60,751 nucleotides of DNA from a virus. Positions 1 through 60,751 of this stretch are shown piece by piece. The position numbers and the translations under genes are program-made. The notes under the pieces are model-generated. The model did not search any database. It saw nothing but the letters and a program-made list of their open reading frames with translations, and had not been told where the DNA came from. Within the stretch, counting starts at the first letter, position 1. Each line of letters starts with the position of its first letter. Location of the stretch: IMG/VR virus record IMGVR_UViG_3300047552_001108, positions 1-60,751 of that record, one strand, 5' to 3'.

Positions 1-3000
1 TCCAGCCTTGTGCCGGTGGATGCCTACGACGTGCAGTGGCGCGTTTCCGGCGCGGTGAACTGGATCGAGCAGCGCTTTGCGCGCGGCACGCCGATCTTCT
101 TGTCCCCGGTGCAAGAGGGCGTCACCCACGAGGTGCGCGTCCGGGCCGTCTCGACGTATCGCCAGTACAGCGACTGGTCATCGACCAGCACCCACACGGT
201 ATCGGGCAAGAACCTGCCGCCGAGCAACGTGGCTGGCCTTGTTGCCGCGATCAAACCGGGCGTGGTCGAGATCCGATGGACCGCAGCCACCGACCTCGAC
301 TACGCGGCCACAGAACTACGATACGGGGCCACCTGGGCCGCCGGCACGTTCTTGTGGAAAGGTGTTGCCAACGCCTACTCTTGGCCGCGTCCCGCAAACG
401 CGACCTACAAGATTTGGGCCGCCCATATCGACACGTCCGGCAACTACAGCGCAACGCCGGCCAGCGTCGACGTGACCGTCACCAACGCCATCGACCCTGC
501 TCGGACGATCATCCTGACGATCTACCGCAGGGCCACAACCACGCCCGCGCTTCCGTCGGTCGATGCGACCTACGACTTCAGCACCAATGCGCTGACCGGG
601 CTGAACAACGGGTGGTCGCTGACGGCTCCATCGGGCGATGAACCGCTGTGGGTCGCGACGGCCACCACCACGGGCAATGTGACCGACACCATCGCGCCCA
701 ACGAGTGGAGCACTCCGCAGCAGTTGCTCACGAGCGGCCTGACGACGGCCGTGGTCGAACTTTTCCAGCGCACGCCGACCATCACTCCGCCTTCGGTCGC
801 AACCACCGGCAGCACCACGTACACCTTCGCAACAGGAGCCGTGAGTGGGGCGCCATCGGGGTGGACCAACACCGTGCCCAGCAGCGGTGGCGGTTACCTC
901 TGGGTGATCCGTGCGACCGCAGCCGCTTCAGGAGCCACCGACGCCATCCCGAACACTGAGTGGACATCGCCCGCTCTGTTGGCGCAGGACGGGGCCACCG
1001 GCGCCACGAACGCCCTGGTCTACATCTATCAGCGTGCCGCATCGCAGCCGGCTTTGCCCACTGCGTCTGTGACCTTCACGTTTGCAACGGGCACGATTTC
1101 AGGCCTCAACAACGGCTGGTCCCCCACGGCGCCTGCCGGGAGCGACCCGCTGTGGGTCTCTGTTGCAACGGCGAATTCGAACGCATCCACAGACACGATT
1201 GCTGCGAACGAGTGGGCATCGCCCGTCGTACTCGTGCAGAACGGGGCAAATGGGGCAAACGGCCTGAACGCGGCGACGATCTACTTGTTCCAGCGCACCA
1301 CAGGCGCAACGCCAAGCCTGCCGAGTGCGAACGTGACCTACACCTTTGCAACCGGGTCAGCATCGGGTGTCAACAACGGCTGGACTCAGACGATGCCGGA
1401 CACGGGAGGTGGATATCGGTGGATGACCACTGCCACCGCCGTCTCGACCGGCAGTACCGACACCATCACGCCCGGAGAGTGGGCTTCGGTAGCGTTGATC
1501 GCCCAAGATGGGACGAACGGCACCAACGGAACGAACGGCACGAACGGCGTCGATGCCACTCAATCCGCCACGGTCACGCTCTACCAGTGGTCGCCTACGC
1601 AGCCTTCGAACCCGAACGGCCAATCGACCTACACATGGGCAACGGCCGCGCATAGCGGCTACACGGGTGGCAACGGTTGGTCCACCTCCGTGCCACCAAA
1701 CCCCGGCACCCCGGGCATCCTGTTGTGGATGGCGACAAAGACCATCACGGCAACCGCGACGGCGACATCGAGTGCTGTTTCGTGGTTGAGTGGGTACACG
1801 GTGGCTGCTCTGTCGCAGAACGGTGCGAATGGCGCCAATGGCACGAATGGGACCAACGGCACCAACGGTGCCAACGGCATTCAACGTGCCGAACCCACGG
1901 TCTACCAGTGGGCGCCGACCATCCCTGCGGGGCCATCGGGCGCTGCCACGTACACCTGGGCCAGTGGCACGTTCGGCTCGGCCCCGGCGGGTTGGTCGTT
2001 GACCCCTGGCACGTCACCTTCGGTCGGGTACACCCTGTGGGCAGCCAGCGTTCCAATCACTGACTCCGCTGCGAACACCACCACCAGCTTCAACTGGACC
2101 AGCGCTTCGATCACGGCCCGTGGGTATGCCGGCACCAACGGGGCCAACGGGACCAATGGGACCAACGGGAGCCAAGGTATCCAGGGCGCGTCGGCGCGTA
2201 TCGCCTACGCACGCATCCCGAACAATCCGTCGCCTGTCCCAGCAGTAATCACGGTGGTCGGCGACAACAGGCCGTCTTCATTCGAGTCGGCCAGTTACTG
2301 GAGCCTCAACGTCTCGTGGTCTGCATCGGACCCGGACCCGACATCGACGTCCACTCTCTACCAGACTGACGGCATCTACAACCCGGCCACCAATACCACG
2401 GCATGGTCGACGCCGTACATCAGCAGCCTGAAGGTGGGCACGCTCTCGGCGATCACGGTCAATACCGGCAACCTGACGGTGACCGGCTCGATCAACACGT
2501 CCACGACGGGCTCGATTTACGGTGGCAAGGCCAGCGCGTCGAGCGGCACGGCAGGGTATTTCCTCGGCTACGACTCGGGTGCCTATCAGTTCGCCATCGG
2601 CGATGCCACCAACTCGCTGCGGTGGAATGGGTCTGCGTTGAGCATCACCGGCAACATCACCGGGAACTCGAACCTCAACATCACTGGCACTGCCTTTTTC
2701 AACGGCACGACAAACGCCACTGTCCCAGGCATCAGTGGGAACATCATCGTTCAGGCCGCTGCGATATTCACCACCAGCTTGAGCGACACGGTTGGCCTGT
2801 ATGTCACCAACAGTTCGAGCACTCAGCCTGCGTTGCATGGGGTGAACCGCAGCAGTTCGACAACGGCTGTTGGCGTGCAGGGCACCTCAAGTTATGGCCC
2901 TGGGGTGTACGGTGGCTCAAGTTATGGCATCGGTGTTTCTGGGTGGTCATTCACTCAACCCGGCCTTTATGGGACGTCCGTCAACGGCGTCGGGGTGAAG

Positions 3001-3333
3001 GGGGAAGCCTTAAATACCGGCGTGGTCGGTATCTCAACGGCGAGTCACGGCGGGTACTTTGCAACGTCCGCAAGCGATGGCGCTGCTGCTGGTGTGCTGG
3101 CAGTCAACACCGGAAATGGCGTTGGTCTGAAGGCGTCGGCCACCGCCAGCGCGGCAGGGATCTTCGTGGCCCCCGCTACTTACCCGACCGTCATCCTGCA
3201 GCAGATCAGTTCGATCCCGAGCGTCACGTACTCAGGCGGGCTGGCGAACGTCAATGGCGCTTTGTATTTCTGTGCCGGCAACCAGTGGATGGCGGTGCAG
3301 CTTGTGAACCCGAACGGATCTGGTGGAGGTTAA
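1..3333 (+). CDS. J: Tail tip protein J (host specificity), C-terminal part; continues from the window end
   Basis: C-terminal ~1,110 residues of the tip protein whose start is at 58132. The frame entering at base 1 is the frame leaving at 60604, so the whole protein is about 1,934 residues. The part here opens with fibronectin-III-like segments (to about residue 150). Six repeats of about 80-100 residues follow, each with a Y-x-(R/W) start, a T(Y/F)xFATG-like strand, a GW turn and an LW strand. They are separated by collagen-like GTN/GAN triplets, at bases 1510-1550, 1820-1880 and 2130-2175. The end is a beta-helix-like distal region with GVxG motifs. J-type proteins sit at the tail tip and choose the receptor. 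No S74 autoprotease is visible at the end. Family assignment is firm; the receptor is unknown. Confidence 0.9.
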   Translation, partial: SSLVPVDAYDVQWRVSGAVNWIEQRFARGTPIFLSPVQEGVTHEVRVRAVSTYRQYSDWSSTSTHTVSGKNLPPSNVAGLVAAIKPGVVEIRWTAATDLDYAATELRYGATWAAGTFLWKGVANAYSWPRPANATYKIWAAHIDTSGNYSATPASVDVTVTNAIDPARTIILTIYRRATTTPALPSVDATYDFSTNALTGLNNGWSLTAPSGDEPLWVATATTTGNVTDTIAPNEWSTPQQLLTSGLTTAVVELFQRTPTITPPSVATTGSTTYTFATGAVSGAPSGWTNTVPSSGGGYLWVIRATAAASGATDAIPNTEWTSPALLAQDGATGATNALVYIYQRAASQPALPTASVTFTFATGTISGLNNGWSPTAPAGSDPLWVSVATANSNASTDTIAANEWASPVVLVQNGANGANGLNAATIYLFQRTTGATPSLPSANVTYTFATGSASGVNNGWTQTMPDTGGGYRWMTTATAVSTGSTDTITPGEWASVALIAQDGTNGTNGTNGTNGVDATQSATVTLYQWSPTQPSNPNGQSTYTWATAAHSGYTGGNGWSTSVPPNPGTPGILLWMATKTITATATATSSAVSWLSGYTVAALSQNGANGANGTNGTNGTNGANGIQRAEPTVYQWAPTIPAGPSGAATYTWASGTFGSAPAGWSLTPGTSPSVGYTLWAASVPITDSAANTTTSFNWTSASITARGYAGTNGANGTNGTNGSQGIQGASARIAYARIPNNPSPVPAVITVVGDNRPSSFESASYWSLNVSWSASDPDPTSTSTLYQTDGIYNPATNTTAWSTPYISSLKVGTLSAITVNTGNLTVTGSINTSTTGSIYGGKASASSGTAGYFLGYDSGAYQFAIGDATNSLRWNGSALSITGNITGNSNLNITGTAFFNGTTNATVPGISGNIIVQAAAIFTTSLSDTVGLYVTNSSSTQPALHGVNRSSSTTAVGVQGTSSYGPGVYGGSSYGIGVSGWSFTQPGLYGTSVNGVGVKGEALNTGVVGISTASHGGYFATSASDGAAAGVLAVNTGNGVGLKASATASAAGIFVAPATYPTVILQQISSIPSVTYSGGLANVNGALYFCAGNQWMAVQLVNPNGSGGG

Positions 3334-3337
3334 TCTC

Positions 3338-3682
3338 ATGCCCAACTACAAACAAACGACGGTCAGCGGTGAGTCCTGGCAGCGCTGTTACAGCGTCACG
3401 ATGCGCAACCCGCTGGAGGGTGCAAAGCAGGTGGTGTTCGCCGAGGAAACCGTGGTGGACGTCGGCGGCCAACAGACCCGCTTCCCGGCTACCGGATGCT
3501 TCCAGGCCTTTGATGCCGATGGCGAGTTCCCTTTGCTGGACCCGGTGACCGGGCTTCAGGTCGGCACCGCGACCCATGCCCAGGTCTACGCCCTGCTGTA
3601 CTCGCTCTACATGGACACGGCTGCCAAACGCGACGCCACGCCGGAGGTCTACTCCACCGCGCTTCCGGGGGTTCCGGGATGA
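3338..3682 (+). CDS. Small accessory protein following the tip gene (paralogue of 33447)
   Basis: 114 residues. I choose ATG 3338 because GGAGG lies 8 bases upstream, inside the end of J. Function unrecognised. It aligns end to end with the protein at 33447-33827, which follows the phage's other fibre gene. Shared features: a (N/D)YK(Q/E)TTV start, an F-A-E-E box, V-x-x-x-G-G-Q-x-x-R, a P-A-(T/S)-G-F/C box, (I/L)LDP-T-G-L, and AQVY-(A/G)-(L/I)-(L/M)YS. Its place directly behind the tip gene suggests a fibre-associated structural or assembly factor (inference). It overlaps the kinase start by 4 bases, so translation is probably coupled. Confidence 0.75.
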   Translation: MPNYKQTTVSGESWQRCYSVTMRNPLEGAKQVVFAEETVVDVGGQQTRFPATGCFQAFDADGEFPLLDPVTGLQVGTATHAQVYALLYSLYMDTAAKRDATPEVYSTALPGVPG

Positions 3683-4233
3683 CGCGCACGATCATCGCCA
3701 TCATGGGCGTCGCCGGCAGCGGAAAAACGGTGGTGGCCCGCCGCCTGGAAAACTACGGGTTCCAGCGCACCCGATTCGCGGCGCCGATCAAGGCCATGCT
3801 GAAGGTCGGCCTCGGCCTGAGCGATGCGCAGCTGGAGGGCGACCAGAAGGCCACGCCCATCCACGACCTTGGCGGGGCTTCGGCCCGGATGCTCATGCAG
3901 ACCCTCGGCACGGAGTGGGGCCGACGGATGATCCACCCGGACCTGTGGGCCAGCGCCTGGAAGCGCCATGTGGCCCGGATGGATGGACCTGTGGTGGTGG
4001 ACGACCTTCGGTTCCCGAATGAGGCCGCCGCAATCCGTGAAATGGGCGGGGTGATCTGGCGCGTCTACCGTCCAGGGTTGGTGACCCTGGACCATGCGTC
4101 CGAGCGGTCGCAGAAGCACATCGATGAGGACTTGCTGCTCAACAACGCCACCACCTTGGCCGACCTCGAAAAATCGGTCGATCTGGCGATGGGGCAGTTC
4201 CTCCGGGCGCGTGGCGAAGCCACGACTCTTTGA
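3679..4233 (+). CDS. Deoxynucleoside monophosphate kinase
   Basis: 184 residues. A P-loop (G10-V-A-G-S-G-K16-T17) stands at the very N-terminus, as in phage dNMP kinases. A D-D-L-R-F-x-N-E segment near residue 113 resembles the phage dNMP kinase family's VxxDxRFxNE motif. It would phosphorylate dNMPs with ATP in the cytoplasm to feed phage DNA synthesis. It is the last gene of the rightward tail transcription unit and is followed by a hairpin terminator. The start overlaps the upstream gene by 4 bases. The substrate base cannot be read from sequence. Confidence 0.85.
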   Translation: MTRTIIAIMGVAGSGKTVVARRLENYGFQRTRFAAPIKAMLKVGLGLSDAQLEGDQKATPIHDLGGASARMLMQTLGTEWGRRMIHPDLWASAWKRHVARMDGPVVVDDLRFPNEAAAIREMGGVIWRVYRPGLVTLDHASERSQKHIDEDLLLNNATTLADLEKSVDLAMGQFLRARGEATTL

Positions 4234-4266
4234 CACCTACCGGAAAGTTGGACACCTGAAGCACAA

Positions 4267-4287
4267 AGGCCCGGAAGACCCGGGCCT
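4267..4287. terminator. Bidirectional hairpin terminator between kinase and integrase
   Basis: An 8-bp perfect stem (AGGCCCGG / CCGGGCCT) with a 5-base loop AAGAC, flanked by CACA and TGTG that extend the stem. It lies between two convergent genes. The U-tract is weak (TGTTTG on the plus side). Confidence 0.65.
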
Positions 4288-4311
4288 ATGTGTTTGATGC
4301 CTTAAGGGAAA

Positions 4312-4361
4312 TGGTCGGGGCGAGAAGATTCGAACTTCCGACCCCCTGCACCCCATGCAGG
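4312..4361 (-). other. attP core: 3' part of tRNA-Pro(GGG)
   Basis: Read on the minus strand, this is the anticodon arm (stem CCTGC/GCAGG, 7-base loop ATGGGGT, anticodon GGG), variable loop, T arm with TTCGAAT loop, acceptor 3' strand CGCCCCG, discriminator A and CCA of a tRNA-Pro. The 5' acceptor strand and a normal D arm are missing, so it is not a tRNA gene. It lies 100 bp past the 3' end of the integrase, where attP cores are common. Recombination with the host tRNA-Pro gene would restore the tRNA 3' end. Confidence 0.8.
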
Positions 4362-4463
4362 ACGGCCAGCACCGCAAGCCTTTGATGCGTTGGTGGTATC
4401 TACCCCCTACGTCCAACGTTTTAAGGCCGCCACGGCCCGAATTCAGCCCTCCGTGCGGGGCAT

Positions 4464-5528
4464 TCACTCGGGCGAGTTGGACACCTTCTTGGGCAAGGCC
4501 AGCCCGAGGTCTGCCTCCTTGACCTCGAACCCGCGCAGGTAGCCCTCGGTGGTGGTCACCGAAACGTGGCCGGCAGCGTCGGCCAACTGCTGCAGGGACA
4601 GGCCCGCACGCTTGGCGTCAGAAAGTGCCTTTGGGCGAAGGTCGCGCATCCAGGCGTCTGCCACGCCTGCGCGGCTCCTGGCCCGCCTCCATGCCGACTT
4701 AACGGCCGATGCGGACAGCGGGGTGCCCTTGAGGGTGTGGAACACGTAGACCGGCGACTTCACCTTGCCCAGGCTCTTGGCCCGGTCGAGCACCTCCTGA
4801 ATGGCCGGGGTGATCTGCACGGCGATCTTGGCAGCGCTCGACTTTCGCGTCTTGGTCGGCTCAAGCAGGATTTCGGTCTTGCGAATGTCCGACCACCTGA
4901 GAAGCCGCACGTCCTTGGCTCTGGCGGCCGTGAGATAGGCCATGGCGAACAGGGCTGCGTACATCTCGCCGTTGGCGTTCTTCCAGGCCTTCCCGGTGCC
5001 GCTGTGCCGCCGGCCCGCCACGGCCGCCTCCATGACCTTCGCTGTGACCTCATGGGTCTGGTACACCCGACGAGGCCGTTCGTCGAGTTTGCGGACGTCG
5101 CGGCAAGGGTTGGCCTTCAGGATGCGCTTCTCGATGGCGTAGGTGCAGAGCACGGAAAGCAGGGCTTGGTACTTGTTCGCGCTGCGGGGCTTGTCCTTCC
5201 ACTGGTCGCGCAGGTCCATGACGTGGCCGGCGTCCAGTTCGGCGACGTCGATGTCGCGGAACGCCGCCTCGATCTTGGTGAGCATCAGCCCGTAGTCGCG
5301 CTGCGTGCAGGCCTCGTAGCCGGCAAGGCGCTCCCGCTTCCAGTCGGCGATGAGTGCCCCCCAGGAGCCTGGGCGGGCCGCCGGTGCGTCTTTGAACTTC
5401 GCCAGGGCACGCAGCATGGCCGGTTCGCCGTCAGCGATGGCGCAGAGGCGGTGCCACTTGCCTTGCCGGTCTACGAAAAAAAACGCGCCGTGGCGCGTGT
5501 AGACCCGCTTGTAGCCGGTGCTGCTCAT
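4464..5528 (-). CDS. int: Tyrosine-recombinase integrase
   Basis: 354 residues. N-terminal arm- and core-binding region to about residue 155, then a catalytic domain with R203 (T-A-A-R-A-K-D), K226, R298, H321 and nucleophile Y330. The box II motif reads R295-D-L-R298, so the usual histidine of HxLR is arginine, as in a subset of phage integrases. It catalyses integration at attP (4312-4361), immediately downstream. It is the last gene of the leftward block driven from about 13.08 kb and overlaps the DUF4224 gene by 4 bases. Expression together with the recombination genes fits induction at the start of infection. Confidence 0.95.
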   Translation of the reverse strand: MSSTGYKRVYTRHGAFFFVDRQGKWHRLCAIADGEPAMLRALAKFKDAPAARPGSWGALIADWKRERLAGYEACTQRDYGLMLTKIEAAFRDIDVAELDAGHVMDLRDQWKDKPRSANKYQALLSVLCTYAIEKRILKANPCRDVRKLDERPRRVYQTHEVTAKVMEAAVAGRRHSGTGKAWKNANGEMYAALFAMAYLTAARAKDVRLLRWSDIRKTEILLEPTKTRKSSAAKIAVQITPAIQEVLDRAKSLGKVKSPVYVFHTLKGTPLSASAVKSAWRRARSRAGVADAWMRDLRPKALSDAKRAGLSLQQLADAAGHVSVTTTEGYLRGFEVKEADLGLALPKKVSNSPE

Positions 5529-5725
5529 GTCACCTTCCTCACTTGGCGGACGGCCTTGGCCTGCGGGGGCCGGGTGGCCGACTCAAGGTGCGCCCGGAGA
5601 ACAACCGGCTCACCGGACGCGTTGACGTAGGCAGGGATGCCGTAGTGGTCCCGAATCCAGGCCACTTGGTCCCGTGGGCGCCGGTAGCCGGTGACCATCA
5701 CCAACTCCACCTGGGTCAGAAGCAT
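5525..5725 (-). CDS. DUF4224-like small protein
   Basis: 66 residues. The layout fits DUF4224: an LT-x-x-E start, a TG-x-x-R-P box, a WI-x-x-HGIP-like stretch (here WIRDHYGIP), N-A-x-G-x-P-V-V-L-R, then a basic tail. Proteins of this kind commonly sit directly upstream of phage integrases. An excisionase-like or integrase-partner DNA-binding role is inferred from that position and the small basic size. The stop overlaps the integrase start (ATGA). Confidence 0.7.
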   Translation of the reverse strand: MLLTQVELVMVTGYRRPRDQVAWIRDHYGIPAYVNASGEPVVLRAHLESATRPPQAKAVRQVRKVT

Positions 5726-5746
5726 GGCTCTGGCCTCGAAACCCGG

Positions 5747-6103
5747 TCAAGTGAAGCCGACCATCAGCGAGGGCGGCCGGGGCAGATCGGCCCCGGTTGG
5801 GCGCCATAGGTGCAGGCAGTTCGGGTGGTTGTTGACGTAGTCGCTGCGGGGCGGGTGGTATTGCACAACGCAGTCGTCCTCGGTCCAGAACAGCGCCTTG
5901 ATCTGGCACATCTCGTCCCAGGTCGGCGACCGGTCCTTGCGCGACACGCTCACATGCTCCCAGCCCAACTGATTGCTTGCGATCACGAACACCCGTTGGC
6001 CGTGCTTGAGGGGCACCTCGAAAGCGCCGCTGCAGCCGAAGCTGGCGTCGCTCCCGAGGCGCCCATCCCGCACCCGGTACTTCTCAGGTACGCGGAACGC
6101 CAT
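5747..6103 (-). CDS. Conserved phage protein, DUF7694-like
   Basis: 118 residues from ATG 6103; the in-frame upstream extension overlaps the neighbouring gene and is not needed. It has the pattern W-E-H-V-S-V-S then P-T-W-x-E-M-C-x-I-K-x-L-F-W, a (V/I)QYHPP box, Y-V-N-N-H-P-N-C-L-H-L-W at the end, which I associate with DUF7694. Function unknown. It lies in the leftward early block among other small conserved genes. Confidence 0.7.
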   Translation of the reverse strand: MAFRVPEKYRVRDGRLGSDASFGCSGAFEVPLKHGQRVFVIASNQLGWEHVSVSRKDRSPTWDEMCQIKALFWTEDDCVVQYHPPRSDYVNNHPNCLHLWRPTGADLPRPPSLMVGFT

Positions 6104-6105
6104 GG

Positions 6106-6378
6106 TCAGGCCGCCTGCAGTGATGGGTTGAGCATGTCCACAGGCATGCCGTGCATCCGGCCCTTGCACTTGATCCACGGGCCGTCCGGGTGGTGGTTGC
6201 CATCCCAGCGCATGAGCGCGTCAGCTGCATCTTCGTGCCGTTCGAAGCAGTACCGGCGCTCGTAGCCTTTCTCGTCTAGGCCGACCATCAGGCCGACCGT
6301 GAACATGAACTGCTGCAGGCCGCACATCTGCCCGTTGATTTTGCGCAGGTGGGTGTAGCCGAGGTCGTGGAGGTTCAT
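6106..6378 (-). CDS. Hypothetical phage protein
   Basis: 90 residues, no family recognised. It is rich in His and Trp near the C-terminus (W-D-G-N-H-H-P-D-G-P-W) with two cysteines, and may bind metal (inference). The start overlaps the upstream gene's stop by 4 bases, consistent with translational coupling. Confidence 0.6.
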   Translation of the reverse strand: MNLHDLGYTHLRKINGQMCGLQQFMFTVGLMVGLDEKGYERRYCFERHEDAADALMRWDGNHHPDGPWIKCKGRMHGMPVDMLNPSLQAA

Positions 6379-6854
6379 GCGTCCTCCCGCGTCACTGTTT
6401 CGCTCTCGTTGCCTGTGGCGAGATACCCGGAGGTCGGGCTGTAGCCGTTACCACCAGGGTGCCCATCGACAGGCTTTGCCACTTGACGCTGCACCGTCTC
6501 GCGCACCGCGTTTGGCTTGAACACCATGTTCATCGCTGCCTGCCACGTATCGGCCACCGCCTTGTGCTTCTCGGCCTCGTAGACAGCCTTCTTGCCGTCC
6601 TCGGCGGACTTCTGCATCGCTGCTATCCGAGAGTTCAGCCCTTCAATTTCCAGGCGCTGCTGGTTGAGCAAGGCTGATTGATCCCGGTTCGTCTTGAGCA
6701 GTTCGTCGTATCGCCCTCGCAGCGTGTCGCGCTCAACCGTCACGGCGTCCAGCGAATCCTTGATCTTCTTAATACCTTCCAGGGCGTCCAGCCCGAAGGT
6801 GTGCGACGCGACCAGATCGTCGATCTGGGAAAGCAGTTGCTCTTTGGTGCTCAT
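6375..6854 (-). CDS. Hypothetical coiled-coil phage protein
   Basis: 159 residues, unrecognised. Residues ~15-100 show regular heptads (I, L, V at a/d, charged elsewhere), predicting a long parallel coiled coil. The C-terminal 45 residues are Gly/Thr/Ser-rich and probably disordered. It overlaps both neighbours by 4 bases. A structural or regulatory partner for another early protein is possible, but nothing in the sequence names one. Confidence 0.65.
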   Translation of the reverse strand: MSTKEQLLSQIDDLVASHTFGLDALEGIKKIKDSLDAVTVERDTLRGRYDELLKTNRDQSALLNQQRLEIEGLNSRIAAMQKSAEDGKKAVYEAEKHKAVADTWQAAMNMVFKPNAVRETVQRQVAKPVDGHPGGNGYSPTSGYLATGNESETVTREDA

Positions 6855-7408
6855 GCTGCCTCCCCAAATGCCCTGATCCGCTGGGCAAGGCAGCCGCTGT
6901 AGTCGTCCATGGCGGCAAGCTGTGCGAGCAATCTCACCCGCTCTTCGTTCGGAAGCTCGTGGAAGGTATTAGTGCTGGTGAAGGCCGCCAGCTTCTTGAT
7001 GCGCTCGTCCAGTTCCGCCGCCTCGGCCCGCACGCGGGTGCGGAAGTCGGGCGACTGCGCGGCCAGCCGCTCCTTGAGCGCATATCCCATCAGCGGCCAC
7101 ACCTTACTGATTGCGTTGGCCCGGGCGATCTTGCGGCCCACCTCGGCGTCGAAGTTCTCGGGGCTGGCGCACGCACTCTCACCCGTGACGGTGAATCCGT
7201 TGCGCAGCACCAGGACGCAGAAGGTCAGCAAGTTAAGTGGCTGCACCCAGCCATCCGGCAGCACACTCATGTTGCAACTGCCAGCGCACCCTTGTGCCGC
7301 AGTGAAGTAGTGCGCCGAGGCGATATTGGCCTCAATGTCCTGCGGAGTCACACGCGGGGCGGTCAGGCCCTTGGCCTGGATTTCTTGCTCGATCTGTTGG
7401 TCGTTCAT
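6851..7408 (-). CDS. Gp49-like (N4 gp49 / Sf6 gp66) protein with a crAss001_48-like C-terminal segment
   Basis: 185 residues. Residues ~25-115 carry the Gp49-family core: (V/L)LRNGFTVTGESAC, then the FD-x-E-(V/I)GRKIAR and K-V-W-P-L-x-G-Y boxes. Residues ~130-185 form a separate helical segment (LDERIKKL-x-x-F ... LPNEER-x-x-L-x-x-Q-L-x-x-M-x-x-Y-x-x-x-L-x-x-RI) typical of crAss001_48-related proteins. The two parts usually occur as separate small phage proteins. Role unknown. It is translationally coupled on both sides. Confidence 0.75.
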   Translation of the reverse strand: MNDQQIEQEIQAKGLTAPRVTPQDIEANIASAHYFTAAQGCAGSCNMSVLPDGWVQPLNLLTFCVLVLRNGFTVTGESACASPENFDAEVGRKIARANAISKVWPLMGYALKERLAAQSPDFRTRVRAEAAELDERIKKLAAFTSTNTFHELPNEERVRLLAQLAAMDDYSGCLAQRIRAFGEAA

Positions 7409-7653
7409 GCGGCGTCTCCTGCGGTCTTGGCAGGCTCTGCCTTGGGCACTTCGGCCTTGGCAAGGGATTCCTTCGCTGCAGCCTCCGCTGCTTGCTTTGC
7501 CGCGTTCGCTGCGTTCATGGCGTTGATAGCCTCGTTGCCACGCTGCTGAAGCAGGGCGATGTGGTTGGCGGAGAACTCGTAGGGCATCTTCGCCAGCGCC
7601 TGGATCGCTGCGTTGACCGTTTCGAGGGGAATGGTGACGTTGATCTCGTTCAT
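7405..7653 (-). CDS. Hypothetical phage protein
   Basis: 82 residues. The N-terminal half is V-x-x-A-I-x-A-L-A-x-(M/L)-P-Y-like, followed by an Ala/Lys/Glu-rich helical tail (residues 45-82). Similar short proteins are common between phage recombination genes, but I know no function. It overlaps the next gene by 4 bases. A hairpin (7673-7696) separates it from DUF2303. Confidence 0.55.
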   Translation of the reverse strand: MNEINVTIPLETVNAAIQALAKMPYEFSANHIALLQQRGNEAINAMNAANAAKQAAEAAAKESLAKAEVPKAEPAKTAGDAA

Positions 7654-7672
7654 GCTTCTAGTTCCTTGGTGC

Positions 7673-7696
7673 GCCGCGCATTAGGGGCTGCGCGGC
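7673..7696. promoter_or_regulatory. Intergenic hairpin downstream of the DUF2303 gene
   Basis: An 8-bp perfect inverted repeat (GCCGCGCA / TGCGCGGC) with an 8-base loop, in the 53-base gap between two leftward genes. There is no strong U-tract on the transcribed strand, so it may be an RNA-stabilising or partly attenuating structure rather than a full terminator. Confidence 0.4.
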
Positions 7697-7706
7697 ATGG
7701 CCCTGA

Positions 7707-8534
7707 TCAGTTGCTGCGGGTGTACTTGCCGAGTGACACGGGAATGCCGGACTTGATGGTCGCCGACACCTTGGCCGCGAACTGCAGCGCCATCTCTTCG
7801 CCGTGCTGTTCCTGCTTCACGATACGCAGAACCGGCACCGGCTTGTCTGCCCCGGTGAGGACTCCGAATCGCATCACGAACAGCCGCTCAGGCAGGCCTG
7901 CATACGGTTCGCAGGTGAAATAGATGTGTGTCGGGATCGGGTCAGCACTCGTGGCCTGCACCGACTCGAACGTGGACTTCGATGCGGCCAGAGACTGCTC
8001 GCTGCTTTCCAGCTTGCGCATGGACTCGATGCTCAACTTGCGGATGGCCGTGATGGCCTTCTTGCCGGTCACCTTCTCGTTGTCCTTGAAGCACTCGATC
8101 ATGTCTTGCCAGTCCTCCAAGAACTCGGCCGCTGCCGCTTGAGAAAGGCCGCGACCGTTCGCGTGCTGCAGCAGGGCCTCGTAGGCGGCGGTCTTTTTCA
8201 TGGTCACGACGGCGAGGTTGTCGGCGTGTCCAGGCTCGTCCTTCGTGCCAAGGTTCAGGACTGCCGTGGCGCTCATCGATTGGGCGTCGACAAAAACTCG
8301 TGCGCCGTCGCTGGAGTGCGCGACGGTGTACTCGGCAAACGCCTCAACCGATTCGGTGCTCATCACTCCGCGTGCGCGTCGGCGAACCGCCATGTATGGC
8401 TCAAGGTCGCGCAGCTTGAAATGCTCTGGCAGCGCGGCAATGGTGTCGCCCGCGAGGGCCGACTGGACCGCATCAATAGCCTGCTGGATCGATGCGCCCT
8501 CAGAGATGGCTTCGATGGCTTCTTTGTCGAACAT
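7707..8534 (-). CDS. DUF2303 family protein
   Basis: 275 residues from ATG 8534, preceded by AAGGAAG. The longer in-frame ORF runs backwards through the previous gene and is rejected. It matches the DUF2303 layout: an N-terminal helical part, a L-R-D-L-E-P-Y box, an ARVFVD-like stretch (here GARVFVD), and a central T-A-A-Y-E-A-L segment. DUF2303 genes typically sit beside phage RecT/exonuclease operons, as here. Biochemical role unknown. Confidence 0.8.
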   Translation of the reverse strand: MFDKEAIEAISEGASIQQAIDAVQSALAGDTIAALPEHFKLRDLEPYMAVRRRARGVMSTESVEAFAEYTVAHSSDGARVFVDAQSMSATAVLNLGTKDEPGHADNLAVVTMKKTAAYEALLQHANGRGLSQAAAAEFLEDWQDMIECFKDNEKVTGKKAITAIRKLSIESMRKLESSEQSLAASKSTFESVQATSADPIPTHIYFTCEPYAGLPERLFVMRFGVLTGADKPVPVLRIVKQEQHGEEMALQFAAKVSATIKSGIPVSLGKYTRSN

Positions 8535-8544
8535 GGTGCTTCCT

Positions 8545-8886
8545 TTATGCCGGCTCTTTGCCGAAGATCTGCAGTTGGTTTTCAGGGGCGAGGGACAGCT
8601 TCCCGTACTTGCCGACGTGCATCGGGGTCGAGCGGCTTTCTTTCTCGGTGGCTTCACCGTCCATGGTCGGGCGGCTGAATTTCAGCGTGTGCTTGATGTG
8701 AACCTGGGACGTTCCGGGGATCGCAACCACCGAGAACTCGACGGTCACCTTGCCTTGTCGGGCGTTATCGCACACGGCGGCAGCGACGGAGGACAGGGCA
8801 ATCGACAGCTTGCGTTCGAAGATGCCGCCATCGAGGTCGCTGATGAACTCAGAGACGTCGGTTGCAGCAGAGAGTGATTCAGACAT
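8545..8886 (-). CDS. Conserved phage protein of the recombination operon
   Basis: 113 residues from ATG 8886 (AAGGAG 9 bases upstream). It has a helical N-terminus with D-L-D-G-G-x-F-E-x-K-L, then beta strands (K-V-T-V-E-F-S-V, Q-V-H-I-K-H-T-L-K-F). It probably associates with DUF2303, because the two genes are adjacent in many phages; function unknown. It ends 10 bases before DUF2303. Confidence 0.65.
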   Translation of the reverse strand: MSESLSAATDVSEFISDLDGGIFERKLSIALSSVAAAVCDNARQGKVTVEFSVVAIPGTSQVHIKHTLKFSRPTMDGEATEKESRSTPMHVGKYGKLSLAPENQLQIFGKEPA

Positions 8887-8899
8887 TGGTGCTCCTTGG

Positions 8900-9343
8900 T
8901 CAAACAAATGCGGTCAGGTCGGGCGCCTTGTAGTCCTTGCCCTTGCCGATCTTTCCGCCGGGGAGGATCACCGGGCGGCCGTCCTCCAGCTTCGAGTCGT
9001 TGGAGGCGAGGACCGCCTGATCGGCCGCGTCCTTGTCGAAGCCGCTCAGGTAGGCCACGCCGTTGATCGTCACCTCGACGTCGCACAGCGCATCGAGTGC
9101 GCCGACGCGATCCTCGTCGGTGATGATCACTTGGGCCTTGCCGCTCTTGAGCAGCGTGCCGGCGCGTTCCAGGGCCTCGATGGCGAGGTTGATCACGGCG
9201 CGGGTGCCTTGCTCTCTCCCGGACAGGTGTTCGAGGAACTCGGTGAATTCCTCAATCGCGCACCCGGCCTGGACCGTGATGTTGTCGCCTGGGACTTTCC
9301 CGCAGGCCTGCAGCCACGCTGCCGTTCGTTGGTAGTTCGTCAT
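8900..9343 (-). CDS. MazG-like nucleotide pyrophosphohydrolase
   Basis: 147 residues, all-alpha NTP pyrophosphohydrolase-like. The acidic metal ligands show as E-E-F-T-E-F on the first helix and D-A-L-C-D on the later helix, followed by x-V-x-(I/V)-N-G-V-A-Y. MazG-type enzymes cleave (d)NTPs or (p)ppGpp-like nucleotides; in phages they act on nucleotide pools or the starvation signal. It overlaps the next upstream gene by 4 bases. Substrate not determinable here. Confidence 0.75.
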   Translation of the reverse strand: MTNYQRTAAWLQACGKVPGDNITVQAGCAIEEFTEFLEHLSGREQGTRAVINLAIEALERAGTLLKSGKAQVIITDEDRVGALDALCDVEVTINGVAYLSGFDKDAADQAVLASNDSKLEDGRPVILPGGKIGKGKDYKAPDLTAFV

Positions 9344-9552
9344 GACGCAACCACTCCGACGTTGCCCTTCATGGCCTGACGCGAGGCCAAAAACGTGGTG
9401 AGGATGCGTTCCTTTGGCGTCTGGTATCCGAACGCGACGTGCTTGCCGCTGCGCCGGAGGCTTTCGCTGGCCTCCCGCTGGCGCTGCAGGGTTCGCGTCT
9501 GCAGCACCTCCAACTCGTCAGGCGGCGCTTGATTCGGTGTCTTTTGGAACAT
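9340..9552 (-). CDS. Hypothetical small basic phage protein
   Basis: 70 residues from ATG 9552, which lies inside the 3' end of the upstream gene (35-base overlap). No family recognised. A central segment is rich in Arg, Gln and Ser. The first in-frame ATG, 13 codons upstream, overlaps even further and is less likely. Confidence 0.5.
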   Translation of the reverse strand: MFQKTPNQAPPDELEVLQTRTLQRQREASESLRRSGKHVAFGYQTPKERILTTFLASRQAMKGNVGVVAS

Positions 9553-9781
9553 GGTTGGTCTTTCTCGCCACGAGGGCGTCAACGCGTGCAAGCAGGGACT
9601 GCACGCGGCTGCTAAGTTCTGCCGTCACAAGGTCACCTGCGAACAGGTCACCTTGCGCCTTGCTGGCTATTGCTGCCGCACGAGCGTCGTGCGACTTGCG
9701 CATGCACACCGGCCCGATTCCAACCTGGGTCGAAAAAAGGCCTGTCAGCTTGCGGTTGCATCGGGTACAGCGGTCTATCAC
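9518..9781 (-). CDS. Zinc-knuckle protein, DUF6011-like
   Basis: 87 residues. The N-terminus has C-x2-C, then L-T, then a G-I-G-P-V-C box, the hallmark of DUF6011-type single zinc-binding modules. The remainder is a helical tail. A nucleic-acid-binding accessory role in the recombination operon is inferred. The stop lies inside the next gene, and the start overlaps the upstream gene by 4 bases. Confidence 0.65.
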   Translation of the reverse strand: MIDRCTRCNRKLTGLFSTQVGIGPVCMRKSHDARAAAIASKAQGDLFAGDLVTAELSSRVQSLLARVDALVARKTNHVPKDTESSAA

Positions 9782-10125
9782 TTCAGCTTCTTGAACATGG
9801 CCGCCAGGATCGGCTCGGGCTTGGGGACACGATGCTTCCGGCGGTAGTTGCGCATCATTTCGGCGTTGGTCTTACCGACAGGCCTCGGCGCGTCGGTCCC
9901 GCTGCCACCGGCATACACCGGGTGCCACGGGCCTTGCTTGTGCCTTCGCTCCCATCGGTCGATGTGAACCTCGCCGTGCTTGTGCAGGTACTTGAGGTAC
10001 TCGCGGACTCGGCGAATGTGCAAGTGCGCCACCTCCTCGGCATCGTGTGCCGAGAGTTCGCGGCCAGCCTCGAACGCTGCTCGCAGCCTGCGCATGTGGC
10101 TTGTTTTTGGGATGGGTACGGTCAT
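9778..10125 (-). CDS. Putative winged-helix DNA-binding protein
   Basis: 115 residues. ATG 10125 is preceded by GAGG; a TTG three codons earlier is also open. Residues ~10-60 read as a helix-turn-helix with a basic wing (A-H-D-A-E-E-V-A-x-L-x-I-R-R-V-R-E-Y-L-K-Y-L then G-E-V-H). The C-terminus is basic with a N-A-E-M-M-R-N-Y-R-R-K box. Probably regulatory or DNA-binding; no target can be assigned. Confidence 0.55.
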   Translation of the reverse strand: MTVPIPKTSHMRRLRAAFEAGRELSAHDAEEVAHLHIRRVREYLKYLHKHGEVHIDRWERRHKQGPWHPVYAGGSGTDAPRPVGKTNAEMMRNYRRKHRVPKPEPILAAMFKKLK

Positions 10126-10163
10126 GGCCCTCAACAGAAAAGCGTTGCTCCATGCTTACTCCT

Positions 10164-10319
10164 TCAGCACCGATAGCCGATGCAGAACAGAAACTTCGCC
10201 AGTCTGAATGCGGCACCGACAAAGACGATGCAGCCTGCCCAGATGGCGAACAGCAAAACGAAACTGGTGAGAAGACTGATCCAGTCCTCGGGGCCTGATC
10301 GCCCCCATTTCCTCTTCAT
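10164..10319 (-). CDS. Small membrane protein
   Basis: 51 residues from ATG 10319. A basic N-terminus is followed by two hydrophobic segments (about residues 14-36 and 37-48), so it should sit in the inner membrane. No family recognised. It overlaps the upstream gene by 4 bases, which supports its being translated. Confidence 0.5.
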   Translation of the reverse strand: MKRKWGRSGPEDWISLLTSFVLLFAIWAGCIVFVGAAFRLAKFLFCIGYRC

Positions 10320-10660
10320 GCCGCAGCCTCCAACGATGCAAGGCGCCACACCGGCTGTGCCCGAGAGTGGCTTCTCGCGGACCGACTGGCGCGAAGTTGT
10401 CCGGTCTTTGCGATGAGGTTGCGCTTGCTCATAGCGAGGCAAACCGCACCCCAGGCGTTGGGCGATGGCGGTTCGTCGAGTCCCTGCCGGGTGGCGAACT
10501 CGCGCACTTCCTCGAACAACGCGCCGTCGTGGCCTGCGTTGGCGAAGAATCGCAGAGCGATCTGAACGGCTTTGTCGTGCCACTCTTGCCCCGCGTTCTT
10601 GAGTGCCTTCGCAGCGCCCTCGTCGCGCAGCTGGCGGCTGAAATCAAGCGTCTGCTGCAT
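10316..10660 (-). CDS. Hypothetical phage protein
   Basis: 114 residues. The helical N-terminal half (A-x-x-A-L-x-x-A-G-x-E-W) and the F-E-x-V-R-E-F-A-x-x-x-G-L-x-x-P-P-S-P-N-A-W-G-A-V box are common in small phage early proteins. The C-terminus is a basic tail. It reads like a replication or recombination accessory DNA-binding protein, but no named family is certain. Confidence 0.6.
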   Translation of the reverse strand: MQQTLDFSRQLRDEGAAKALKNAGQEWHDKAVQIALRFFANAGHDGALFEEVREFATRQGLDEPPSPNAWGAVCLAMSKRNLIAKTGQLRASRSARSHSRAQPVWRLASLEAAA

Positions 10661-10677
10661 GCCGCTTCACCCTGATC

Positions 10678-10995
10678 CTAGAACGGGATGTCGTCGTCCA
10701 TGTCATCGAACCCCGTGTTTCTCTTCTGCTGTGGCTTCGGGGCAGGAGAGGGGGGCGGGGCCGACGATCCACCGTTCTTCTCGCGCAGATCGAACTGCGA
10801 AAGGATCACCATTTCCTTGTTGTCCGGGTTCGGAACGCCTGCCGGGTTGAACGTCCGGTTGATGGTGATGAACTTCGAGCCGTCGTCCTTCTCGAAGATC
10901 GCCCCGCAGTTGACGTAGCGGTTCTTGGTGTTTCCCTCGCGGTCGGTGTACGAGCCGGTCTTCACCGCGAGGTCATAGATTTTCTTGGTTCCCAT
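10678..10995 (-). CDS. ssb: Single-stranded DNA-binding protein (divergent SSB)
   Basis: 105 residues from ATG 10995 with AAGGAG upstream. A short beta-rich OB-like domain (~residues 1-75) is followed by a Pro/Gln-rich linker and an acidic tip ending D-D-D-I-P-F, the SSB C-terminal motif that recruits partner proteins. Shorter than bacterial SSB (~170). It would coat ssDNA during replication and RecT-mediated annealing. Its neighbours, the HTH protein and RecT, support a recombination operon. The start overlaps the HTH gene by 23 bases. Confidence 0.85.
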   Translation of the reverse strand: MGTKKIYDLAVKTGSYTDREGNTKNRYVNCGAIFEKDDGSKFITINRTFNPAGVPNPDNKEMVILSQFDLREKNGGSSAPPPSPAPKPQQKRNTGFDDMDDDIPF

Positions 10996-11242
10996 TCGTT
11001 TCTCCTTGTGGCTGGGGGGGCATGAGTTCTTGCGGCGGAACGCCGATGATTTCTGCGGCGCGGACCAGCATGTCGGCACGCATCATTCGCGCACCGGCCT
11101 CATGCCAGCGGATCGTGTTCACGGAGCAGTCGAGGCGGCGCGACAGTTCTTTCAGCCACACCCTTTGTCGGCGTCGGACCGTTCGAAACTGTGCGCCAAG
11201 CGCCGCCTCAATCTCACCCCGGGGTTCCAGTTTCGTCACCAT
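10973..11242 (-). CDS. XRE-type helix-turn-helix regulator
   Basis: 89 residues from ATG 11242; the adjacent ATG at 11245 is equally possible, with GAGGG just upstream. One compact HTH: an (R/Q)RVWLKELSRRL helix, then C-S-V-N-T-I-R-W-H-E-A-G, then M-L-V-R-A-A-E-I-I-G-V. No second domain, so it is Cro-like in size. It is embedded between RecT and SSB, overlapping both. It could be the anti-repressor or Cro analogue of the operator network reported here (inference). Confidence 0.75.
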   Translation of the reverse strand: MVTKLEPRGEIEAALGAQFRTVRRRQRVWLKELSRRLDCSVNTIRWHEAGARMMRADMLVRAAEIIGVPPQELMPPQPQGETNGNQENL

Positions 11243-12002
11243 CATTTCCCTCGGTGGTAGTGCCCTGGTTGGGCGGGTTGGCCTTCGGCGCGTCCCCGGC
11301 GAACGCATCGAGTGCCGCTTTCGAACGACGCGGTTGCTCCTGCTTGCGCACGGGGGCCGCTGTCACGTCGATGATGTCTTGCGCCTCTTCGGCGAACGAG
11401 AGGCCGCGCAGCACGTCGGCGAAGCCGGCACGCAGCGTCCAGGCCCTCGCACGCATCTGCAGCATCCTGGCGCGGTATTGCTGCCACGGCCCGGACTTTC
11501 CGAGAAGGCCGGCAGCCTTCGCGTCCTCGTCGGTGAAGGTGTGCGAGATCGGCGATTCGATGCCGCGCCGCTTGGCGGTGCAGGTGTAGCCGGTGATCAC
11601 GCCGTTGTCGTTCTTGATCGGCTCTTCGCGGAAGTCGGTCATCAGGCCGGACGCCTGAACGATTGCGAGAGCGCCGTCGCCCCAGATGCTCGGGGTGCCG
11701 TTGATCACAGCGATGGACTGCAGCGCCGCGATGGGCGTGAGGCCGAGTTCGAGGCCGTGCATGATGCCCACCACGATCTTGCTCTCGTCGTAGGCGCCGT
11801 CTTTCTGGTACGACTTCGGCGCCCAGCCGGCAATGGAGATGGCCTTTGCCATCCTGAAGGTTTCCTCGATGCTCGTCGGGACGATGGCGCGAACGGCGCT
11901 GCCGGACATGAGTTGCGGCTTGGCGGGTGCAGGGTGGGCGACTTGCTGCTGCAGCGCTGCAGCGGGGCGGGCAGTTCCCGCGAGTTCGATGGTTTCACTC
12001 AT
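11214..12002 (-). CDS. recT: RecT family single-strand annealing recombinase
   Basis: 262 residues from ATG 12002 with GAGGAAG upstream. It has the RecT core: M-A-K-A-x-x-(I/L)-x-x-W, G-I-M-H-G-L-E-L-G-L-T-P-I-A-A-L-Q-S-I, I-W-G-D-x-A-L-A, a C-T-A-K-R-R-G box, then the K-S-G-P-W-Q-Q-Y-R-x-R-M-L-Q-M-R-A-R helix. It anneals ssDNA produced by the upstream exonuclease. The C-terminal 50 residues are Pro/Gly-rich and acidic. It overlaps the exonuclease by 4 bases (ATGA). Confidence 0.9.
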   Translation of the reverse strand: MSETIELAGTARPAAALQQQVAHPAPAKPQLMSGSAVRAIVPTSIEETFRMAKAISIAGWAPKSYQKDGAYDESKIVVGIMHGLELGLTPIAALQSIAVINGTPSIWGDGALAIVQASGLMTDFREEPIKNDNGVITGYTCTAKRRGIESPISHTFTDEDAKAAGLLGKSGPWQQYRARMLQMRARAWTLRAGFADVLRGLSFAEEAQDIIDVTAAPVRKQEQPRRSKAALDAFAGDAPKANPPNQGTTTEGNDGDETGTPG

Positions 12003-13018
12003 TTCGCTTCCTCGATCTTGGTGATGGTCAGGGCGCCCCGATACGTCAGTGCGGATTGGGTGCGTGCGGGGATCAGCTTTTCCTGGCGGGTGATGCTTGG
12101 CCACGATGCGCGGTAGCGCGAACCCTTGGCCTTGGTGGCGTCACCGAACAACTCCATCAGGCGACCCTTGAGGTTGGAAGCTCGAACATCCATGCGGTCC
12201 ATGTGGCGCTTCAGGCGTGCGTACTGGCCGCACAGCACCGAGAAACGTTCGTTGTCGGAGAGGTCCACCAACTTTCCCGACTCGCCCTCGGCAAGCAGCT
12301 TCGAGACTGTCTCGGCGTCGGCAACTCGATTGGGGGATACGCCGGACCTGACCGCAGCCCAAAACGCTGCGATGGCCTCTCCGATCTTCTGCTGCGACGC
12401 CTCGTGCCGTTCGATGCGGCCCCGATGCAGTTTGTTGCCGGCAACGCAGGCGACGATCCAGCCGTGGTCGGTGCCTGCAGCGCCGATCTGGTGCTGCAAC
12501 TGCAGCAGGTAGTTCATCGGCGGCAGCATGATTTCGCCGTCGTCGACCAACCACTTGTCGCGGAACACGACGAAGTCGACGTTCTTCAACTCGACCGGGA
12601 CTCGTGTGAGGCCGTCGCCGTGAAGTTCGTAGTCAAGGCTGGCGCCCCAACCGTCAATCGTGTCGTGCTGAAGGTAGCGGTGAACCTTGCGCAGCGGCCA
12701 TTCCCACTTCTGCTTGGACCACTCGGCGATTGCCGGCTCAAGGTGGATGCCCGCTTGGATGCGCTCGTTCTCGTCGAACGAATCGGGCATCAGTTGACCG
12801 GCCTTCTCCTGCCAGAGACGGTAGCCGGTCTTGTGCGGTGAGAGGCATTCGAGAAGGTGCCAATCTTCCGGCACCTCCTCGAACATGTGGCGGACGACCT
12901 CTTCGCCGTCCGTGGTGATCCAGCGGTAGAACAGGCTGGCAACTTCAGATCCACCGATGTGGCTTTCGCGGATTGAGTGCCACGCCGCCTCATCGGGTAT
13001 CGGTACGCTTCTCGGCAT
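11999..13018 (-). CDS. YqaJ-type viral recombinase exonuclease
   Basis: 339 residues. Lambda-exonuclease/YqaJ fold signatures: an N-terminal I-G-G-S-E-(V/I)-A motif, G-(I/H)-H-L-E-P-A-I-A-E-W, a conserved Asp in the S-L-D-Y segment, and V-E-L-K-N (the E-x-K of the PD-(D/E)XK active site), then a Q-x-Q-H-Q helix. It resects dsDNA 5' ends to hand ssDNA to RecT. First gene of the long leftward block. Its RBS is AAAGGAG, and its promoter with four operator half-sites lies at 13052-13146. Confidence 0.9.
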   Translation of the reverse strand: MPRSVPIPDEAAWHSIRESHIGGSEVASLFYRWITTDGEEVVRHMFEEVPEDWHLLECLSPHKTGYRLWQEKAGQLMPDSFDENERIQAGIHLEPAIAEWSKQKWEWPLRKVHRYLQHDTIDGWGASLDYELHGDGLTRVPVELKNVDFVVFRDKWLVDDGEIMLPPMNYLLQLQHQIGAAGTDHGWIVACVAGNKLHRGRIERHEASQQKIGEAIAAFWAAVRSGVSPNRVADAETVSKLLAEGESGKLVDLSDNERFSVLCGQYARLKRHMDRMDVRASNLKGRLMELFGDATKAKGSRYRASWPSITRQEKLIPARTQSALTYRGALTITKIEEAK

Positions 13019-13051
13019 CTGCTTCTCCTTTGTGTTTTGAACCGCAGGAGA

Positions 13052-13080
13052 AGTATGTCATGGCCGTGATAGCGATGCAA
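13052..13080 (-). promoter_or_regulatory. Promoter of the exonuclease-to-integrase operon
   Basis: On the minus strand, -35 TTGCAT (13075-13080), a 17-bp spacer, then -10 CATACT (13052-13057). The 16-bp operator 13056-13071 fills the spacer, so a bound regulator would exclude RNA polymerase. The DUF932 promoter at 21560-21588 has the same geometry. Confidence 0.65.
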
Positions 13081-13145
13081 GCTAAATGCTCAGTGTGGTG
13101 ATATTTCCTCCGTCAGAAGTTACATTCTGGTGATACCGCGTGATA
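13056..13145. promoter_or_regulatory. Operator array of the recombination operon (sites at 13056, 13088, 13120, 13130)
   Basis: 16-bp sites whose right halves read CCGTGATA (13064-13071), TGGTGATA (13096-13103), TGGTGATA (13128-13135) and GCGTGATA (13138-13145). The first three start exactly 32 bp apart, about three helical turns. Only the first has a good left half (TGTCAT). GTGATAC is repeated directly at 13130 and 13140. Confidence 0.65.
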
Positions 13146-13148
13146 CTC

Positions 13149-13799
13149 TCAAGCCTGGGTGATCGAAAGCACCGGATGCGCCTCTACCACCTCGACGTTT
13201 TCCATCGGAGCGGCTCCCCAAGACAGCAGCGTGAACAGGCCTGCGGTCGATCCACGTCGAATCTCGCGCACGAGCGGCTGGGTTGCCCCGCGCACGCGCA
13301 CTACGCACAACTTGCCAAGAAGTTCATCAGGCGGCTTTGCTTCCGCCGAGAAGAACAACAGCCAATCAGCAGGGATAGGATGCAAACCATCGCCATCGAT
13401 GCGGGCTGCAACAGCGTCGACGCCTTGCGGCAGGCCAACTGGCCGGTCCACCGTGACGTTCTCATCCATCGGAAACAACCTTCCATAGATGCCCACGAGC
13501 CACCGCAGCGCGACTGCGCCTTTCCCCGTGGTTTGAGAGGCGCTCACGTCCTTCTTCCGCGCCTGGGGCGCGGCACGCCCGCCCACCAACTCATCGACGG
13601 ACACACCAGCCGCTCTTGCCAGCCTTTGCAGGCTGTCGTAGGTCAGGCTGTGAGAACGCCCCGCGATGAAGTTGTAGATGGTGCTGCTTCGAAGGCCTGC
13701 GGCCTTCGCCCAGGGATGGGGCTTGAGGCCCCGTGCGTCCATGAACGCTTGCAAAGCGTCCCGGGACACGACGCCCGGGGAGGCGTCTTTGATCGTCAT
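13149..13799 (-). CDS. CI-like repressor (XRE HTH plus degenerate S24/LexA-like domain)
   Basis: 216 residues from ATG 13799, RBS AAAGGAG. HTH at ~residues 15-60 (W-A-K-A-A-G-L-R-S-S-T-I-Y-N-F). The C-terminal domain (~125-216) has the S24-like order ARIDGDG-L, D-E-L-L-G-K-L-C-V-V-R-V, and a final P-V-L-S-I. The position of the catalytic serine in GDS is glycine (G138), and I see no clear partner lysine. It is therefore probably not self-cleaving, so prophage induction would not depend on RecA-stimulated autolysis (inference). Divergent to 13865. Best candidate for binding the TRTCAY-N4-GTGAYA operators. An immunity region with a repressor next to recombination genes is typical of temperate phages. 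Confidence 0.8.
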   Translation of the reverse strand: MTIKDASPGVVSRDALQAFMDARGLKPHPWAKAAGLRSSTIYNFIAGRSHSLTYDSLQRLARAAGVSVDELVGGRAAPQARKKDVSASQTTGKGAVALRWLVGIYGRLFPMDENVTVDRPVGLPQGVDAVAARIDGDGLHPIPADWLLFFSAEAKPPDELLGKLCVVRVRGATQPLVREIRRGSTAGLFTLLSWGAAPMENVEVVEAHPVLSITQA

Positions 13800-13864
13800 G
13801 ATATGCGCTTCTCCTTTTGTCGAATTGGCCGCTCATCGTCGGCTTATGTTTTGTCCAACGTCGC

Positions 13865-14194
13865 ATGAAATACCCAGTCAGCAAGTACAACGCGGTCCCC
13901 ACTGTGGTGGACAACATCCGTTTTGCCTCCAAGCGTGAAGCGAACCGCTACTACGAACTTAAGGTGCTGCAGAAGGCCGGTGAAATCACGGACCTAAAGT
14001 GCCAGCCGCGCTTCCCGCTGGTGGTGCGCGGCACGAAGATCTGCACCTACGTGGCCGACTTCTCGTACCGGAACAAGTCCGGCGAACTGGTCGTGGAGGA
14101 TGTGAAAAGCAAACCTACCATGACCCCGGCCTTCCGCCTCAAGGCAAAGCTACTACAAGCCGTCGAGGGGATCACCGTCAGCGTGGTGATGTGA
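13865..14194 (+). CDS. DUF1064 protein (putative endonuclease)
   Basis: 109 residues from ATG 13865; no Shine-Dalgarno is visible, so it may be leaderless. It carries the DUF1064 pattern F-A-S-K-x-E-A-x-R-(Y/W)-x-E-L, L-Q-x-A-G-E-I-x-D-L-x-x-Q-P-(R/x)-F-x-L, Y-x-A-D-F-x-Y and E-D-V-K-S-K. This is a PD-(D/E)XK-like arrangement, with D in ADF and E-x-V-K as metal ligand and lysine. Related phage proteins act on branched DNA. First rightward gene after the repressor. Confidence 0.8.
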   Translation: MKYPVSKYNAVPTVVDNIRFASKREANRYYELKVLQKAGEITDLKCQPRFPLVVRGTKICTYVADFSYRNKSGELVVEDVKSKPTMTPAFRLKAKLLQAVEGITVSVVM

Positions 14195-14228
14195 CGCAGA
14201 TTTTCGGCGCGACCGGACCGCGCATCTC

Positions 14229-14273
14229 TTGCCTTCTCATCGGGACGGCCCTTATCCTGTCATTGCCGTGACA
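14229..14273 (+). promoter_or_regulatory. Promoter and operator of the replication operon
   Basis: -35 TTGCCT (14229-14234), an 18-bp spacer, and -10 TATCCT (14253-14258). A 16-bp operator TGTCATTGCCGTGACA (14258-14273) begins on the last base of the -10. The same -10/operator junction occurs at 24577 and 39390. It drives the structured leader and the YdaU gene. Confidence 0.6.
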
Positions 14274-14326
14274 ATGGCGCAGTCCCCGGGGTCGGTTTGC
14301 ACGCCGCCTCCGGGTGAAGCAACGAA

Positions 14327-14414
14327 GGTGTCCTTCGGTGAGGGGGACCGGGAGCCGTAAGGCCCGGACCCCCGCACCTTCCCGGGGGGTGCATCCCCCT
14401 CACCGAAGGGCACC
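14327..14414 (+). ncRNA. Structured leader RNA of the replication gene
   Basis: Two 21-base arms (14327-14347 and 14394-14414) pair with a single mismatch. They enclose two smaller helices: CCGGG 14348-14352 with CCCGG 14363-14367, and GCACC 14374-14378 with GGTGC 14388-14392. The result is a closed three-way junction ending 14 bases before the ATG of the YdaU gene. It could be a cis-acting translation or transcription control element, or an origin-related structure. No known riboswitch class recognised. Confidence 0.55.
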
Positions 14415-14428
14415 GAGGAAGGAAGCGA

Positions 14429-15232
14429 ATGCACCACTACCCCTTTCACATCGGCGACTACGTCGCCCACACCCGGCACCTTTCGCCGATTGAAGACCTC
14501 GCGTACCGGAGGTTGCTCGACGCCTACTATCTGCGCGAAGGTCCGCTGCCGAATGAGGTCGCCACCACCGCCCGCCTGATCGGCCTGCGCGACAACATTC
14601 CCGAGGTCGAGGCGGTGCTGCGCGAGTTTTTCGAGAGCACGCCGGATGGCTGGTTCAATGCCAGGGCCGAGCAGGAAATCGAGGCATACAGGGCCAAGCA
14701 CGAACAGGCGTCACGCGCCGGTAAAGCGTCCGCTGAACGTCGGGCCAGCAAGCGTGCAACTCCCGATGAAGGCGTGTTGAACGCCGGTTCAACGGATGTT
14801 CAACGACCGTTGAACGGACGTGCAACCAACCAGAACCAGAACCAGAACCAGAACCAAGAACCATCTCCCCCCAAGCCCCCCAAGGGGTCCGAGTTGTTCG
14901 ACGAGTTCTGGTCGGCCTATCCACGCAAGGTCGGCAAGGACGCCGCTCTCAAGGCGTTTGAGAAACGGAAGCCCGACCGGGAACTGTTGGGCCGGATGCT
15001 GACCGCCGTCGCGCTGCAGAAGCAGTCGCCAGGGTGGCTCAAGGACGGTGGCGAGTACATCCCGCACCCGGCCACTTGGCTGAACCAGGGCCGGTGGCAA
15101 GACGAGGCCCAGGCGGTGCCCGACCGGATGGCCGGATGGTCGTCGTATGCCCGCGAGCAGGCGTTGCGGCTGTTCCCTGACGGCAACATCCCGGCCGGCT
15201 ATGTGCCGTCAGGTAGCCCCGCAGGAGGTTGA
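14429..15232 (+). CDS. YdaU/DUF1376-type replication protein
   Basis: 267 residues, RBS AGGAAGGAAG. The N-terminal 80 residues match DUF1376: (F/Y)-H-I-G-D-Y, H-L-S-x-x-E-D-x-A-Y-R-R-L-L-D-x-Y-Y, P-L-P. The middle is a linker with N-Q repeats (~residues 133-143). The C-terminal 100 residues resemble the helicase-loader end of lambda O / DnaT-like proteins (F-D-E-F-W-x-A-Y-P-R-K-V-G-K ... Y-I-P-H-P-A-T-W-L-N). Expected to recognise the phage origin and recruit the helicase. First gene of the primase-helicase operon. Confidence 0.85.
   Translation: MHHYPFHIGDYVAHTRHLSPIEDLAYRRLLDAYYLREGPLPNEVATTARLIGLRDNIPEVEAVLREFFESTPDGWFNARAEQEIEAYRAKHEQASRAGKASAERRASKRATPDEGVLNAGSTDVQRPLNGRATNQNQNQNQNQEPSPPKPPKGSELFDEFWSAYPRKVGKDAALKAFEKRKPDRELLGRMLTAVALQKQSPGWLKDGGEYIPHPATWLNQGRWQDEAQAVPDRMAGWSSYAREQALRLFPDGNIPAGYVPSGSPAGG
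14824..14862 (+). repeat. AACCAG hexamer repeats inside the replication gene
   Basis: Four perfect AACCAG units (14828-14851) with imperfect units on both sides, encoding the alternating N-Q linker. Lambda-type phages place origin iterons inside the initiator gene, so this is a candidate origin. A plain low-complexity linker is the alternative. Confidence 0.5.
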
Positions 15233-15234
15233 GC

Positions 15235-15579
15235 GTGGAACTCGAATCGAAGCTGCGCGAGCACGGCATCGAGGCACGCAGAATGTCCCCGGGCAACCAG
15301 TACACGGTTTGCCCTCAGTGTTCGCCGACCCGCAAGGCGGCGAATCGTAAGAAGCCCTGCTTGTCGCTGGCGATTGGCCCGTGCCAGTTGGCGAACGGTG
15401 GGCACGTAGAAGACGGTGGGGCGGTGTGGCACTGCTCCCATTGCGGTTGGTCTGGAGGTTTGAAGCAGCATGGAAACGCAGTTGTCGGTGGCGCTCACCA
15501 AGGCGCTGGAAGATCGGGGTTTGGACGTGGAAATTTGCGCCCGAATGGGCCTCCACGTTTCGCCAAACGGTGGTGGTAA
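15235..15579 (+). CDS. Zinc-ribbon primase-type protein
   Basis: 114 residues from GTG 15235; GGAGG lies 6 bases upstream, and a TTG at 15229 is less well placed. C26-x2-C29 and C67-x2-C70 form a zinc ribbon like the N-terminal finger of T7 gp4-type primases (residues ~20-75). From about residue 79 it overlaps the next gene by 110 bases in another frame, and that tail has no domain character. The finger is normally fused to the TOPRIM/helicase that follows; here the two are separate or joined by frameshifting. Confidence 0.75.
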   Translation: MELESKLREHGIEARRMSPGNQYTVCPQCSPTRKAANRKKPCLSLAIGPCQLANGGHVEDGGAVWHCSHCGWSGGLKQHGNAVVGGAHQGAGRSGFGRGNLRPNGPPRFAKRWW

Positions 15580-16921
15580 CGTCCTGGCGATCCCGTACTT
15601 CCGGGATGGGGTGGTGGTGCGGCACAAGTTCCGCACGCTGACCGGCGACAAGAAGTTCTGGCAAGACGAGGGCGGGGTGAAGTGCCTCTGGAACGAGGAC
15701 TGCCTGCGCGATGACACCCTGGTGCAGATGCCGCTGATCATCACCGAGGGCGAGATGGACGCCCTGGCCGTGATCCAGGCCGGATTCATGCGCGTGGTGT
15801 CGGTGCCGGATGGGGCGCCCAAGGAGTCGATCACCGACCCGAACACGATCAAGTACTCCTACCTTGAGGGCGTCGTTCGGCCCCTGCTGGTGAAGGATCG
15901 CGTTCCCGAGATCATCCTGGCCGTCGACGGTGACGAGCCGGGTGCCAACCTGCTGCACGACCTGTCGGTGCGCCTGGGTCGCGCCCGGTGCAAGTTCGTG
16001 ACGTACCCCAAGCACCCGGAAAACCGCAACGTGCGGCTCAAGGACTTGAACGAGGTGCTGCAGCACTACGGGCCAAAGGGCGTGCAGGAGACGCTATCCC
16101 GGGCGCAGTGGCTGCGAGTGGACGGCGTGTACCGCATGAGCGAGTTGCCGCCGGTTCCGCCCTCGACGGTCTACGAGATCAACCTGCGTGGGATGGAGCA
16201 GCACTACAAGGTCCGCCTCGGGGATCTCGCGGTCTGGACGGGGATTCCTTCTCATGGGAAGTCGTCCCTGGTGAACGACGTGTGTTGCCGGCTTGCCTAC
16301 CACCACGGCATCGCCATCGCGTTTGCCTCATTTGAGCAGGCGCCGCAGCGCGATCACAAGCGCAACCTGCGGACGTGGTTCATGGGAAAGCCGACGAACC
16401 ACGCAGAAGAAACCGATCTGCGAAAGGCCGACGCATGGATCGACAAGCACTTTGCGTTCATGGTGCCCAGCGAGGACGACGACGTGTCGCTCGATTGGGT
16501 GTTGGACCGGATGGAGGCCGCCGTCGTCCAGTTCAATTGCAAGGTGATCGTCATCGACCCGTGGAACGAGATGGACCACGCTCGGGCGCCGGGTGAAAGC
16601 CTGACTGAGTACACGGGCCGCGCCATCAAGGCACTGAAGAGGTTTGCCAAGGCGTTTGACGTCCATGTAATCGTGGTGGCTCACCCGGCCAAGCAGCAGA
16701 AGGACGAGAAGGGCGAGTACCGCGTGCCGACGCTCTACGACATCAGCGACAGCGCCCACTGGTACAACAAGTGCGACCTGGGTGTCATCGTGCACAGGTT
16801 CGCGGACTATTCCCTGATCAAGGTCGCCAAGAGTCGCTACCACGACGAAATCGGCGTGCCTGGGGAGGTGAAGGCCACTTTCAAGTTCGAGGAACGCAAG
16901 TTCGAGTGCTGGGTCGTATAG
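15470..16921 (+). CDS. TOPRIM / DnaB-like primase-helicase
   Basis: 483 residues, with GGAGG 11 bases before the ATG. TOPRIM domain ~85-185: E93 in I-T-E-G-E, D153 and D155 in A-V-D-G-D. RecA-fold helicase ~245-475: Walker A G258-x4-G-K264-S265, Walker B I-V-I-D363. This is the T7 gp4 order without the zinc finger, which is encoded just upstream. It unwinds the fork and may prime. A strong terminator lies 43 bases downstream. Confidence 0.9.
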   Translation: METQLSVALTKALEDRGLDVEICARMGLHVSPNGGGNVLAIPYFRDGVVVRHKFRTLTGDKKFWQDEGGVKCLWNEDCLRDDTLVQMPLIITEGEMDALAVIQAGFMRVVSVPDGAPKESITDPNTIKYSYLEGVVRPLLVKDRVPEIILAVDGDEPGANLLHDLSVRLGRARCKFVTYPKHPENRNVRLKDLNEVLQHYGPKGVQETLSRAQWLRVDGVYRMSELPPVPPSTVYEINLRGMEQHYKVRLGDLAVWTGIPSHGKSSLVNDVCCRLAYHHGIAIAFASFEQAPQRDHKRNLRTWFMGKPTNHAEETDLRKADAWIDKHFAFMVPSEDDDVSLDWVLDRMEAAVVQFNCKVIVIDPWNEMDHARAPGESLTEYTGRAIKALKRFAKAFDVHVIVVAHPAKQQKDEKGEYRVPTLYDISDSAHWYNKCDLGVIVHRFADYSLIKVAKSRYHDEIGVPGEVKATFKFEERKFECWVV

Positions 16922-16963
16922 GATTCGGCCACCGGCGCTGCCGGTTCCTTAGACGGTTGATTT

Positions 16964-16990
16964 CCCCGGCCTCGTGCCGGGGTTTCTTTT
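16964..16990 (+). terminator. Intrinsic terminator of the replication operon
   Basis: Stem CCCCGGC / GCCGGGG with loop CTCGT, followed by TTTCTTTT. Confidence 0.85.
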
Positions 16991-16994
16991 GGGC

Positions 16995-17020
16995 AAAAGA
17001 AAAGGCCCCGCGTGGGGGCC
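16995..17020 (-). terminator. Intrinsic terminator of the leftward 17-21.5 kb block
   Basis: On the minus strand GGCCCCC-ACGC-GGGGCC is followed by TTTTCTTTT. It is back to back with the plus-strand terminator, so the two operons are insulated. 16922-17042 holds nothing else visible. Confidence 0.8.
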
Positions 17021-17042
17021 GTGTTGGGCGCGTGTGGCTCGA

Positions 17043-17393
17043 TTACATCCGGTCCGCCCTCCGATCCATCAGTTTCGGCAAATCGAACACAGAGGCCACG
17101 CGGCCCCTGCGCTTGGCTCGCCACCTCCGGCATTTCTCTCCGGCTGACATGCTTGGCGGCCGTGGTGCATCCGCTCGGTTGCCCAAGGCGTAGATGGCAG
17201 ACAAGTTCATGCGACTGGCGCAGGACTCGTGTTGCCAGCCGCAGCGGTAAACCGTCCCAGGTTTCTCGTGGCGAATCCAGCCTATTGCGCCTTGCACCAG
17301 ACGCAGCCGCACTCCAGTCACCTGGGCGATCTCCCGTGCCGACAACTGGCCGTGCTGCTCTAGCGCCTGCAAGATCAACGCTGCGTTGCTCAT
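17043..17393 (-). CDS. Putative HTH DNA-binding protein
   Basis: 116 residues. Residues 1-60 form a winged-HTH-like module (I-L-x-A-L-x-x-H-G-x-L-S-A-R-E-I-A-x-x-T-G-V-R-L-x-x-V-x-x-A-I). A C-terminal basic region with R-R-W-R-A-K-R-R follows. Last gene of the accessory block, directly before its terminator. Its regulatory target is unknown; it overlaps the upstream gene by 4 bases. Confidence 0.65.
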   Translation of the reverse strand: MSNAALILQALEQHGQLSAREIAQVTGVRLRLVQGAIGWIRHEKPGTVYRCGWQHESCASRMNLSAIYALGNRADAPRPPSMSAGEKCRRWRAKRRGRVASVFDLPKLMDRRADRM

Positions 17394-17575
17394 GCCTTGC
17401 TCCGCAGGGCCGGGTTCTGTCTACCGACCCCGACCGGCCTCGTCCACTTACTGTCTGCCACCATCACCGCCTCGCACTCCCTGCGGAGTCGTCGCCACGC
17501 TCCGCACTGGTAGCACCACTCGATGTACCCGCCGCAGATAAGCCAACTGCTGCGCTCGTGTCGATGCCGTGTCAT
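17390..17575 (-). CDS. Small Cys/Trp-rich phage protein
   Basis: 61 residues from ATG 17575, RBS GGGAG. It contains Y-I-E-W-C-Y-Q-C-G-A-W and a third cysteine. The CxxC suggests metal binding. The longer frame upstream runs through the next gene. Function unknown. Confidence 0.55.
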   Translation of the reverse strand: MTRHRHERSSWLICGGYIEWCYQCGAWRRLRRECEAVMVADSKWTRPVGVGRQNPALRSKA

Positions 17576-17751
17576 TTCTGTTCTCCCTGGCCATGAATCC
17601 ACTTGGCCGGTGAGTACGCCGCGCCGGACAAGAAGGCGGCGAAAACAAACCACCATTCGCTGTGACCAAGAACGAAAACTGCGTAGCCCGTGCCCCCGAG
17701 CACCAGAGACTGGTACAAGATGATGTAGACGAGATAGGTCACGTACCGCAT
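17572..17751 (-). CDS. Small two-helix membrane protein
   Basis: 59 residues from ATG 17751. Two hydrophobic segments (~residues 4-27 and 33-46) separated by H-S-E-W-W, then a short basic tail. Probably inner membrane. No family recognised. Coupled to both neighbours by overlaps. Confidence 0.55.
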   Translation of the reverse strand: MRYVTYLVYIILYQSLVLGGTGYAVFVLGHSEWWFVFAAFLSGAAYSPAKWIHGQGEQK

Positions 17752-17969
17752 CACGCGCCTCCCTGGCCGGTGGCCACACGATGCGCAGCCCTGGTCATTC
17801 CGCGCCACCGCCACACCTCCATTGGCACGGGGACCAAAAACCCGATGCCGTCCCACTCCAGCATCCACAGGGTCAAGCGGCGCATGCCGGCCAGCCTGAC
17901 CGCGCACTCGTAGGTGCCGGGGCGAACCGGGTGGGTATGGCGAGGAAACCATATCGTGCGGCCCTTCAT
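17751..17969 (-). CDS. Hypothetical phage protein
   Basis: 72 residues from ATG 17969, RBS CGGAGGG. It begins M-K-G-R-T-I-W-F-P, has H-P-V-R-P-G-T-Y-E-C and a W-D-G-(I/x)-G-F segment. This is the arrangement of a short phage beta-barrel family of unknown role. Confidence 0.5.
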   Translation of the reverse strand: MKGRTIWFPRHTHPVRPGTYECAVRLAGMRRLTLWMLEWDGIGFLVPVPMEVWRWRGMTRAAHRVATGQGGA

Positions 17970-18193
17970 GCTGCACCCTCCGCTGCTATGCTTTTGGTCA
18001 GCGAGCGGGCCAACTCCGGGTGCACGAAAAGCGTGCTTCCTACCTGAAAGCATCCTGGCCGGTCGATCTCGACGCGCAACACGCGCCAGTTCCGGCGCTT
18101 CTTGTCTCTAGTCGCCCAGGTTGCAACCTTGAACTCGGTGCGGCGCTCGCGGGCCAAGTCGCTTTCGACGACCTTCAGTCCGAACAGACTCAT
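17966..18193 (-). CDS. Hypothetical phage protein
   Basis: 75 residues, basic, alternating strands (K-V-V-E, F-K-V-A-T-W-A, W-R-V-L-R-V-E-I). No family recognised. The start codon follows the repeated junction sequence described at 18190-18235. Confidence 0.5.
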   Translation of the reverse strand: MSLFGLKVVESDLARERRTEFKVATWATRDKKRRNWRVLRVEIDRPGCFQVGSTLFVHPELARSLTKSIAAEGAA

Positions 18194-18235
18194 ACCTTGC
18201 CCTCCTGGCCGGTGGCCTTGGCGATGACGGCGCGG
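18190..18235 (-). repeat. Gene-junction repeat, copy 1
   Basis: About 46 bp encoding the shared C-terminus (KARAVIAKATGQEGKV) and, through GGAGGGCAAGGTATGA, the RBS and start of the next gene. A near-identical copy is at 18606-18651, and a diverged copy begins at 18872. Confidence 0.75.
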
Positions 18236-18609
18236 GCTTTCCCACCCTCCAGTGATTCGTAATCGCCGAGCCCCGTTTCTACGTACCCCAGCAAGTCTTT
18301 TAGCGCCTCCAACAACTCAGGCGCGGCCTCAATCAGCCGCATATCCGGGTGGTTCACCCCGGTACACCAGCGCGATTGATGCTCGCGGCCAGGAAACGGC
18401 GCGATCCAATCCCGGCGCTCGTGCAGCTTGTGCAGCAGGTTCATGCCATCGTGCGCGGTGTCCCGAACAAAGAGCGTTGCGCTCCCCATGCCCCAGCGGA
18501 TAGGCTCAATGATCGTCAGGTCGAACTGCGGCTTTCCGCCGACGAGTTGCAGGCTCTTGGATGACTCGTTCAGTTCCCAGCGCCAAGGCCCCGGCGTGTA
18601 CGCGCTCAT
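18190..18609 (-). CDS. Ead/Ea22-like phage protein, paralogue 1
   Basis: 139 residues from ATG 18609. It starts S-A-Y-T-P-G-P-W and contains (D/x)-M-R-L-I-E-A-A-P-E-L-L-E-A-L-K, the hallmark of a widespread family of early phage proteins that end in this helix. The last 15 residues (A-R-A-V-I-A-K-A-T-G-Q-E-G-K-V) are identical to those of the next gene upstream. Function unknown. Confidence 0.7.
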   Translation of the reverse strand: MSAYTPGPWRWELNESSKSLQLVGGKPQFDLTIIEPIRWGMGSATLFVRDTAHDGMNLLHKLHERRDWIAPFPGREHQSRWCTGVNHPDMRLIEAAPELLEALKDLLGYVETGLGDYESLEGGKARAVIAKATGQEGKV

Positions 18610-18651
18610 ACCTTGCCCTCCTGCCCGGTGGCCTTGGCGATGACGGCGCGG
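18606..18651 (-). repeat. Gene-junction repeat, copy 2
   Basis: Matches copy 1 (18190-18235) with a single difference in the first 45 bases by eye. It carries both the C-terminal codons of one gene and the Shine-Dalgarno and start of the next. Confidence 0.75.
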
Positions 18652-18875
18652 GCTTTGTCTGCTGCGTCGGTGCCGTATGCCGGGTCTTCTTCCCAAACCG
18701 CCAGCATTGCTTTCAACGCCTCCAAAAGCTCAGGCGCGGCTGCTATCAGGCGGGCGTTGGCGTCTGATGGGTCTTCTACAAAATCACAGACGAAAGCGGT
18801 CTTGCTGATGATCGCTCCGCACACATTTCCGCTGCCTTTCTCAAACTCCCAAGACCCCTGTGTGTGCTCATTCAT
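18606..18875 (-). CDS. Ead/Ea22-like phage protein, paralogue 2
   Basis: 89 residues. It starts M-N-E-H-T-Q-G-S-W-E, then N-A-R-L-I-A-A-A-P-E-L-L-E-A-L-K, and the same 15-residue end as paralogue 1. The N-terminal parts of the two differ, so they look like shuffled heads on a conserved tail. Function unknown; probably early and accessory. Confidence 0.7.
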   Translation of the reverse strand: MNEHTQGSWEFEKGSGNVCGAIISKTAFVCDFVEDPSDANARLIAAAPELLEALKAMLAVWEEDPAYGTDAADKARAVIAKATGQEGKV

Positions 18876-19393
18876 ACCTTGCCCTCCTGCTTTACCCGGT
18901 AGGCCGCGATGACGGCGCGGGCGTAGAAAATGTTGTAGACCCCGCGCAAACTCCGGTAGGTATCTACTGCGTGTTCAAAGATGTGCTCCCGCATTGCATC
19001 TTTCGCCTGTACGGATGCCGCAAAGACCTCCTCATCCGTCAACTCCACGGGCTGCGGAGCCGGGTGGTTGTAGAGCCGATCCCCGACCTTGACCCGATGC
19101 TCATGTTTCAAATCAATGAGGCAGCCGAGTGCAGGCTTGCCGCCGTGACTACCCATGACTTTCACCGTGGCCACCGGCTCCTGCTCAGGCTCCTGGCGCT
19201 GCTCCAGTACGGCGCGGAGGGCGGCGATGACTTCCCGGTAGTCATCAAACGCCTCAACCGCAGCTTCGTCCTCTGCGGGTATCGCACCGGTCACCGGGCA
19301 CTGGTGGGACTGCAGCAGCGCATCGCAATCGTGCTGCAGCGTGGACAACGCCTGCTCAACCACCTTCCGTGGCAGGGTCAAAAATTCATTCAC
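18872..19393 (-). CDS. Hypothetical phage protein sharing the EGKV terminus
   Basis: 173 residues. The middle has the R-V-K-V-G-D-R-L-Y-N-H-P module followed by L-T-D-E-E-V, which is common in phage early proteins. The end A-R-A-V-I-A-A-Y-R-V-K-Q-E-G-K-V echoes the two paralogues downstream. It is a three-part mosaic: N-terminal helix, LYxHP module, shared end. Role unknown. Confidence 0.65.
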   Translation of the reverse strand: MNEFLTLPRKVVEQALSTLQHDCDALLQSHQCPVTGAIPAEDEAAVEAFDDYREVIAALRAVLEQRQEPEQEPVATVKVMGSHGGKPALGCLIDLKHEHRVKVGDRLYNHPAPQPVELTDEEVFAASVQAKDAMREHIFEHAVDTYRSLRGVYNIFYARAVIAAYRVKQEGKV

Positions 19394-19701
19394 AAAATCT
19401 CCTTGTAGGCCTTCCTGGCCTTGATCGCTGACACCATGGGTTGTGTCGTGTCGTAGTCCTTGGCAATCGTGGTGTGCGGGCGTGGGTCGCTTCGAATGGC
19501 GCGAATCTGCTCCGGCCGTAGTGCTCCGCGTTGTCCACGCTGCCTGTTCACCCGGCGGTCAACGAACTCGCCATCGCCCAAATCGACGGTGGACCACCGA
19601 TGTTCGTTTCCGCACCTGTATCGCCTGATCCTGGCGCCACTTGCCCTGGTCCGCGTGTCTTTGAGTTCGCACCAAACACCGCAGGTAGGGCAAGCATTCA
19701 T
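19390..19701 (-). CDS. Zinc-ribbon / HTH putative regulator
   Basis: 103 residues. C4-x2-C7 and C30-x3-H34 form a zinc ribbon (MNACPTCG ... RRYRCGNEH). Residues ~60-103 form a short HTH (L-R-P-E-Q-I-R-A-I-R-S ... T-T-I-A-K-D-Y-D-T-T-Q-P-M-V-S-A-I-K). The two-domain arrangement fits a small DNA-binding regulator. Its targets are unknown. Confidence 0.65.
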   Translation of the reverse strand: MNACPTCGVWCELKDTRTRASGARIRRYRCGNEHRWSTVDLGDGEFVDRRVNRQRGQRGALRPEQIRAIRSDPRPHTTIAKDYDTTQPMVSAIKARKAYKEIL

Positions 19702-19707
19702 GGCTGA

Positions 19708-20064
19708 TCAGAGGTTTGCGTGGTTGGGAAAGAGTTCGTCGTCGTAGCGGCGGCGGCGAGGCGCCTGCATCCCGTACATCACGCTCCAGACGCGGCTGTA
19801 TGCGTTGTGCAGTTCGTTGTCGGCGACCGAGTCCTTGAAATTGTCGTAGGCCATCTCCATGGCCTGCTTGGTGAGGGCTTTGGCAACCTGCTCCCGTGAA
19901 ACCACAGCGCGGTAGCGGTAGTCGGTGGTGTGCGACTCACGAACCTTGGCGCGAGGGAACACGCGCTCGATGTCTCCTTGGCGCCGCGCCCGAACCAGCA
20001 ACTGGTTTGGGCGGCAGTCCTTGTGAACGATGGACAGGAAGCTGTCCGAAAGGAAAATCCACAT
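19708..20064 (-). CDS. Conserved phage protein
   Basis: 118 residues beginning M-W-I-F-L-S-D-S-F-L-S-I-V, a start shared by a broad family of small phage proteins. Then a (L/V)-R-A-R-R-Q-G-D-I-E box, D-Y-R-Y-R-A-V-V, and a helical C-terminus with A-Y-S-R-V-W-x-V-M. Function unknown. Confidence 0.7.
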   Translation of the reverse strand: MWIFLSDSFLSIVHKDCRPNQLLVRARRQGDIERVFPRAKVRESHTTDYRYRAVVSREQVAKALTKQAMEMAYDNFKDSVADNELHNAYSRVWSVMYGMQAPRRRRYDDELFPNHANL

Positions 20065-20065
20065 C

Positions 20066-20344
20066 TCACTTCTCCTTGCTTACGTCGACCAGCGGGCCGA
20101 ACTCTTCTTCATGTTTGCGCCGCACGTCCTCTGGCACCGGGCCGATCACATGCTGCTTTTCCGCTGCCCAGACCAGACGCGCACCTGGGAACTGCTTTCG
20201 CATTTCGTCGGCAAACGCTGTCATCTCTGGGAAGCTCTCGCGGACCTTCTTGCGCAGCGCCTCTCGGCGCCGCTCCTTCTCTTCCTCGGCGCGACGACGC
20301 TCGTCGTGAGCATCGTCGAACACCGGCTTGGGGTACTGCTTCAA
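20066..20344 (-). CDS. Hypothetical phage protein with a TTG start
   Basis: 92 residues. I take TTG 20344 because it overlaps the TGA of the DUF932 gene (TTGA) and has GGTGAAGG upstream; no ATG lies near. The highly charged helical N-terminal half (E-R-R-R-A-E-E-E-K-E-R-R-R-E) is followed by a compact C-terminal part ending G-P-L-V-D-V-S. Unrecognised. Confidence 0.55.
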   Translation of the reverse strand: MKQYPKPVFDDAHDERRRAEEEKERRREALRKKVRESFPEMTAFADEMRKQFPGARLVWAAEKQHVIGPVPEDVRRKHEEEFGPLVDVSKEK

Positions 20345-21501
20345 GCCTTCACCTTGTCGAGCATCCGGCCGGCGATCTGCTCCATGGCGATCCGGGCCTC
20401 TTGGTATTCCTCGGCCCGCGCCGCTGCTGTGATGCCCTGCGCGAAGTCCCACACCGAGGTGGGCAGGTGGCCTTCTTCCGCCTCGACCGTGGTGATGATC
20501 CGCTTGGCTGCCCGTTCGCTGAAACCGTAGCGGCTCAGGAAGTCCAGGCGATCCTCGTCGTTCTTGGCGACGATGGCGCCCTTGGCTGCCTGCACCCCCG
20601 CGATCAGCTTGGTCGTGCCGGCGTCGGAGAACAGTTCGAGGGCCGGGATCGCCTGTTCGATGAAGCGGTCGGGTGCCGATGCCGTGTGCTTGAAGGTCAA
20701 CTCGCTGAAGCCCTCCACCCCCCAAAGATTCCGGTTCTGGCAGACGCCGCGCAGGTACATCGACGCGAATCCGAAGGTCTTGCTGCCGACCTCGCTGTTC
20801 CAAACGTAGAAGCCCCGGAACATCAGGTCCGGGCTGCCGTCGTCCAACTTGCCCACCTCAATGGGGTTGCGGTCGTCGACCAAGAAAAGGAACACGTCGC
20901 GGTCGCTCGCGTACAGGGTGGTGTTCTGTTTGGTGATGTCGACGTTCGGGTTGTAGGTCACCCCGAACTCGCTGCGCCAGTCGATGCACCCGGGCACCTT
21001 CCACCGCGTGTCGCCTGTGCCGTTTCCGGCGATCCTGCGCACCGCCTCCACCACATCGCGGTCGAGGATGCGGCCGTACCGGGTGCTGGTGATGCCGCGA
21101 AGCGTGGTGGTGCCGTTCTGCCGGATGTAGGCGCTGACCTCCTTGGGGTCGGCGGTCTTGAGGCCGTAGTTCAGGTTCACCGCTGCCAGGGGCGCCGGCA
21201 GGCTGCGCATGTAGTTCGAGGGGGCGCTTGCTGCGCGGCAGATCGTGTCGAAGGACCAATGCGTCGGCACCACCTCCGCGCCAGCCACCTGCAGCCGCAG
21301 CGTGTCGTGGTCTTCGCCGTCGTAGAGCACCTCGATATCGGCCGGCAGGACGTTAACCGCGCTGCTTTCGTCGGCCCAGGTGGTGACCTGCTCGTGCAGG
21401 GCCGAGAGGCTGGTGAACTTCTGGTCGTCCGGGCGTGAGGCCCATTGGGCGCTGACCGTGCCGATGCACTGGCCCTTGGAAACGTCGATCTTGTGGGTCA
21501 T
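20341..21501 (-). CDS. DUF932 domain protein
   Basis: 386 residues from ATG 21501, RBS AAGGAG. It matches phage/plasmid DUF932 proteins: W-S-F-D-T-I-C-R, P-A-x-Y-M-R-S-L-P, G-I-T-S-T-R-Y-G-R-I-L-D, D-R-D-V-F-L-F-L-V-D, F-x-G-F-Y-V-W-N-S-E-V-G, and M-Y-L-R-G-V-C-Q-N-R-N-L-W. Function is not established. First gene of the leftward accessory block, with its promoter and operators 60 bases upstream. Confidence 0.85.
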   Translation of the reverse strand: MTHKIDVSKGQCIGTVSAQWASRPDDQKFTSLSALHEQVTTWADESSAVNVLPADIEVLYDGEDHDTLRLQVAGAEVVPTHWSFDTICRAASAPSNYMRSLPAPLAAVNLNYGLKTADPKEVSAYIRQNGTTTLRGITSTRYGRILDRDVVEAVRRIAGNGTGDTRWKVPGCIDWRSEFGVTYNPNVDITKQNTTLYASDRDVFLFLVDDRNPIEVGKLDDGSPDLMFRGFYVWNSEVGSKTFGFASMYLRGVCQNRNLWGVEGFSELTFKHTASAPDRFIEQAIPALELFSDAGTTKLIAGVQAAKGAIVAKNDEDRLDFLSRYGFSERAAKRIITTVEAEEGHLPTSVWDFAQGITAAARAEEYQEARIAMEQIAGRMLDKVKA

Positions 21502-21559
21502 GGCTGCTTCTCCTTGCTTGGTGCCCCTGGGCGCCGGGGCTGCGTCTTTCGATGGCTCA

Positions 21560-21588
21560 AGTATTGTCACAGTCGTGATACTTTGCAA
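21560..21588 (-). promoter_or_regulatory. Promoter of the DUF932 block with operator in the spacer
   Basis: On the minus strand, -35 TTGCAA (21583-21588), a 17-bp spacer, -10 AATACT (21560-21565). The operator TGTCACAGTCGTGATA (21565-21580) occupies the spacer. Confidence 0.65.
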
Positions 21589-21684
21589 GCGGTTTCTACG
21601 TTTCAGACGGAAAAAATCGCATCACGGTGACACTTGGGCCTTGTGCGGGGCCTGCCAGCGCGGGACAATCACATCAGCGTGATG
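21565..21684. promoter_or_regulatory. Operators between DUF932 and ParB/methyltransferase
   Basis: Three sites in the 289-bp divergent intergenic region start at 21565, 21617 and 21669, exactly 52 bp apart. The first is a good inverted repeat. The second and third keep the right half (GTGACA at 21627-21632, GTGATG at 21679-21684). TTTCAGACGGAAA at 21601-21613 is a second conserved element. No gene is visible in 21502-21790. Confidence 0.6.
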
Positions 21685-21790
21685 ACTCCTTCCCGGGGGC
21701 CGCAACGACTGCTTCTCCTCCCTCGCTTCCGGGTTCGTTGCGCTGCGGCGGTCTCACGGCCGCCGCCTTCTTTTCTCCGCACCGCACCAC

Positions 21791-23119
21791 ATGAGCAAGC
21801 TGCAGATCGAGTACCGCGAAACCGCCAGTCTCATTCCTTACGCGAGGAACAGCCGAACGCACTCCGACCAACAGGTCGCGCAGATCGCGGCCAGCATCAA
21901 GGAGTTCGGGTTCACCAACCCGATCCTGCTCGGCGACGACGGGGTTCTCATCGCCGGCCACGGCCGTCTGCAGGCCGCGCAGAAGCTTTCGATGGAGCAG
22001 GTGCCCACCATCACCCTGGTTGGCCTGACTGAAGCGCAGCGCCGCGCCCTGGTGATCGCCGACAATCGCATCGCGGAAAACAGCGGGTGGGATTTGGACA
22101 TGCTGCGCGTCGAGTTGGGCGACCTTCAGGTGGCCGAGTTCGACATGTCGCTCCTGGGGTTCGGCGCCGACGAACTGCAGAACCTCTTGGCCCCGACGGG
22201 CATCGAGGGCAACACCGACCCCGACGAGGCCCCGGCCGTGCCGGACCAGCCCGTCTCAGTGCTCGGCGATGTGTGGGTTCTTGGCAAGCACCGGGTGATG
22301 TGCGGTGACAGTCTGTCTGTGGACGCTGTCACGACGCTGATGGGGGGCGCCCTGGCCGACGTTCTCATCACCGACCCGCCGTACAACGTCGCCTACGAGG
22401 GCAAGACGAAGGACGCGCTGAAGATCCAGAATGACTCGATGGACGACGAGTCCTTCCGCCAGTTCTTGCGCGATGCGTTCGTGGCCGCCGACACGGTGAT
22501 GAAGCCGGGGGCGGTGTTCTACATCTGGCACGCCGACAGCGAAGGCTACAACTTCCGTGGCGCCTGCCGCGACGCCGGCTGGAAGGTCCGCCAGTGTCTC
22601 GTGTGGGAGAAGGATTCGATGGTGATGGGCCGCCAGGACTATCACTGGAAGCACGAGCCTTGCCTGTACGGGTGGAAGGACGGCGCCGGCCACCTGTGGG
22701 CCGCTGACCGCAAGCAGACCACGCTTCTGAAGTTCGACCGGCCGAAGCGGAACGACGTCCACCCCACGATGAAGCCCGTGGCGCTCATCGAGTACCAACT
22801 GCTGAACAACACCAAGGGAGGCGACGTTGTCCTCGACCTGTTCGGCGGCTCGGGCACCACGCTGATCGCGGCCGAGAAGAACGGGCGCTACGCCCGCCTG
22901 ATGGAACTGGACCCGAAGTACGTCGACGTCATCGTCACCCGGTGGCAGGCGTTTTCGGGCCTGCACGCGCACCTTGAGTCCGACGGGCGCACGTTCACCG
23001 AGGTCATGGGCGAACGCGCCCCGGGCAAACTGGTGGGCAACGAGGTGGGCAACGTCGACAAGGCCGACGCCAAAAAGGCGAAGAAGGCCAAGCCTGCGAA
23101 GGTCAGTTCAGCGGAATGA
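21791..23119 (+). CDS. ParB-like nuclease domain fused to a DNA adenine methyltransferase
   Basis: 442 residues. Residues 1-95 are ParB/Srx-like (L-I-P-Y-x-x-N-S-R, I-x-E-F-G-F-x-N-P-I, I-A-G-H-G-R-L-x-A-A). Residues ~155-395 are a methyltransferase with D195-P-P-Y198 before the SAM-binding F351-G-G-S-G-T-T357, i.e. beta-class order, usually N6-adenine or N4-cytosine. The tail is Lys/Ala-rich. It is an orphan enzyme, with no restriction partner here. Likely roles are protection against host restriction or regulation. Convergent with 23103, sharing 17 bases. Confidence 0.9.
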   Translation: MSKLQIEYRETASLIPYARNSRTHSDQQVAQIAASIKEFGFTNPILLGDDGVLIAGHGRLQAAQKLSMEQVPTITLVGLTEAQRRALVIADNRIAENSGWDLDMLRVELGDLQVAEFDMSLLGFGADELQNLLAPTGIEGNTDPDEAPAVPDQPVSVLGDVWVLGKHRVMCGDSLSVDAVTTLMGGALADVLITDPPYNVAYEGKTKDALKIQNDSMDDESFRQFLRDAFVAADTVMKPGAVFYIWHADSEGYNFRGACRDAGWKVRQCLVWEKDSMVMGRQDYHWKHEPCLYGWKDGAGHLWAADRKQTTLLKFDRPKRNDVHPTMKPVALIEYQLLNNTKGGDVVLDLFGGSGTTLIAAEKNGRYARLMELDPKYVDVIVTRWQAFSGLHAHLESDGRTFTEVMGERAPGKLVGNEVGNVDKADAKKAKKAKPAKVSSAE

Positions 23120-23564
23120 CCTCGGGAGCGTTCGACTTCACCCGGTTCCTCAGTTTGACGATGCAGCGCTCGTAGATGGAGCGGGGCACAGATTGGCGCT
23201 GCAAATCATGGAACTCGTAAACTTCACGAAACGCCTGCAGTCCCGGGCCGGTGGTGCCCATCTTCCCTGTGCGCTCGAAGCGCTGCGTCGCCTCAAGCAA
23301 CGCCGCCTGGGCGATTTGGGTCGCCTCCAGGGCCTCCGGGCCGACGCCCGACCGAGCCATCGTTTCGCAGAGGTTGTTCATCGCATTGATGTCGTACCAG
23401 TCCTGCAGCGTCGCCACTCCGCTTCGAAACGCCTCGATGGCCGCCAGTTCCCGCATTCGCAACTTGTTCAGTTCGCTCTCGGGGAGCAGCGCGGCGCCCA
23501 TCAGTGCATGCGTCACCGGGTTGATCTCCGTCGTCCAGAACTTGCGACGTGTCCGCTTGCGCAT
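23103..23564 (-). CDS. Conserved phage hypothetical protein
   Basis: 153 residues. It begins M-R-K-R-T-R-R-K and continues with N-P-V-T-H-A, L-R-x-R-E-L-A-A-(I/L)-E-A-F-R, then D-W-Y-D-I-N-A-M-x-N-L-C-E-T-M-A. This pattern occurs in a recognisable set of betaproteobacterial phage proteins of unknown function. Last gene of a five-gene leftward block; no terminator is visible before the convergent methyltransferase gene. Confidence 0.7.
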   Translation of the reverse strand: MRKRTRRKFWTTEINPVTHALMGAALLPESELNKLRMRELAAIEAFRSGVATLQDWYDINAMNNLCETMARSGVGPEALEATQIAQAALLEATQRFERTGKMGTTGPGLQAFREVYEFHDLQRQSVPRSIYERCIVKLRNRVKSNAPEVIPLN

Positions 23565-23566
23565 CG

Positions 23567-23821
23567 TCAGGCCCTCACGCGCTTGGGTTGGCCGGGTTCC
23601 GGTGCGGAAGGGGGCGAGTACGCCTCAACGTACAAGCCCGCGATGGTGTTGCCGTCAGGCCCCTTAACGACCGCCTCCAGGGCGTCGATCCGCACCACCG
23701 TGCCACCGCGCTTGCGCCAGTCCATCAGCAGCGCGTCAAGGTGCGCCTTTGCCTTCTCGACGGGCATGTGGCCCTTCAGCTTCTGCAGCCGGTCCTTGTC
23801 GTGAATCCAAACCGATGCCAT
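23567..23821 (-). CDS. Hypothetical phage protein
   Basis: 84 residues from ATG 23821, overlapping the preceding stop as TGATG. Begins M-A-S-V-W-I-H-D-K-D-R-L; later A-x-L-D-A-L-L-x-D-W-R-K-R-G-G. No family recognised. Translation is coupled to the gene upstream. Confidence 0.6.
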   Translation of the reverse strand: MASVWIHDKDRLQKLKGHMPVEKAKAHLDALLMDWRKRGGTVVRIDALEAVVKGPDGNTIAGLYVEAYSPPSAPEPGQPKRVRA

Positions 23822-24069
23822 CACTTGCCTCCGATGTTGATCAGGCTGTCGCAAGCCGCGCTGAACAAGGCCTTGCCGCTTTCCAGGGTGTGCACCGTAT
23901 CACCGGGCGCCGCCGCGAACAGGTAGGTGGGTGCGCCGATGGTAAGGGCCAAAGCCATCTCCATCGGGGAGGCCCCCAACTCCTGGGCCTTGCTCTCGAT
24001 CACCGGGCGCAGCAGCATCCAGATCGCCTGCACCCGCTCGTGCATCGGGGAGTTCTCGTAGCCGCCCAT
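23821..24069 (-). CDS. Hypothetical phage protein
   Basis: 82 residues from ATG 24069, TGATG-coupled to the upstream gene; a GTG one codon earlier is possible. Mostly helical, with a hydrophobic stretch M-A-L-A-L-T-I-G-A-P-T-Y-L-F. Unrecognised. Confidence 0.55.
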   Translation of the reverse strand: MGGYENSPMHERVQAIWMLLRPVIESKAQELGASPMEMALALTIGAPTYLFAAAPGDTVHTLESGKALFSAACDSLINIGGK

Positions 24070-24419
24070 CACGCAGCCCCCTTCAGGTTGTTCGCCAGGA
24101 TCTCGCGGTAGCGAGATAGCGCCCGAGCGTAGGTGTTCTTGCCGTTGATCGCGTACTCGCCCAGGCCAGCCGCATCGCGCTCCTGCCACAGCTTGTAGAG
24201 CGCCTCGGCGTGCCGGTTGTAGGTGTAGTTCACCGCGCTGGCGAACTGTAGAAGGGGAGGCTCCTTGCCGAGCGCGATCTCGCGCTCCACCACCGACAGC
24301 AACCCGCGCCGTGCAGGCTTGGCAGGCTGCGCCGACTGCTTCTTGGCGATGACCTTGTTCATCAGGGCTGCAAACCCAGGCGGCAGAACCGCCGCGCATG
24401 CCGTGTTCTTGAACTCCAT
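24069..24419 (-). CDS. Hypothetical phage protein
   Basis: 116 residues from ATG 24419, RBS GGAGAAG. The C-terminal half (N-Y-T-Y-N-R-H-A-E-A-L-Y-K-L-W-Q-E-R-D ... Y-A-R-A-L-S-R-Y-R-E-I) is helical and basic. Unrecognised. Second gene of the block started by the promoter at 24577-24605. Confidence 0.6.
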   Translation of the reverse strand: MEFKNTACAAVLPPGFAALMNKVIAKKQSAQPAKPARRGLLSVVEREIALGKEPPLLQFASAVNYTYNRHAEALYKLWQERDAAGLGEYAINGKNTYARALSRYREILANNLKGAA

Positions 24420-24451
24420 GTGCTTCTCCGTAGGGTTGTGGGACGAATCGT

Positions 24452-24544
24452 TCAGACGCCTTGGGCGAAGAACCACGCGAGCATCAGTCCGAGGCCAATC
24501 GCGGTGGCTACATCGCCAAGGGTGGTTCTGCGGGGCTTTCTCAT
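24452..24544 (-). CDS. 30-residue membrane peptide
   Basis: Begins M-R-K-P-R-R-T-T and continues into one hydrophobic helix ending A-W-F-F-A-Q-G-V. GGAGAAG lies 7 bases before the ATG. It is the first reading frame after the leftward promoter, which supports expression. Function unknown. Confidence 0.5.
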   Translation of the reverse strand: MRKPRRTTLGDVATAIGLGLMLAWFFAQGV

Positions 24545-24561
24545 CGGGGCTTCTCCGTTGG

Positions 24562-24629
24562 TGTTACGATGGTGACACTGTTGCTCCATTTCGGACGGAA
24601 AGCAAGCGAAATGTGTCACCGGAGTGATA
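24562..24629. promoter_or_regulatory. Operator pair between the 24.5-kb block and terminase
   Basis: TGTTACGATGGTGACA (24562-24577) and TGTCACCGGAGTGATA (24614-24629), starts exactly 52 bp apart as at 39375/39427. The right site covers the GGAG Shine-Dalgarno of the terminase small subunit. TTTCGGACGGAAA (24589-24601) lies between them. Confidence 0.7.
24577..24605 (-). promoter_or_regulatory. Leftward promoter of the 23.1-24.5 kb block
   Basis: -35 TTGCTT (24600-24605), 17-bp spacer, -10 AACAGT (24577-24582) on the minus strand. The operator starts on the last base of the -10. Near copy of the promoter at 39390-39418. Confidence 0.6.
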
Positions 24630-24632
24630 TTC

Positions 24633-25109
24633 ATGCCAAGTAAGCGAGAACCCAAAGTGGCCGGGGCGACCGTGTCCCCGCCGCCGGCCGTTCCCCCACG
24701 CATTAAAAGTCGACGGGCGAACGGCACCCAGGCGCCTCATGTGCCGACGGACCTTTCGCGCCGCACGGTGCAGCTGGGGATGTTCATCGGCTACACGCAC
24801 GAGCAGATCGCCCGCCTGATCGAGGTGGACGAAAAGACGCTGCGGGCGCACTACCCGGACGAGTTGGCGCGGGGTGCCGAGAAGATCGGGCAGGCGGTGG
24901 CCGGCAACCTTGTGAACATCGCTCTGCAGACGCAGGACCGGAAGGCGGCGCTGACGGCCGCGATCTTCATCTGCAAGACGCGCCTGCAGTGGCGTCAGGC
25001 TGATGCGTTCAGCGCGGAGGCAGAGGCCAAGATTAAGCGGGCAGAGGACGGCGAGGAAACCGTGACGGTCACGCTCAAGATCGGAGACCGCGAAACCACC
25101 GACGACTGA
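24633..25109 (+). CDS. terS: Terminase small subunit
   Basis: 158 residues from ATG 24633, with GGAG 8 bases upstream inside an operator; a GTG at 24624 is in frame but lies within the operator. The N-terminal 35 residues are basic and Pro-rich. Residues ~45-80 form an HTH (V-Q-L-G-M-F-I-G-Y-T-H-E-Q-I-A-R-L-I-E-V-D-E-K-T-L). A helical oligomerisation part and an acidic tail follow. It recognises pac/cos DNA and hands it to TerL, whose start overlaps its stop by one base. Confidence 0.8.
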   Translation: MPSKREPKVAGATVSPPPAVPPRIKSRRANGTQAPHVPTDLSRRTVQLGMFIGYTHEQIARLIEVDEKTLRAHYPDELARGAEKIGQAVAGNLVNIALQTQDRKAALTAAIFICKTRLQWRQADAFSAEAEAKIKRAEDGEETVTVTLKIGDRETTDD

Positions 25110-26371
25110 TGCACATCGTCTACGAGCGGCCCTGGTTGTACCCCGCGCAGCAGAAGGCCATCTTCGACGCAGTCGACTACGCGGGGGAACTGGCCCGCTA
25201 CGCGATCATCGAGGCCTCGACGAAGGCCGGCAAGACCGTCGGCTGTATGGCGTGGCTGACCGAGCAGGCGTTCGTTCACGGCAAGCCGGGGCGCAACTAC
25301 TGGTGGGTGGCCCCGGTGTATCCCCAGGCCAAGATCGCGTTCCGGCGGATCAAGCGCGGCTTGCCGAAGGCCGTCTACGTCGCCAACGAGACCGAACTGA
25401 CCATCACCCTGGCGAACGGCTCGGTGATGTGGTTCAAGTCCGCCGAGAAGCCCGACAACCTCTACGGTGAGGACGTCTACGCCGCCGTGGTGGACGAGGC
25501 CAGCCGGTGCCGCGAGGACTCGTGGATCGCCGTGCGTTCGACGCTGACGGCCACCCGGGGCAAGGTCCGCATCATCGGGAACGTCAAGGGCCGCACCAAC
25601 TGGCACTACCAGATGGCCCGCAAGGCCGAGGCCGGCGCCCCAGGCATGGCCTACGCCAAGCTGACCGCCTACGACGCGGTGGCAGGCGGCGTGCTGGACG
25701 CCAAGGAGATCGAGGACGCCAAGAGCCTCCTGCCGGAGAAGGTGTTCCGCGAGTTGTACCTCGCCGAGCCATCCGACGACGAGGGCAACCCCTTTGGCCT
25801 GAAGTACATCGACGCCTGCCTGCAGCCGCTCTCCGACGGCGTGCCGGTCGCCATCGGCGTGGACCTCGCCAAGTCCACCGACTGGTGCGTGGTGGTCGCC
25901 CTGGACCGCGACGGGCGCGTCTGCGGCTTCGACCGATGGCAGGGGCCGTGGGAAACCACCGAGACTCGAATCCTCAATCTCATCGGCCGGTGCCCGAGTC
26001 TCATCGACTCCACGGGCGTCGGCGACCCCATCGTCGAGCGCCTGCAGAAAAAACGCCGGAATGTCACGGGTTACACTTTCTCATCGTCGAGCAAGCAGAA
26101 GCTCATGGAGGGGTTGGCGGTTGCCATCCAGACCGGCGCGGTTGGGTTCCCAGACGGCCCAATCAAGTCGGAACTGCAGTTGTTCGAGTACCAGTACACC
26201 CGCACGGGCGTGAAGTACTCGGCTCCTGACGGCTACCACGATGACTGCGTGATGGCCCTGGCCCTGGCAGTGGAGCAATACCGGCTGGTCAACCCGTTTG
26301 TGCGCAACGCGAAGCCCGGTGGCGGTTCACGCATCAGTCCGTGGCTTGGCGCGATGGCAGGAGATGAATGA
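25109..26371 (+). CDS. terL: Terminase large subunit
   Basis: 420 residues. ATPase: atypical Walker A S37-T-K-A-G-K-T43, Walker B V-V-D129-E130. RNase H-like nuclease: D252 (G-V-D-L-A-K-S), D300 (L-I-D-S-T-G-V-G-D), D378/D379 (Y-H-D-D-C-V-M-A-L-A-L-A). It powers DNA packaging through the portal and cuts the concatemer. Immediately followed by the portal gene with overlapping stop and start. Confidence 0.93.
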   Translation: MHIVYERPWLYPAQQKAIFDAVDYAGELARYAIIEASTKAGKTVGCMAWLTEQAFVHGKPGRNYWWVAPVYPQAKIAFRRIKRGLPKAVYVANETELTITLANGSVMWFKSAEKPDNLYGEDVYAAVVDEASRCREDSWIAVRSTLTATRGKVRIIGNVKGRTNWHYQMARKAEAGAPGMAYAKLTAYDAVAGGVLDAKEIEDAKSLLPEKVFRELYLAEPSDDEGNPFGLKYIDACLQPLSDGVPVAIGVDLAKSTDWCVVVALDRDGRVCGFDRWQGPWETTETRILNLIGRCPSLIDSTGVGDPIVERLQKKRRNVTGYTFSSSSKQKLMEGLAVAIQTGAVGFPDGPIKSELQLFEYQYTRTGVKYSAPDGYHDDCVMALALAVEQYRLVNPFVRNAKPGGGSRISPWLGAMAGDE

Positions 26372-27693
26372 TGGCGGACAACGCCTACAAGCTGAAATTC
26401 GACCCGGCCGCCATCGGCCAAACCGGCCTCCGACAGTTCGGTGGCTACGTCGTCGACGAGTTCCTGAAGGAACTGCGAGGCATGAACGCCTCGCGCATCT
26501 ACCGCGAGATGAGCGACAACGACCCCATCGTCGGGGCCGTGACCTTCGCCATTTCGATGCTGGTGCGCCAAACCAAGTGGCGCGTGCAGGCCGCCGACGA
26601 ATCCGGCGAGGCCGATGAGGCCAAGGTGTTCGTCGAGCAGGTGATGGACGACATGAGCGTGCCGTGGTCTACCGTGATCACCGAGGCCTGCTCGATGTTC
26701 GTCTACGGTTTCGCGCCGATGGAGATCATCTGGAAGAAGCGCGGCGGCACCGATGCGCGGGACGGTTCGTCCCGTTCGCGCTTCGACGACGGTCGCATCG
26801 GCATCCGCAACATCAGCCTGCGTGCCCAGAACACCATCATCAAGTGGGAGTTCGACCCCGAGGACGGTTCCGTCATGGGCATGTGGCAGCAGCCCTGGTC
26901 CGGCTCGATGGTGATGATCCCCATCGAGAAGCTGCTGCTGTTCCGCACCACCGACGAGAAGAACAACCCCGAGGGCCGCAGCGTCCTGCGCAACGCCTAC
27001 CGGGCGTGGTTTTTCAAGAAGCGCATCGAGGAAATCGAGGGCATCGGCATCGAACGCGATCTGGCCGGCCTGCCCGTGGCTATGATCCCGGGCGAGTACT
27101 TCGACCCGTCCGCAGACGCGCAGCAGAAGCAGACCCTGGCCGCGTGGCAGCGCCTCGTCACCCAGGTGCGCCGCGACATGCAGGAGGGCATCCTCCTGCC
27201 GTCCGACCGCGACCAGTCCGGCAACCTGCTGTTCGACTTCAAGCTGCTGTCCACGGGCGGCAGCCGCACGTTCGACACCACCAAGGTCATCGACCGCTAC
27301 AACCGCGCCATCGCCACCTCGGTCCTGGCCGACTTCATCTTCCTGGGCCAGCAATCCGTCGGTTCCTTCGCGCTGTCGTCCGACAAAACCGCGCTGTTCG
27401 CCACCGCCATCGGGGCGTTCCAGCAGTCCATGGCCGACGTGTTCAACCGCCACCTGTTGCCCCGCCTGTGGGCGCTCAACGGCCTCGACCCGTTGGTGAT
27501 GCCGACGCTCGTTCCGGGCGATCTGGAGAAGCAGAACCTCAGTGAGGTGTCCACGTTCATCCAGTCTCTCACCGCAGCCGGCGCAATGATGTTCCCCGAC
27601 CGCGAACTCGAAAATCACCTGCGCGAACTCGCCGGCCTGCCGCTGGCGCCCGAGGATGGCCCGGAACTCACCGTGCCCGATGCGTCGGAGTGA
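26368..27693 (+). CDS. Portal protein
   Basis: 441 residues; ATG 26368 and 26371 are adjacent, GGAG upstream. It has the portal pattern S-D-N-D-P-I-V-G-A-V, then a long central wing (F-V-Y-G-F-A-P-M-E-I-I-W), a clip-like region with R-N-A-Y-R-A-W-F-F-K, and a C-terminal helical crown ending in an acidic tail. It forms the dodecameric DNA gate at one capsid vertex. The capsid gene is 21 kb away; fibres, lysis and a leftward block intervene. Confidence 0.88.
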   Translation: MMADNAYKLKFDPAAIGQTGLRQFGGYVVDEFLKELRGMNASRIYREMSDNDPIVGAVTFAISMLVRQTKWRVQAADESGEADEAKVFVEQVMDDMSVPWSTVITEACSMFVYGFAPMEIIWKKRGGTDARDGSSRSRFDDGRIGIRNISLRAQNTIIKWEFDPEDGSVMGMWQQPWSGSMVMIPIEKLLLFRTTDEKNNPEGRSVLRNAYRAWFFKKRIEEIEGIGIERDLAGLPVAMIPGEYFDPSADAQQKQTLAAWQRLVTQVRRDMQEGILLPSDRDQSGNLLFDFKLLSTGGSRTFDTTKVIDRYNRAIATSVLADFIFLGQQSVGSFALSSDKTALFATAIGAFQQSMADVFNRHLLPRLWALNGLDPLVMPTLVPGDLEKQNLSEVSTFIQSLTAAGAMMFPDRELENHLRELAGLPLAPEDGPELTVPDASE

Positions 27694-27733
27694 TCGCCGT
27701 CGATGAGAATCCACGCCAAGGAGTGAACCCACG

Positions 27734-28069
27734 ATGACCACCGAGCGGATTCGACTCGTTCAGGGCGACACCGGCCCGCAAATCCGAGTTTTGCTGACCG
27801 ATGAGACGAGCGGCGACCCCATCGACTTGACGGGGGCGACCGTGACGATGCATTTCCGCGCCACCGACACCACCACGGTGCTGTTCTCACGGCAGGCATA
27901 CCTCCCGAACCCTGGCGCAGGCGAGGCCGTGTTCCAGTTTCAGACGGGCGACCTCGACCAGCCCGAGGGCAGCTACGAGGCCGAGGTTGAGGTTCACAAC
28001 ACCTCCACCGGCTTTCGGCAGACGGTCTACGACCTGCTCAAGTTCAAGCTGCGGGCGGACTTTGCGTGA
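27734..28069 (+). CDS. BppU-like N-terminal domain structural protein
   Basis: 111 residues, a single beta-sandwich with I-R-L-V-Q-G-D-T-G-P-Q-I-x-V-x-L-T-D, P-I-D-L-T-G-A-T-V-x-M-x-F, and D-x-P-E-G-x-Y-x-A-E-V-E. This is the fold and order of the BppU N-terminal domain that anchors receptor-binding modules to phage tails. It precedes the repeat protein and fibre genes, so a fibre-attachment role is likely. Confidence 0.7.
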   Translation: MTTERIRLVQGDTGPQIRVLLTDETSGDPIDLTGATVTMHFRATDTTTVLFSRQAYLPNPGAGEAVFQFQTGDLDQPEGSYEAEVEVHNTSTGFRQTVYDLLKFKLRADFA

Positions 28070-29940
28070 AGCTGTCGGCCGCATGGTCCAAGATTCGGGC
28101 CGCCGTGTCGGCCACCACGATCAACGGCGCGGTCTCCGCGTCGACGATCAGCGCCAGCGTGCGCGCCTCGGTGATCGCGCTGGTCGCCCAGGTTGGCATC
28201 TTCCTCAAGTTCATCGAACGCCAGGACGCGGCAGCAGCGTCTGACCGTTTCGCGCACGAGTTCGGCAAGAACGCTGCTGACGCCGCTGCTGCTGTCGATA
28301 GGTTCGTGGCCGAATTCGGCCTGGGCAAGTTCGACCCGGCTTCCGTCACAGAAGCGCTGCGCATGGATCTGCAGCGTGCCCTGTCCGATGCCGGGTACAC
28401 CACCGACTCGGTGGCGAATGCGCTCGGAAAGGCTCTGGCGGACGGCGGCGCTGCTGCTGATGCGTTCGCAGGTGCCGTGGGCAAGGCGCTCGTTGACGCC
28501 GCCACGGTGCTGGACGCCCAGGCGCTGTCCGCCGGCAAGAGCCTGACGGACGCTGCCGCCCTCATCGATGCGGTGCGGGCCGACTTCGCCAAGTCCCTGT
28601 TCGATGCTGCTGGCCTGTCCGACCACGTTGCCCGCGACTACGGGCTGAACAAGGCCGACACGGGCCTCGTGGTGGATCGGCTGGCCCTGCACCTCACCAA
28701 GCCCGCCATGAGCGACGCTGGGGCCTTCGCCGACGTCCTGGCCGCCGACTTCTTCAAGGCTGCCACCGAGGTGGCGCTGTTGGAGGATCAGCAGCGCCGG
28801 GACTTCGCTAAGACCCTGGTCGATGTGATCGCTGTCACAGATGACGTCGACGGCGAGGCCTCGGTTCAAGACGACCAAGAGGTGTCATTCGTCAAGGTGA
28901 TGAGCAGCGTCTCCCGTATCGGGGACGCGCTGGACCGGCAGGTGGACTACCGGCGCAGTTTCAACGAGGCTCCCTTCGCCGACGACCGCGTGGTGTTCGA
29001 CGCCACCAAGGCCCTGGTGGACGCGGCGTTCACGGCCGACCAGCTGCAGGCCGACACCATCAAGACCCTGGTTGACGTCGCGGCGGCTCTCGACGCCCAC
29101 GCGCTGGCCCTGTCGCGCTTCCTGGCGGATGGGGCTGCCACCACCGACCAGCACCGCTTCGACACGGCCAAGGTCGCCCAGGATGCGGCCTCTATGGCCG
29201 ACGCCACCGCACGAGACACCGGGAAGGCTGCGGCTGACACTGCAGGGGTCGCCGAGGCTCGCAGCATCTCGTCCACCAAGCCCCAGGCTGACGCAGCCTC
29301 CGCGCAGGACAGCCACACGCTCACGCCGGGGAAGGTGCAGCAGGACTCAGCGTCCGCAGCCGACGACAGCACGCACGAGTTCGGCAAGAACCCGAGCGAA
29401 GCGCCCGTCGCGCACGACGCCACGGCCTTCGACCTCGCAACCTCGCGTGCCGACTATGCGTTCACCTTGGACCTCGCGGCGTTTTCCTTCAGCCGTCCTG
29501 CTGTGGATGCTGCGTCGGTCGGGGACCAGCCTGTGCGCTCTATTGGCCGAGCGCCAAGCGACCAAGCGGGGACCATCGATTTCGCCTTCCGCGACACGGG
29601 AAAGGCCCTGTTCGACACGCCAAGTGTCACCGACGCGATTGCGAGGTCGCTGTCCACCACGTTCTCATCTGCCGCCGCCATCGGCGACTCGATCTTCATC
29701 TTCCTTTCTTACGTCCGTGATGCGTCCGATCTTGCCCTCGTGATAGACGGCAAAATTCTCACGGTCGCCAAGGCCCTGCTTGACGCGGCACAAGTGGGCG
29801 ACTTCTCCACTCGCGCCGATGGCAAGGGTTTGTCTCACACGGCCTCGATTTCCGACGCGGGGTCGCTGCTGGCTCAGGGGTACACCTCTGATCCGTTCTA
29901 CTTTGCGGGCGACTTCGTCGGGGCGTCCAGAACCTTTTGA
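28066..29940 (+). CDS. 18-residue-repeat structural protein
   Basis: 624 residues. Nearly the whole chain (about residues 55-600) is a tandem array with an 18-residue period, consensus (G/x)-K-x-(L/x)-x-D-x-A-x-x-x-D-x-x-x-x-D-x. The Lys and Asp positions are strongly kept, as in G-K-A-L-V-D-A-A-T-V-L-D-A-Q and A-K-S-L-F-D-A-A-G-L-S-D-H. The N-terminus has four V-S-A-like short repeats. No cysteine, no signal peptide. The context (BppU-like gene before, fibre genes after) suggests a virion fibre or rod. Family name unknown to me. Confidence 0.7.
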   Translation: MKLSAAWSKIRAAVSATTINGAVSASTISASVRASVIALVAQVGIFLKFIERQDAAAASDRFAHEFGKNAADAAAAVDRFVAEFGLGKFDPASVTEALRMDLQRALSDAGYTTDSVANALGKALADGGAAADAFAGAVGKALVDAATVLDAQALSAGKSLTDAAALIDAVRADFAKSLFDAAGLSDHVARDYGLNKADTGLVVDRLALHLTKPAMSDAGAFADVLAADFFKAATEVALLEDQQRRDFAKTLVDVIAVTDDVDGEASVQDDQEVSFVKVMSSVSRIGDALDRQVDYRRSFNEAPFADDRVVFDATKALVDAAFTADQLQADTIKTLVDVAAALDAHALALSRFLADGAATTDQHRFDTAKVAQDAASMADATARDTGKAAADTAGVAEARSISSTKPQADAASAQDSHTLTPGKVQQDSASAADDSTHEFGKNPSEAPVAHDATAFDLATSRADYAFTLDLAAFSFSRPAVDAASVGDQPVRSIGRAPSDQAGTIDFAFRDTGKALFDTPSVTDAIARSLSTTFSSAAAIGDSIFIFLSYVRDASDLALVIDGKILTVAKALLDAAQVGDFSTRADGKGLSHTASISDAGSLLAQGYTSDPFYFAGDFVGASRTF

Positions 29941-29952
29941 GGAATCATCACC

Positions 29953-30411
29953 ATGATCAATGAAAACCTGAAGCTCCGTGGCGATGTGAACATCGTCCTG
30001 CGCGACAAGGACGGCAACGTCAAGGACGAGCGCGAAATCAAGAACCTCGTGGTCAACGCGGGGCTTGCCTACATCGCCAGCCGCATGGTCGGCACTGCCA
30101 AGGCGGTCATGTCTCACATGGGCCTGGGCGCAGGCACCACAGCGGCCGGAGCCGCTCAGACTGACCTCGTGTCGATGCTCGGCGCACGCGAAGCCCTGGA
30201 CTCCACCACCATCGCTGGCGTCAACAGCGCGAAGGTCGTGTACGTCTCCTCGTTCGAGGCCGGTGATGCCACGGGCGCCGTGACTGAGGCTGGCATTTTC
30301 AACGCTGCCGTCGGCGGCGACATGCTGTGCCGCACCGTGTTCGCGGTGGTCAACAAGGCAGCGGACGACACGATGACGGTCACTTGGACCATCACCCTCA
30401 ACGCAGCCTAA
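29953..30411 (+). CDS. Conserved phage virion protein
   Basis: 152 residues, RBS GAGGAATC. Recognisable order: N-L-K-L-R-G-D-(V/L)-N-I-V-L-x-D, I-K-N-L-V-V-N-A-G, Y-I-A-S-R-M, M-S-H-M-G-L-G-x-G-T-T-A-A, then T-E-A-G-I-F-N-A-A, ending T-M-T-V-T-W-T-I-T-L. This beta-rich family is common in phage tail-fibre clusters; biochemical role unknown. Confidence 0.75.
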   Translation: MINENLKLRGDVNIVLRDKDGNVKDEREIKNLVVNAGLAYIASRMVGTAKAVMSHMGLGAGTTAAGAAQTDLVSMLGAREALDSTTIAGVNSAKVVYVSSFEAGDATGAVTEAGIFNAAVGGDMLCRTVFAVVNKAADDTMTVTWTITLNAA

Positions 30412-30452
30412 TTCCAGGCCCAGCGGGGGCCGCATGACCTGAGAGACTGAGC

Positions 30453-33434
30453 ATGGCAACCATCATCACTCGCGCCGGCAAAGGCTCGCCGCTGACCAAC
30501 GCGGAAGTCGATGCCAACTTCAGCAACCTCAACACAGAGTTGGGGCAGAAGCTGGTCGCCAGTGCGAACCTCTCAGACATTGCGGACCCCGCTGAAGCCC
30601 GGACAAACCTGGGGCTGAACGAAGTTCTCGCGCAGTTCCTGCAGCTGACCGGCGGCACGCTGACTGGGAACCTCGCTTTCAGCGGCACCGGCCGGCGCAT
30701 CACCGGCGACTTCTCCAACGCCACCATTTCAAACCGTCTGCTGTTTCAGAGCAGCACCACCAACGGGCAGACCCTGGTGGCGGCCATCCCGAACGGTACG
30801 GCGGTCAACTCACAGTTCCAGGCGTACAACTCGTCTGACCCGAACAACTCGTCCATTGCCGCTCTGGTGGCGAGTGCATCTCAGGTGCGGATCGTCTCTG
30901 GCTTCGTCGGCACCGGCACGCTCAACCCGATCACGTTCATCTTCGGCAACACCGAGGCAGGGCGGTTTGCCACCAGTGGCAACTTCCTTCTTGGCACCAC
31001 GACCGACGATGGCGTCAACAAGCTGCAGATCACGGGCGGCGTGGCCCTGAATAGCGGCACCCCCAACGGCCTGCTGTTCCTCAACGGCAGCAAGGTGGTC
31101 AGCAGTGGGGCGGGGTTGACGTTTGATGGGGCGAATCTTGGCATTGGTGTCGCTCCTAGTCATGTTGTTGATGTTTTCTCCGCAAACAATGGCGTTGTTC
31201 AGGTGCGCGGTGGCCCCGCCGCAAACCAAGGCGGTGCGTTCTTTGTTCGCAATGCAGCCAATACCGCCACGTTTTTCGCAATAGGCGACCGAGCACGGAT
31301 ATTTGGAGGAACGCCAGATCAAACGGTTTCCATCTTCACTTCAGGTGCGCCTCTAACACTTGACATTGCAGGCGCTACGAAAGCCACCCTCGACATCACC
31401 GGTAACCTCTTTCTGGGGGCGACGCCGAGTGGTCATTTAGCTGCTGGCTACGGCGGCCCCATGTTCCAGGTTGGAGGGCGCGCTTCAGTATTGGGTAGCG
31501 CCACAACCTCTGCGTACACCAACAACGTGTACTACGCCGCTGGATTCTTTCGCTACATCGGAGACGATGAAGCGACGATGCTGGAGCAGCTTGACGGAGT
31601 ATTCAGATGGTACAGCGCGCCATCGGGTATTACAGGCCAGCCCATCGACTTCGGCGCCGTGAAGATGTCTCTCGACACCCTCGGCGCCCTCACCGTCCTC
31701 AAGGACGTCACCGCTCACGGAGTTACTGTGGGGCGGGGTGGTGGGGCGGTGGCTACCAATACGGCGCTGGGTGTGGGTGCGCTGTCCAACAACATCAGTG
31801 GCTCTCTTAACACTGCAATTGGCTCCAACATACCTGGGTTCTCTTATGCGCCACTGCAAATCAATACGACAGGTTTCGACAATACGGCAACCGGCTCTGG
31901 CGCATTAAGCTCTAACCAAACTGGAAACGAAAACAGCGCCTTTGGCGTGCTTTCATTGTTTCTTAACTCAAGCGGGTCGCAAAACACTGCGGTTGGGGAT
32001 CGTGCTCTCTACGCCAGCACAACCGCCTCAAAAAACACCGCTGTTGGCTATCTTGCGCTTTCGGCAAACAGCACATTCCCGGAGAACACGGCTGTTGGTC
32101 ATACAGCCATGCGACTAGCGAACGGAGGCATCTACCAATCTGCGCTTGGCGCTTACGCCGGATATTCACTGACCACCGGAACGGGTAACACTTTCTTGGG
32201 AGCGGCTACGGGCTACAGCTCGACAACGGGCTCCTTCAACACATTTGTCGGGGTAAGCCAGGGCTATTACGGCGCCGGGTATTACATCACCACCGGTTCC
32301 AAGAACACCATCCTCGGGGGCTTCAGCGGCAACCAAGGCGGTCTCGACATCCGCACCGCCAACAACTACATCGTGCTGTCGGATGGGGATGGGAACCCGA
32401 GGCTGATTGGCGATGGTGCGGGGAATTGGGGGGGTGGTGTTGTGCCAGCCGCTTGGAATACTGGCCTCCGCGCAATACAAGTCGGATATTCGGCGGCTGT
32501 CGATTCTCCAACTTCCGTGGCAAATACTCGTTGGAGCAACAACGCTTTTGTGGATGCCTCCGGTGCGTTCAAGTACATCAGAGATGGCGTTGCTCAGGTT
32601 TACGAGCAAACCGCATCTGGGCAGCATGTTTGGAGAACCGCTGCCCCGGGACTCGCAGGCGCTCTGATGTCGCCTACTCAGGCGATGACGCTGGATGCTG
32701 CGGGCTATTTGTTGGTTGGAGCAGCATCCTCATCCGGTGTAGGAGCGCATCGCCTCCAGGTCGGCTCGTCAGGCGTGACCGCTCAGTTTTTGCTGAAATG
32801 TGGTGGAGGGCACGCTGCGATTTATGCAAGCGGGCCTGATGTCTACCAGACGTGGGCGTCTGGTGGATTCCTTGCGTTCGGAGCCGCCCCGGCCGATGGG
32901 TCAACTTTTGCAGAGTTTGGCCGCTTCAGTCCGGGTGGGAGTCTTTTGATCGGAACGCCAAGTGGTGCGTTTACTGGTCGTGTCGTTGCACTTCAGACTA
33001 CTTCTGCAAGTGAGGTGTATACGGTCTGGAATTCAGCCACGACAGGCGATAACTCGCTTATTGGGTTTTACACGGATGGGGGTGTTGGGCGTGGCTCCGT
33101 CACTTACAACCGCGCAGGCGGTTTGGTTTCCTACAACACCACGTCCGACTACCGCAGCAAAGACATCCTCGGGCCAGTAGCCAACTCTGGCGAGGTTATC
33201 GACGCGCTTCGGGTCTATACCGGAAGGATGAAAGGCGCAACGCTTGAGCGCCCGATGCTGATTGCTCACGAAGCCCAGGCAGTGACGCCTTACGCCGTGA
33301 CGGGCGAGAAAGACGCTCTGACGGAGGACGGTGCACCTCTGTATCAGCAGATGGACCACCAAGCGCTCGTACCGCTGCTGATCGCCGAACTCCAATCCCT
33401 CCGCGCACGGGTAGCTGCGCTCGAACTTCACTGA
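30453..33434 (+). CDS. Tail fibre / spike with S74 intramolecular chaperone
   Basis: 993 residues. The N-terminus contains P-L-T-N-A-E-V-D-A-N-F-S-N-L-N, a common tail-attachment motif. The shaft is beta-rich; residues ~445-620 are trimeric-helix repeats of the N-T-A-(V/I)-G-x-x-A-L type (about eight copies). The last 97 residues are a peptidase S74 domain: D-Y-R-S902-K903 with catalytic Ser-Lys, followed by the coiled-coil end. S74 domains fold the trimer and then cut themselves off. The middle of the gene (about 31150-33150) is visibly more AT-rich than its surroundings. Confidence 0.9.
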   Translation: MATIITRAGKGSPLTNAEVDANFSNLNTELGQKLVASANLSDIADPAEARTNLGLNEVLAQFLQLTGGTLTGNLAFSGTGRRITGDFSNATISNRLLFQSSTTNGQTLVAAIPNGTAVNSQFQAYNSSDPNNSSIAALVASASQVRIVSGFVGTGTLNPITFIFGNTEAGRFATSGNFLLGTTTDDGVNKLQITGGVALNSGTPNGLLFLNGSKVVSSGAGLTFDGANLGIGVAPSHVVDVFSANNGVVQVRGGPAANQGGAFFVRNAANTATFFAIGDRARIFGGTPDQTVSIFTSGAPLTLDIAGATKATLDITGNLFLGATPSGHLAAGYGGPMFQVGGRASVLGSATTSAYTNNVYYAAGFFRYIGDDEATMLEQLDGVFRWYSAPSGITGQPIDFGAVKMSLDTLGALTVLKDVTAHGVTVGRGGGAVATNTALGVGALSNNISGSLNTAIGSNIPGFSYAPLQINTTGFDNTATGSGALSSNQTGNENSAFGVLSLFLNSSGSQNTAVGDRALYASTTASKNTAVGYLALSANSTFPENTAVGHTAMRLANGGIYQSALGAYAGYSLTTGTGNTFLGAATGYSSTTGSFNTFVGVSQGYYGAGYYITTGSKNTILGGFSGNQGGLDIRTANNYIVLSDGDGNPRLIGDGAGNWGGGVVPAAWNTGLRAIQVGYSAAVDSPTSVANTRWSNNAFVDASGAFKYIRDGVAQVYEQTASGQHVWRTAAPGLAGALMSPTQAMTLDAAGYLLVGAASSSGVGAHRLQVGSSGVTAQFLLKCGGGHAAIYASGPDVYQTWASGGFLAFGAAPADGSTFAEFGRFSPGGSLLIGTPSGAFTGRVVALQTTSASEVYTVWNSATTGDNSLIGFYTDGGVGRGSVTYNRAGGLVSYNTTSDYRSKDILGPVANSGEVIDALRVYTGRMKGATLERPMLIAHEAQAVTPYAVTGEKDALTEDGAPLYQQMDHQALVPLLIAELQSLRARVAALELH

Positions 33435-33446
33435 TAGGAGCCTGAC

Positions 33447-33827
33447 ATGGCCGACTACAAAGAAACGACTGTGGAGGGCACGGCCTACGTCCGGTGCCCG
33501 CAATTCATTGGCTGGAACCCGTATGGCGGGACGCCCAGCATTTCCTTCGCCGAGGAACAGGTCATCAACCTGACGGGCGGGCAGACGATTCGCCAGCCGG
33601 CATCGGGCTTCACGGCCATGCTGACACCGGAGACGGCGACCAACGAGATCCCCATCCTTGACCCCACCACCGGTTTGCCCACCGGCACCTCGGTCACCTT
33701 TGCCCAGGTCTACGGGATCATGTACTCGGTCTACATCCAACTGGCGAAGGAGCGGGACGAGGCCGCTGCGGCACCCGCACCGGCTCCTGCACCCACCCCC
33801 GAGCCTGCCCCGGCCCCTGCCGCTTGA
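33447..33827 (+). CDS. Fibre-adjacent small protein (paralogue of 3338)
   Basis: 126 residues. It shares with 3338-3682 the (D/N)YK-(E/Q)-T-T-V start, F-A-E-E-x-V, G-G-Q-T-x-R, I-L-D-P-T-T-G-L, and A-Q-V-Y-x-I-M-Y-S. It differs by a Pro/Ala-rich tail (residues ~108-126). Both copies directly follow a host-recognition gene, so they probably act with fibres. RBS AGGAG, 12 bases after the S74 gene. Confidence 0.75.
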   Translation: MADYKETTVEGTAYVRCPQFIGWNPYGGTPSISFAEEQVINLTGGQTIRQPASGFTAMLTPETATNEIPILDPTTGLPTGTSVTFAQVYGIMYSVYIQLAKERDEAAAAPAPAPAPTPEPAPAPAA

Positions 33828-33835
33828 TGTAGTCC

Positions 33836-34081
33836 ATGCGGCGCCGCGTCTTGAACCTCCTGATCGCCCTGGACCAGTTCCTGTTCTGCTGGGTGTCGTT
33901 CGGTCACTACGACCCGGACGAGACCCTGAGCGCAGCATCTTGGCGGTGGGAACTGACCGGAGCACGGCGCTGGCCACGCAGGCTCATCGACTGGCTGTTC
34001 ACCCCCATCGAGGCCGACCACTGCCGCAAGTCGTGGGAGGCTGAACGCACCCGCAGGCAACTCCCGAGAGAGTACGCATGA
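33836..34081 (+). CDS. Conserved phage protein before the lysis genes
   Basis: 81 residues. Pattern M-R-R-R-V-L-N-L-L-I-A-L-D-Q-F-L-F-C, D-P-D-E-T-L-S-A-A-x-W-R-W-E, W-P-R-R-L-I-D-W-L-F, then D-H-C-x-K-S-W-E-A-E-R, shared by many proteobacterial phage proteins upstream of lysis cassettes. One hydrophobic N-terminal segment suggests membrane association. Function unknown. Confidence 0.75.
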   Translation: MRRRVLNLLIALDQFLFCWVSFGHYDPDETLSAASWRWELTGARRWPRRLIDWLFTPIEADHCRKSWEAERTRRQLPREYA

Positions 34082-34398
34082 CCACCTTCGCGTGGCAGTT
34101 CGAGTCCCTGGATGTTTTCCCGACCTACCAAACCGTGACCAACGCGGTCGAAAGCATGCACTGGCGCCTGACTGCCGACGACGGCTTGGGGCACCAAGCC
34201 ACCGCGATAGGCGAGGCCAAGGCAGGCCCCGTCGACCTGCAGAACTTCATCCCGTTCGAGCAACTGACCCTCGCCGTGGTGCAGGGCTGGTGCGAAGACG
34301 CACTCGGGCCAGAGCTCGCCGAGGTGCAGGCGTGGCTGGTGGGCCAGATCGATCAGCAGGTGGCGCCTACCGTTGTGTCCATGGCGCCCCCTTGGTGA
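34078..34398 (+). CDS. DUF7936-like phage protein
   Basis: 106 residues, overlapping the upstream gene by 4 bases. Pattern: F-A-W-Q-F, (D/x)-V-F-P, V-x-x-M-H-W-R-L-T, F-I-P-F-E-Q-L-T-x-x-x-V-x-G-W, and an end at P-P-W. This matches the layout of small beta-rich DUF7936 proteins found in phage structural clusters. Precise role unknown. Confidence 0.6.
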   Translation: MTTFAWQFESLDVFPTYQTVTNAVESMHWRLTADDGLGHQATAIGEAKAGPVDLQNFIPFEQLTLAVVQGWCEDALGPELAEVQAWLVGQIDQQVAPTVVSMAPPW

Positions 34399-34448
34399 TC
34401 GCGTCGCGCCAATAGAATCGCGGCAACCCAACCGACGACTGAACGCCA

Positions 34449-34787
34449 GTGCAACAGCCGGTCACACCATCAAGCGCCGAACCAAAAGCATGGGACGGAA
34501 TGGCAGAGCGCAGAGCGCCCAACCAGATCACCGCCATCGCCATCGAGCAGGCCGTTGCCCGTGGCATCCAGGCGGCCGTGTCTGACCCGGCCACATGGGA
34601 GGCAGCGGGAAAAGCGATGCGCACGCAGGCAGAGCAGTCTGCGGGGGGGTGGCTCCTGGCCGGTCTGCGTGCTGCGTTCAAGAAGCTGGCCTGGGTGGTG
34701 CTTGTGTGCGTGCTCGTCTACAACCTCGGGGGTCTGCCGGCGCTGACCGCGCTGATGAAGGGCCAGGGGTTCGGGAGCGCACCGTGA
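34449..34787 (+). CDS. Membrane-anchored phage protein upstream of holin
   Basis: 112 residues from GTG 34449; ATG 34500 is the alternative. I prefer the longer form because it keeps the W-D-G-x-x-E-R-R motif typical of this family. The body is an amphipathic helix region (I-E-Q-A-V-A-R-G-I-Q-A-A-V-S-D-P), then one hydrophobic helix (~residues 78-98). Sits next to holin and endolysin, so a lysis or antiholin role is possible. A weak promoter-like TAGAAT lies at 34413. Confidence 0.6.
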   Translation: MQQPVTPSSAEPKAWDGMAERRAPNQITAIAIEQAVARGIQAAVSDPATWEAAGKAMRTQAEQSAGGWLLAGLRAAFKKLAWVVLVCVLVYNLGGLPALTALMKGQGFGSAP

Positions 34788-34996
34788 AGCGCGTCCGCCT
34801 GTACGACAACTGGCGCGACATCCTCAAGCACGCCTGGAGTCTGAGGTTCATCGCCCTCGCGTTTGCTTTCACCGTGGCCGAAGTCGCGCTGCCGTTTTTC
34901 TCTGACGAGTTCCCGCCGCGCCTGTTCGGCGTCCTGTCCGGCCTGAGCGCGGCAGCGGCGTTCGTTTCGCGCCTCGTGGCGCAGAGGGACGTGTGA
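34784..34996 (+). CDS. Putative holin
   Basis: 70 residues from GTG 34784, overlapping the upstream gene by 4 bases. An amphipathic W-R-D-(I/V)-L-K-H-A-W-S start is followed by two hydrophobic helices (~residues 20-38 and 48-66) and a basic end. Size, topology and position right before the endolysin fit a class II-like holin. It would form the lesion or permit release of the SAR endolysin. Coupled to the endolysin (TGATG). Confidence 0.75.
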   Translation: MKRVRLYDNWRDILKHAWSLRFIALAFAFTVAEVALPFFSDEFPPRLFGVLSGLSAAAAFVSRLVAQRDV

Positions 34997-35532
34997 TGCA
35001 GCAGCAGTCGAAGCAGCGGTTCAACCCCCGCGTAAAGATCGCCGCGCTCTCCCTGAGCGCCGTTGCGTTCGTCGCCACAGCCGTTCACGAGGGCTACACC
35101 GACGAGGCCGTGATCCCGGTCAAGGGTGACGTGCCGACCTTCGGCTTCGGCATGACGACGCACTCCGACGGAACCCGGGTGCAGATGGGCGACCGGACCG
35201 ACCCCGTGTCTGCACTCAAGCGCAAGCTGGAGTACGTGCAGCAGGCCGAGGGCCGCATAAAGCAGTGCGTGACCGCGCCGGTCAGTCAGACAGAGTTCGA
35301 CCTGTTGATGGATTTCTCGTACCAGTACGGGACGGGCGCCCTGTGCCGCAGCAGCATCGTCCGACACACCAATGCAGAGCGGTATGCGGATGCCTGCAAG
35401 GCGTATCTCGAGTATCGATTCGTGGCCGGCTACGACTGCTCGACCCTGGTGGGCGGCAAGCCCAACAAGCGGTGCTGGGGCGTGTGGACGCGCCAGCAAG
35501 AGCGCCACCAGAAGTGCATGGGGCAGCTGTGA
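34996..35532 (+). CDS. Endolysin, GH24 lysozyme with N-terminal signal anchor
   Basis: 178 residues. Residues ~13-30 are a weakly hydrophobic, Ala/Ser-rich segment, typical of signal-anchor-release endolysins. Active-site glutamate E32 in H-E-G-Y, followed by D45 and T48 in G-D-V-P-T-F-G-F-G. The Glu-to-Asp gap is longer than in T4 lysozyme, a known variant. It cleaves the glycan strand of murein in the periplasm. Start chosen at ATG overlapping the holin stop; the GTG just before is also open. Confidence 0.88.
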   Translation: MQQQSKQRFNPRVKIAALSLSAVAFVATAVHEGYTDEAVIPVKGDVPTFGFGMTTHSDGTRVQMGDRTDPVSALKRKLEYVQQAEGRIKQCVTAPVSQTEFDLLMDFSYQYGTGALCRSSIVRHTNAERYADACKAYLEYRFVAGYDCSTLVGGKPNKRCWGVWTRQQERHQKCMGQL

Positions 35533-35969
35533 TTCAAGCCACGTTGATTGCCGTGGCCGCTGCAGGCGTGATCGGCCTCGCTGCCGGTGGCACCGCTGCC
35601 TGGAAGTACCAGGGCCATCGCTACGAACGCGAAATCGCCGAGATGCGTGCCCAGGCTGAAGCTGCCGCACGCGAACAGGAGAAGCTGCATGAAGACCGGA
35701 TTCGACAGGCTTACCGTGAAGCGACGAATCGGGAGCGCCGCGCTCGCATGGACGCTGCTGCTGCTCGTGATGCTGCTGACCGGCTGCGCGACGACCTCGC
35801 CGTTGCCGTCCAGGCAGCCCGAGATACCCCAGCCTCCTGCCCTGACCGAGCCGCTGCCCTCGCTGACGTACTCCGAGCAGTGGAAACTGAAGGTCGAGGA
35901 CTGGCGGAAACGTGCGACCGGCACGTCAACGACCTCCGCACCTTGATGCAGGCGTGGCCGGGTAAGTGA
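35529..35969 (+). CDS. Rz: Inner-membrane spanin Rz
   Basis: 146 residues from GTG 35529, overlapping the endolysin stop by 4 bases. One N-terminal transmembrane helix (~residues 4-24) is followed by a long charged alpha-helical periplasmic domain (E-I-A-E-M-R-A-Q-A-E-A-A-A). It contains the complete Rz1 gene in another frame, the classic nested spanin arrangement. With Rz1 it fuses inner and outer membranes at lysis. Confidence 0.85.
   Translation: MIQATLIAVAAAGVIGLAAGGTAAWKYQGHRYEREIAEMRAQAEAAAREQEKLHEDRIRQAYREATNRERRARMDAAAARDAADRLRDDLAVAVQAARDTPASCPDRAAALADVLRAVETEGRGLAETCDRHVNDLRTLMQAWPGK
35689..35946 (+). CDS. Rz1: Outer-membrane spanin Rz1 (lipoprotein)
   Basis: 85 residues, nested in Rz in the +1 frame, RBS AGGAG. 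Signal peptide (residues ~10-31) ending in a lipobox L-L-T-G-C with the lipidated cysteine at 32. The mature part is Pro-rich (Q-P-E-I-P-Q-P-P-A-L-T-E-P-L-P), as in Rz1 proteins. Partner of Rz. Confidence 0.85.
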   Translation: MKTGFDRLTVKRRIGSAALAWTLLLLVMLLTGCATTSPLPSRQPEIPQPPALTEPLPSLTYSEQWKLKVEDWRKRATGTSTTSAP

Positions 35970-35977
35970 ACCCGGCC
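35956..35977. terminator. Hairpin between convergent Rz and the leftward block
   Basis: Perfect 7-bp stem GGCCGGG / CCCGGCC with an 8-base loop, overlapping the stop codons of both convergent genes. No U-tract, so efficiency is uncertain. Confidence 0.5.
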
Positions 35978-36141
35978 TACAGAAAGATCGCTGCGCCCGT
36001 GCAGCCGATCATCGCCAGGGAAAACACCCAGGCGAACGCACGCAGCCAACGCGGCGGATCGTAGGGCTCGGCGGGCAGACCGCACGCTTCCGGGGTGGGG
36101 CAGGTGATGCGCCCTTGATTGCAGGGTCCAGTGCAAGACAT
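35977..36141 (-). CDS. Small Cys-rich membrane protein
   Basis: 54 residues with a strong RBS (AGGAGG). N-terminus M-S-C-T-G-P-C-N-Q-G-R with four cysteines in 20 residues, then P-Y-D-P-P-R-W-L, then one hydrophobic helix (~residues 35-54). This is a common layout of tiny phage membrane proteins. Last gene of the leftward 36-39 kb block. Function unknown. Confidence 0.7.
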   Translation of the reverse strand: MSCTGPCNQGRITCPTPEACGLPAEPYDPPRWLRAFAWVFSLAMIGCTGAAIFL

Positions 36142-36150
36142 CGCTTCCTC

Positions 36151-36414
36151 CTATCGGCCGCCCTGCAGCCGCTCGATGGTGATGTTCAGAGCGCCGAGTT
36201 CGTCCAGTTTGTGAACTGACCAGATCCGGGCCTGCCCGTGGATGCCGTTGAAGCTGCCCTGGTGGCAGTCTTTGCACAGCGCCACCACGGTGTAGTGCAG
36301 GCCCTGCTTGATGTGATGCGCGTCGCTCGGCGCAGGCGCATCGCAGACCGAACAAGGCAGCAGCTTGACCCGCTGAACGTGATCGCGCTCGGCCTTGGTG
36401 TACTTCCCGTTCAT
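36151..36414 (-). CDS. HNH-like nuclease (Ref-type)
   Basis: 87 residues. C-S-V-C then A-H-H-I-K-Q-G and C-K-D-C-H-Q-G, followed by N-G-I-H-G. This is the HNH core with a structural zinc site, like P1 Ref C-terminal and NinG-related phage endonucleases. A role in recombination or DNA processing is probable. Only the nuclease core is present, so the protein is at the short end of the family. Confidence 0.75.
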   Translation of the reverse strand: MNGKYTKAERDHVQRVKLLPCSVCDAPAPSDAHHIKQGLHYTVVALCKDCHQGSFNGIHGQARIWSVHKLDELGALNITIERLQGGR

Positions 36415-36424
36415 GCGTCTGATT

Positions 36425-36733
36425 CTATGCAGGGGTCTTGCTCTCGAACGGCTCCTTGTCGGGAAACCACTCGCTGCGTGAGCGCACGTTGTCGACGGTG
36501 CCGGCCTCGCAGCACACGGTGACGGTGTGGACGTCCCTGTGGACGCCCGGGATGCCCCAGAACTCGTAGGCGCCGATGCCGTAGTCCACCGTGGTCAGTT
36601 CCGCCGGTTGGCCGCAGGCCTCGCAAAGCACATCGTCGTGCCACGCTTTGCAGTCACCACCACCCATACGGTGCGGGAAGCGGTACGACGAGCAGTGGCA
36701 GACGTGCTGCATCTGCTTGCGTTGGTGGTTCAT
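36425..36733 (-). CDS. Cysteine-rich phage protein
   Basis: 102 residues from ATG 36733. Cysteines as C-H-C, L-C-E-A-C-G-Q-P and C-C: a zinc-ribbon-like N-terminal half, then Y-E-F-W-G-(I/x)-P-G-x-H-x-D. Conserved small phage family, function unknown. TGATG-coupled to the upstream gene. Confidence 0.6.
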   Translation of the reverse strand: MNHQRKQMQHVCHCSSYRFPHRMGGGDCKAWHDDVLCEACGQPAELTTVDYGIGAYEFWGIPGVHRDVHTVTVCCEAGTVDNVRSRSEWFPDKEPFESKTPA

Positions 36734-37083
36734 GCCGGCTCCCCCTGGTCCTCGACGTCGGCGAGGTAGATCGCATCGGTGACGCACAGCACGCTGGCGC
36801 CCGGTGTGCGCTCGATGTAGGCGTTGGCCTGGGCCATGCCGTCCTCCGTGTTCTTGAACACCGCCATGCAGCGGTAGCGCCGGCCCTGGTGGCGCACCAT
36901 GGGCGCGTCGTAGTTCACCCCGGGCGTGCCGTACAGGCTCACCAGTTCCTTTGGGTCGAGCCGACCGGCTTCTTCCGCCGCGCAGGGCGGGCAGATGCTG
37001 TAGCCGGTGTCCCGATTCCAGTGCTGCTGCCACCGGCCCGCGTAAGCCCCGCAGACGCAGCAGTTCATGTGGTGTTGGGTCAT
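36730..37083 (-). CDS. Zinc-ribbon phage protein
   Basis: 117 residues from ATG 37083. C-C-V-C-G near the start and C-P-P-C at ~residue 31 make a four-cysteine zinc site. The C-terminal half has V-F-K-N-T-E-D-G-M-A-Q-A-N-A-Y-I-E-R-T-P-G, a small conserved domain in phages. Possibly nucleic-acid binding; not established. Confidence 0.6.
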   Translation of the reverse strand: MTQHHMNCCVCGAYAGRWQQHWNRDTGYSICPPCAAEEAGRLDPKELVSLYGTPGVNYDAPMVRHQGRRYRCMAVFKNTEDGMAQANAYIERTPGASVLCVTDAIYLADVEDQGEPA

Positions 37084-37268
37084 TTCTTCTCCTTGCAGTG
37101 GATGCACCCACAGGGGATGCCGAGGCGGCGTTGCACGCGGCCGATGCTCCAGGCGTCGTCAGCGGCTCTTCGGCTCACACGGCTCTCCACCATCAGCCGC
37201 ACGCGAGTGGCTTGATCGTCGTGATATCCGGCGATGCGGATGTGTGCGAGGACGTCAGCACGCTTCAT
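37080..37268 (-). CDS. Hypothetical small phage protein
   Basis: 62 residues from ATG 37268. Basic, helical, ending C-G-C-I-H-C-K-E-K-K, which may bind metal. Unrecognised. Overlaps both neighbours by 4 bases. Confidence 0.5.
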   Translation of the reverse strand: MKRADVLAHIRIAGYHDDQATRVRLMVESRVSRRAADDAWSIGRVQRRLGIPCGCIHCKEKK

Positions 37269-37597
37269 CCTGCAGCCCCCCGTGGTCCTGCCTTGTGGTG
37301 CGCAAGGAACTCCATACGGTTGGAAAACACTGTCGCGTGGTCGGCTGGCAGGCGGTGTTCCTCTGGCTGCCACTTGCATGTGTTGCGTCGGTAGATGGCT
37401 AACCCGGCGCAGCGGCTGCCTTCGTGGACGTGGCACTCCACTACTTCGTCCGAGTGGCAGAGGTTGGCGTACTGCTCTGGTGTTGCGCCGCCAAGCCACC
37501 CAGCCAGCGCGTCACGCCGCATCGGACAGTCATTGCACGGCTTGGAAAGTTGCTTAGTGGCTGGTGTGGCCTCTCCTCTGGCGATCAGCTTTCTCAT
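37265..37597 (-). CDS. DUF6283-like cysteine-motif protein
   Basis: 110 residues from ATG 37597. C-N-D-C-P-M-R-R-D, then W-L-G-G-x-T-P-E-Q-Y, V-x-E-C-H-V, and C-A-G-L-A-I-Y-R-R-N. Four conserved cysteines in C-x2-C ... C-H ... C order, as in DUF6283-type proteins. A metal or Fe-S site is plausible. Role unknown. Confidence 0.65.
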   Translation of the reverse strand: MRKLIARGEATPATKQLSKPCNDCPMRRDALAGWLGGATPEQYANLCHSDEVVECHVHEGSRCAGLAIYRRNTCKWQPEEHRLPADHATVFSNRMEFLAHHKAGPRGAAG

Positions 37598-37746
37598 ACA
37601 GCCCCCCTGACGGCCACAATCGCCGCCGAAATGCCGATGCAGGCGCAGCACACCACGACAGTGATAATCCACATGGCTGCCGTCCTGCGTTGATCGTGCC
37701 GTCGGGCACGCTCGATGTCGGCCCAGGTCTGCTTGTACTGGTTCAT
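37594..37746 (-). CDS. Small single-pass membrane protein
   Basis: 50 residues. A polar N-terminus (Y-K-Q-T-W-A-D-I-E-R-A-R-R) is followed by one hydrophobic helix with two adjacent cysteines. Unrecognised. Confidence 0.5.
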   Translation of the reverse strand: MNQYKQTWADIERARRHDQRRTAAMWIITVVVCCACIGISAAIVAVRGAV

Positions 37747-38114
37747 TCCATCACCTCCGGCCGACCAGCCAGCCCGCAATAGCCTCGGCGGCGCGAATTG
37801 ACCAGGGCCTCGCTTTCAACCCAGCAGGCATCGCGGTCCTCGTCGGCAGGAACAAACTCCATGCCTGGGTTCATCCCTGCGGGGCGGTCCGGCTCGATTT
37901 TGGCCAACGGGTCATTGCAGACCACTCTGACGACGTACAAGGGCGGCCCCCACCATCGCCACATTGCGCACACGTTTGCGCGGCAGTTCGCCGTTTTGCC
38001 GGTGCGGTTGTACGTGACTCCAGTGAGCGCTCCGTCCCCAATGCCGTGGCCTGTGATGTGGGGCAGGCGGCTCATGGGGCACCACAGTTTGTTTGCTTGT
38101 TCGGGGGTGTGCAT
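37743..38114 (-). CDS. Conserved phage protein
   Basis: 123 residues from ATG 38114 (TGATG overlap). It contains K-L-W-C-P-M-S-R near the start, C-R-A-N-V-C-A-M-W-R-W-W in the middle, and a C-terminal R-R-G-Y-C-G-L-A-G. Five cysteines suggest metal binding. A recognisable but uncharacterised phage family. Confidence 0.6.
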   Translation of the reverse strand: MHTPEQANKLWCPMSRLPHITGHGIGDGALTGVTYNRTGKTANCRANVCAMWRWWGPPLYVVRVVCNDPLAKIEPDRPAGMNPGMEFVPADEDRDACWVESEALVNSRRRGYCGLAGRPEVME

Positions 38115-38329
38115 CACGCCGACACCTCCGTGAAAGTGCAGAAGCTGCGTCGCACGGTGACCGTTTCGCCTGCCTCGCGCTCGTTGTAGTCGAGCATGGC
38201 CTGGGCCTTGCCATCGGTGATGAGAACGTCCGCCCAGGTGTCATCCACACGTTTCAGGACGCCCGTGAAGATGCCCTTGCGGCTGCTGTTGACGCGGTAC
38301 GTCGCGCCGATTCGAAGTTCTGTGGTCAT
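38114..38329 (-). CDS. Hypothetical beta-barrel-like phage protein
   Basis: 71 residues, with short strands (L-R-I-G-A-T-Y-R-V-N, G-V-L-K-R-V-D-D-T-W-A-D-V-L-I) resembling a small SH3-like barrel. No family assigned. Confidence 0.5.
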   Translation of the reverse strand: MTTELRIGATYRVNSSRKGIFTGVLKRVDDTWADVLITDGKAQAMLDYNEREAGETVTVRRSFCTFTEVSA

Positions 38330-38336
38330 GGTGGTA

Positions 38337-38552
38337 TCAGCGGTACAGGGTGACGATGTGGCCGAAGTGCTTGTCGAAGGTGGCGACCAGATGCTCGTAG
38401 TCGCCTGCCTTCATCTCGTCGACGATGTTTTTGTCGTCCAGGCCGAGTTCACGCGCCAACCTCTGCGCGGTTCCAAGCAGCACGAAGGCGTTGCCATCCG
38501 GGCCAGTCAGGTCGATCTCGATGCCGCGCTGCGGCTTGCGCTTGATGACCAT
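38337..38552 (-). CDS. Conserved phage protein
   Basis: 71 residues from ATG 38552. The I-D-L-T-G-P-D-G-N-A-F-V-L-L-G core, then R-E-L-G-L-D, G-D-Y-E-H-L-V-x-x-F-D-x-x-F-G, is a well-conserved small phage family in many Proteobacteria viruses. Function unknown. Confidence 0.7.
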   Translation of the reverse strand: MVIKRKPQRGIEIDLTGPDGNAFVLLGTAQRLARELGLDDKNIVDEMKAGDYEHLVATFDKHFGHIVTLYR

Positions 38553-38740
38553 CACTGCCCCCTTGCGCGTTGCAAGCACGCAAGTCGGGCATCGCCGTCC
38601 AGCAGATAGATGCCGTTCCGCTTTTCCAGGCACCGCATCTCGGCCAGCGTTTGCGCGTCCTGGGGGCCGAACATCACCGCGTAGAACAACACGGCTGCCA
38701 GCACCAACAGCAGCAGGCTGATTCGCTTGGCGAAGCTCAT
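38552..38740 (-). CDS. Small membrane protein
   Basis: 62 residues from ATG 38740. One hydrophobic helix (~residues 6-24), then a periplasm-sized domain with two cysteines (C-L-E-K ... A-C-L). Unrecognised. Confidence 0.5.
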   Translation of the reverse strand: MSFAKRISLLLLVLAAVLFYAVMFGPQDAQTLAEMRCLEKRNGIYLLDGDARLACLQRARGQ

Positions 38741-39348
38741 CACGCGCTCCAGATCACGGTGAAATCGTCGGTCGCGCCCGAGGCCAGGACGTGCTCGATG
38801 GTCTCGATGACGATCATCAAAGCGGTCTCGTACCAATCGCGCTCGCCTTCAACGCGCTCCTGCTCGAACACCAAGAACACGCCCGGTCCCGACCACTTCT
38901 GTTCGCCAGCGATGGCCGCCTTCAACTTCGCGCCCTTGACCCAAAAGTGGCCGCTGCTGTTGCTGTAGGCCTCGAACGGCCGCTCCTTCTCGGCTTCGCT
39001 CGCAAACGCCGCCAGGGCTTCTCGTTCGCTCGCGCACTTGGCCGATGCCGAGATGAACGTGACGTAGTGGCCGCCGGCAGGCGACTTGAGGTGCATCCGG
39101 TACTGGTCCAGTGCGCTTTCGGCGCGGACCTTCGCTTCATGCCAGTTCGGCTTGAACTGGTAGGCGTCTTGCGGCGGCTGGAAGATCGCGTAGAGGTCGG
39201 GGCACCCGCAGCGCTCCATCACCGAGTTGAACCCGCTGCCGTTGTAGCTGCTGCGGAAATAGCCGACGCGGAAAACATGGCCCGGGTCGCTTTGCGGCAC
39301 GAGTTCGACGGTTTCGTTGTTGCGCTTGAGGTAGACATCGAGTCCCAT
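38740..39348 (-). CDS. Conserved phage protein, first gene of the 36-39 kb block
   Basis: 202 residues, RBS AAGGAG. It begins M-G-L-D-V-Y-L-K-R, followed by Y-F-R-S-S-Y-N-G-S-G-F-N. Helical stretches and a C-terminal W-Y-E-T-A-L-M-I-V-I-E-T-I-E segment follow. The same M-G-(L/x)-D start and R-S-S-Y-N motif occur in other phage proteins of unknown role. Its leftward promoter and operator are at 39375-39418. Confidence 0.7.
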   Translation of the reverse strand: MGLDVYLKRNNETVELVPQSDPGHVFRVGYFRSSYNGSGFNSVMERCGCPDLYAIFQPPQDAYQFKPNWHEAKVRAESALDQYRMHLKSPAGGHYVTFISASAKCASEREALAAFASEAEKERPFEAYSNSSGHFWVKGAKLKAAIAGEQKWSGPGVFLVFEQERVEGERDWYETALMIVIETIEHVLASGATDDFTVIWSA

Positions 39349-39374
39349 TTGCTTCTCCTTTGGTTGCCGGTGCG

Positions 39375-39442
39375 TATCACCGTGGTGACACTGTTACTCG
39401 GTCGGCGCCTTCTTGCAAGCTCTTTCTATCACCGCCGTGATA
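39375..39442. promoter_or_regulatory. Operator pair before the head operon
   Basis: TATCACCGTGGTGACA (39375-39390) and TATCACCGCCGTGATA (39427-39442), starts 52 bp apart. The second has both 6-base outer arms perfect (TATCAC / GTGATA). It ends 10 bases before the ATG of the head morphogenesis gene. Confidence 0.75.
39390..39418 (-). promoter_or_regulatory. Leftward promoter of the 36-39 kb block
   Basis: -35 TTGCAA (39413-39418), 17-bp spacer, -10 AACAGT (39390-39395), with the operator starting on the last -10 base. Confidence 0.6.
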
Positions 39443-39452
39443 ACCTCGGCCC

Positions 39453-40577
39453 ATGCTCGGCCGATACACCCCACTCCGTCCCTTGTGCGACCCACGGGCC
39501 ATCGTGTTCAAGTCCCGGAGCGATGACCTCTCGGAAGTCGAGGCCCTGGCCGCCAAGCTCGAACCCGGCCTTGCCAAAGCGATCCTCGACGCCCTAACGG
39601 CCCAGGGCACCGCAGTGCCGCTCGATGCGCTTGTGGCGGCCCTGGAGTCCGGCGACGTGGGGAAGGTGGTGGCGCTGCTGGACAGCCCGGAGGTGACCGC
39701 CGCTTTCGCCAAGCTGACCGCACCGCTGCAGCAGGCCGTTTATGCGGGCGGCGCGTTGGGAGCGGGGACGATTGCCACGCAGATGCGGGGCGTTTCGTTC
39801 GTGTTCGACCAACTGAACCCGCGCCTGCTGACGTGGCTGCAGACCTACAACCTGGGTCTCATCCGCGAAATCTCACAGCAGACGAAGGAAGGCATCCGCG
39901 AATACTTGTTGGCCGGCATGACGGCGGGGAGGAACCCCAAGGACGTGGCCCGGGAGGTGAAGACTGTCATTGGCCTGACGGATCGGCAGGCCAGGGCGGT
40001 CTACAACTTCCGGCGCGAACTGGAAACCTTCCACCTCCGCACCTCGGCCGGCGGGTACAAGCTGGGCGGCAAGGTCGACCGTGTGAATGGCACCCAGGTG
40101 CTGCGCCCCGATGAGGATGGGCTGCCCCAGGACGGAATCACCGAACGGCGGCTGCGCGACTTCCGCTTCGACGGCCAGCTGCAGCGCTCCATGGCGGCGG
40201 GCAAGCCGCTGTCGAAGGAGCAGATCGACAAGATGGTCGCTGCGTATCAGCGCAAGTACCTCGCCTACCGCAGCCGCACCATTGCACGCACTGAGGCCAT
40301 TCGCACCACGAACAAGGGCGTCGAGGACTCCTGGCGGCAGGCCATCGAGGCCGGGAAGGTGCCGGAGGAACTGGTGCGCAAGCGGTGGTTTGTCACCAGG
40401 GACGAGCGCCTGTGCAAGGTGTGCGGCCCGATCCCGGGCCTGAACCCGCAGCGTGGCGTGACGATGGGGGCACCGTTCAACACCACCAAGGGGCCAATGA
40501 CACTTCCGCCTGCGCACCCGAACTGCCGATGCAGCGTCGTTTTCCGGGTGTGGGAGCCAGAGCAGTTGAAGGGCTAG
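39453..40577 (+). CDS. Head morphogenesis protein, SPP1 gp7 / Mu F type
   Basis: 374 residues. Long helical N-terminal half. C-terminal core I-A-R-T-E-A-I-R-T-T-N ... W-F-V-T-R-D-E-R-L-C-K-V-C-G-P ... P-P-A-H-P-N-C-R-C, the MuF signature. It binds the portal and enters the prohead at assembly. No Shine-Dalgarno is visible; a TGATAA -10-like hexamer at 39438-39443 would start a nearly leaderless mRNA. First gene of the 21-kb head-tail unit. Confidence 0.88.
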   Translation: MLGRYTPLRPLCDPRAIVFKSRSDDLSEVEALAAKLEPGLAKAILDALTAQGTAVPLDALVAALESGDVGKVVALLDSPEVTAAFAKLTAPLQQAVYAGGALGAGTIATQMRGVSFVFDQLNPRLLTWLQTYNLGLIREISQQTKEGIREYLLAGMTAGRNPKDVAREVKTVIGLTDRQARAVYNFRRELETFHLRTSAGGYKLGGKVDRVNGTQVLRPDEDGLPQDGITERRLRDFRFDGQLQRSMAAGKPLSKEQIDKMVAAYQRKYLAYRSRTIARTEAIRTTNKGVEDSWRQAIEAGKVPEELVRKRWFVTRDERLCKVCGPIPGLNPQRGVTMGAPFNTTKGPMTLPPAHPNCRCSVVFRVWEPEQLKG

Positions 40578-40741
40578 TTGGAGGCTTTGAAGAACGCGCT
40601 CGCCAGCTTCCGAATCATCGCGGCTGCAGCGCGTAGGGCAGTCTCGCTGCGCGGCGATACAACCGCCTCAGCCAAGCGCAGCAACTCGCCCTCCAAGGCG
40701 ATGAGACGCCGGTATACCTGCCTGTCATCGAGCGTGCGCAT
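40574..40741 (-). CDS. Possible antisense small protein
   Basis: 55 residues from ATG 40741. Helical (L-R-L-A-E-A-V-V, E-T-A-L-R-A-A-A-A-M-I-R-K-L). It fills the 200-base gap between two rightward head genes on the opposite strand. No clear RBS. GC-rich third positions favour coding, but it may be chance. Confidence 0.4.
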   Translation of the reverse strand: MRTLDDRQVYRRLIALEGELLRLAEAVVSPRSETALRAAAAMIRKLASAFFKASN

Positions 40742-40776
40742 CCGGCGAGAATATCGCCATTCCTGTGAGAACCGCC

Positions 40777-41412
40777 ATGACACCCGACCAGTACGTCCAA
40801 CTCCGTGACCGGATCGCGCTGCTGAAGGCGCGGACGACCACTTTGCTCATTCGAAAGGCCGATGACAACACCTTCCGGCCACCTGAATCCGTCCGATCTG
40901 CTGCGCGGCGTGGCCTCGAATTGCGTGAGAAGTGGAAGCGTGGCGGCCTCGACAACAGCGAGGCGTCCGACCAGGGCATCGGCAGCGGGGTGCAGCGTGC
41001 CGTCAACCTGAAGAACGGCGACGCGATTTCGCTGGCGACGGTGAAGCGAATGGCGGCCTTCTTCTCGCGCCACCAGAAGAACTACCGCCCTGGCGACAAG
41101 GAGTCGGACGGCGGCCCCACCGCCGGCACCATCGCGTGGCTGCTCTGGGGCGGCAACGCGGGCAAAGCCTGGGCTGAAGGCGTCCTGCGCGGCATCGAGA
41201 AGGTGAACGCCGGGTACACGCCCAGCACCGGGTGGAAGCCCAACGACGGCAAGCCGGAGTTCATGGCCTACGCGAAGGAAGGTGAGGGCGGTGGTGCACC
41301 TGCCGCGCCTGCTGGCGGCCCGGACGCGGGCGACGTTCATGTGCCGTCCACGGAGTGGGGCGGCAAGAAGCCCAAGAAGAAGGGCAACACCAACGAAGGA
41401 GTCTCGAAATGA
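40777..41412 (+). CDS. Conserved protein of the head module
   Basis: 211 residues from ATG 40777; a GTG at 40765 is also open. Core ~residues 35-135: F-R-P-P-E-S-V-R-x-A-A-R-R-G-L-E-L-R, G-S-G-V-Q-R-A-V-x-L-K-N-G-D-x-I-S-L-A-T-V-K-R-M-x-x-F-F-x-R-H, T-A-G-T-I-A-W-L-L-W-G-G. This domain recurs in phage head clusters beside MuF proteins. The C-terminus is Gly/Pro/Lys-rich. Possibly internal virion or DNA-binding; function unknown. Confidence 0.7.
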   Translation: MTPDQYVQLRDRIALLKARTTTLLIRKADDNTFRPPESVRSAARRGLELREKWKRGGLDNSEASDQGIGSGVQRAVNLKNGDAISLATVKRMAAFFSRHQKNYRPGDKESDGGPTAGTIAWLLWGGNAGKAWAEGVLRGIEKVNAGYTPSTGWKPNDGKPEFMAYAKEGEGGGAPAAPAGGPDAGDVHVPSTEWGGKKPKKKGNTNEGVSK

Positions 41413-41825
41413 GCGAAGAACTCGCACGCATCCGCACGCTGCGCCAGAAGCTGAACAAGGCACTCACCACCACCGGCTCGGGCGGCATGCAGGCGTTTGC
41501 CACCATGCTGTTGGAGGCCGCGCCGCTGGCGCACTTGCACCACTTTGCCGTGGAAGGCGTGGGTAGCGACGCCGCTCACCGTGCGCTGGCCGACCTGTAC
41601 GACGGGCTGCCCGATTTGGTCGATGACCTCGTCGAGTCATACCAGGGCGTCTACGGACGCATGCCTGCGCCCGCCGGAAGCCCGCTGGAGTTTGCAAAGG
41701 CGCTGCAGGCCGCTGTCCGTGCGCAGCGCTCGACGCTGCCGCAAGACAGCGAGTTGCAGAACGTCGTCGACGAGATCGCAACGCTGGTCAACCGAACCGT
41801 CTACCGACTCGAAAACCTGAAGTGA
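41409..41825 (+). CDS. Ferritin/Dps-like helical protein, DUF5856-like
   Basis: 138 residues from ATG 41409, overlapping upstream by 4 bases. Four-helix pattern with A-x-L-x-H-L-H-H-F-A-V-E-G, A-H-R-A-L-A-D-L-Y-D-G-L-P-D-L-V-D-D-L-V-E. The His, Asp and Glu placement resembles Dps/ferritin-like folds seen in phage DUF5856 proteins. Packaging with virion DNA or a scaffold-like role is a guess. Confidence 0.65.
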   Translation: MSEELARIRTLRQKLNKALTTTGSGGMQAFATMLLEAAPLAHLHHFAVEGVGSDAAHRALADLYDGLPDLVDDLVESYQGVYGRMPAPAGSPLEFAKALQAAVRAQRSTLPQDSELQNVVDEIATLVNRTVYRLENLK

Positions 41826-41853
41826 CCGGCCGCCGCCGGGTGAAGGACGCACC

Positions 41854-44800
41854 ATGAGCGAACACCTCACCGCGACGGCCATCGCCGTCAAGCTCGCGCT
41901 GCAAAAGGCGCGTCTCGAAGTTGCAAAGGCCTCGTTCGGGGCCGTCAATCGCTGGCCGGCCGGGTCGTCCAAGGGCGGGCAGTTCGCCCCCAAGGGCGCG
42001 TCCGGCAATAGCGCCCAGCAGTTGGGTCTAGGCGGCAACACTTGGAAGGAGAGCGGGTGGGCAGGCTCCGGCATGTGGAGCAAGCCGAAAACGCCGCCTC
42101 CTGGGGCCAAGCAGCACCCGCAGAAGGACGAAAAGGGCAACCCGGTCATCGTCAACTACCCGACGCCGGCCAGCCCTGCCTCGACTTGGAGCAACCCCAA
42201 GGCCGTTGCCACGTTCACTCCTGGCGGCAAGACGCCCGAGGTGCTCAACGGCGTGCCCTTCAAGTCGTGGACTCCACCGAAGGCTGGGTGGGCCGCCGTC
42301 AGTGGCACCAATGAAAAGTTCGACGAGGACTTCCCGTTCGAGCCGCACCCGACCAAGAAAACCGGGGCCGGCGTGATCATCTTGGAGCCGGACGGCCGCG
42401 TGTGGCTCACCAAGCCAACCAACGAGTTCGGCAACTACAAGCAGACCTTCCCCAAGGGAACTGCCGAGTCCGGCCTGACGCTGCAGCAGAACGCCATCAA
42501 GGAGGCCTGGGAGGAAACCGGTCTCAAGGTGCAGATCGTCGGCATCGCGGCCGACATTGAGCGCGACACCTCAAAGGCCCGGTTCTACATCGCACGCCGC
42601 GTCGGTGGCACGCCGAAGGACATGGGCTGGGAGTCTCAGGCGCTGCGGCTGGCGCCGCGCAAGCAGGCCGCAGAACTGCTGAACCGTTCGCACGACAAAG
42701 CGCTGCTGAACGACATCCTCGACGAGATGGGGGTGCGCAAGGCCAAGGACGCCGGCACGAAGGAGTCGGGCAAGCCTGGGGCATGGCAGTTCCAAGAGCG
42801 TTGGCCCGCCGGTTCGTCGTTGGGCGGACAGTGGAAGGCGATGGGCGCCGATGGCATCACCGCGCCGCCGAAGATCGCGGGCGGTCTTGATGGCGCGAAC
42901 TCGATCTACCAGAAGGCCGCCAACCTCGCGCACGAATGCACGCAAGGTTCGCCGACGCCCGACCAACTCCAGAAGATCATCGACAAGTACGCGCCGTCGG
43001 CGGCCAAGTTCGCCTCCGGTGCCAAGGCCTCGTCCCATGTGAAGTGGGGCGCCCAGGTTCACCAGTACGCCACGCAGGCCATGGCCGACTTCAAGGCCAA
43101 GGGCAGCGCAACGGCCACGGCCGACAAGCTGCAAGGCCCGCAGAAGCTGTCCGCCATGACCTACGCGGGCGGTAAGCCTGGGGGCAGCAACCCGGGCGGC
43201 ATGTACGCCGACGCCGATGGCAAGTGGCTGGTCAAGGGCAGCAACTCCGGCGACGCCACGCCGCGCAGCAAGAACGAGGTGCTGGCCTCCAAGCTGATGC
43301 TCGCCGTGGGCGCCGGTGCGCCGGACATGAAGCTGGTGGATCTCGAAGGCAAGCACGGCGGCGGCATCGGCGTGGCCTCGAAGTGGGTGAGCGGTGGCGT
43401 TGCGTTCGACGCCAAGAATCCGGCCCACTATGCGGCTGCCCAGGCCGACTTCGCTGTTCACGCTTGGCTGGCGAACTACGACGTGCTCGGCATGAGCATG
43501 GACAACACCCAGATCGTGGGCGGCAAGGCCGTCAACATCGACCCGGGCGGTGCCCTGCTGTACCGCGCCCAGGGCGCACCGAAGGGCGACACGTTCAAGA
43601 CCACCGCCGACGAGTGGGACTCGCTGCGCGACCCGACCATCAACGCCAACGGCGCCAAGGTGTACGGGTCGATGACCGCCTCGAAACTCGCGGAAAGCGC
43701 TGAGAAGCTCAAGGCCATCGACGACGCCGGCATCAAGAAGCTGGTGGACACCTATGGCCCTGGTACGCAGGCCGAGAAGGACGCACTGACCTCAAAGCTG
43801 ATCGCTCGCAAAGCCGACATCTTGGCTCGTGTGGCGAAGCTGCAGGGCACGGTGGCATCCACACCCGCGCCCGCGCCGGCAGCGGCACCTGCGCCCGTTT
43901 CAGCCCCCGCGCAGACCCAGACCATCCTGGCCGAGAAGCTGACTTTCGTTGGCGGAGGATCGGACAAGTTCTGGCAGGTCGGCGTGGTCGGCACCAAGGT
44001 CGTCACGCAGTGGGGCAAGAACGGCACCAAGGGCCAGCAGACGTTCAAGGAGATGGGCAGCGCGTCAGCCGCCGCGAAGGCCGCCAGCAAGATGTGGCTG
44101 GAGAAGAAGGAGAAGGGCTACAAGGACGCAGGCTACGTCGACATGACGGTTGATTTGCCGGCGAAGCCAGCCCCTGCGCCCGCAGCCGCTGCTCCCGCTG
44201 TTTCCGCTCCTGCTACGGCCGTCGCCAAACCTCCGCTTCCGACGTTCACGAGCATTCACAAGGAGAAGTACAAGGCCGTTGCTGAACTGATGAACCGCAT
44301 GAGCGCGGCGGAACTCGCGGGCGCCGTGCAGTCCGCGTATGGCAAGCAGGGCAGCAAGTTGGTGTTCGGCTCCGGGTCCACCACGGTGACGACCAACAAC
44401 CCGCCCAAGAGCGACGACGGCAAGGCCCTCTACAAGTTCTATCAGGGCCTCAAAAACGCGGCAGCCACCCCGCCTGCTGCCGCTCCCGCCACGTCATCTG
44501 CCGTCGTTGAGAAGCCGGCGAACTGGCCTCTGCCAGGGACCAAGAAGTTCTTCACCGGGTTGGCAGGTGAGGCCGAAAAGCTACACGCCGACGGCAATCT
44601 CGCCGACCTCAAGTTTCTTGCCACCAACTGGAACCCGAACACGGCCAACGGCAAGGTCATGTCCGCGTACCACGCCAAGCTGGTGGCCGACCTTCAGAGC
44701 AAGCAGGCCACACAGACCATGGCGACCGTGCAGGCCGCCCAGGCCGCCGTTTCGCATCCGGTGTCCGCTCCTGCCAATGGCACCGCTCCGAACGGTGTGC

Positions 44801-46164
44801 CGATGCCGGACTTCCAGAAGTTCAAGCTGCCGGCCATCAACAGCAACGCGCCGTCGCACAACGCCAAGGTCGACAAGATCGCCGACCTCGCTGGCAAGGG
44901 CGACGTGAAGGGCCTGCTGTCGCTCAACTACGGCACCAACAACTACGCCAAGAAACAGGTGCAGCTTGCGAACGATGCCCTGGCCGCGCTCGGGTCTCCG
45001 TTCGCAGTGACCGTAGGCCAGAAGCAGAACGCGCACCCGGCGCTGACAGGTGGTGTTCCGCCGCTCAAGGTCCAGCAGGCAGCCGCTGTTACGGGCCAAC
45101 AGGCGCCCGCGCCCCACCCGGCCACCCAGGGCAAGCCCGACATGACCAAGCTCGACACGAGCAAGGCAGTCGCGCCTCCAAAGCCTCACTTCGACAAGTC
45201 GTCGAAGGCATGGGTGAACGAGTCGAACAACAAGTTGGCTGCCGAAATCGCAGCCAAGTTCGCTGCGGGCGACTACCTCGCCCTGCAGACGATGAAGTAC
45301 CAAGAGGTCGACAAGGACACGGGCAAGGCCGGTGGCTTCAAGCACATGTCGGAGCACCCGGCGAAAGACCTGAAGGCGTACTTTGACGCCTCGCTGACGG
45401 TCATGCGCGAGGTGGCGTATCCGCCGAAGCCGCTCAAGGTGTTCCAGGCGCAGCACGCCAACAGCGTAAAGGCCATCGCGGCTGCGTTCCCGTCAAAACC
45501 GTTCGGCACTACGGTCGACAAGGTCGCCAGCAACGAGAAGGTCGGCTTCTGGGTGGCGCTCGGCAAGGTCGACGACATTTCGTCTATCACCCCGGGCAAG
45601 ACGATGAAGGTGTCGAGCGCGGACGAGGCCAAGGCGTACTCCGACTACCAGAGCAAGATCACGCCGCTGGCCAAGGCCTTCATCAACGGCATCCAGTCGT
45701 CCGGTTCTTACAACGACCTCTTCCGTGACGGCAAGAAGACCGTGCCGCAAGGGTTCCCGGGCGCAGGGCACACGCTGGCCGAGGTCGCTCAGGCTGCCGC
45801 CGCCTACGCCCAGACAAAACCCGCCGGCACGCGCATCACGCGGTGGCAACACATGTCGGCGGACATGGTCAAGAAACTGGAATCTGCCGGCCCAGGTACT
45901 GTGCTGCAGGCCACGGGTTCGATGTGCTGCTCGAAGTCAGACACAGCCACAAAGGCGTTCGGCCCGCACAAGATCACCATCGTCTACGCAGATGGTGCGA
46001 AGGCAGTGGACTCTTTCGGCTCTGGCAACTATTCCGGTGAGCAGGAGGTGACGACGCTGCCCAACGCCCGGTTTGTGGTGCTGAAGGTCGGCAAGCAGAC
46101 CAACGGCAATGCCGAAGTCACTCTGCTGATGCTTCCGCCCGACCTTGGCATCAAGAAGCCATGA
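41854..46164 (+). CDS. Giant polyvalent head-module protein: Nudix, kinase-like, WGR, helical repeats, ADP-ribosyltransferase
   Basis: 1,436 residues. (1) R-W-P-A-G-S-S-x-G-G-Q-(F/W) at ~33-44 and again at ~316-327, a motif common in phage virion proteins. (2) Nudix domain ~170-280, box G202 ... K216-E217-A-W-E220-E221-T-G223-L, with Leu at the usual first Glu (208). (3) HipA-like kinase-like domain ~433-640: K461 in W-L-V-K, M-D550-N, N-I-D563-P-G-G. (4) WGR domain ~690-765, signature W720-G-K. (5) Four diverged helical repeats ~795-1200. (6) ADP-ribosyltransferase-like ~1270-1420: R1330, C-C-S1360, E1396-x-E1398. Linkers are Pro/Ala-rich. Probably a virion-associated or injected effector; partners unknown. 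Confidence 0.75.
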   Translation: MSEHLTATAIAVKLALQKARLEVAKASFGAVNRWPAGSSKGGQFAPKGASGNSAQQLGLGGNTWKESGWAGSGMWSKPKTPPPGAKQHPQKDEKGNPVIVNYPTPASPASTWSNPKAVATFTPGGKTPEVLNGVPFKSWTPPKAGWAAVSGTNEKFDEDFPFEPHPTKKTGAGVIILEPDGRVWLTKPTNEFGNYKQTFPKGTAESGLTLQQNAIKEAWEETGLKVQIVGIAADIERDTSKARFYIARRVGGTPKDMGWESQALRLAPRKQAAELLNRSHDKALLNDILDEMGVRKAKDAGTKESGKPGAWQFQERWPAGSSLGGQWKAMGADGITAPPKIAGGLDGANSIYQKAANLAHECTQGSPTPDQLQKIIDKYAPSAAKFASGAKASSHVKWGAQVHQYATQAMADFKAKGSATATADKLQGPQKLSAMTYAGGKPGGSNPGGMYADADGKWLVKGSNSGDATPRSKNEVLASKLMLAVGAGAPDMKLVDLEGKHGGGIGVASKWVSGGVAFDAKNPAHYAAAQADFAVHAWLANYDVLGMSMDNTQIVGGKAVNIDPGGALLYRAQGAPKGDTFKTTADEWDSLRDPTINANGAKVYGSMTASKLAESAEKLKAIDDAGIKKLVDTYGPGTQAEKDALTSKLIARKADILARVAKLQGTVASTPAPAPAAAPAPVSAPAQTQTILAEKLTFVGGGSDKFWQVGVVGTKVVTQWGKNGTKGQQTFKEMGSASAAAKAASKMWLEKKEKGYKDAGYVDMTVDLPAKPAPAPAAAAPAVSAPATAVAKPPLPTFTSIHKEKYKAVAELMNRMSAAELAGAVQSAYGKQGSKLVFGSGSTTVTTNNPPKSDDGKALYKFYQGLKNAAATPPAAAPATSSAVVEKPANWPLPGTKKFFTGLAGEAEKLHADGNLADLKFLATNWNPNTANGKVMSAYHAKLVADLQSKQATQTMATVQAAQAAVSHPVSAPANGTAPNGVPMPDFQKFKLPAINSNAPSHNAKVDKIADLAGKGDVKGLLSLNYGTNNYAKKQVQLANDALAALGSPFAVTVGQKQNAHPALTGGVPPLKVQQAAAVTGQQAPAPHPATQGKPDMTKLDTSKAVAPPKPHFDKSSKAWVNESNNKLAAEIAAKFAAGDYLALQTMKYQEVDKDTGKAGGFKHMSEHPAKDLKAYFDASLTVMREVAYPPKPLKVFQAQHANSVKAIAAAFPSKPFGTTVDKVASNEKVGFWVALGKVDDISSITPGKTMKVSSADEAKAYSDYQSKITPLAKAFINGIQSSGSYNDLFRDGKKTVPQGFPGAGHTLAEVAQAAAAYAQTKPAGTRITRWQHMSADMVKKLESAGPGTVLQATGSMCCSKSDTATKAFGPHKITIVYADGAKAVDSFGSGNYSGEQEVTTLPNARFVVLKVGKQTNGNAEVTLLMLPPDLGIKKP

Positions 46165-46219
46165 ACCGCCTGACGGAGAAACTGTGGCTTTTCACTTGCA
46201 CCTTGCCTAACATCGATCC

Positions 46220-46738
46220 ATGACCAAAGAATCCATCGAAGGCAGCGCGGCCCGAGCGGCGGACCGAGGGCGCGACCAGCTTTTCGGCGATGCCTTGCCG
46301 GACCACGCGCTCAACAGCCTCACGGCGGTGGAGGCGGTGGTCCGCAGCTTCGCCGAGAAGGTTGCGGACGTTCGCGCCCGGTACAACGCCGACAAGATCA
46401 CGGACGCACAGGCCCGTGACGAGGTGGAGGTATTGGCGCAGAAGTACGCGGACATGTTCATGGGCAAGAGCAGCGAGTACGCCGCTCTCCCGTGGAACAC
46501 GCCGGAGCAGCTTGGCGCTTACCTCGCCAACGTCATCGAGGGTGGAACAGCGCCGGAAACGGCGGCCCGTGACTTCCTGCTGTACGTCGCCGCACAACTG
46601 CTGCAGATCATGGTCGAGCATGAGGACGCCAAGATCGACGACGAGGTGGCGCAATTCCGCCTCGGCGCACTGATCGAGGATGCCGTTCACGCATTCCTTG
46701 GCCTGCCGAACATCGAAATGCCCGAGGACGATTCCTAG
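46220..46738 (+). CDS. Hypothetical head-module protein
   Basis: 172 residues, helical and acidic toward the C-terminus. A-L-N-S-L-T-A-V-E-A-V-V-R-S-F-A-E-K, and a hydrophobic F-L-L-Y-V-A-A-Q-L-L-Q-I-M near ~118-130. No family recognised. Lies between the giant protein and the prohead protease. Confidence 0.6.
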   Translation: MTKESIEGSAARAADRGRDQLFGDALPDHALNSLTAVEAVVRSFAEKVADVRARYNADKITDAQARDEVEVLAQKYADMFMGKSSEYAALPWNTPEQLGAYLANVIEGGTAPETAARDFLLYVAAQLLQIMVEHEDAKIDDEVAQFRLGALIEDAVHAFLGLPNIEMPEDDS

Positions 46739-46754
46739 AATCAAGCCTGTGATG

Positions 46755-46780
46755 TTCGTCCGGTGAGAATCACGGACGAA
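46755..46780. promoter_or_regulatory. Perfect 8-bp inverted repeat
   Basis: TTCGTCCG / CGGACGAA around a loop that itself carries TGA/TCA complementarity. It lies in the 118-base gap upstream of the protease; possibly a transcript processing or regulator site. Confidence 0.4.
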
Positions 46781-46794
46781 ACACTCACCAACGT

Positions 46795-46820
46795 GCCGCC
46801 TCCGGGCGGCGTTGTTGTTT
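46795..46820 (+). terminator. Hairpin with T-rich tail before the protease gene
   Basis: Stem GCCGCC / GGCGGC with loop TCCG, then GTTGTTGTTT. Would separate the capsid genes from the upstream part of the head operon, perhaps partially. Confidence 0.55.
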
Positions 46821-46856
46821 CTGACGCGGCACAATCCTGGAGAAACGGAGATTGCC

Positions 46857-47249
46857 GTGTTTCACATCCATTTCCAGTTCTCCAAGGCCGATACCACCGG
46901 GCGCTTTGTGCGCGGGTGGGCAAGCGTCGTCTCGACCGGCGGCGTCGCGGTGACAGATCACCAGGGCGATATCATCACCATCGATGACATTCGCAAGGCC
47001 GCGCACAAGTTCATTTCAGACGCCCGCATCGCAAAGGCGATGCACGCCGGCCAGCCTGTGGGTGAGGTCGTCGAGAGCGTGATCATCGATGACGATTTCG
47101 CCAGGGCCACGGGCATGGCGGACGAGCGGCGCGGCTGGTGGATCGGTATGGAGATCCACGATCCCAACGTCCGTGAAAACGTCCGCAAAGGCAAGCTCAA
47201 GGCATTCAGCATCGGTGGCCGAGGCCGCCGTATTCCCGTGGAGTCGTGA
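46857..47249 (+). CDS. Prohead protease, XkdF family
   Basis: 130 residues from GTG 46857, GGAG 7 bases upstream. V-R-G-W-A-S-V-V, D-x-Q-G-D-(I/V)-I, I-A-K-A-M-H-A-G-Q-P-V-G-E-V-V-E-S-V-I-I-D and F-S-I-G-G-R-G-R are XkdF family blocks. It processes scaffold and capsid during maturation. The catalytic serine would be S in F-S-I-G-G, by analogy. Coupled to the scaffold (TGATG). Confidence 0.82.
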   Translation: MFHIHFQFSKADTTGRFVRGWASVVSTGGVAVTDHQGDIITIDDIRKAAHKFISDARIAKAMHAGQPVGEVVESVIIDDDFARATGMADERRGWWIGMEIHDPNVRENVRKGKLKAFSIGGRGRRIPVES

Positions 47250-48085
47250 TGCCGCAGAAACTCACAGACATGATCATCGAGGAAATTTCCCTCGTCGACG
47301 ACGGCGCCAATCAGCACGCTGACGTTGTGATCGTGAAAGCCAAGTCCGCCCCCGAGGGGCAAACCGGGTCCGAGGGTAGCTCGGGCGACAGTGAAACCGC
47401 CTCGGCGGATCAATACAAGGAGTTCCAGATGGACATGGAAAATCTGGCGAAGGCTCTCGATGACGCCGAAGCCAAGCTCGAATCGCTGGAAAAGCGCACC
47501 ACGGATGCCGAGGCAGCCCTGGCCGATGCGACCGAGGTGATCAAGGCCAAGGACGCCAAGATCGTTGAACTGGAGGCCGCCAAGGCCAAAAAGTCGGATG
47601 ACGGCAACGCGGATGACGAGGACGATGACAAGAAGGTCATGAAGTCCCTGCCCGAGTCGATCCGCAAGCGCCTGGAGGACTTCGAGAAGCGTGCGGCCGA
47701 GGCCGAGGTCACCCTCGCCAAGATGCGCGAGGAAAAGGAAACCTTCGAAGCCATCGCCAAGGCCCGCACCCTGAACTTCGGCAAGGCCGAGGAAATCGGT
47801 CCGCTGCTGATGCGTGTTGCCAAAGGCACCAGCACGGTGGCCGACGCTGAGACGCTTGAACGCCTGTTCAAGGCCGCCGGTGAGCAAGGCAAGGTTTCCC
47901 ACCTGTTCCGTGCTGTGGGCAGCGAAACGGCTGTCGATGGCGATCCCGAAGTGCTGCTGAAGGCCAAGGCTGGCGAGATCCAGAAGGCCAACAACGGCAT
48001 GACGTTCGAGCAGGCGTATGCGAAGGCGATGGACGAGAATCCGTCGCTTTACAGCGCCTTCATCGCCAAGCGTCGCGCTGGCTGA
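47249..48085 (+). CDS. Scaffolding-like protein
   Basis: 278 residues from ATG 47249. The start (I-E-E-I-S-L-V-D-D-G-A-N) is the same short protease-processed-type motif found in phage prohead proteins. Residues ~60-180 are coiled coil rich in E/K/A with an acidic stretch (D-D-E-D-D-D-K-K). The C-terminal globular part ends Y-S-A-F-I-A-K-R-R. Composition, length and place between protease and decoration genes fit a scaffold. Confidence 0.75.
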   Translation: MPQKLTDMIIEEISLVDDGANQHADVVIVKAKSAPEGQTGSEGSSGDSETASADQYKEFQMDMENLAKALDDAEAKLESLEKRTTDAEAALADATEVIKAKDAKIVELEAAKAKKSDDGNADDEDDDKKVMKSLPESIRKRLEDFEKRAAEAEVTLAKMREEKETFEAIAKARTLNFGKAEEIGPLLMRVAKGTSTVADAETLERLFKAAGEQGKVSHLFRAVGSETAVDGDPEVLLKAKAGEIQKANNGMTFEQAYAKAMDENPSLYSAFIAKRRAG

Positions 48086-48109
48086 ACCCCCACTGCGTAG
48101 GAGACCAAC

Positions 48110-48538
48110 ATGTCTTTCGGAAACGTCAACCACCACGTCGTCTCGCTGCCTGCGGGCGCCGACCTCACGACCAAGCAATTCCTGGCGATCAAGGTCAACA
48201 GCAGCGCCCAAGCTGTTGTTGCCGGTGCCGGCGAATTCGCCATCGGCATCCTGCAGAACAAGCCTGCGTCCGGCCAAGCCGCGACGGTGGCCTACGGCGG
48301 AATCTCCAAGGCTTTGGCCGGCGGCAATGTGACTGCTGGCATGACCGTGGCAGCGGACTCCACCGGCAAGCTGGTGAACGCTGCCGAGGCCGTTGTGAAC
48401 ACGAGCGATGCAGGCGCCGCTTCGGATGCCGTCGTCGCTTCCAACGTCATCGGCGTCGCGCTGGCCTCCGGCGTGTCTGGCGATGTGATCCCGGTGCTTG
48501 TGCTGTCGGCCGGCGCCACCCCCACGACCGCAGCCTGA
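48110..48538 (+). CDS. Capsid decoration / cement protein, DUF2190-like
   Basis: 142 residues, RBS GGAG. Short Ala/Gly-rich beta protein with P-A-G-A-D-L-T, F-A-I-G-I-L-Q-N-K-P, G-x-(S/T)-K-A-L-A-G-G-x-V-x-A-G-M, and a final D-V-I-P-V-L-V. Such proteins bind the outside of the capsid lattice, one per subunit. Confidence 0.82.
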   Translation: MSFGNVNHHVVSLPAGADLTTKQFLAIKVNSSAQAVVAGAGEFAIGILQNKPASGQAATVAYGGISKALAGGNVTAGMTVAADSTGKLVNAAEAVVNTSDAGAASDAVVASNVIGVALASGVSGDVIPVLVLSAGATPTTAA

Positions 48539-48572
48539 TCGGCAGCCCTTCTGAACTGAAAGGAGATTCGAC

Positions 48573-49559
48573 ATGAATCCGACCCCGGGTGACGTCCACG
48601 TCAACACCCCCCTCACCAACATTTCCATCGCGTACCTGCAGAACGCCGCGAACTTCGTGGCGACCCGGGTGTTCCCCAACATCCCGGTGAGCAAGCAGAG
48701 CGACCGTTACTACGTCTACGACCGTGGCGACTTCAACCGCGACGAGATGCAACTCCGCGCTCCCGCGACCGAGTCGTCCGGCGGTGGCTATCGCCTCGAC
48801 AACACGCCCACGTACTTCGCCAACCGGTTCTCCTTCCACAAGGACATCCCGGACGAAGTGCGTGCCAACGCCGATGCCGTTCTGAACCCGGACCGCGAGG
48901 CCACCGCGTTCGTCACGCACAAGGCGCTGATCAAGCGTGAAAAGCTGTTCACCGACGCCTACTTCAAGGCTGGCGTGTGGGCAACCGACATCACTGGCGT
49001 GAGCAGCAACCCATCCTCGGGCCAAGCTCTGCAGTGGAACGATTCGAACTCGACCCCCATCGAGAGCGTTCGTGCCGCCAAGCGCGCCATCGCCGAGTCC
49101 ACCGGTTTCGAGCCGAACAAGCTCGTGCTGGGCCGCGCCGTGTACGACGCGCTGCTGGACCATCCCGACATCATCGACCGTTTGAAGTACGGCCAGACCG
49201 CAGGTGGTGTTGCCAACACCTCCACCAGCGACCTCGCCACGCTGTTCAAGGTCGAGGAAATCCTCGTGATGAACGCCGTGCAGAACACCGGCAAGGAAGG
49301 ACAGGCCAACGCCCACTCCTTCATCGGCGGCAAGCACGCCATGCTGGTCCACGCCGCTTCGGCCCCCGGCCTGATGACCCCCACCGCCGGCTACACGTTC
49401 TCGTGGACCGGCCTGCTGGGCGCAGGCGCCGAGGGCAACCGCATCAAGTCGTTCCGCATGGAGAACCTGGGCGCCGACCGCGTCGAGATCGACATGTGCT
49501 TCGACATGAAGCTGGTGGCCTCCGACCTCGGCTACTTCTGGGACGGCATCGTCGCCTAA
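48573..49559 (+). CDS. Major capsid protein
   Basis: 328 residues, RBS AAAGGAG. It begins P-T-P-G-D-V-H-V-N-T-P-L-T-N-I-S-I-A-Y, then A-T-R-V-F-P, D-R-Y-Y-V-Y-D-R, and near the end F-D-M-K-L-V. This is a HK97-fold capsid family found with XkdF proteases. No cleaved delta-domain is obvious. A terminator hairpin lies directly after the stop. Confidence 0.88.
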   Translation: MNPTPGDVHVNTPLTNISIAYLQNAANFVATRVFPNIPVSKQSDRYYVYDRGDFNRDEMQLRAPATESSGGGYRLDNTPTYFANRFSFHKDIPDEVRANADAVLNPDREATAFVTHKALIKREKLFTDAYFKAGVWATDITGVSSNPSSGQALQWNDSNSTPIESVRAAKRAIAESTGFEPNKLVLGRAVYDALLDHPDIIDRLKYGQTAGGVANTSTSDLATLFKVEEILVMNAVQNTGKEGQANAHSFIGGKHAMLVHAASAPGLMTPTAGYTFSWTGLLGAGAEGNRIKSFRMENLGADRVEIDMCFDMKLVASDLGYFWDGIVA

Positions 49560-49580
49560 GCGGCGTTCCGCTTCACCTAT

Positions 49581-49615
49581 AACGGGGGGAGTCGGTTATG
49601 CCGCTCTCCCCGTTT
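49581..49615 (+). terminator. Hairpin after the capsid gene
   Basis: 11-bp stem AACGGGGGGAG / CTCTCCCCGTT with one G-T pair, followed by only a short T run. May be a partial terminator that keeps capsid mRNA most abundant. Confidence 0.6.
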
Positions 49616-49632
49616 GCACACTCTGGAAAGCC

Positions 49633-50001
49633 ATGCAGAGATTTCAACGAGAGCCATTCAGCCCCAACGCCACATTCGAGTGCATCAAGCCATTCGTGAT
49701 GGCCGGCGTCTCTTACAACCTGGGGCAGATCGTCGACACCAACGCTATCGAGCAACGCCGCCTGCGCCAGATGTACGAAGCCCGAATGATCAGCCCTGTG
49801 GCCCCCAAGGCCGCGCTGCCGAAGCCTCCGGTGGCGCCAGTGGCCGCGCCTGCGCCTGTTGCAGCGCCGGCAGAGCCGCCCAAGGCGGGCGTGCGTCACG
49901 CAGAGCATCGTGGCTTTGGTCGTTGGTTTGTGGTGGAGCCGGACGGCACCGAAAGTGGTCCGTTCAGCAAGGAAGTGGCCGAGGCCCGCGCTGCGGGGTA
50001 A
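49633..50001 (+). CDS. Hypothetical head protein
   Basis: 122 residues. The N-terminal ~55 are a small globular part (E-C-I-K-P-F-V-M-A-G-V-S-Y-N-L-G-Q-I-V-D). A Pro/Ala-rich linker follows, then a C-terminal R-W-F-V-V-x-P-D-G-T-E-S-G-P-F-S-K-E strand unit (GPFxKE type). Minor head or connector protein likely; unrecognised. Confidence 0.6.
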   Translation: MQRFQREPFSPNATFECIKPFVMAGVSYNLGQIVDTNAIEQRRLRQMYEARMISPVAPKAALPKPPVAPVAAPAPVAAPAEPPKAGVRHAEHRGFGRWFVVEPDGTESGPFSKEVAEARAAG

Positions 50002-50010
50002 GGACGGAAC

Positions 50011-50598
50011 ATGGCACTCAACGTCGAGAACGGCACGGGCCTCGCGGACGCAGAAAGCTACATCTCTGTGTCCGAGTTCAAGTCCTTCTGCAAGGGCCGT
50101 GGCTACACGGCCGCAGAGGACTTCGAGACCGAGGACGTCGAGTCGAAACTGCGCGATGCCACGTCGTACATCGACACGATCTTCCGGTACAAGGGAGCGC
50201 GCTCCAAAGTGGAGCAGTCCCTTGAATTCCCGCGAGTCGATTGCCTGGATTGGTCGTCGCTGCCGGTGCTCGGGGTGCCGCGTCGTGTCAAGCAGGCGTG
50301 CGCCGAGTTGGCCTACAAGGCCTTCTCGGAAACGCTGTACCAAGACCAAGACCGTGGCGGTAAGGTCATCAGCGAATCGGTCGGTCCGATCAGCGTGACC
50401 TACGCCGAGGACGCTCCGACCGGCAAGGTTTGGCAGCTTGCGCACAACCTGCTGCAGCCCTTCGTGCGCGACAAGACCCTGCGCCGTGGCCCGCAGTGGA
50501 CCGCCCCAACGCCCGACTCGACGTACTTCAACACGGGCATGCACGACAACCCGAGCCTCGGCTCGACCAACACCGACGCGCTGCTCGGCGGGGCCTGA
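50011..50598 (+). CDS. Head-tail connector, DnaT-like domain
   Basis: 195 residues. E-N-G-T-G-L-A-D-A-E-S-Y-I-S-V-x-E-F, later L-R-D-A-T-S-Y-I-D-x-x-(F/Y), V-P-x-x-V-K-Q-A-C-A-E-L-A, and E-S-V-G-P-I-S-V-T-Y. This is the usual adaptor-protein layout annotated as DnaT-like in phage head-tail regions. Forms the ring below the portal. Confidence 0.78.
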   Translation: MALNVENGTGLADAESYISVSEFKSFCKGRGYTAAEDFETEDVESKLRDATSYIDTIFRYKGARSKVEQSLEFPRVDCLDWSSLPVLGVPRRVKQACAELAYKAFSETLYQDQDRGGKVISESVGPISVTYAEDAPTGKVWQLAHNLLQPFVRDKTLRRGPQWTAPTPDSTYFNTGMHDNPSLGSTNTDALLGGA

Positions 50599-50601
50599 TG
50601 C

Positions 50602-50964
50602 ATGAAGTACAGCGCTGCCGCCGCGACCGCACGCAGCCTGATTGGCCGCAAGGGTGCGCTCACTACATTCACGCGAGAGGTGGTCGGGGCCTTCAACCCG
50701 GTCACGCAAGCGTCCACCACCACGACGACCACCTTTTCGCTACCGGCCGTTGGCATTCCTCCTGGGCGCTCGGCTGAGTTCCGCATCGGCTCCTTGGAGC
50801 GCCGCAACCTCATCGAACTGCACATCGCGCCGTCCGGCGGAATGACGCCGCAGCCCGGTGACAAGGTGCGGTGGGCCGGGGCTGATTGGTCCGTGATCTG
50901 GGCCAACAACCTCGACCCGGCGGCCGACGGCGCTCCGTACTCGCTGGCCTACGCGGAGCGGTAA
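50602..50964 (+). CDS. Head-tail joining (stopper-type) protein
   Basis: 120 residues. The pattern G-A-x-(T/V)-T-F-T-R, a long beta loop, I-P-x-G-D-K-V-R-W-A-G-x-x-W-x-V-I fits small neck/stopper proteins of siphoviruses. Placed exactly between connector and tail-completion genes. Confidence 0.72.
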   Translation: MKYSAAAATARSLIGRKGALTTFTREVVGAFNPVTQASTTTTTTFSLPAVGIPPGRSAEFRIGSLERRNLIELHIAPSGGMTPQPGDKVRWAGADWSVIWANNLDPAADGAPYSLAYAER

Positions 50965-51398
50965 TGGCGAACGGGCGCACCTTCATCGCGCAGCTGCAGT
51001 CCTTCGCGCAGCGCTTCCCCGAGAAGATGGATGCGATTGCGCGGCAGACGTGCCAGCAGGTGAGCGAAAACGTCATCACCTCGACGCCGGTAGACACCGG
51101 CTTCCTGCGTTCGTCCTGGCAGCCGAGTATTGGTAAGCCACAGGCCGGCAACGGTGGCGAAGGCATGCAGGGGCAAGCCGCAGCCAAGATCTCGTTCACC
51201 GTCGCGCAGATGAAGGCCGGGGAGGTCTACTACCTCACCAACAACGCCATCTACGCAAAGCGCATCGAGTTCGGTTTCGTCGGCAAGGACGCGCTCGGGC
51301 GCAACTTCAATCAGCAGGGACGCTTCATGGTCACCGACAACGTGAAGCGATGGCCCATGGTCGTTGAGTCGGTGGTGAAAGATTTAGGGCTGAAATGA
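50964..51398 (+). CDS. HK97 gp10-like tail completion protein
   Basis: 144 residues from ATG 50964, one-base overlap with the stop upstream. T-P-V-D-T-G-F-L-R-S-S-W, then Y-Y-L-T-N-N-A-I-Y-A-K-R-I-E-F-G, and F-M-V. These are the gp10 family's core boxes. Seals the head-tail interface. Confidence 0.82.
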   Translation: MANGRTFIAQLQSFAQRFPEKMDAIARQTCQQVSENVITSTPVDTGFLRSSWQPSIGKPQAGNGGEGMQGQAAAKISFTVAQMKAGEVYYLTNNAIYAKRIEFGFVGKDALGRNFNQQGRFMVTDNVKRWPMVVESVVKDLGLK

Positions 51399-51814
51399 CC
51401 GTCGCGACGTTCCACCCAAACCTGCGGGCGGCCATCCGCCAGAAACTTCTCACGCTGACGGGGCTGCCAGCCCAGGCGTGGGAGGGCAGGCCATACCAGC
51501 CAATCAAAGGCACGCCCTACGTCTCGGAAAACGTGCGGGCGATTGCGTCTCAGGTGCGTGCGCTCGGCCTGGGCGGGACCATCGCGCACACCATCACCGC
51601 AAACTTCACATTCCACTATCCGGCGGGCAAGGGCACCACTGACATCGAAGGCATGGCCGGCGGTGTGATGGCGCTTTTCCGCCCAGGCACGACCCTGTCA
51701 TACGACGGTGACAGCGCGGTCGTCCAGCAAGCGGAGCGAACCGCCGTCTCGCAAGAGCCGGACTGGATCAATGTCACCGTGATAATCACGGCCGTGGGAC
51801 ACACGGTCAACTGA
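51395..51814 (+). CDS. Tail terminator, DUF4128-like
   Basis: 139 residues. It begins F-H-P-N-L-R-A-A-I, then Y-V-S-E-N-V-R, G-K-G-T-T-D-I-E-G-M-A-G-G-V-M-A-L-F-R-P-G-T. Matches DUF4128 tail-terminator proteins, the ring that caps the finished tube. Confidence 0.75.
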   Translation: MTVATFHPNLRAAIRQKLLTLTGLPAQAWEGRPYQPIKGTPYVSENVRAIASQVRALGLGGTIAHTITANFTFHYPAGKGTTDIEGMAGGVMALFRPGTTLSYDGDSAVVQQAERTAVSQEPDWINVTVIITAVGHTVN

Positions 51815-51857
51815 ACCCCTGGTCCGCACAGCGCGGCAGCAACAGAAGGAGCCTCAA

Positions 51858-52781
51858 ATGCCTCTCCAGTCAAACGTCAATGTCGAACTTCGGTACGGTG
51901 CCGAGACCACGTTCGGCACTCAAAGCTCGGCCGACGGCCAAGTGCTGCGTCGCGTGTCATCGTCCCTGGCTCTGACCAAGGACGTGTTTTCGTCCAACGA
52001 GGTGCGCCCTGATCAGCAGGTGGCCGACCTTCGTCACGGCGTGAAGCGTGCGGGCGGCCAGATCAACGGCGAACTTTCGAAGGGCACCTACGACGATTTC
52101 ATCGCCGCCGCTCTTCGCAGCACCTGGGCAACCAACGAGGTCGTCAACGGGGTGCTGAAGCCCTCTTTCACCATCGAGCAGGTCTACCCGGACCTCGACA
52201 CTTCTGAGGTCTACCTCGGGATGCGTGTGGGCGAGATGAGCGTGTCGATGCCGCCCACCGGAATGGCGACCATCACGTTCGGCTTCCAGGGCAAGGATAT
52301 GACGACCGCGTCGCTGGCAAGCTCTCCGGTGTTTGCCACACCGACGGTAGCCACCACCACCAGCACCATGTCCGGTGTGAACGGCTCCATGAACATCGAT
52401 GGGGTCGGTTCGACCATCGTGACGGGCCTGGACTTCTCGCTCACCAACAACCTGAACTCGCAGCCCGTGGTCGGCTCGACGACCGTGCCGGAGATCTTCT
52501 ACGGCCGATCCATCGTGACCGGCAACGTGTCGGCCTTTTTCGACAGCGTCACCCTGCTCAACGCGTTCATCAACGAGAGCATCGTGAAGCTGGCTGTCAC
52601 CTTGACCGGCACGGACTCCACTTCGCTCACCTTCAAGATGAACAAGGTGAAGCTCACCGGCGCCGGCAAGTCCATCGGGGCCGACGGCGGCGTGATCGTG
52701 TCCTTCCCGTTCCAGGCCCTGCTTGCCACTGGCATCGCCGGGGATGCGAACGGCACCCTGGTGGTCGAGCGCAGCGCCTGA
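51858..52781 (+). CDS. Major tail tube protein
   Basis: 307 residues, RBS AAGGAG. E-L-R-Y-G-A-E-T-T-F-G-T start, R-R-V-S-S-S-L, E-V-R-P-D-Q-Q-V-A-D-L-R-H-G, beta-rich body with extended immunoglobulin-like loops. Characteristic of siphovirus tube proteins. A strong terminator hairpin follows at 52795-52824. Confidence 0.85.
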   Translation: MPLQSNVNVELRYGAETTFGTQSSADGQVLRRVSSSLALTKDVFSSNEVRPDQQVADLRHGVKRAGGQINGELSKGTYDDFIAAALRSTWATNEVVNGVLKPSFTIEQVYPDLDTSEVYLGMRVGEMSVSMPPTGMATITFGFQGKDMTTASLASSPVFATPTVATTTSTMSGVNGSMNIDGVGSTIVTGLDFSLTNNLNSQPVVGSTTVPEIFYGRSIVTGNVSAFFDSVTLLNAFINESIVKLAVTLTGTDSTSLTFKMNKVKLTGAGKSIGADGGVIVSFPFQALLATGIAGDANGTLVVERSA

Positions 52782-52794
52782 TCACCGCAAACCC

Positions 52795-52824
52795 ACGGGG
52801 CGCACATGACAGCGCCCCGTTTCT
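52795..52824 (+). terminator. Terminator-like hairpin after the tube gene
   Basis: Perfect 9-bp stem ACGGGGCGC / GCGCCCCGT, loop ACATGACA, followed by TTTCTC. Between tube and chaperone genes it probably lowers downstream transcription. Confidence 0.7.
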
Positions 52825-52837
52825 CATAGGAAAGCCA

Positions 52838-53269
52838 ATGCAATTCGACCTCGCTCAGATCGACACCAAGACCCTCGCGGAATCCGGCGCTCCGATGCCG
52901 GTCAAGAGCCTGGACGGCAAGCCGCTGATTGCCCGCAACGGCGATCCGGTGGTTATCCGCGTACTTGGGGCCGACAGCACCAAGTACCGTTCTCTGACCC
53001 GTGCCCAGATGCGTAAGCGCATGGAGGCTGCAGCGAACAACAAGCAGGACGCCGTTGCGGACGTGGACGAAACGGATCGTGAGGTGATCGAAATTCTCGT
53101 CGCCTGCACCGTTGGGTGGTCCGGCGTGCTCAACACGGAAGGCACGCCGATCCCGTTCACCGAGGAAAACGTGCGCAAGCTGTATGCCGCGTACCCCGTG
53201 ATCCGTGATCAGGTGGACGTCTTCATCTCCAACCGCGCCAATTTTATTCAGGCCTCGTCGCAGGCCTGA
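52838..53269 (+). CDS. Tail assembly chaperone G-like
   Basis: 143 residues, RBS AGGAAAG. N-terminal beta part (K-P-L-I-A-R-N-G-D-P-V-V-I-R-V-L-G), helical C-terminal part. In siphoviruses this position encodes the short chaperone, with a longer form made by -1 frameshifting into the following frame (see 53246-53616). It binds the tape measure during tube assembly. Confidence 0.8.
   Translation: MQFDLAQIDTKTLAESGAPMPVKSLDGKPLIARNGDPVVIRVLGADSTKYRSLTRAQMRKRMEAAANNKQDAVADVDETDREVIEILVACTVGWSGVLNTEGTPIPFTEENVRKLYAAYPVIRDQVDVFISNRANFIQASSQA
53239..53248 (+). promoter_or_regulatory. Probable -1 frameshift site
   Basis: CAATTTTATT in zero frame AAT TTT ATT. A slip on TTT moves into the frame of the T extension, which is open through the G stop. 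Not a canonical X-XXY-YYZ heptamer. Confidence 0.5.
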
Positions 53270-53616
53270 TCGAGTTCGCCAAGCACCGCTTCAAGCAGGT
53301 GCAGGTGGTCGGTAATGCGACGGTGGCCGACCACCTCGCGGTTGTCGCCAAAATCAAGGGGCGCAAGCTCGACGAAAATGCCCCGCAGTTGCCGCGAGAG
53401 ATGCGCTACCTGTGGGGCATTTTCCTGTCGCTCCACAACAGGCGCGGATCGAACGGCTTTGGACCGACCCCTCTTGCATGGTCCGAGATGGAGGCGTTTT
53501 GTCGGTTGACCGGCACGCCGCTCGACCCGTGGGAGGTGGAGGCAATCTGCGCACTGGATGAGGCCTATCTCGACGCCTCGGAAAGTGTGACCGACGTAGG
53601 GGCTGCGCATGGCTGA
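53246..53616 (+). CDS. Tail assembly chaperone T extension (GT fusion)
   Basis: Frame -1 relative to the G gene and open across its stop. The junction would read Y-S-G-L-V-A-G-L-I-E-F-A-K-H-R-F-K-Q, a natural chaperone-like helix. The C-terminal part (R-Y-L-W-G-I-F-L-S-L ... P-L-A-W-S-E-M-E-A-F) matches phage T-type chaperones. Without a frameshift the first ATG would be 53299, with no RBS. Confidence 0.72.
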
Positions 53617-56600
53617 AATGTTCCACCTGGGCTTTGAGATCGACACCCGCCCGCTGGCGCAGGTTTCGACCGATGCCGCCAAGGCGGTCGACGCGGTGAG
53701 CAAACTCGGCGAGGCCGAGCGAAAGCTCAACACCGAGAACCAGAAGACCGCTGACACCCAGCGGAAAGTCAACGAGGAAACCGCCAAGGGCACCAAGGTC
53801 ACTGGCGAGAATGCGAAGGCAACCGAAGAGGCCGCCAAGGCAAAGCGCCAAGCGGCCGATTCCACTGCCTCGTTCGAAGAGAAGCTCAAGACGGTTTCCG
53901 GCAGCCTGCGGGTCAATCAGCAAGACCTTCAGGGACTCGCCGCCATGCTGCGCGGTCAATCTGGCCTCGTCGGGGGCCTGGAAGGGGCCTCTGGGGCGCT
54001 CACGCGCATGGTTGGGGTGTTGGGTCCAGTTGGCGTCGCAATCGGCGCTGTGGCCGTTGGTGCGGGCGTTGCGGCGGTCGGCTTCCAGAAGTTGGTTACC
54101 CCATTGGCCGAGGCCCAGGATCAGGCCGCCCTGTTCACGGCGCGGATGCAGAACGCCCTGGGGTCGTCGTCGGCGGCTGCCGACACCATGAAGCAGTTGT
54201 ACGAGGCCACGCAAAAGACCGGCCTCGGGTTCCGAGACACTGCGGACGCGTTCTTGCGGATCGCTCGCAACGGTGATCGCCTGGGCGCCACCACCGAGCA
54301 GTTGCTGCAGTTGACGGACACGATCCAGAAGCTCGGCGCGGTTTCCGGTGCATCACGGGGCGAAATCGGCAGCGGCATGCTGCAGCTTTCGCAGGCCCTG
54401 GCCGCCGGCAAGCTCAACGGCGATGAACTGCGCTCGATCATGGAGAACATGCCCGCGCTGGCGAAGGCTATCGCCGATGGCCTCGGGGTTGGAGTGGGCC
54501 AGATGCGGGCTATGGGTGCTGCGGGCGAGTTGACCAGCAGCAAGGTGTTCACCGCCATCCTGAAGGCCAGCGAACAGGCCAACAGGGAGTTCGCTTCGCT
54601 GCCGGAAACGATGGAGCGTGCCAACCAGCGGAGCATCGATGCTTGGGACAACCTGCTGGCGACGATGGGCGAGCGGTGGAACGCAAGCAGCATGGTCCGT
54701 GGGGTCAAAAACTGGTTCACGGACCTCATCAACGGCACCGCCAAGGCCATCGAGCAGGCCCCGATGGTGGACCGCATCGCCCAACTGCAGGCGCAGCGCA
54801 ATGCCTTCGCTGCGAACCCGCTTATGTTCGGCGGGGACGTCTCGGGACGCATCAAGCAAATCGACCAAGAGATCGTGGCGCTGCGGGCCAACCTTCTGTT
54901 GCAGCAGCAGCAGAAAGAGGTGGCCGACCGCAGCGCGGAGGAAAAGCGCCTCAAGGCGCCGGTTCTTTCTGCGGCTGAACTTGGATCGAACGATTACGAC
55001 GACTACAGCAAGAAGCTGAAGAAGGCCACCGAGGACGCAGACCGTCTCCAGAAGGCGCTCGATGACGTTCGCACCAACTCTGTGTTCACGCAGGGGGAAC
55101 GAGACACCCTGATCCCGGCGCTCTCCCGGCAGCTTGGCATCGCCAGGGCGGAACTCGACGGGATGGTCGCCGGCCTGGAGAAGGTTCGCCGCGACCTGAG
55201 CGACAGCCGATTGGCAAGCCTGATTGGCGGCGGCGGTGGCGGCACCGGCATCGTCGCGCAAGCGCAGCAGCAGTTGCGTCAGGCCCGCGAGAAGGGCCTG
55301 GGCGGCAGCCTGCAAGACTTCATCGGCGTCGGTATTGCCGGTGCCGTGGACAAGGGTGGCGACCAGATCGCGGCCCTGATGCGTCAGGTCGAGTCTCAGC
55401 GCACCCTTGCGGCTGCCGTCGGGCAGTCGCGCTCGGCCGTGGTCGAGTTGGAGGTGGCGAACGATGTCTTGTCCAAGCGCTTCGACCTGTTCGGGAAGCT
55501 GACCGGGCCGGCTATCACGCAGTTCCTCAAGCAGTACGAGGCTGCGTTGCGGCAGAGCAAGGCGGCGGCGGACGACCTCGCCAACGCTCAGGCACGCCTG
55601 GGGCTGCGTGACCAGATCGACGCCGCACGCGCATCACTGGACAACGTAGGCAACCCGTATGCCGGACGGTTGGCAGCGAACGAACTACGTGCAGGGATCG
55701 CGGCGCGGCGCGACCCGGTGCAGGCTCAACTGCAGCGGGATCTGTTCGGCATCCAAGAGCAGACCAACGCCCGCAATCAGATCGACACTGCCGACCGCAA
55801 CGCGCAGTTCAACCGTTCGGTGATCGGCATGTCGCCGGCCGCCGTGCGCGACGCAGAACTGGCCCGCCGGATCGCTGATGCCCAACGCAACGCAGCACCC
55901 GATCAGCGCGACGCCATTGGGGCCGCCATTCGTGGCGAGGACGCTTCCAGCCGCGCCCGTGAGTACGACGCCCAGGAACAGGCGCTGCAGCGGCAAATGA
56001 AGCTGCTGCAGGACCGCAAAGCGCTCATGGGCCTGATGCCCGACGAGTACCGGGTGCAGAACGCCTTGCTGGAGAAGCGGAACCAGTTGGAGCAGGCCGG
56101 CGCCCCCAAGGAGGTGATCGACCGCCAGTTGCAGATCACCGAGTTGCTCGAACGGCAGACCATCGCCTACGAGAAGCAGAAGCGCGGCATCGACGGCATC
56201 GTCAACGCCTTCGTGAAGGTCGGCGACGGTATTGAGATGGCCTTCCGCGATTCCATCGAGAAGGGCCTGGGCGACGGCACCCGCGCCGGCCTGCGCCAGT
56301 TCGAGTACAGCTTCCGCAGCGCCATTCGCAAGATGGGCGCCGAGTTGACCTACGAGATCGGCGTGCGCCCGTTCGTCGAGATGATGCGAAACATGGCCCA
56401 AGCGCTCGGCAACCGGCTGATCGCTTCGCTGTTTGGATCGCTCGGCGGCGGCAGCATGCCGACCATGTCGGGCACGCCGTCCATCTCCAACTTCGCTGCG
56501 CTCGGCATGGGGTTCGATACAGGTGGTGTGCGCCGCTTCGCCACCGGCGGTGCGTTCACGAACAGCATCGTGGACTCGCCGACCATGTTCGCGTTCGCCA

Positions 56601-56902
56601 AGGGTGGTGCGCTTGGCCTAATGGGTGAGGCTGGCCCCGAGGCGATCATGCCCCTCAAGCGTGGCAGCGACGGTTCGCTCGGCGTGCGTGCGACGGGTGG
56701 CGACGTGCAGGTGGTCATCAACGACATGCGCCAAAGCACCGAGGCGCCGCCGATTCAGGTTGCCGAGTCGCGTGGGCCGGACAATCGGCGAGTGCTGCAG
56801 ATCATGGTGCGAGACGAGGTTCGTCGCGTCGTGCGCAGCGGTGAACTGGACACCGAGATGTTCAGCAACTTCGGGGTTTCGCGCTCCGTGGCGAGGAAGT
56901 AA
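53609..56902 (+). CDS. Tape measure protein
   Basis: 1,097 residues. Long coiled coil (~30-100), then the tape-measure N-terminal domain (A-L-G-S-S-S-A-A-A-D, F-R-D-T-A-D-A-F-L-R-I-A, G-A-V-S-G-A-S-R-G-E-I-G-S-G-M-L-Q-L-S-Q-A-L-A-A-G-K-L-N-G-D-E-L), a hydrophobic stretch ~130-165, more coiled coil, and a C-terminal Gly-rich end (G-G-A-L-G-L-M-G-E-A-G-P-E-A-I-M-P-L). It sets tail length and helps DNA entry. Overlaps the T extension by 8 bases. Confidence 0.93.
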   Translation: MAEMFHLGFEIDTRPLAQVSTDAAKAVDAVSKLGEAERKLNTENQKTADTQRKVNEETAKGTKVTGENAKATEEAAKAKRQAADSTASFEEKLKTVSGSLRVNQQDLQGLAAMLRGQSGLVGGLEGASGALTRMVGVLGPVGVAIGAVAVGAGVAAVGFQKLVTPLAEAQDQAALFTARMQNALGSSSAAADTMKQLYEATQKTGLGFRDTADAFLRIARNGDRLGATTEQLLQLTDTIQKLGAVSGASRGEIGSGMLQLSQALAAGKLNGDELRSIMENMPALAKAIADGLGVGVGQMRAMGAAGELTSSKVFTAILKASEQANREFASLPETMERANQRSIDAWDNLLATMGERWNASSMVRGVKNWFTDLINGTAKAIEQAPMVDRIAQLQAQRNAFAANPLMFGGDVSGRIKQIDQEIVALRANLLLQQQQKEVADRSAEEKRLKAPVLSAAELGSNDYDDYSKKLKKATEDADRLQKALDDVRTNSVFTQGERDTLIPALSRQLGIARAELDGMVAGLEKVRRDLSDSRLASLIGGGGGGTGIVAQAQQQLRQAREKGLGGSLQDFIGVGIAGAVDKGGDQIAALMRQVESQRTLAAAVGQSRSAVVELEVANDVLSKRFDLFGKLTGPAITQFLKQYEAALRQSKAAADDLANAQARLGLRDQIDAARASLDNVGNPYAGRLAANELRAGIAARRDPVQAQLQRDLFGIQEQTNARNQIDTADRNAQFNRSVIGMSPAAVRDAELARRIADAQRNAAPDQRDAIGAAIRGEDASSRAREYDAQEQALQRQMKLLQDRKALMGLMPDEYRVQNALLEKRNQLEQAGAPKEVIDRQLQITELLERQTIAYEKQKRGIDGIVNAFVKVGDGIEMAFRDSIEKGLGDGTRAGLRQFEYSFRSAIRKMGAELTYEIGVRPFVEMMRNMAQALGNRLIASLFGSLGGGSMPTMSGTPSISNFAALGMGFDTGGVRRFATGGAFTNSIVDSPTMFAFAKGGALGLMGEAGPEAIMPLKRGSDGSLGVRATGGDVQVVINDMRQSTEAPPIQVAESRGPDNRRVLQIMVRDEVRRVVRSGELDTEMFSNFGVSRSVARK

Positions 56903-57253
56903 ATGCCTGCATGGCCTTCAACACTGCCGGCCTACGTTCAGGAGGGCGGCTACCAAGAGCGGTTTCAGGACCAGAAGCTGGAGTCCAGTATGGACACCGG
57001 CCCCGCGAAGCTGCGCCGTCGGTTCACCAAGCAGATCCGGTTCATCGGCGTGCAGATGCTGATGACAGAGTCCCAGGTCACGGACTTCGAGGCGTTCTAC
57101 TTCACGACGCTCAAGGGCGGGGTGCTCCCGTTCGATTGGGTCCACCCGCGCACCCGGTCCGCCACCACGTTCCGGTTCCGCAATCCATCGCCGACCTATG
57201 GCGTGACGGGCGGGGTCAACGTGCTGGTCAATTTCACGCTTGAGGTGGTCTGA
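56903..57253 (+). CDS. Minor tail protein, lambda M-like
   Basis: 116 residues. W-P-S-T-L-P-A-Y-V-Q-E-G-G-Y, F-T-K-Q-I-R, F-E-A-F-Y, G-V-L-P-F-D-W-V-H-P. Position after the tape measure and beta-rich character match small tail-tip proteins of the M/distal-tail type. Confidence 0.75.
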   Translation: MPAWPSTLPAYVQEGGYQERFQDQKLESSMDTGPAKLRRRFTKQIRFIGVQMLMTESQVTDFEAFYFTTLKGGVLPFDWVHPRTRSATTFRFRNPSPTYGVTGGVNVLVNFTLEVV

Positions 57254-57720
57254 TGCCGCGCTCACTTTCGAACACGGCCCTGGCGTCGCTCCAGGCGCAG
57301 CAGACCGGCGAGGTTTGGCTTGTGCTGCTGACCATTACCAACCCGGGCGCTGCCACGATTCGCGTGGTCAACAACACCGAGGACGTCGTCAGCCGGGGCG
57401 CGACGTTCCAGGCTTTCCCGTTCGAGATTGAGTTACCTGGGGAAGATCCCGACAGCCCGTCGAGTGCTCGGCTGCGGATCGACAACGTCGACAAGCGCAT
57501 CGTTGAGGCCGTTCGCTCCATCGTCAGCCCGCCGCTGATCACCATCGAAGTGGTGCTCGCAAGCCAGCCCGACACGGTGGAAATCGCCTACTCGAACCTG
57601 ACGATGCGGTCGGTGGAGTACGACGCCGAGAGTGTGCGTGGCGAGTTGACCTTCGAGTCGATCTACAGCGAACCCGTGACGCTGACGATCACCCCCAACC
57701 GATTCCCCGGGCTGTTCTGA
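57253..57720 (+). CDS. Minor tail protein, DUF1833-like (lambda L-like)
   Basis: 155 residues, one-base overlap upstream. A-T-I-R-V-V-N-N-T-E-D-V-V-S-R-G, F-P-F-E-I-E-L-P, A-R-L-R-I-D-N-V-D, and R-F-P-G-L-F at the end are DUF1833 boxes. Tail tip component. Confidence 0.78.
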   Translation: MPRSLSNTALASLQAQQTGEVWLVLLTITNPGAATIRVVNNTEDVVSRGATFQAFPFEIELPGEDPDSPSSARLRIDNVDKRIVEAVRSIVSPPLITIEVVLASQPDTVEIAYSNLTMRSVEYDAESVRGELTFESIYSEPVTLTITPNRFPGLF

Positions 57721-58139
57721 TGTTGCCATCCGTGCCGGCCTGGGTTCAGGAGTACGTCGGCATCCCGTACCGGCCGCTTGGCCGTGACCGCAGCGGATGT
57801 GATTGCTGGGGCCTGCTCGCGATGGTGTGGCGAGAGCAGTTCGGCCGCGATCTGCCGGCCTATTCGCACGAGCGGTGGACGGATGCGGCCGACCCCAGGA
57901 CCGTCGCCACAGGCGCGACAGAATACGCATCGCAATTCGTGCCCGTTGCTCTCGGCCAAGAGGCCCTGGGCGACGGGGTGCTTCTCAGGATGAGGGGACA
58001 CCCCCTCCATGTCGGTCTGGTGCTTGCGCCCGGGTGGATGCTTCACACGCATGAGTCGGCGGATTCGTGCGTGGAATCCTACGAGCGGTTCATCTGGAAG
58101 CACCGCGTGATCGGCATCTATCGGTACAGCCATGCTTGA
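57720..58139 (+). CDS. Tail-tip NlpC/P60 peptidase (lambda K-like)
   Basis: 139 residues, one-base overlap upstream. Active cysteine C29 in C-D-C-W-G-L, histidine H97 in H-V-G-L-V, and a further His in M-L-H-T-H. NlpC/P60 enzymes cut peptide bonds in murein. In the tail they are thought to open the wall for DNA delivery. Overlaps the J start by 8 bases. Confidence 0.88.
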   Translation: MLPSVPAWVQEYVGIPYRPLGRDRSGCDCWGLLAMVWREQFGRDLPAYSHERWTDAADPRTVATGATEYASQFVPVALGQEALGDGVLLRMRGHPLHVGLVLAPGWMLHTHESADSCVESYERFIWKHRVIGIYRYSHA

Positions 58140-60751
58140 CGACAACACCCAGCCGAACTCCGAACTGACGCCGGTTGCCAAGCCGCTGGTCGCCTATCAG
58201 GCCCACGCGTTCTCGTCCTTCACCAAGTTCGCCCAGGCCCCACAAGGCGGCACGGTCGCCGAGATCGTGGCGTCGCTTGAGTTCCCGTCCGACTACGACG
58301 GCTACGTCCATGTGTGGCTCAACGATCTGCCGCTGGACCGCGAGGATTGGGGCCATGTGATCCCTGCCGACGGCCAGATGATCTACGTTCGGGTGGTCCC
58401 GCAAGGCGGTGGCGGCAAGGACGTGCTGCGCGTCGTGGCTTCGATTGCCATCGCGGTGGTGGCAGTTGCCACGGGCAACTATTGGGCCGCTCAACTCGGG
58501 TTCGAGGGCTTCGCTGCGACGGCCGCATCGGCGGCCATCGCTGCTGGCATCACCATCGTCGGGAACATGGCGCTCAACGCGCTGATCCCGCCGCCCAAGC
58601 TGGAACTGGACTTCGGCAACGGCCTGGGGTCGCAGAAGAACCAACTCACCGGGTCGTCGAACCGCTTTGCACCCTACGCGCCGATCCCGCGCATCTTTGG
58701 CAAGCGCCGCGTGTACCCGCTGCTGGCGGGCCGCCCTTACTCCGAAACGCAGGGTGACAACGAGTACCTGCGCATGGCGCTGCTCGTCGGGTGGGGGCCG
58801 CTGCGCATCTCCGACATCCGCATCGGTGAAACGCCGATCACTTCGTTTGCCGAGGTGGAGTTCGAGGTGCGCGAAGGGTGGGCCAACGACAACCCGCTGA
58901 CCCTCTACACCAGCACCATCACCGAGTCGTCGTACTCGATCCTGCTTGCGCCTTCGACGGCGAACATCCGCACCTCCGAGGCGGGCGTCACTGAACTCAG
59001 CGTGGACGTGACCGCGCCCTCTGGCCTTGCCAAGTTCGAGAACGACGGCAAGCGCACCTCCATCGATGTGGACGTTGAGGTCCGCTATTCGGTGGCCGGC
59101 GCCAACAACTGGCAGACGCCGACGTGGCTTAACTCATCCGACCCGGGCCTGGACGTGAGCGGCCGCATTCGCCTGAGTGGCGCCGACACATCGGCCATCC
59201 GCCGCACGGGGCGCTTCTCGGTGCCGGCCGGCCAATACGACGTCCGGCTCACTCGCACCACCAGCGAGTACGACACCACGCGGCATGTGCAGGAGGTCCG
59301 GTGGACTGTGATGCGCAACGTTCGCCCGTCGTATCCGGTCCAGCAGGGTGGCGTGGCGCTCATTGCCTTCCGCATGAAGGCCACCGGGCAATTGAACGGC
59401 ATCCCGCAGCAGATCAGCTGCCTTGCCGAGTCGTACCTGCCGGTCTACAACGGGGCCGCTTGGTCATTCCAGATCACGCGCAACCCGGCCTGGGCCTTTG
59501 CCGATGTTCTGCGCCGTCGGGGTGGGCAGACCTATCTGCCTGATGAACGGATCGATCTGGCGACCCTTCAAGCCTGGGCCACGGCCTGCGATGCCACGGC
59601 ACCAAACGCCTCCGAGCCTTACTGGACCTTCGACGGTGTGATTGAGGGCGGCGGCGTGTTCCAAGTGCTGCGCCAGATTGCTTCGAGCGCCCGAGCGAAC
59701 TACACGGTGCGCGACGGCAAGCACTCCGTGGTTCGGGACATTCAGCAGACCATCCCGATCCAGCACATCACGCCGCGCAACAGCTTCGGCTACAGCGGCA
59801 CCAAGGTGTTCCTAGACTACCCGCACGCCCTGCGGGTGGTGTTCGTCAACGCGGCCAAGAACTACGAAGAGGACGAGCGGATCGTCTACGACGACGGCTA
59901 CAACGCTGGCAACGCCACCAAGTTCGAAACTCTGGACTTGTACGGCTGCACCTCGGCCACCCAGGCATATCGTGAGGGCCGGTACTTCCTGGCGGTGGCC
60001 CGCCTGCGCCCCGAGACGCACGTTGTCTCGATGGACATCGAGAACCTGCGCTGCACCATCGGCGACCTCGTGCAGTTCCAGCACGACGTGGTTTCCATCG
60101 GCATCGCGACAGCCCGGATCGTGTCGGTCGCTGGCTCCGTGATCACGCTCGATCAGGAGATGACGTGCGACGCCGGGACAACCTACGCCCTGCGTGTTCG
60201 AACGGCCACCGGGGATTCGGTGGTGGTTTCCTTGTCGTCTCCGGGGAGCACCACCACGGCGACCTTCACCGCCACGAGTTCGACGCTGGCGATTGGTGTT
60301 GGCGATCTCGCCATGTTCGGCGTGTCCACGAGCATCTCCGCTTCGATGATCGTCAAGAAGATCGAGCCGGGGCCGGACTTCACGGCCAAGCTCTATCTGG
60401 TCGACGCGCAGAGTGGGGTCTACACGGCCGACACGGGAGCGATCCCGGCCTTCAATTCGAACATCACCAACACCACGCCGCCGGAGGAGCGGCGGCCCGA
60501 CACGCCGTCGATCCTTTCGCTGCGCTCGGACGATTCGGCAGCCATGATCCTGGCCGACGGCACCGTTCAGGTTCGCATCGCGGTGACCCTGGCGGCGCCA
60601 ACTTCCAGCCTTGTGCCGGTGGATGCCTACGACGTGCAGTGGCGCGTTTCCGGCGCGGTGAACTGGATCGAGCAGCGCTTTGCGCGCGGCACGCCGATCT
60701 TCTTGTCCCCGGTGCAAGAGGGCGTCACCACGAGGTGCGCGTCCGGGCCGT
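58132..60751 (+). CDS. J: Tail tip protein J (host specificity), N-terminal part; continues at base 1
   Basis: N-terminal ~820 residues. A hydrophobic Ala-rich segment lies at ~100-150. Then comes the J core: N-R-F-A-P-Y-A-P-I-P-R-I-F-G-K-R-R-V-Y-P, L-V-G-W-G-P-L-R-I-S-D-I-R-I-G-E-T-P, V-R-W-T-V-M-R-N-V-R-P, A-W-A-F-A-D-V-L-R, and a tail-hub-like domain with D-I-E-N-L-R-C-T-I-G-D-L-V. At 60728 the second copy of the redundant end lacks one C of CCC present at 124-126, which shifts the frame for the last 24 bases. The first copy carries the correct frame. Confidence 0.9.
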   Translation, partial: MLDDNTQPNSELTPVAKPLVAYQAHAFSSFTKFAQAPQGGTVAEIVASLEFPSDYDGYVHVWLNDLPLDREDWGHVIPADGQMIYVRVVPQGGGGKDVLRVVASIAIAVVAVATGNYWAAQLGFEGFAATAASAAIAAGITIVGNMALNALIPPPKLELDFGNGLGSQKNQLTGSSNRFAPYAPIPRIFGKRRVYPLLAGRPYSETQGDNEYLRMALLVGWGPLRISDIRIGETPITSFAEVEFEVREGWANDNPLTLYTSTITESSYSILLAPSTANIRTSEAGVTELSVDVTAPSGLAKFENDGKRTSIDVDVEVRYSVAGANNWQTPTWLNSSDPGLDVSGRIRLSGADTSAIRRTGRFSVPAGQYDVRLTRTTSEYDTTRHVQEVRWTVMRNVRPSYPVQQGGVALIAFRMKATGQLNGIPQQISCLAESYLPVYNGAAWSFQITRNPAWAFADVLRRRGGQTYLPDERIDLATLQAWATACDATAPNASEPYWTFDGVIEGGGVFQVLRQIASSARANYTVRDGKHSVVRDIQQTIPIQHITPRNSFGYSGTKVFLDYPHALRVVFVNAAKNYEEDERIVYDDGYNAGNATKFETLDLYGCTSATQAYREGRYFLAVARLRPETHVVSMDIENLRCTIGDLVQFQHDVVSIGIATARIVSVAGSVITLDQEMTCDAGTTYALRVRTATGDSVVVSLSSPGSTTTATFTATSSTLAIGVGDLAMFGVSTSISASMIVKKIEPGPDFTAKLYLVDAQSGVYTADTGAIPAFNSNITNTTPPEERRPDTPSILSLRSDDSAAMILADGTVQVRIAVTLAAPTSSLVPVDAYDVQWRVSGAVNWIEQRFARGTPIFLSPVQEGVTTRCASGP
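60604..60751 (+). repeat. Terminal duplicate of bases 1-149
   Basis: Identical to 1-149 except for one missing C in a CCC run. Probably an assembly overlap of a circular or circularly permuted genome. Confidence 0.9.

What the first reader, a model, noticed from the sequence alone, without database searches (positions are those of the whole stretch)
13056..39442. A phage-wide 16-bp operator, TRTCAY-N4-GTGAYA, at five control regions
Seen: sites at 13056, 13088, 13120, 13130, 14258, 21565, 21617, 21669, 24562, 24614, 39375 and 39427. The best are TATCACCGCCGTGATA (39427, outer arms perfect), TGTCACAGTCGTGATA (21565), TGTCACCGGAGTGATA (24614) and TGTCATTGCCGTGACA (14258). They sit only in gaps before the recombination, replication, DUF932, terminase/small-gene and head/small-gene operons. 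Inference: one regulator, most likely the repressor at 13149, silences the whole lytic programme from distributed operators, rather than from a single immunity region as in lambda.
Basis: partly seen in the sequence, partly recalled or inferred. Interest (0 to 1): 0.85.

Follow-up and report, generated by a model that had tools for sequence, protein, structure and literature searches.

The report
Genome-wide operator network of a phage
This virus of bacteria carries one short mirror-image DNA switch at the control points of at least five gene groups; related viruses keep the same switches even after losing the best-known candidate 'off' protein, which points to a second, smaller phage protein also working them.

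Summary
A matrix trained only on one promoter (DUF932) of diverged relatives recovers, out of sample, six top sites in the window: 39427, 39375, 21565, 13056, 24614 and 14258. All six are intergenic, where about 0.25 are expected by chance. Sites 24562, 21617 and 13088 are weaker but sit at conserved spacings. Sites 13120, 13130 and 21669 are marginal.

The same palindrome recurs at the same operons in at least 11 diverged uncultured relatives. At the recE and DUF932 promoters it fills the -35/-10 spacer, so it is an operator that should block RNA polymerase.

The regulator assignment is only partly right. The 13149 protein (CI-like, folded like lambda-186/186 CI, apparently non-cleavable) is a good candidate. 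But at least 3, probably about 5, lineages have lost it, three leaving C-terminal relics, and no integrase is found in them. Their operators are intact. A second XRE protein inside the recE-recT operon (10973-11308, Cro-like) is present in all 12 relatives where it can be checked.

Best reading: a distributed CI/Cro-type operator network shared by two phage repressors, which survives repeated loss of CI. This is a new variant of a known kind (L5 stoperators, 186, lambda). No binding data exist.

The parts
13056..13071 (-). operator at the recE-recT promoter; -35 TTGCAT 13075-13080, -10 CATACT 13052-13057, 17-bp spacer
   Evidence: orthologous site at the recE promoter of the relatives
13088..13103 (-). 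upstream (half-)operator 32 bp from the recE operator; TRTCA kept at 31-34 bp in 15 of 17 genomes
13120..13145 (.). further GTGATA half-sites (13120, 13130) between repressor gene and recE; marginal
   Evidence: 9.5 bits; direct reading
14258..14273 (+). operator before the DUF1376 replication gene
21565..21580 (-). operator in the DUF932-gene promoter; -35 TTGCAA 21583-21588, -10 AATACT 21560-21565
21617..21632 (.). second operator in the DUF932/methyltransferase divergent gap, 52 bp from the first
21669..21684 (.). weak third site a further 52 bp on; low score
   Evidence: 5.3-7.1 bits
24562..24577 (-). operator next to the -10 of the leftward small-gene promoter
   Evidence: pair spacing 50-52 bp in relatives
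24614..24629 (+). operator 3 bp before the terminase small subunit start codon (24633)
39375..39390 (-). operator of the leftward small-gene promoter before 38740-39348
39427..39442 (+). operator (best palindrome) before the MuF-like head gene 39453-40577
13149..13799 (-). CI-like repressor P0001: XRE HTH plus S24-like domain without catalytic Ser/Lys; recognition helix RSST(I/L)YN kept in 9 homologs
10973..11308 (-). HTH111: second XRE regulator (Cro-like), overlapping the end of recT; S(V/M)NT(I/V/L)RWHE kept in all homologs
11999..13018 (-). recE-like exonuclease, first gene of the operator-controlled recombination operon
11214..12002 (-). recT-like annealing protein
4464..5528 (-). tyrosine integrase (phrog_1) at the far end of the same leftward block; not found in CI-less relatives
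20341..21501 (-). DUF932-like gene (phrog_1362) under operator control
24633..26371 (+). terminase small and large subunits under operator control

Best explanation
The 16-bp palindromes (consensus TATCAC-N4-GTGATA) are operators of one phage-wide repression network. At the recE and DUF932 promoters the palindrome lies in the sigma-70 spacer and runs into the -10 hexamer, so bound protein would exclude RNA polymerase (position shown, exclusion inferred). At the terminase and head divergent gaps two sites 52 bp apart flank the leftward promoter, and one of them lies just before the rightward start codon (shown). Two phage XRE proteins probably read the same sites, as CI and Cro do in lambda. 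P0001 (13149) would hold all lytic operons off in a lysogen. HTH111 (10973-11308), made from the recE-recT operon, would damp early promoters during lytic growth. P0001 appears unable to self-cleave (no Ser/Lys dyad by alignment), so induction would need an antirepressor or HTH111 competition rather than RecA-triggered cleavage (inferred). In several lineages the CI gene was deleted or truncated and no integrase is found, giving apparently virulent phages that still carry the operators and HTH111.
For: Out-of-sample matrix test: 6 of 6 top hits intergenic, 0.25 expected. Conserved sites at orthologous promoters in at least 11 diverged lineages, with reversed-motif controls near zero. TTG -35 element 8-10 nt upstream of the palindrome in 12/12 DUF932 and 14/17 recE promoters, against about 6% expected. 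P0001 homologs at 48-57% identity with a conserved recognition helix. P0001 fold matches lambda-186 hybrid and 186 CI. HTH111 in 12/12 relatives found by DUF932 and sequenced through recT, P0001 in 10/12. CI relics, truncation or absence in 8 relatives that keep the recE operator at 12-23.5 bits, against 16-23.5 in CI+ phages. Integrase in 8/8 assessable CI+ lineages and 0/7 CI- (Fisher p = 1.6e-4). DUF932 phages and prophages without either regulator lack the motif.
Against: No binding, footprint or transcript data exist. That HTH111 reads the sites rests on co-occurrence and on operator persistence after CI loss; persistence alone could be relict, as in mycobacteriophage D29, which keeps stoperators after a deletion into its repressor gene (PMC5712189). 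The loci found with HTH111 contain it by construction. Motif and regulators are both clade-specific, so co-occurrence is not fully independent. P0001's own promoter has only a weak site (13788, 11.2 bits). Sequence profiles of P0001 do not match lambda CI or 186 CI significantly, and the full-length fold match is loose (TM 0.39).
Confidence: 0.66

Rival explanations
1. P0001 alone reads the operators. CI-less relatives lost it recently and their operators are relics not yet decayed, as in mycobacteriophage D29.
For: P0001 is a CI-like repressor lying next to the recE operator cluster; three CI-less relatives still carry a C-terminal relic, so their loss is recent. D29 precedent.
Against: L087, L105, L107 and G014 have no relic but keep operators; G014 and the L105/L107 branch are diverged; HTH111 with a conserved recognition helix is present throughout.
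Confidence: 0.2
2. HTH111 alone reads the phage-wide operators to time lytic expression; P0001 acts at other sites or through a protein partner.
For: HTH111 is in every assessable relative; sites persist without P0001.
Against: P0001 has a conserved recognition helix and operators on both sides of its gene in relatives; integrase and P0001 are present or absent together, as expected if P0001 maintains lysogeny through lytic promoters.
Confidence: 0.1
3. The palindromes serve a host regulator or a non-transcriptional role, such as a site for the ParB-like methyltransferase at 21791-23119.
For: 16-bp palindromes are typical of several such systems; the ParB-like/methyltransferase gene is beside one cluster.
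Against: Exact placement in -35/-10 spacers; the motif is missing from phages and prophages that share DUF932 but lack P0001 and HTH111.
Confidence: 0.04

Closest known systems
Lambda CI/Cro with OR/OL operators
   Same: TATCAC-type half-sites in a palindrome, two XRE readers proposed, sites over promoters (lambda record with OR1-OR3)
   Different: sites are 16 not 17 bp and spread over at least five operons including terminase and head genes; spacing 32/52 bp; P0001 lacks the cleavage dyad; repressor and recE lie in tandem, with the Cro-like gene about 2 kb downstream inside the recombination operon
Mycobacteriophage L5/D29 cluster A repressor and stoperators (PMC5712189, PMC9283540)
   Same: one phage repressor with many sites across the genome; virulent derivative (D29) lost the repressor but kept the sites
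   Different: L5 sites are asymmetric (13-bp, 24 in L5) and also stop elongation; here they are palindromic, mainly in promoters, and a second XRE regulator is present
Phage 186 CI
   Same: best fold match; no counterpart of the lambda catalytic Ser in alignment; CI sites at pR, pB, FL and FR, so also distributed
   Different: no sequence-level similarity found; 186 has Apl/CII rather than an HTH111-like protein, and few sites

Membership tests
CI-type (XRE + S24) phage repressor | N-terminal Cro/C1-type HTH | tested here: met
   HTH_26 above cut-off; phrog_4/phrog_8
CI-type (XRE + S24) phage repressor | C-terminal S24/LexA-like fold | tested here: met
   AlphaFold2 plus Foldseek: lambda-186 hybrid, 186 CI, LexA, lambda CI C-domain; not found by Pfam
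CI-type (XRE + S24) phage repressor | Ser-Lys self-cleavage dyad (lambda subtype) | tested here: not met
   No Ser in the GDGLHP block and Arg at the Lys position in all homologs; the distant alignment leaves some doubt
Lambda-like CI/Cro switch | two repressors binding the same operators | not testable with these tools
   both proteins present; binding not measurable
Lambda-like CI/Cro switch | cI and cro divergent around one operator cluster | tested here: not met
   P0001 and recE in tandem, HTH111 downstream of recT
L5-type stoperator system | many asymmetric sites that stop transcription elongation | tested here: not met
   sites are palindromic and lie in promoter spacers; elongation effect not testable
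Temperate phage | integrase and repressor genes | tested here: met
   phrog_1 at 4464-5528; P0001; lysogeny itself not shown

The most novel reading that the evidence does not exclude
The operator network belongs chiefly to the Cro-like HTH111, which times the lytic programme; the CI gene and integrase form a separable layer on top of it. The clade therefore repeatedly becomes virulent by dropping CI and integrase while keeping a fully working operator network, which would still leave these virulent phages open to repression by temperate relatives' CI.
Probability: 0.4. Interest if true: 0.72.

Novelty: new variant of a known kind. Interest (0 to 1): 0.6.

Why it matters
It describes a phage-wide repressor regulon in an uncultured clade, conserved well enough to predict targets from sequence alone. 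It also gives a natural series of CI-plus, CI-relic and CI-less phages sharing the same operators, so two general questions become testable: what keeps an operator network in place after the lysogeny repressor is lost, and whether temperate-to-virulent conversion leaves phages still sensitive to their relatives' immunity.

Tried and rejected
1) Helical phasing of paired sites (32, 42, 52, 62-64, 73-74, 104 bp) as proof of cooperative looping: p = 0.02 on distinct distances, 0.12-0.20 after merging neighbours, 0.002 for DUF932 alone but chosen after the fact. Kept as a suggestion only. The 52-bp pairs may simply reflect a promoter sandwiched between two operators (about 6+6+17+6 bp).
2) The P0001 protein as a single-sequence query found no viral contigs; the alignment query did.
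3) A strict DNA pattern over the whole viral collection gave no match.
4) Itty13 (repressor hit) and Mae-JY30 (closest cultured phage by DUF932) have neither the motif in the stretches read nor HTH111.
5) Bacterial genomes gave only distant DUF932 carriers (mostly alphaproteobacteria) without the motif, so host and lysogeny could not be shown.
6) A sigma-54 reading of GGTGACACTGTTGC at 24562 was dropped: the GC element is not kept at 39375.
7) The generic promoter scan missed these promoters because the -35 is TTGC-type.

Full report
WHAT WAS CHECKED. The window is a 60.75-kb IMG/VR virus record whose last ~148 bases repeat its first ~149 apart from one base, so it is probably a complete genome (read by eye). 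It carries recE/recT-like genes, a primase/helicase, terminase, a MuF-like head gene, holin/endolysin and a tyrosine integrase, so it is a temperate-type tailed phage.

THE SITES ARE REAL. Pattern counts exceed shuffles (20 against 9.7 +/- 2.9 with two mismatches allowed). The stronger test trained a matrix only on the DUF932 promoters of ten relatives' sites. It ranks 39427, 39375, 21565, 13056, 24614 and 14258 first in the window, all fully intergenic although just 12% of the genome is; 0.25 such hits are expected. Intragenic hits begin at 13.3 bits and are few. Part of the intergenic bias could come from base composition, but not the conservation described next.

CONSERVATION. A protein scan with the DUF932-like gene found 26 related loci. 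Upstream of this gene about a dozen diverged relatives keep a TTG-containing -35 followed by the TRTCAC-N4-GTGATA palindrome although the rest of the upstream DNA differs. Whole contigs of the relatives hold 4-15 hits each, mostly intergenic, before the same operons: recombination, replication, DUF932/methyltransferase, terminase and head. Reversed-motif controls are near zero.

ANATOMY. In 12 of 12 DUF932 promoters and 14 of 17 recE promoters a TTG -35 element starts 8-10 nt before the palindrome (about 6% expected), and a -10-like hexamer overlaps its right arm at a 16-17 bp spacer. In 15 of 17 recE promoters a second TRTCA half-site lies 31-34 bp upstream; in the window this is 13088. At the terminase and head gaps two sites 50-52 bp apart flank a leftward promoter; at the terminase gap the right-hand site ends only a few bases before the rightward start codon. 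This is the layout of a repressor operator.

WHICH REGULATOR. Candidate 1 is P0001 (13149-13799, minus). It has an XRE domain and an S24-like domain, with best fold matches to the lambda-186 hybrid repressor and 186 CI. Its recognition helix RSST(I/L)YN is kept in all nine aligned homologs, which share about 50-57% identity with it. The Ser and Lys of the self-cleavage dyad are replaced in all, so it is probably not cleaved. Candidate 2 is HTH111 (10973-11308, minus), a small XRE protein overlapping the end of recT, with an S(V/M)NT(I/V/L)RWHE helix kept in every relative.

NATURAL KNOCK-OUTS. Among relatives found by DUF932 and sequenced through recT, HTH111 is present in 12 of 12 and P0001 in 10 of 12 (the 12 include the window and some near-identical contigs). 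In G007 the slot between DUF1064 and recE holds only a C-terminal relic of P0001; in G014 it holds nothing. An HTH111 scan added loci: L084, a relative 81-85% identical in HTH111 and recE, keeps only the last ~20 codons of P0001; L093 keeps a ~50-residue C-terminal piece; L092 an HTH-only protein; L087, L105 and L107 nothing. These extra loci contain HTH111 by construction. On a recE tree the gain/loss pattern needs about 5 changes (4-6 over bootstraps, at least 3 forced). The recE operator scores 12-23.5 bits in CI-less phages and 16-23.5 in CI-plus phages, against about -21 for random positions (G009's own value there is an artefact of a contig break, its recE site at 57450 scores 15.9). Counting by lineage, an integrase was found in all 8 assessable CI-plus lineages and none of 7 CI-less ones (Fisher p = 1.6e-4; lineages are not fully independent). 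Distant DUF932 carriers without these regulators lack the motif.

INTERPRETATION. The operators form one network. The simplest reading is a CI/Cro-like pair sharing distributed operators, with CI and integrase repeatedly lost. Shown: site positions, conservation, promoter overlap, gene losses. Inferred: binding by either protein, repression, and induction without cleavage. The main doubt is that retained operators after CI loss could be relics, as reported for mycobacteriophage D29, whose deletion runs into its repressor gene but whose stoperators are conserved (PMC5712189). Lineages with no CI relic and long branches make pure relict status less likely, but do not exclude it.

NOVELTY. Distributed operators are known (L5 stoperators; 186 CI sites at pR, pB, FL and FR), and sharing of operators by two repressors is known from lambda (background knowledge). 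New here are the palindromic promoter-spacer version reaching terminase and head genes, its conservation across an uncultured clade, the second regulator, and the series of CI-less derivatives.

Noticed in passing
window 1-149 and 60604-60751: The contig ends repeat each other over ~148 bases with one inserted base, so the record is probably a complete genome and the large gene at 10-3333 likely continues across the junction.
   Followed up: partly
window 21791-23119: A single gene joins a ParB-like N-terminal domain to an N6/N4 DNA methyltransferase (phrog_498, PF01555) beside one operator cluster.
   Followed up: no
window 41854-46164: A 1436-residue protein shares pieces with phage genes annotated as ADP-ribosyltransferase and NUDIX hydrolase.
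   Followed up: no
L054:9222-9683 (G014): The HTH111 homolog of G014 carries a second, diverged HTH copy in tandem (153 residues).
   Followed up: no
window 24629-24633 and 39442-39453: Start codons of the terminase small subunit and the MuF-like head gene lie 3-10 nt after an operator, leaving little room for a ribosome-binding site; leaderless or operator-overlapping translation starts are possible.
   Followed up: partly
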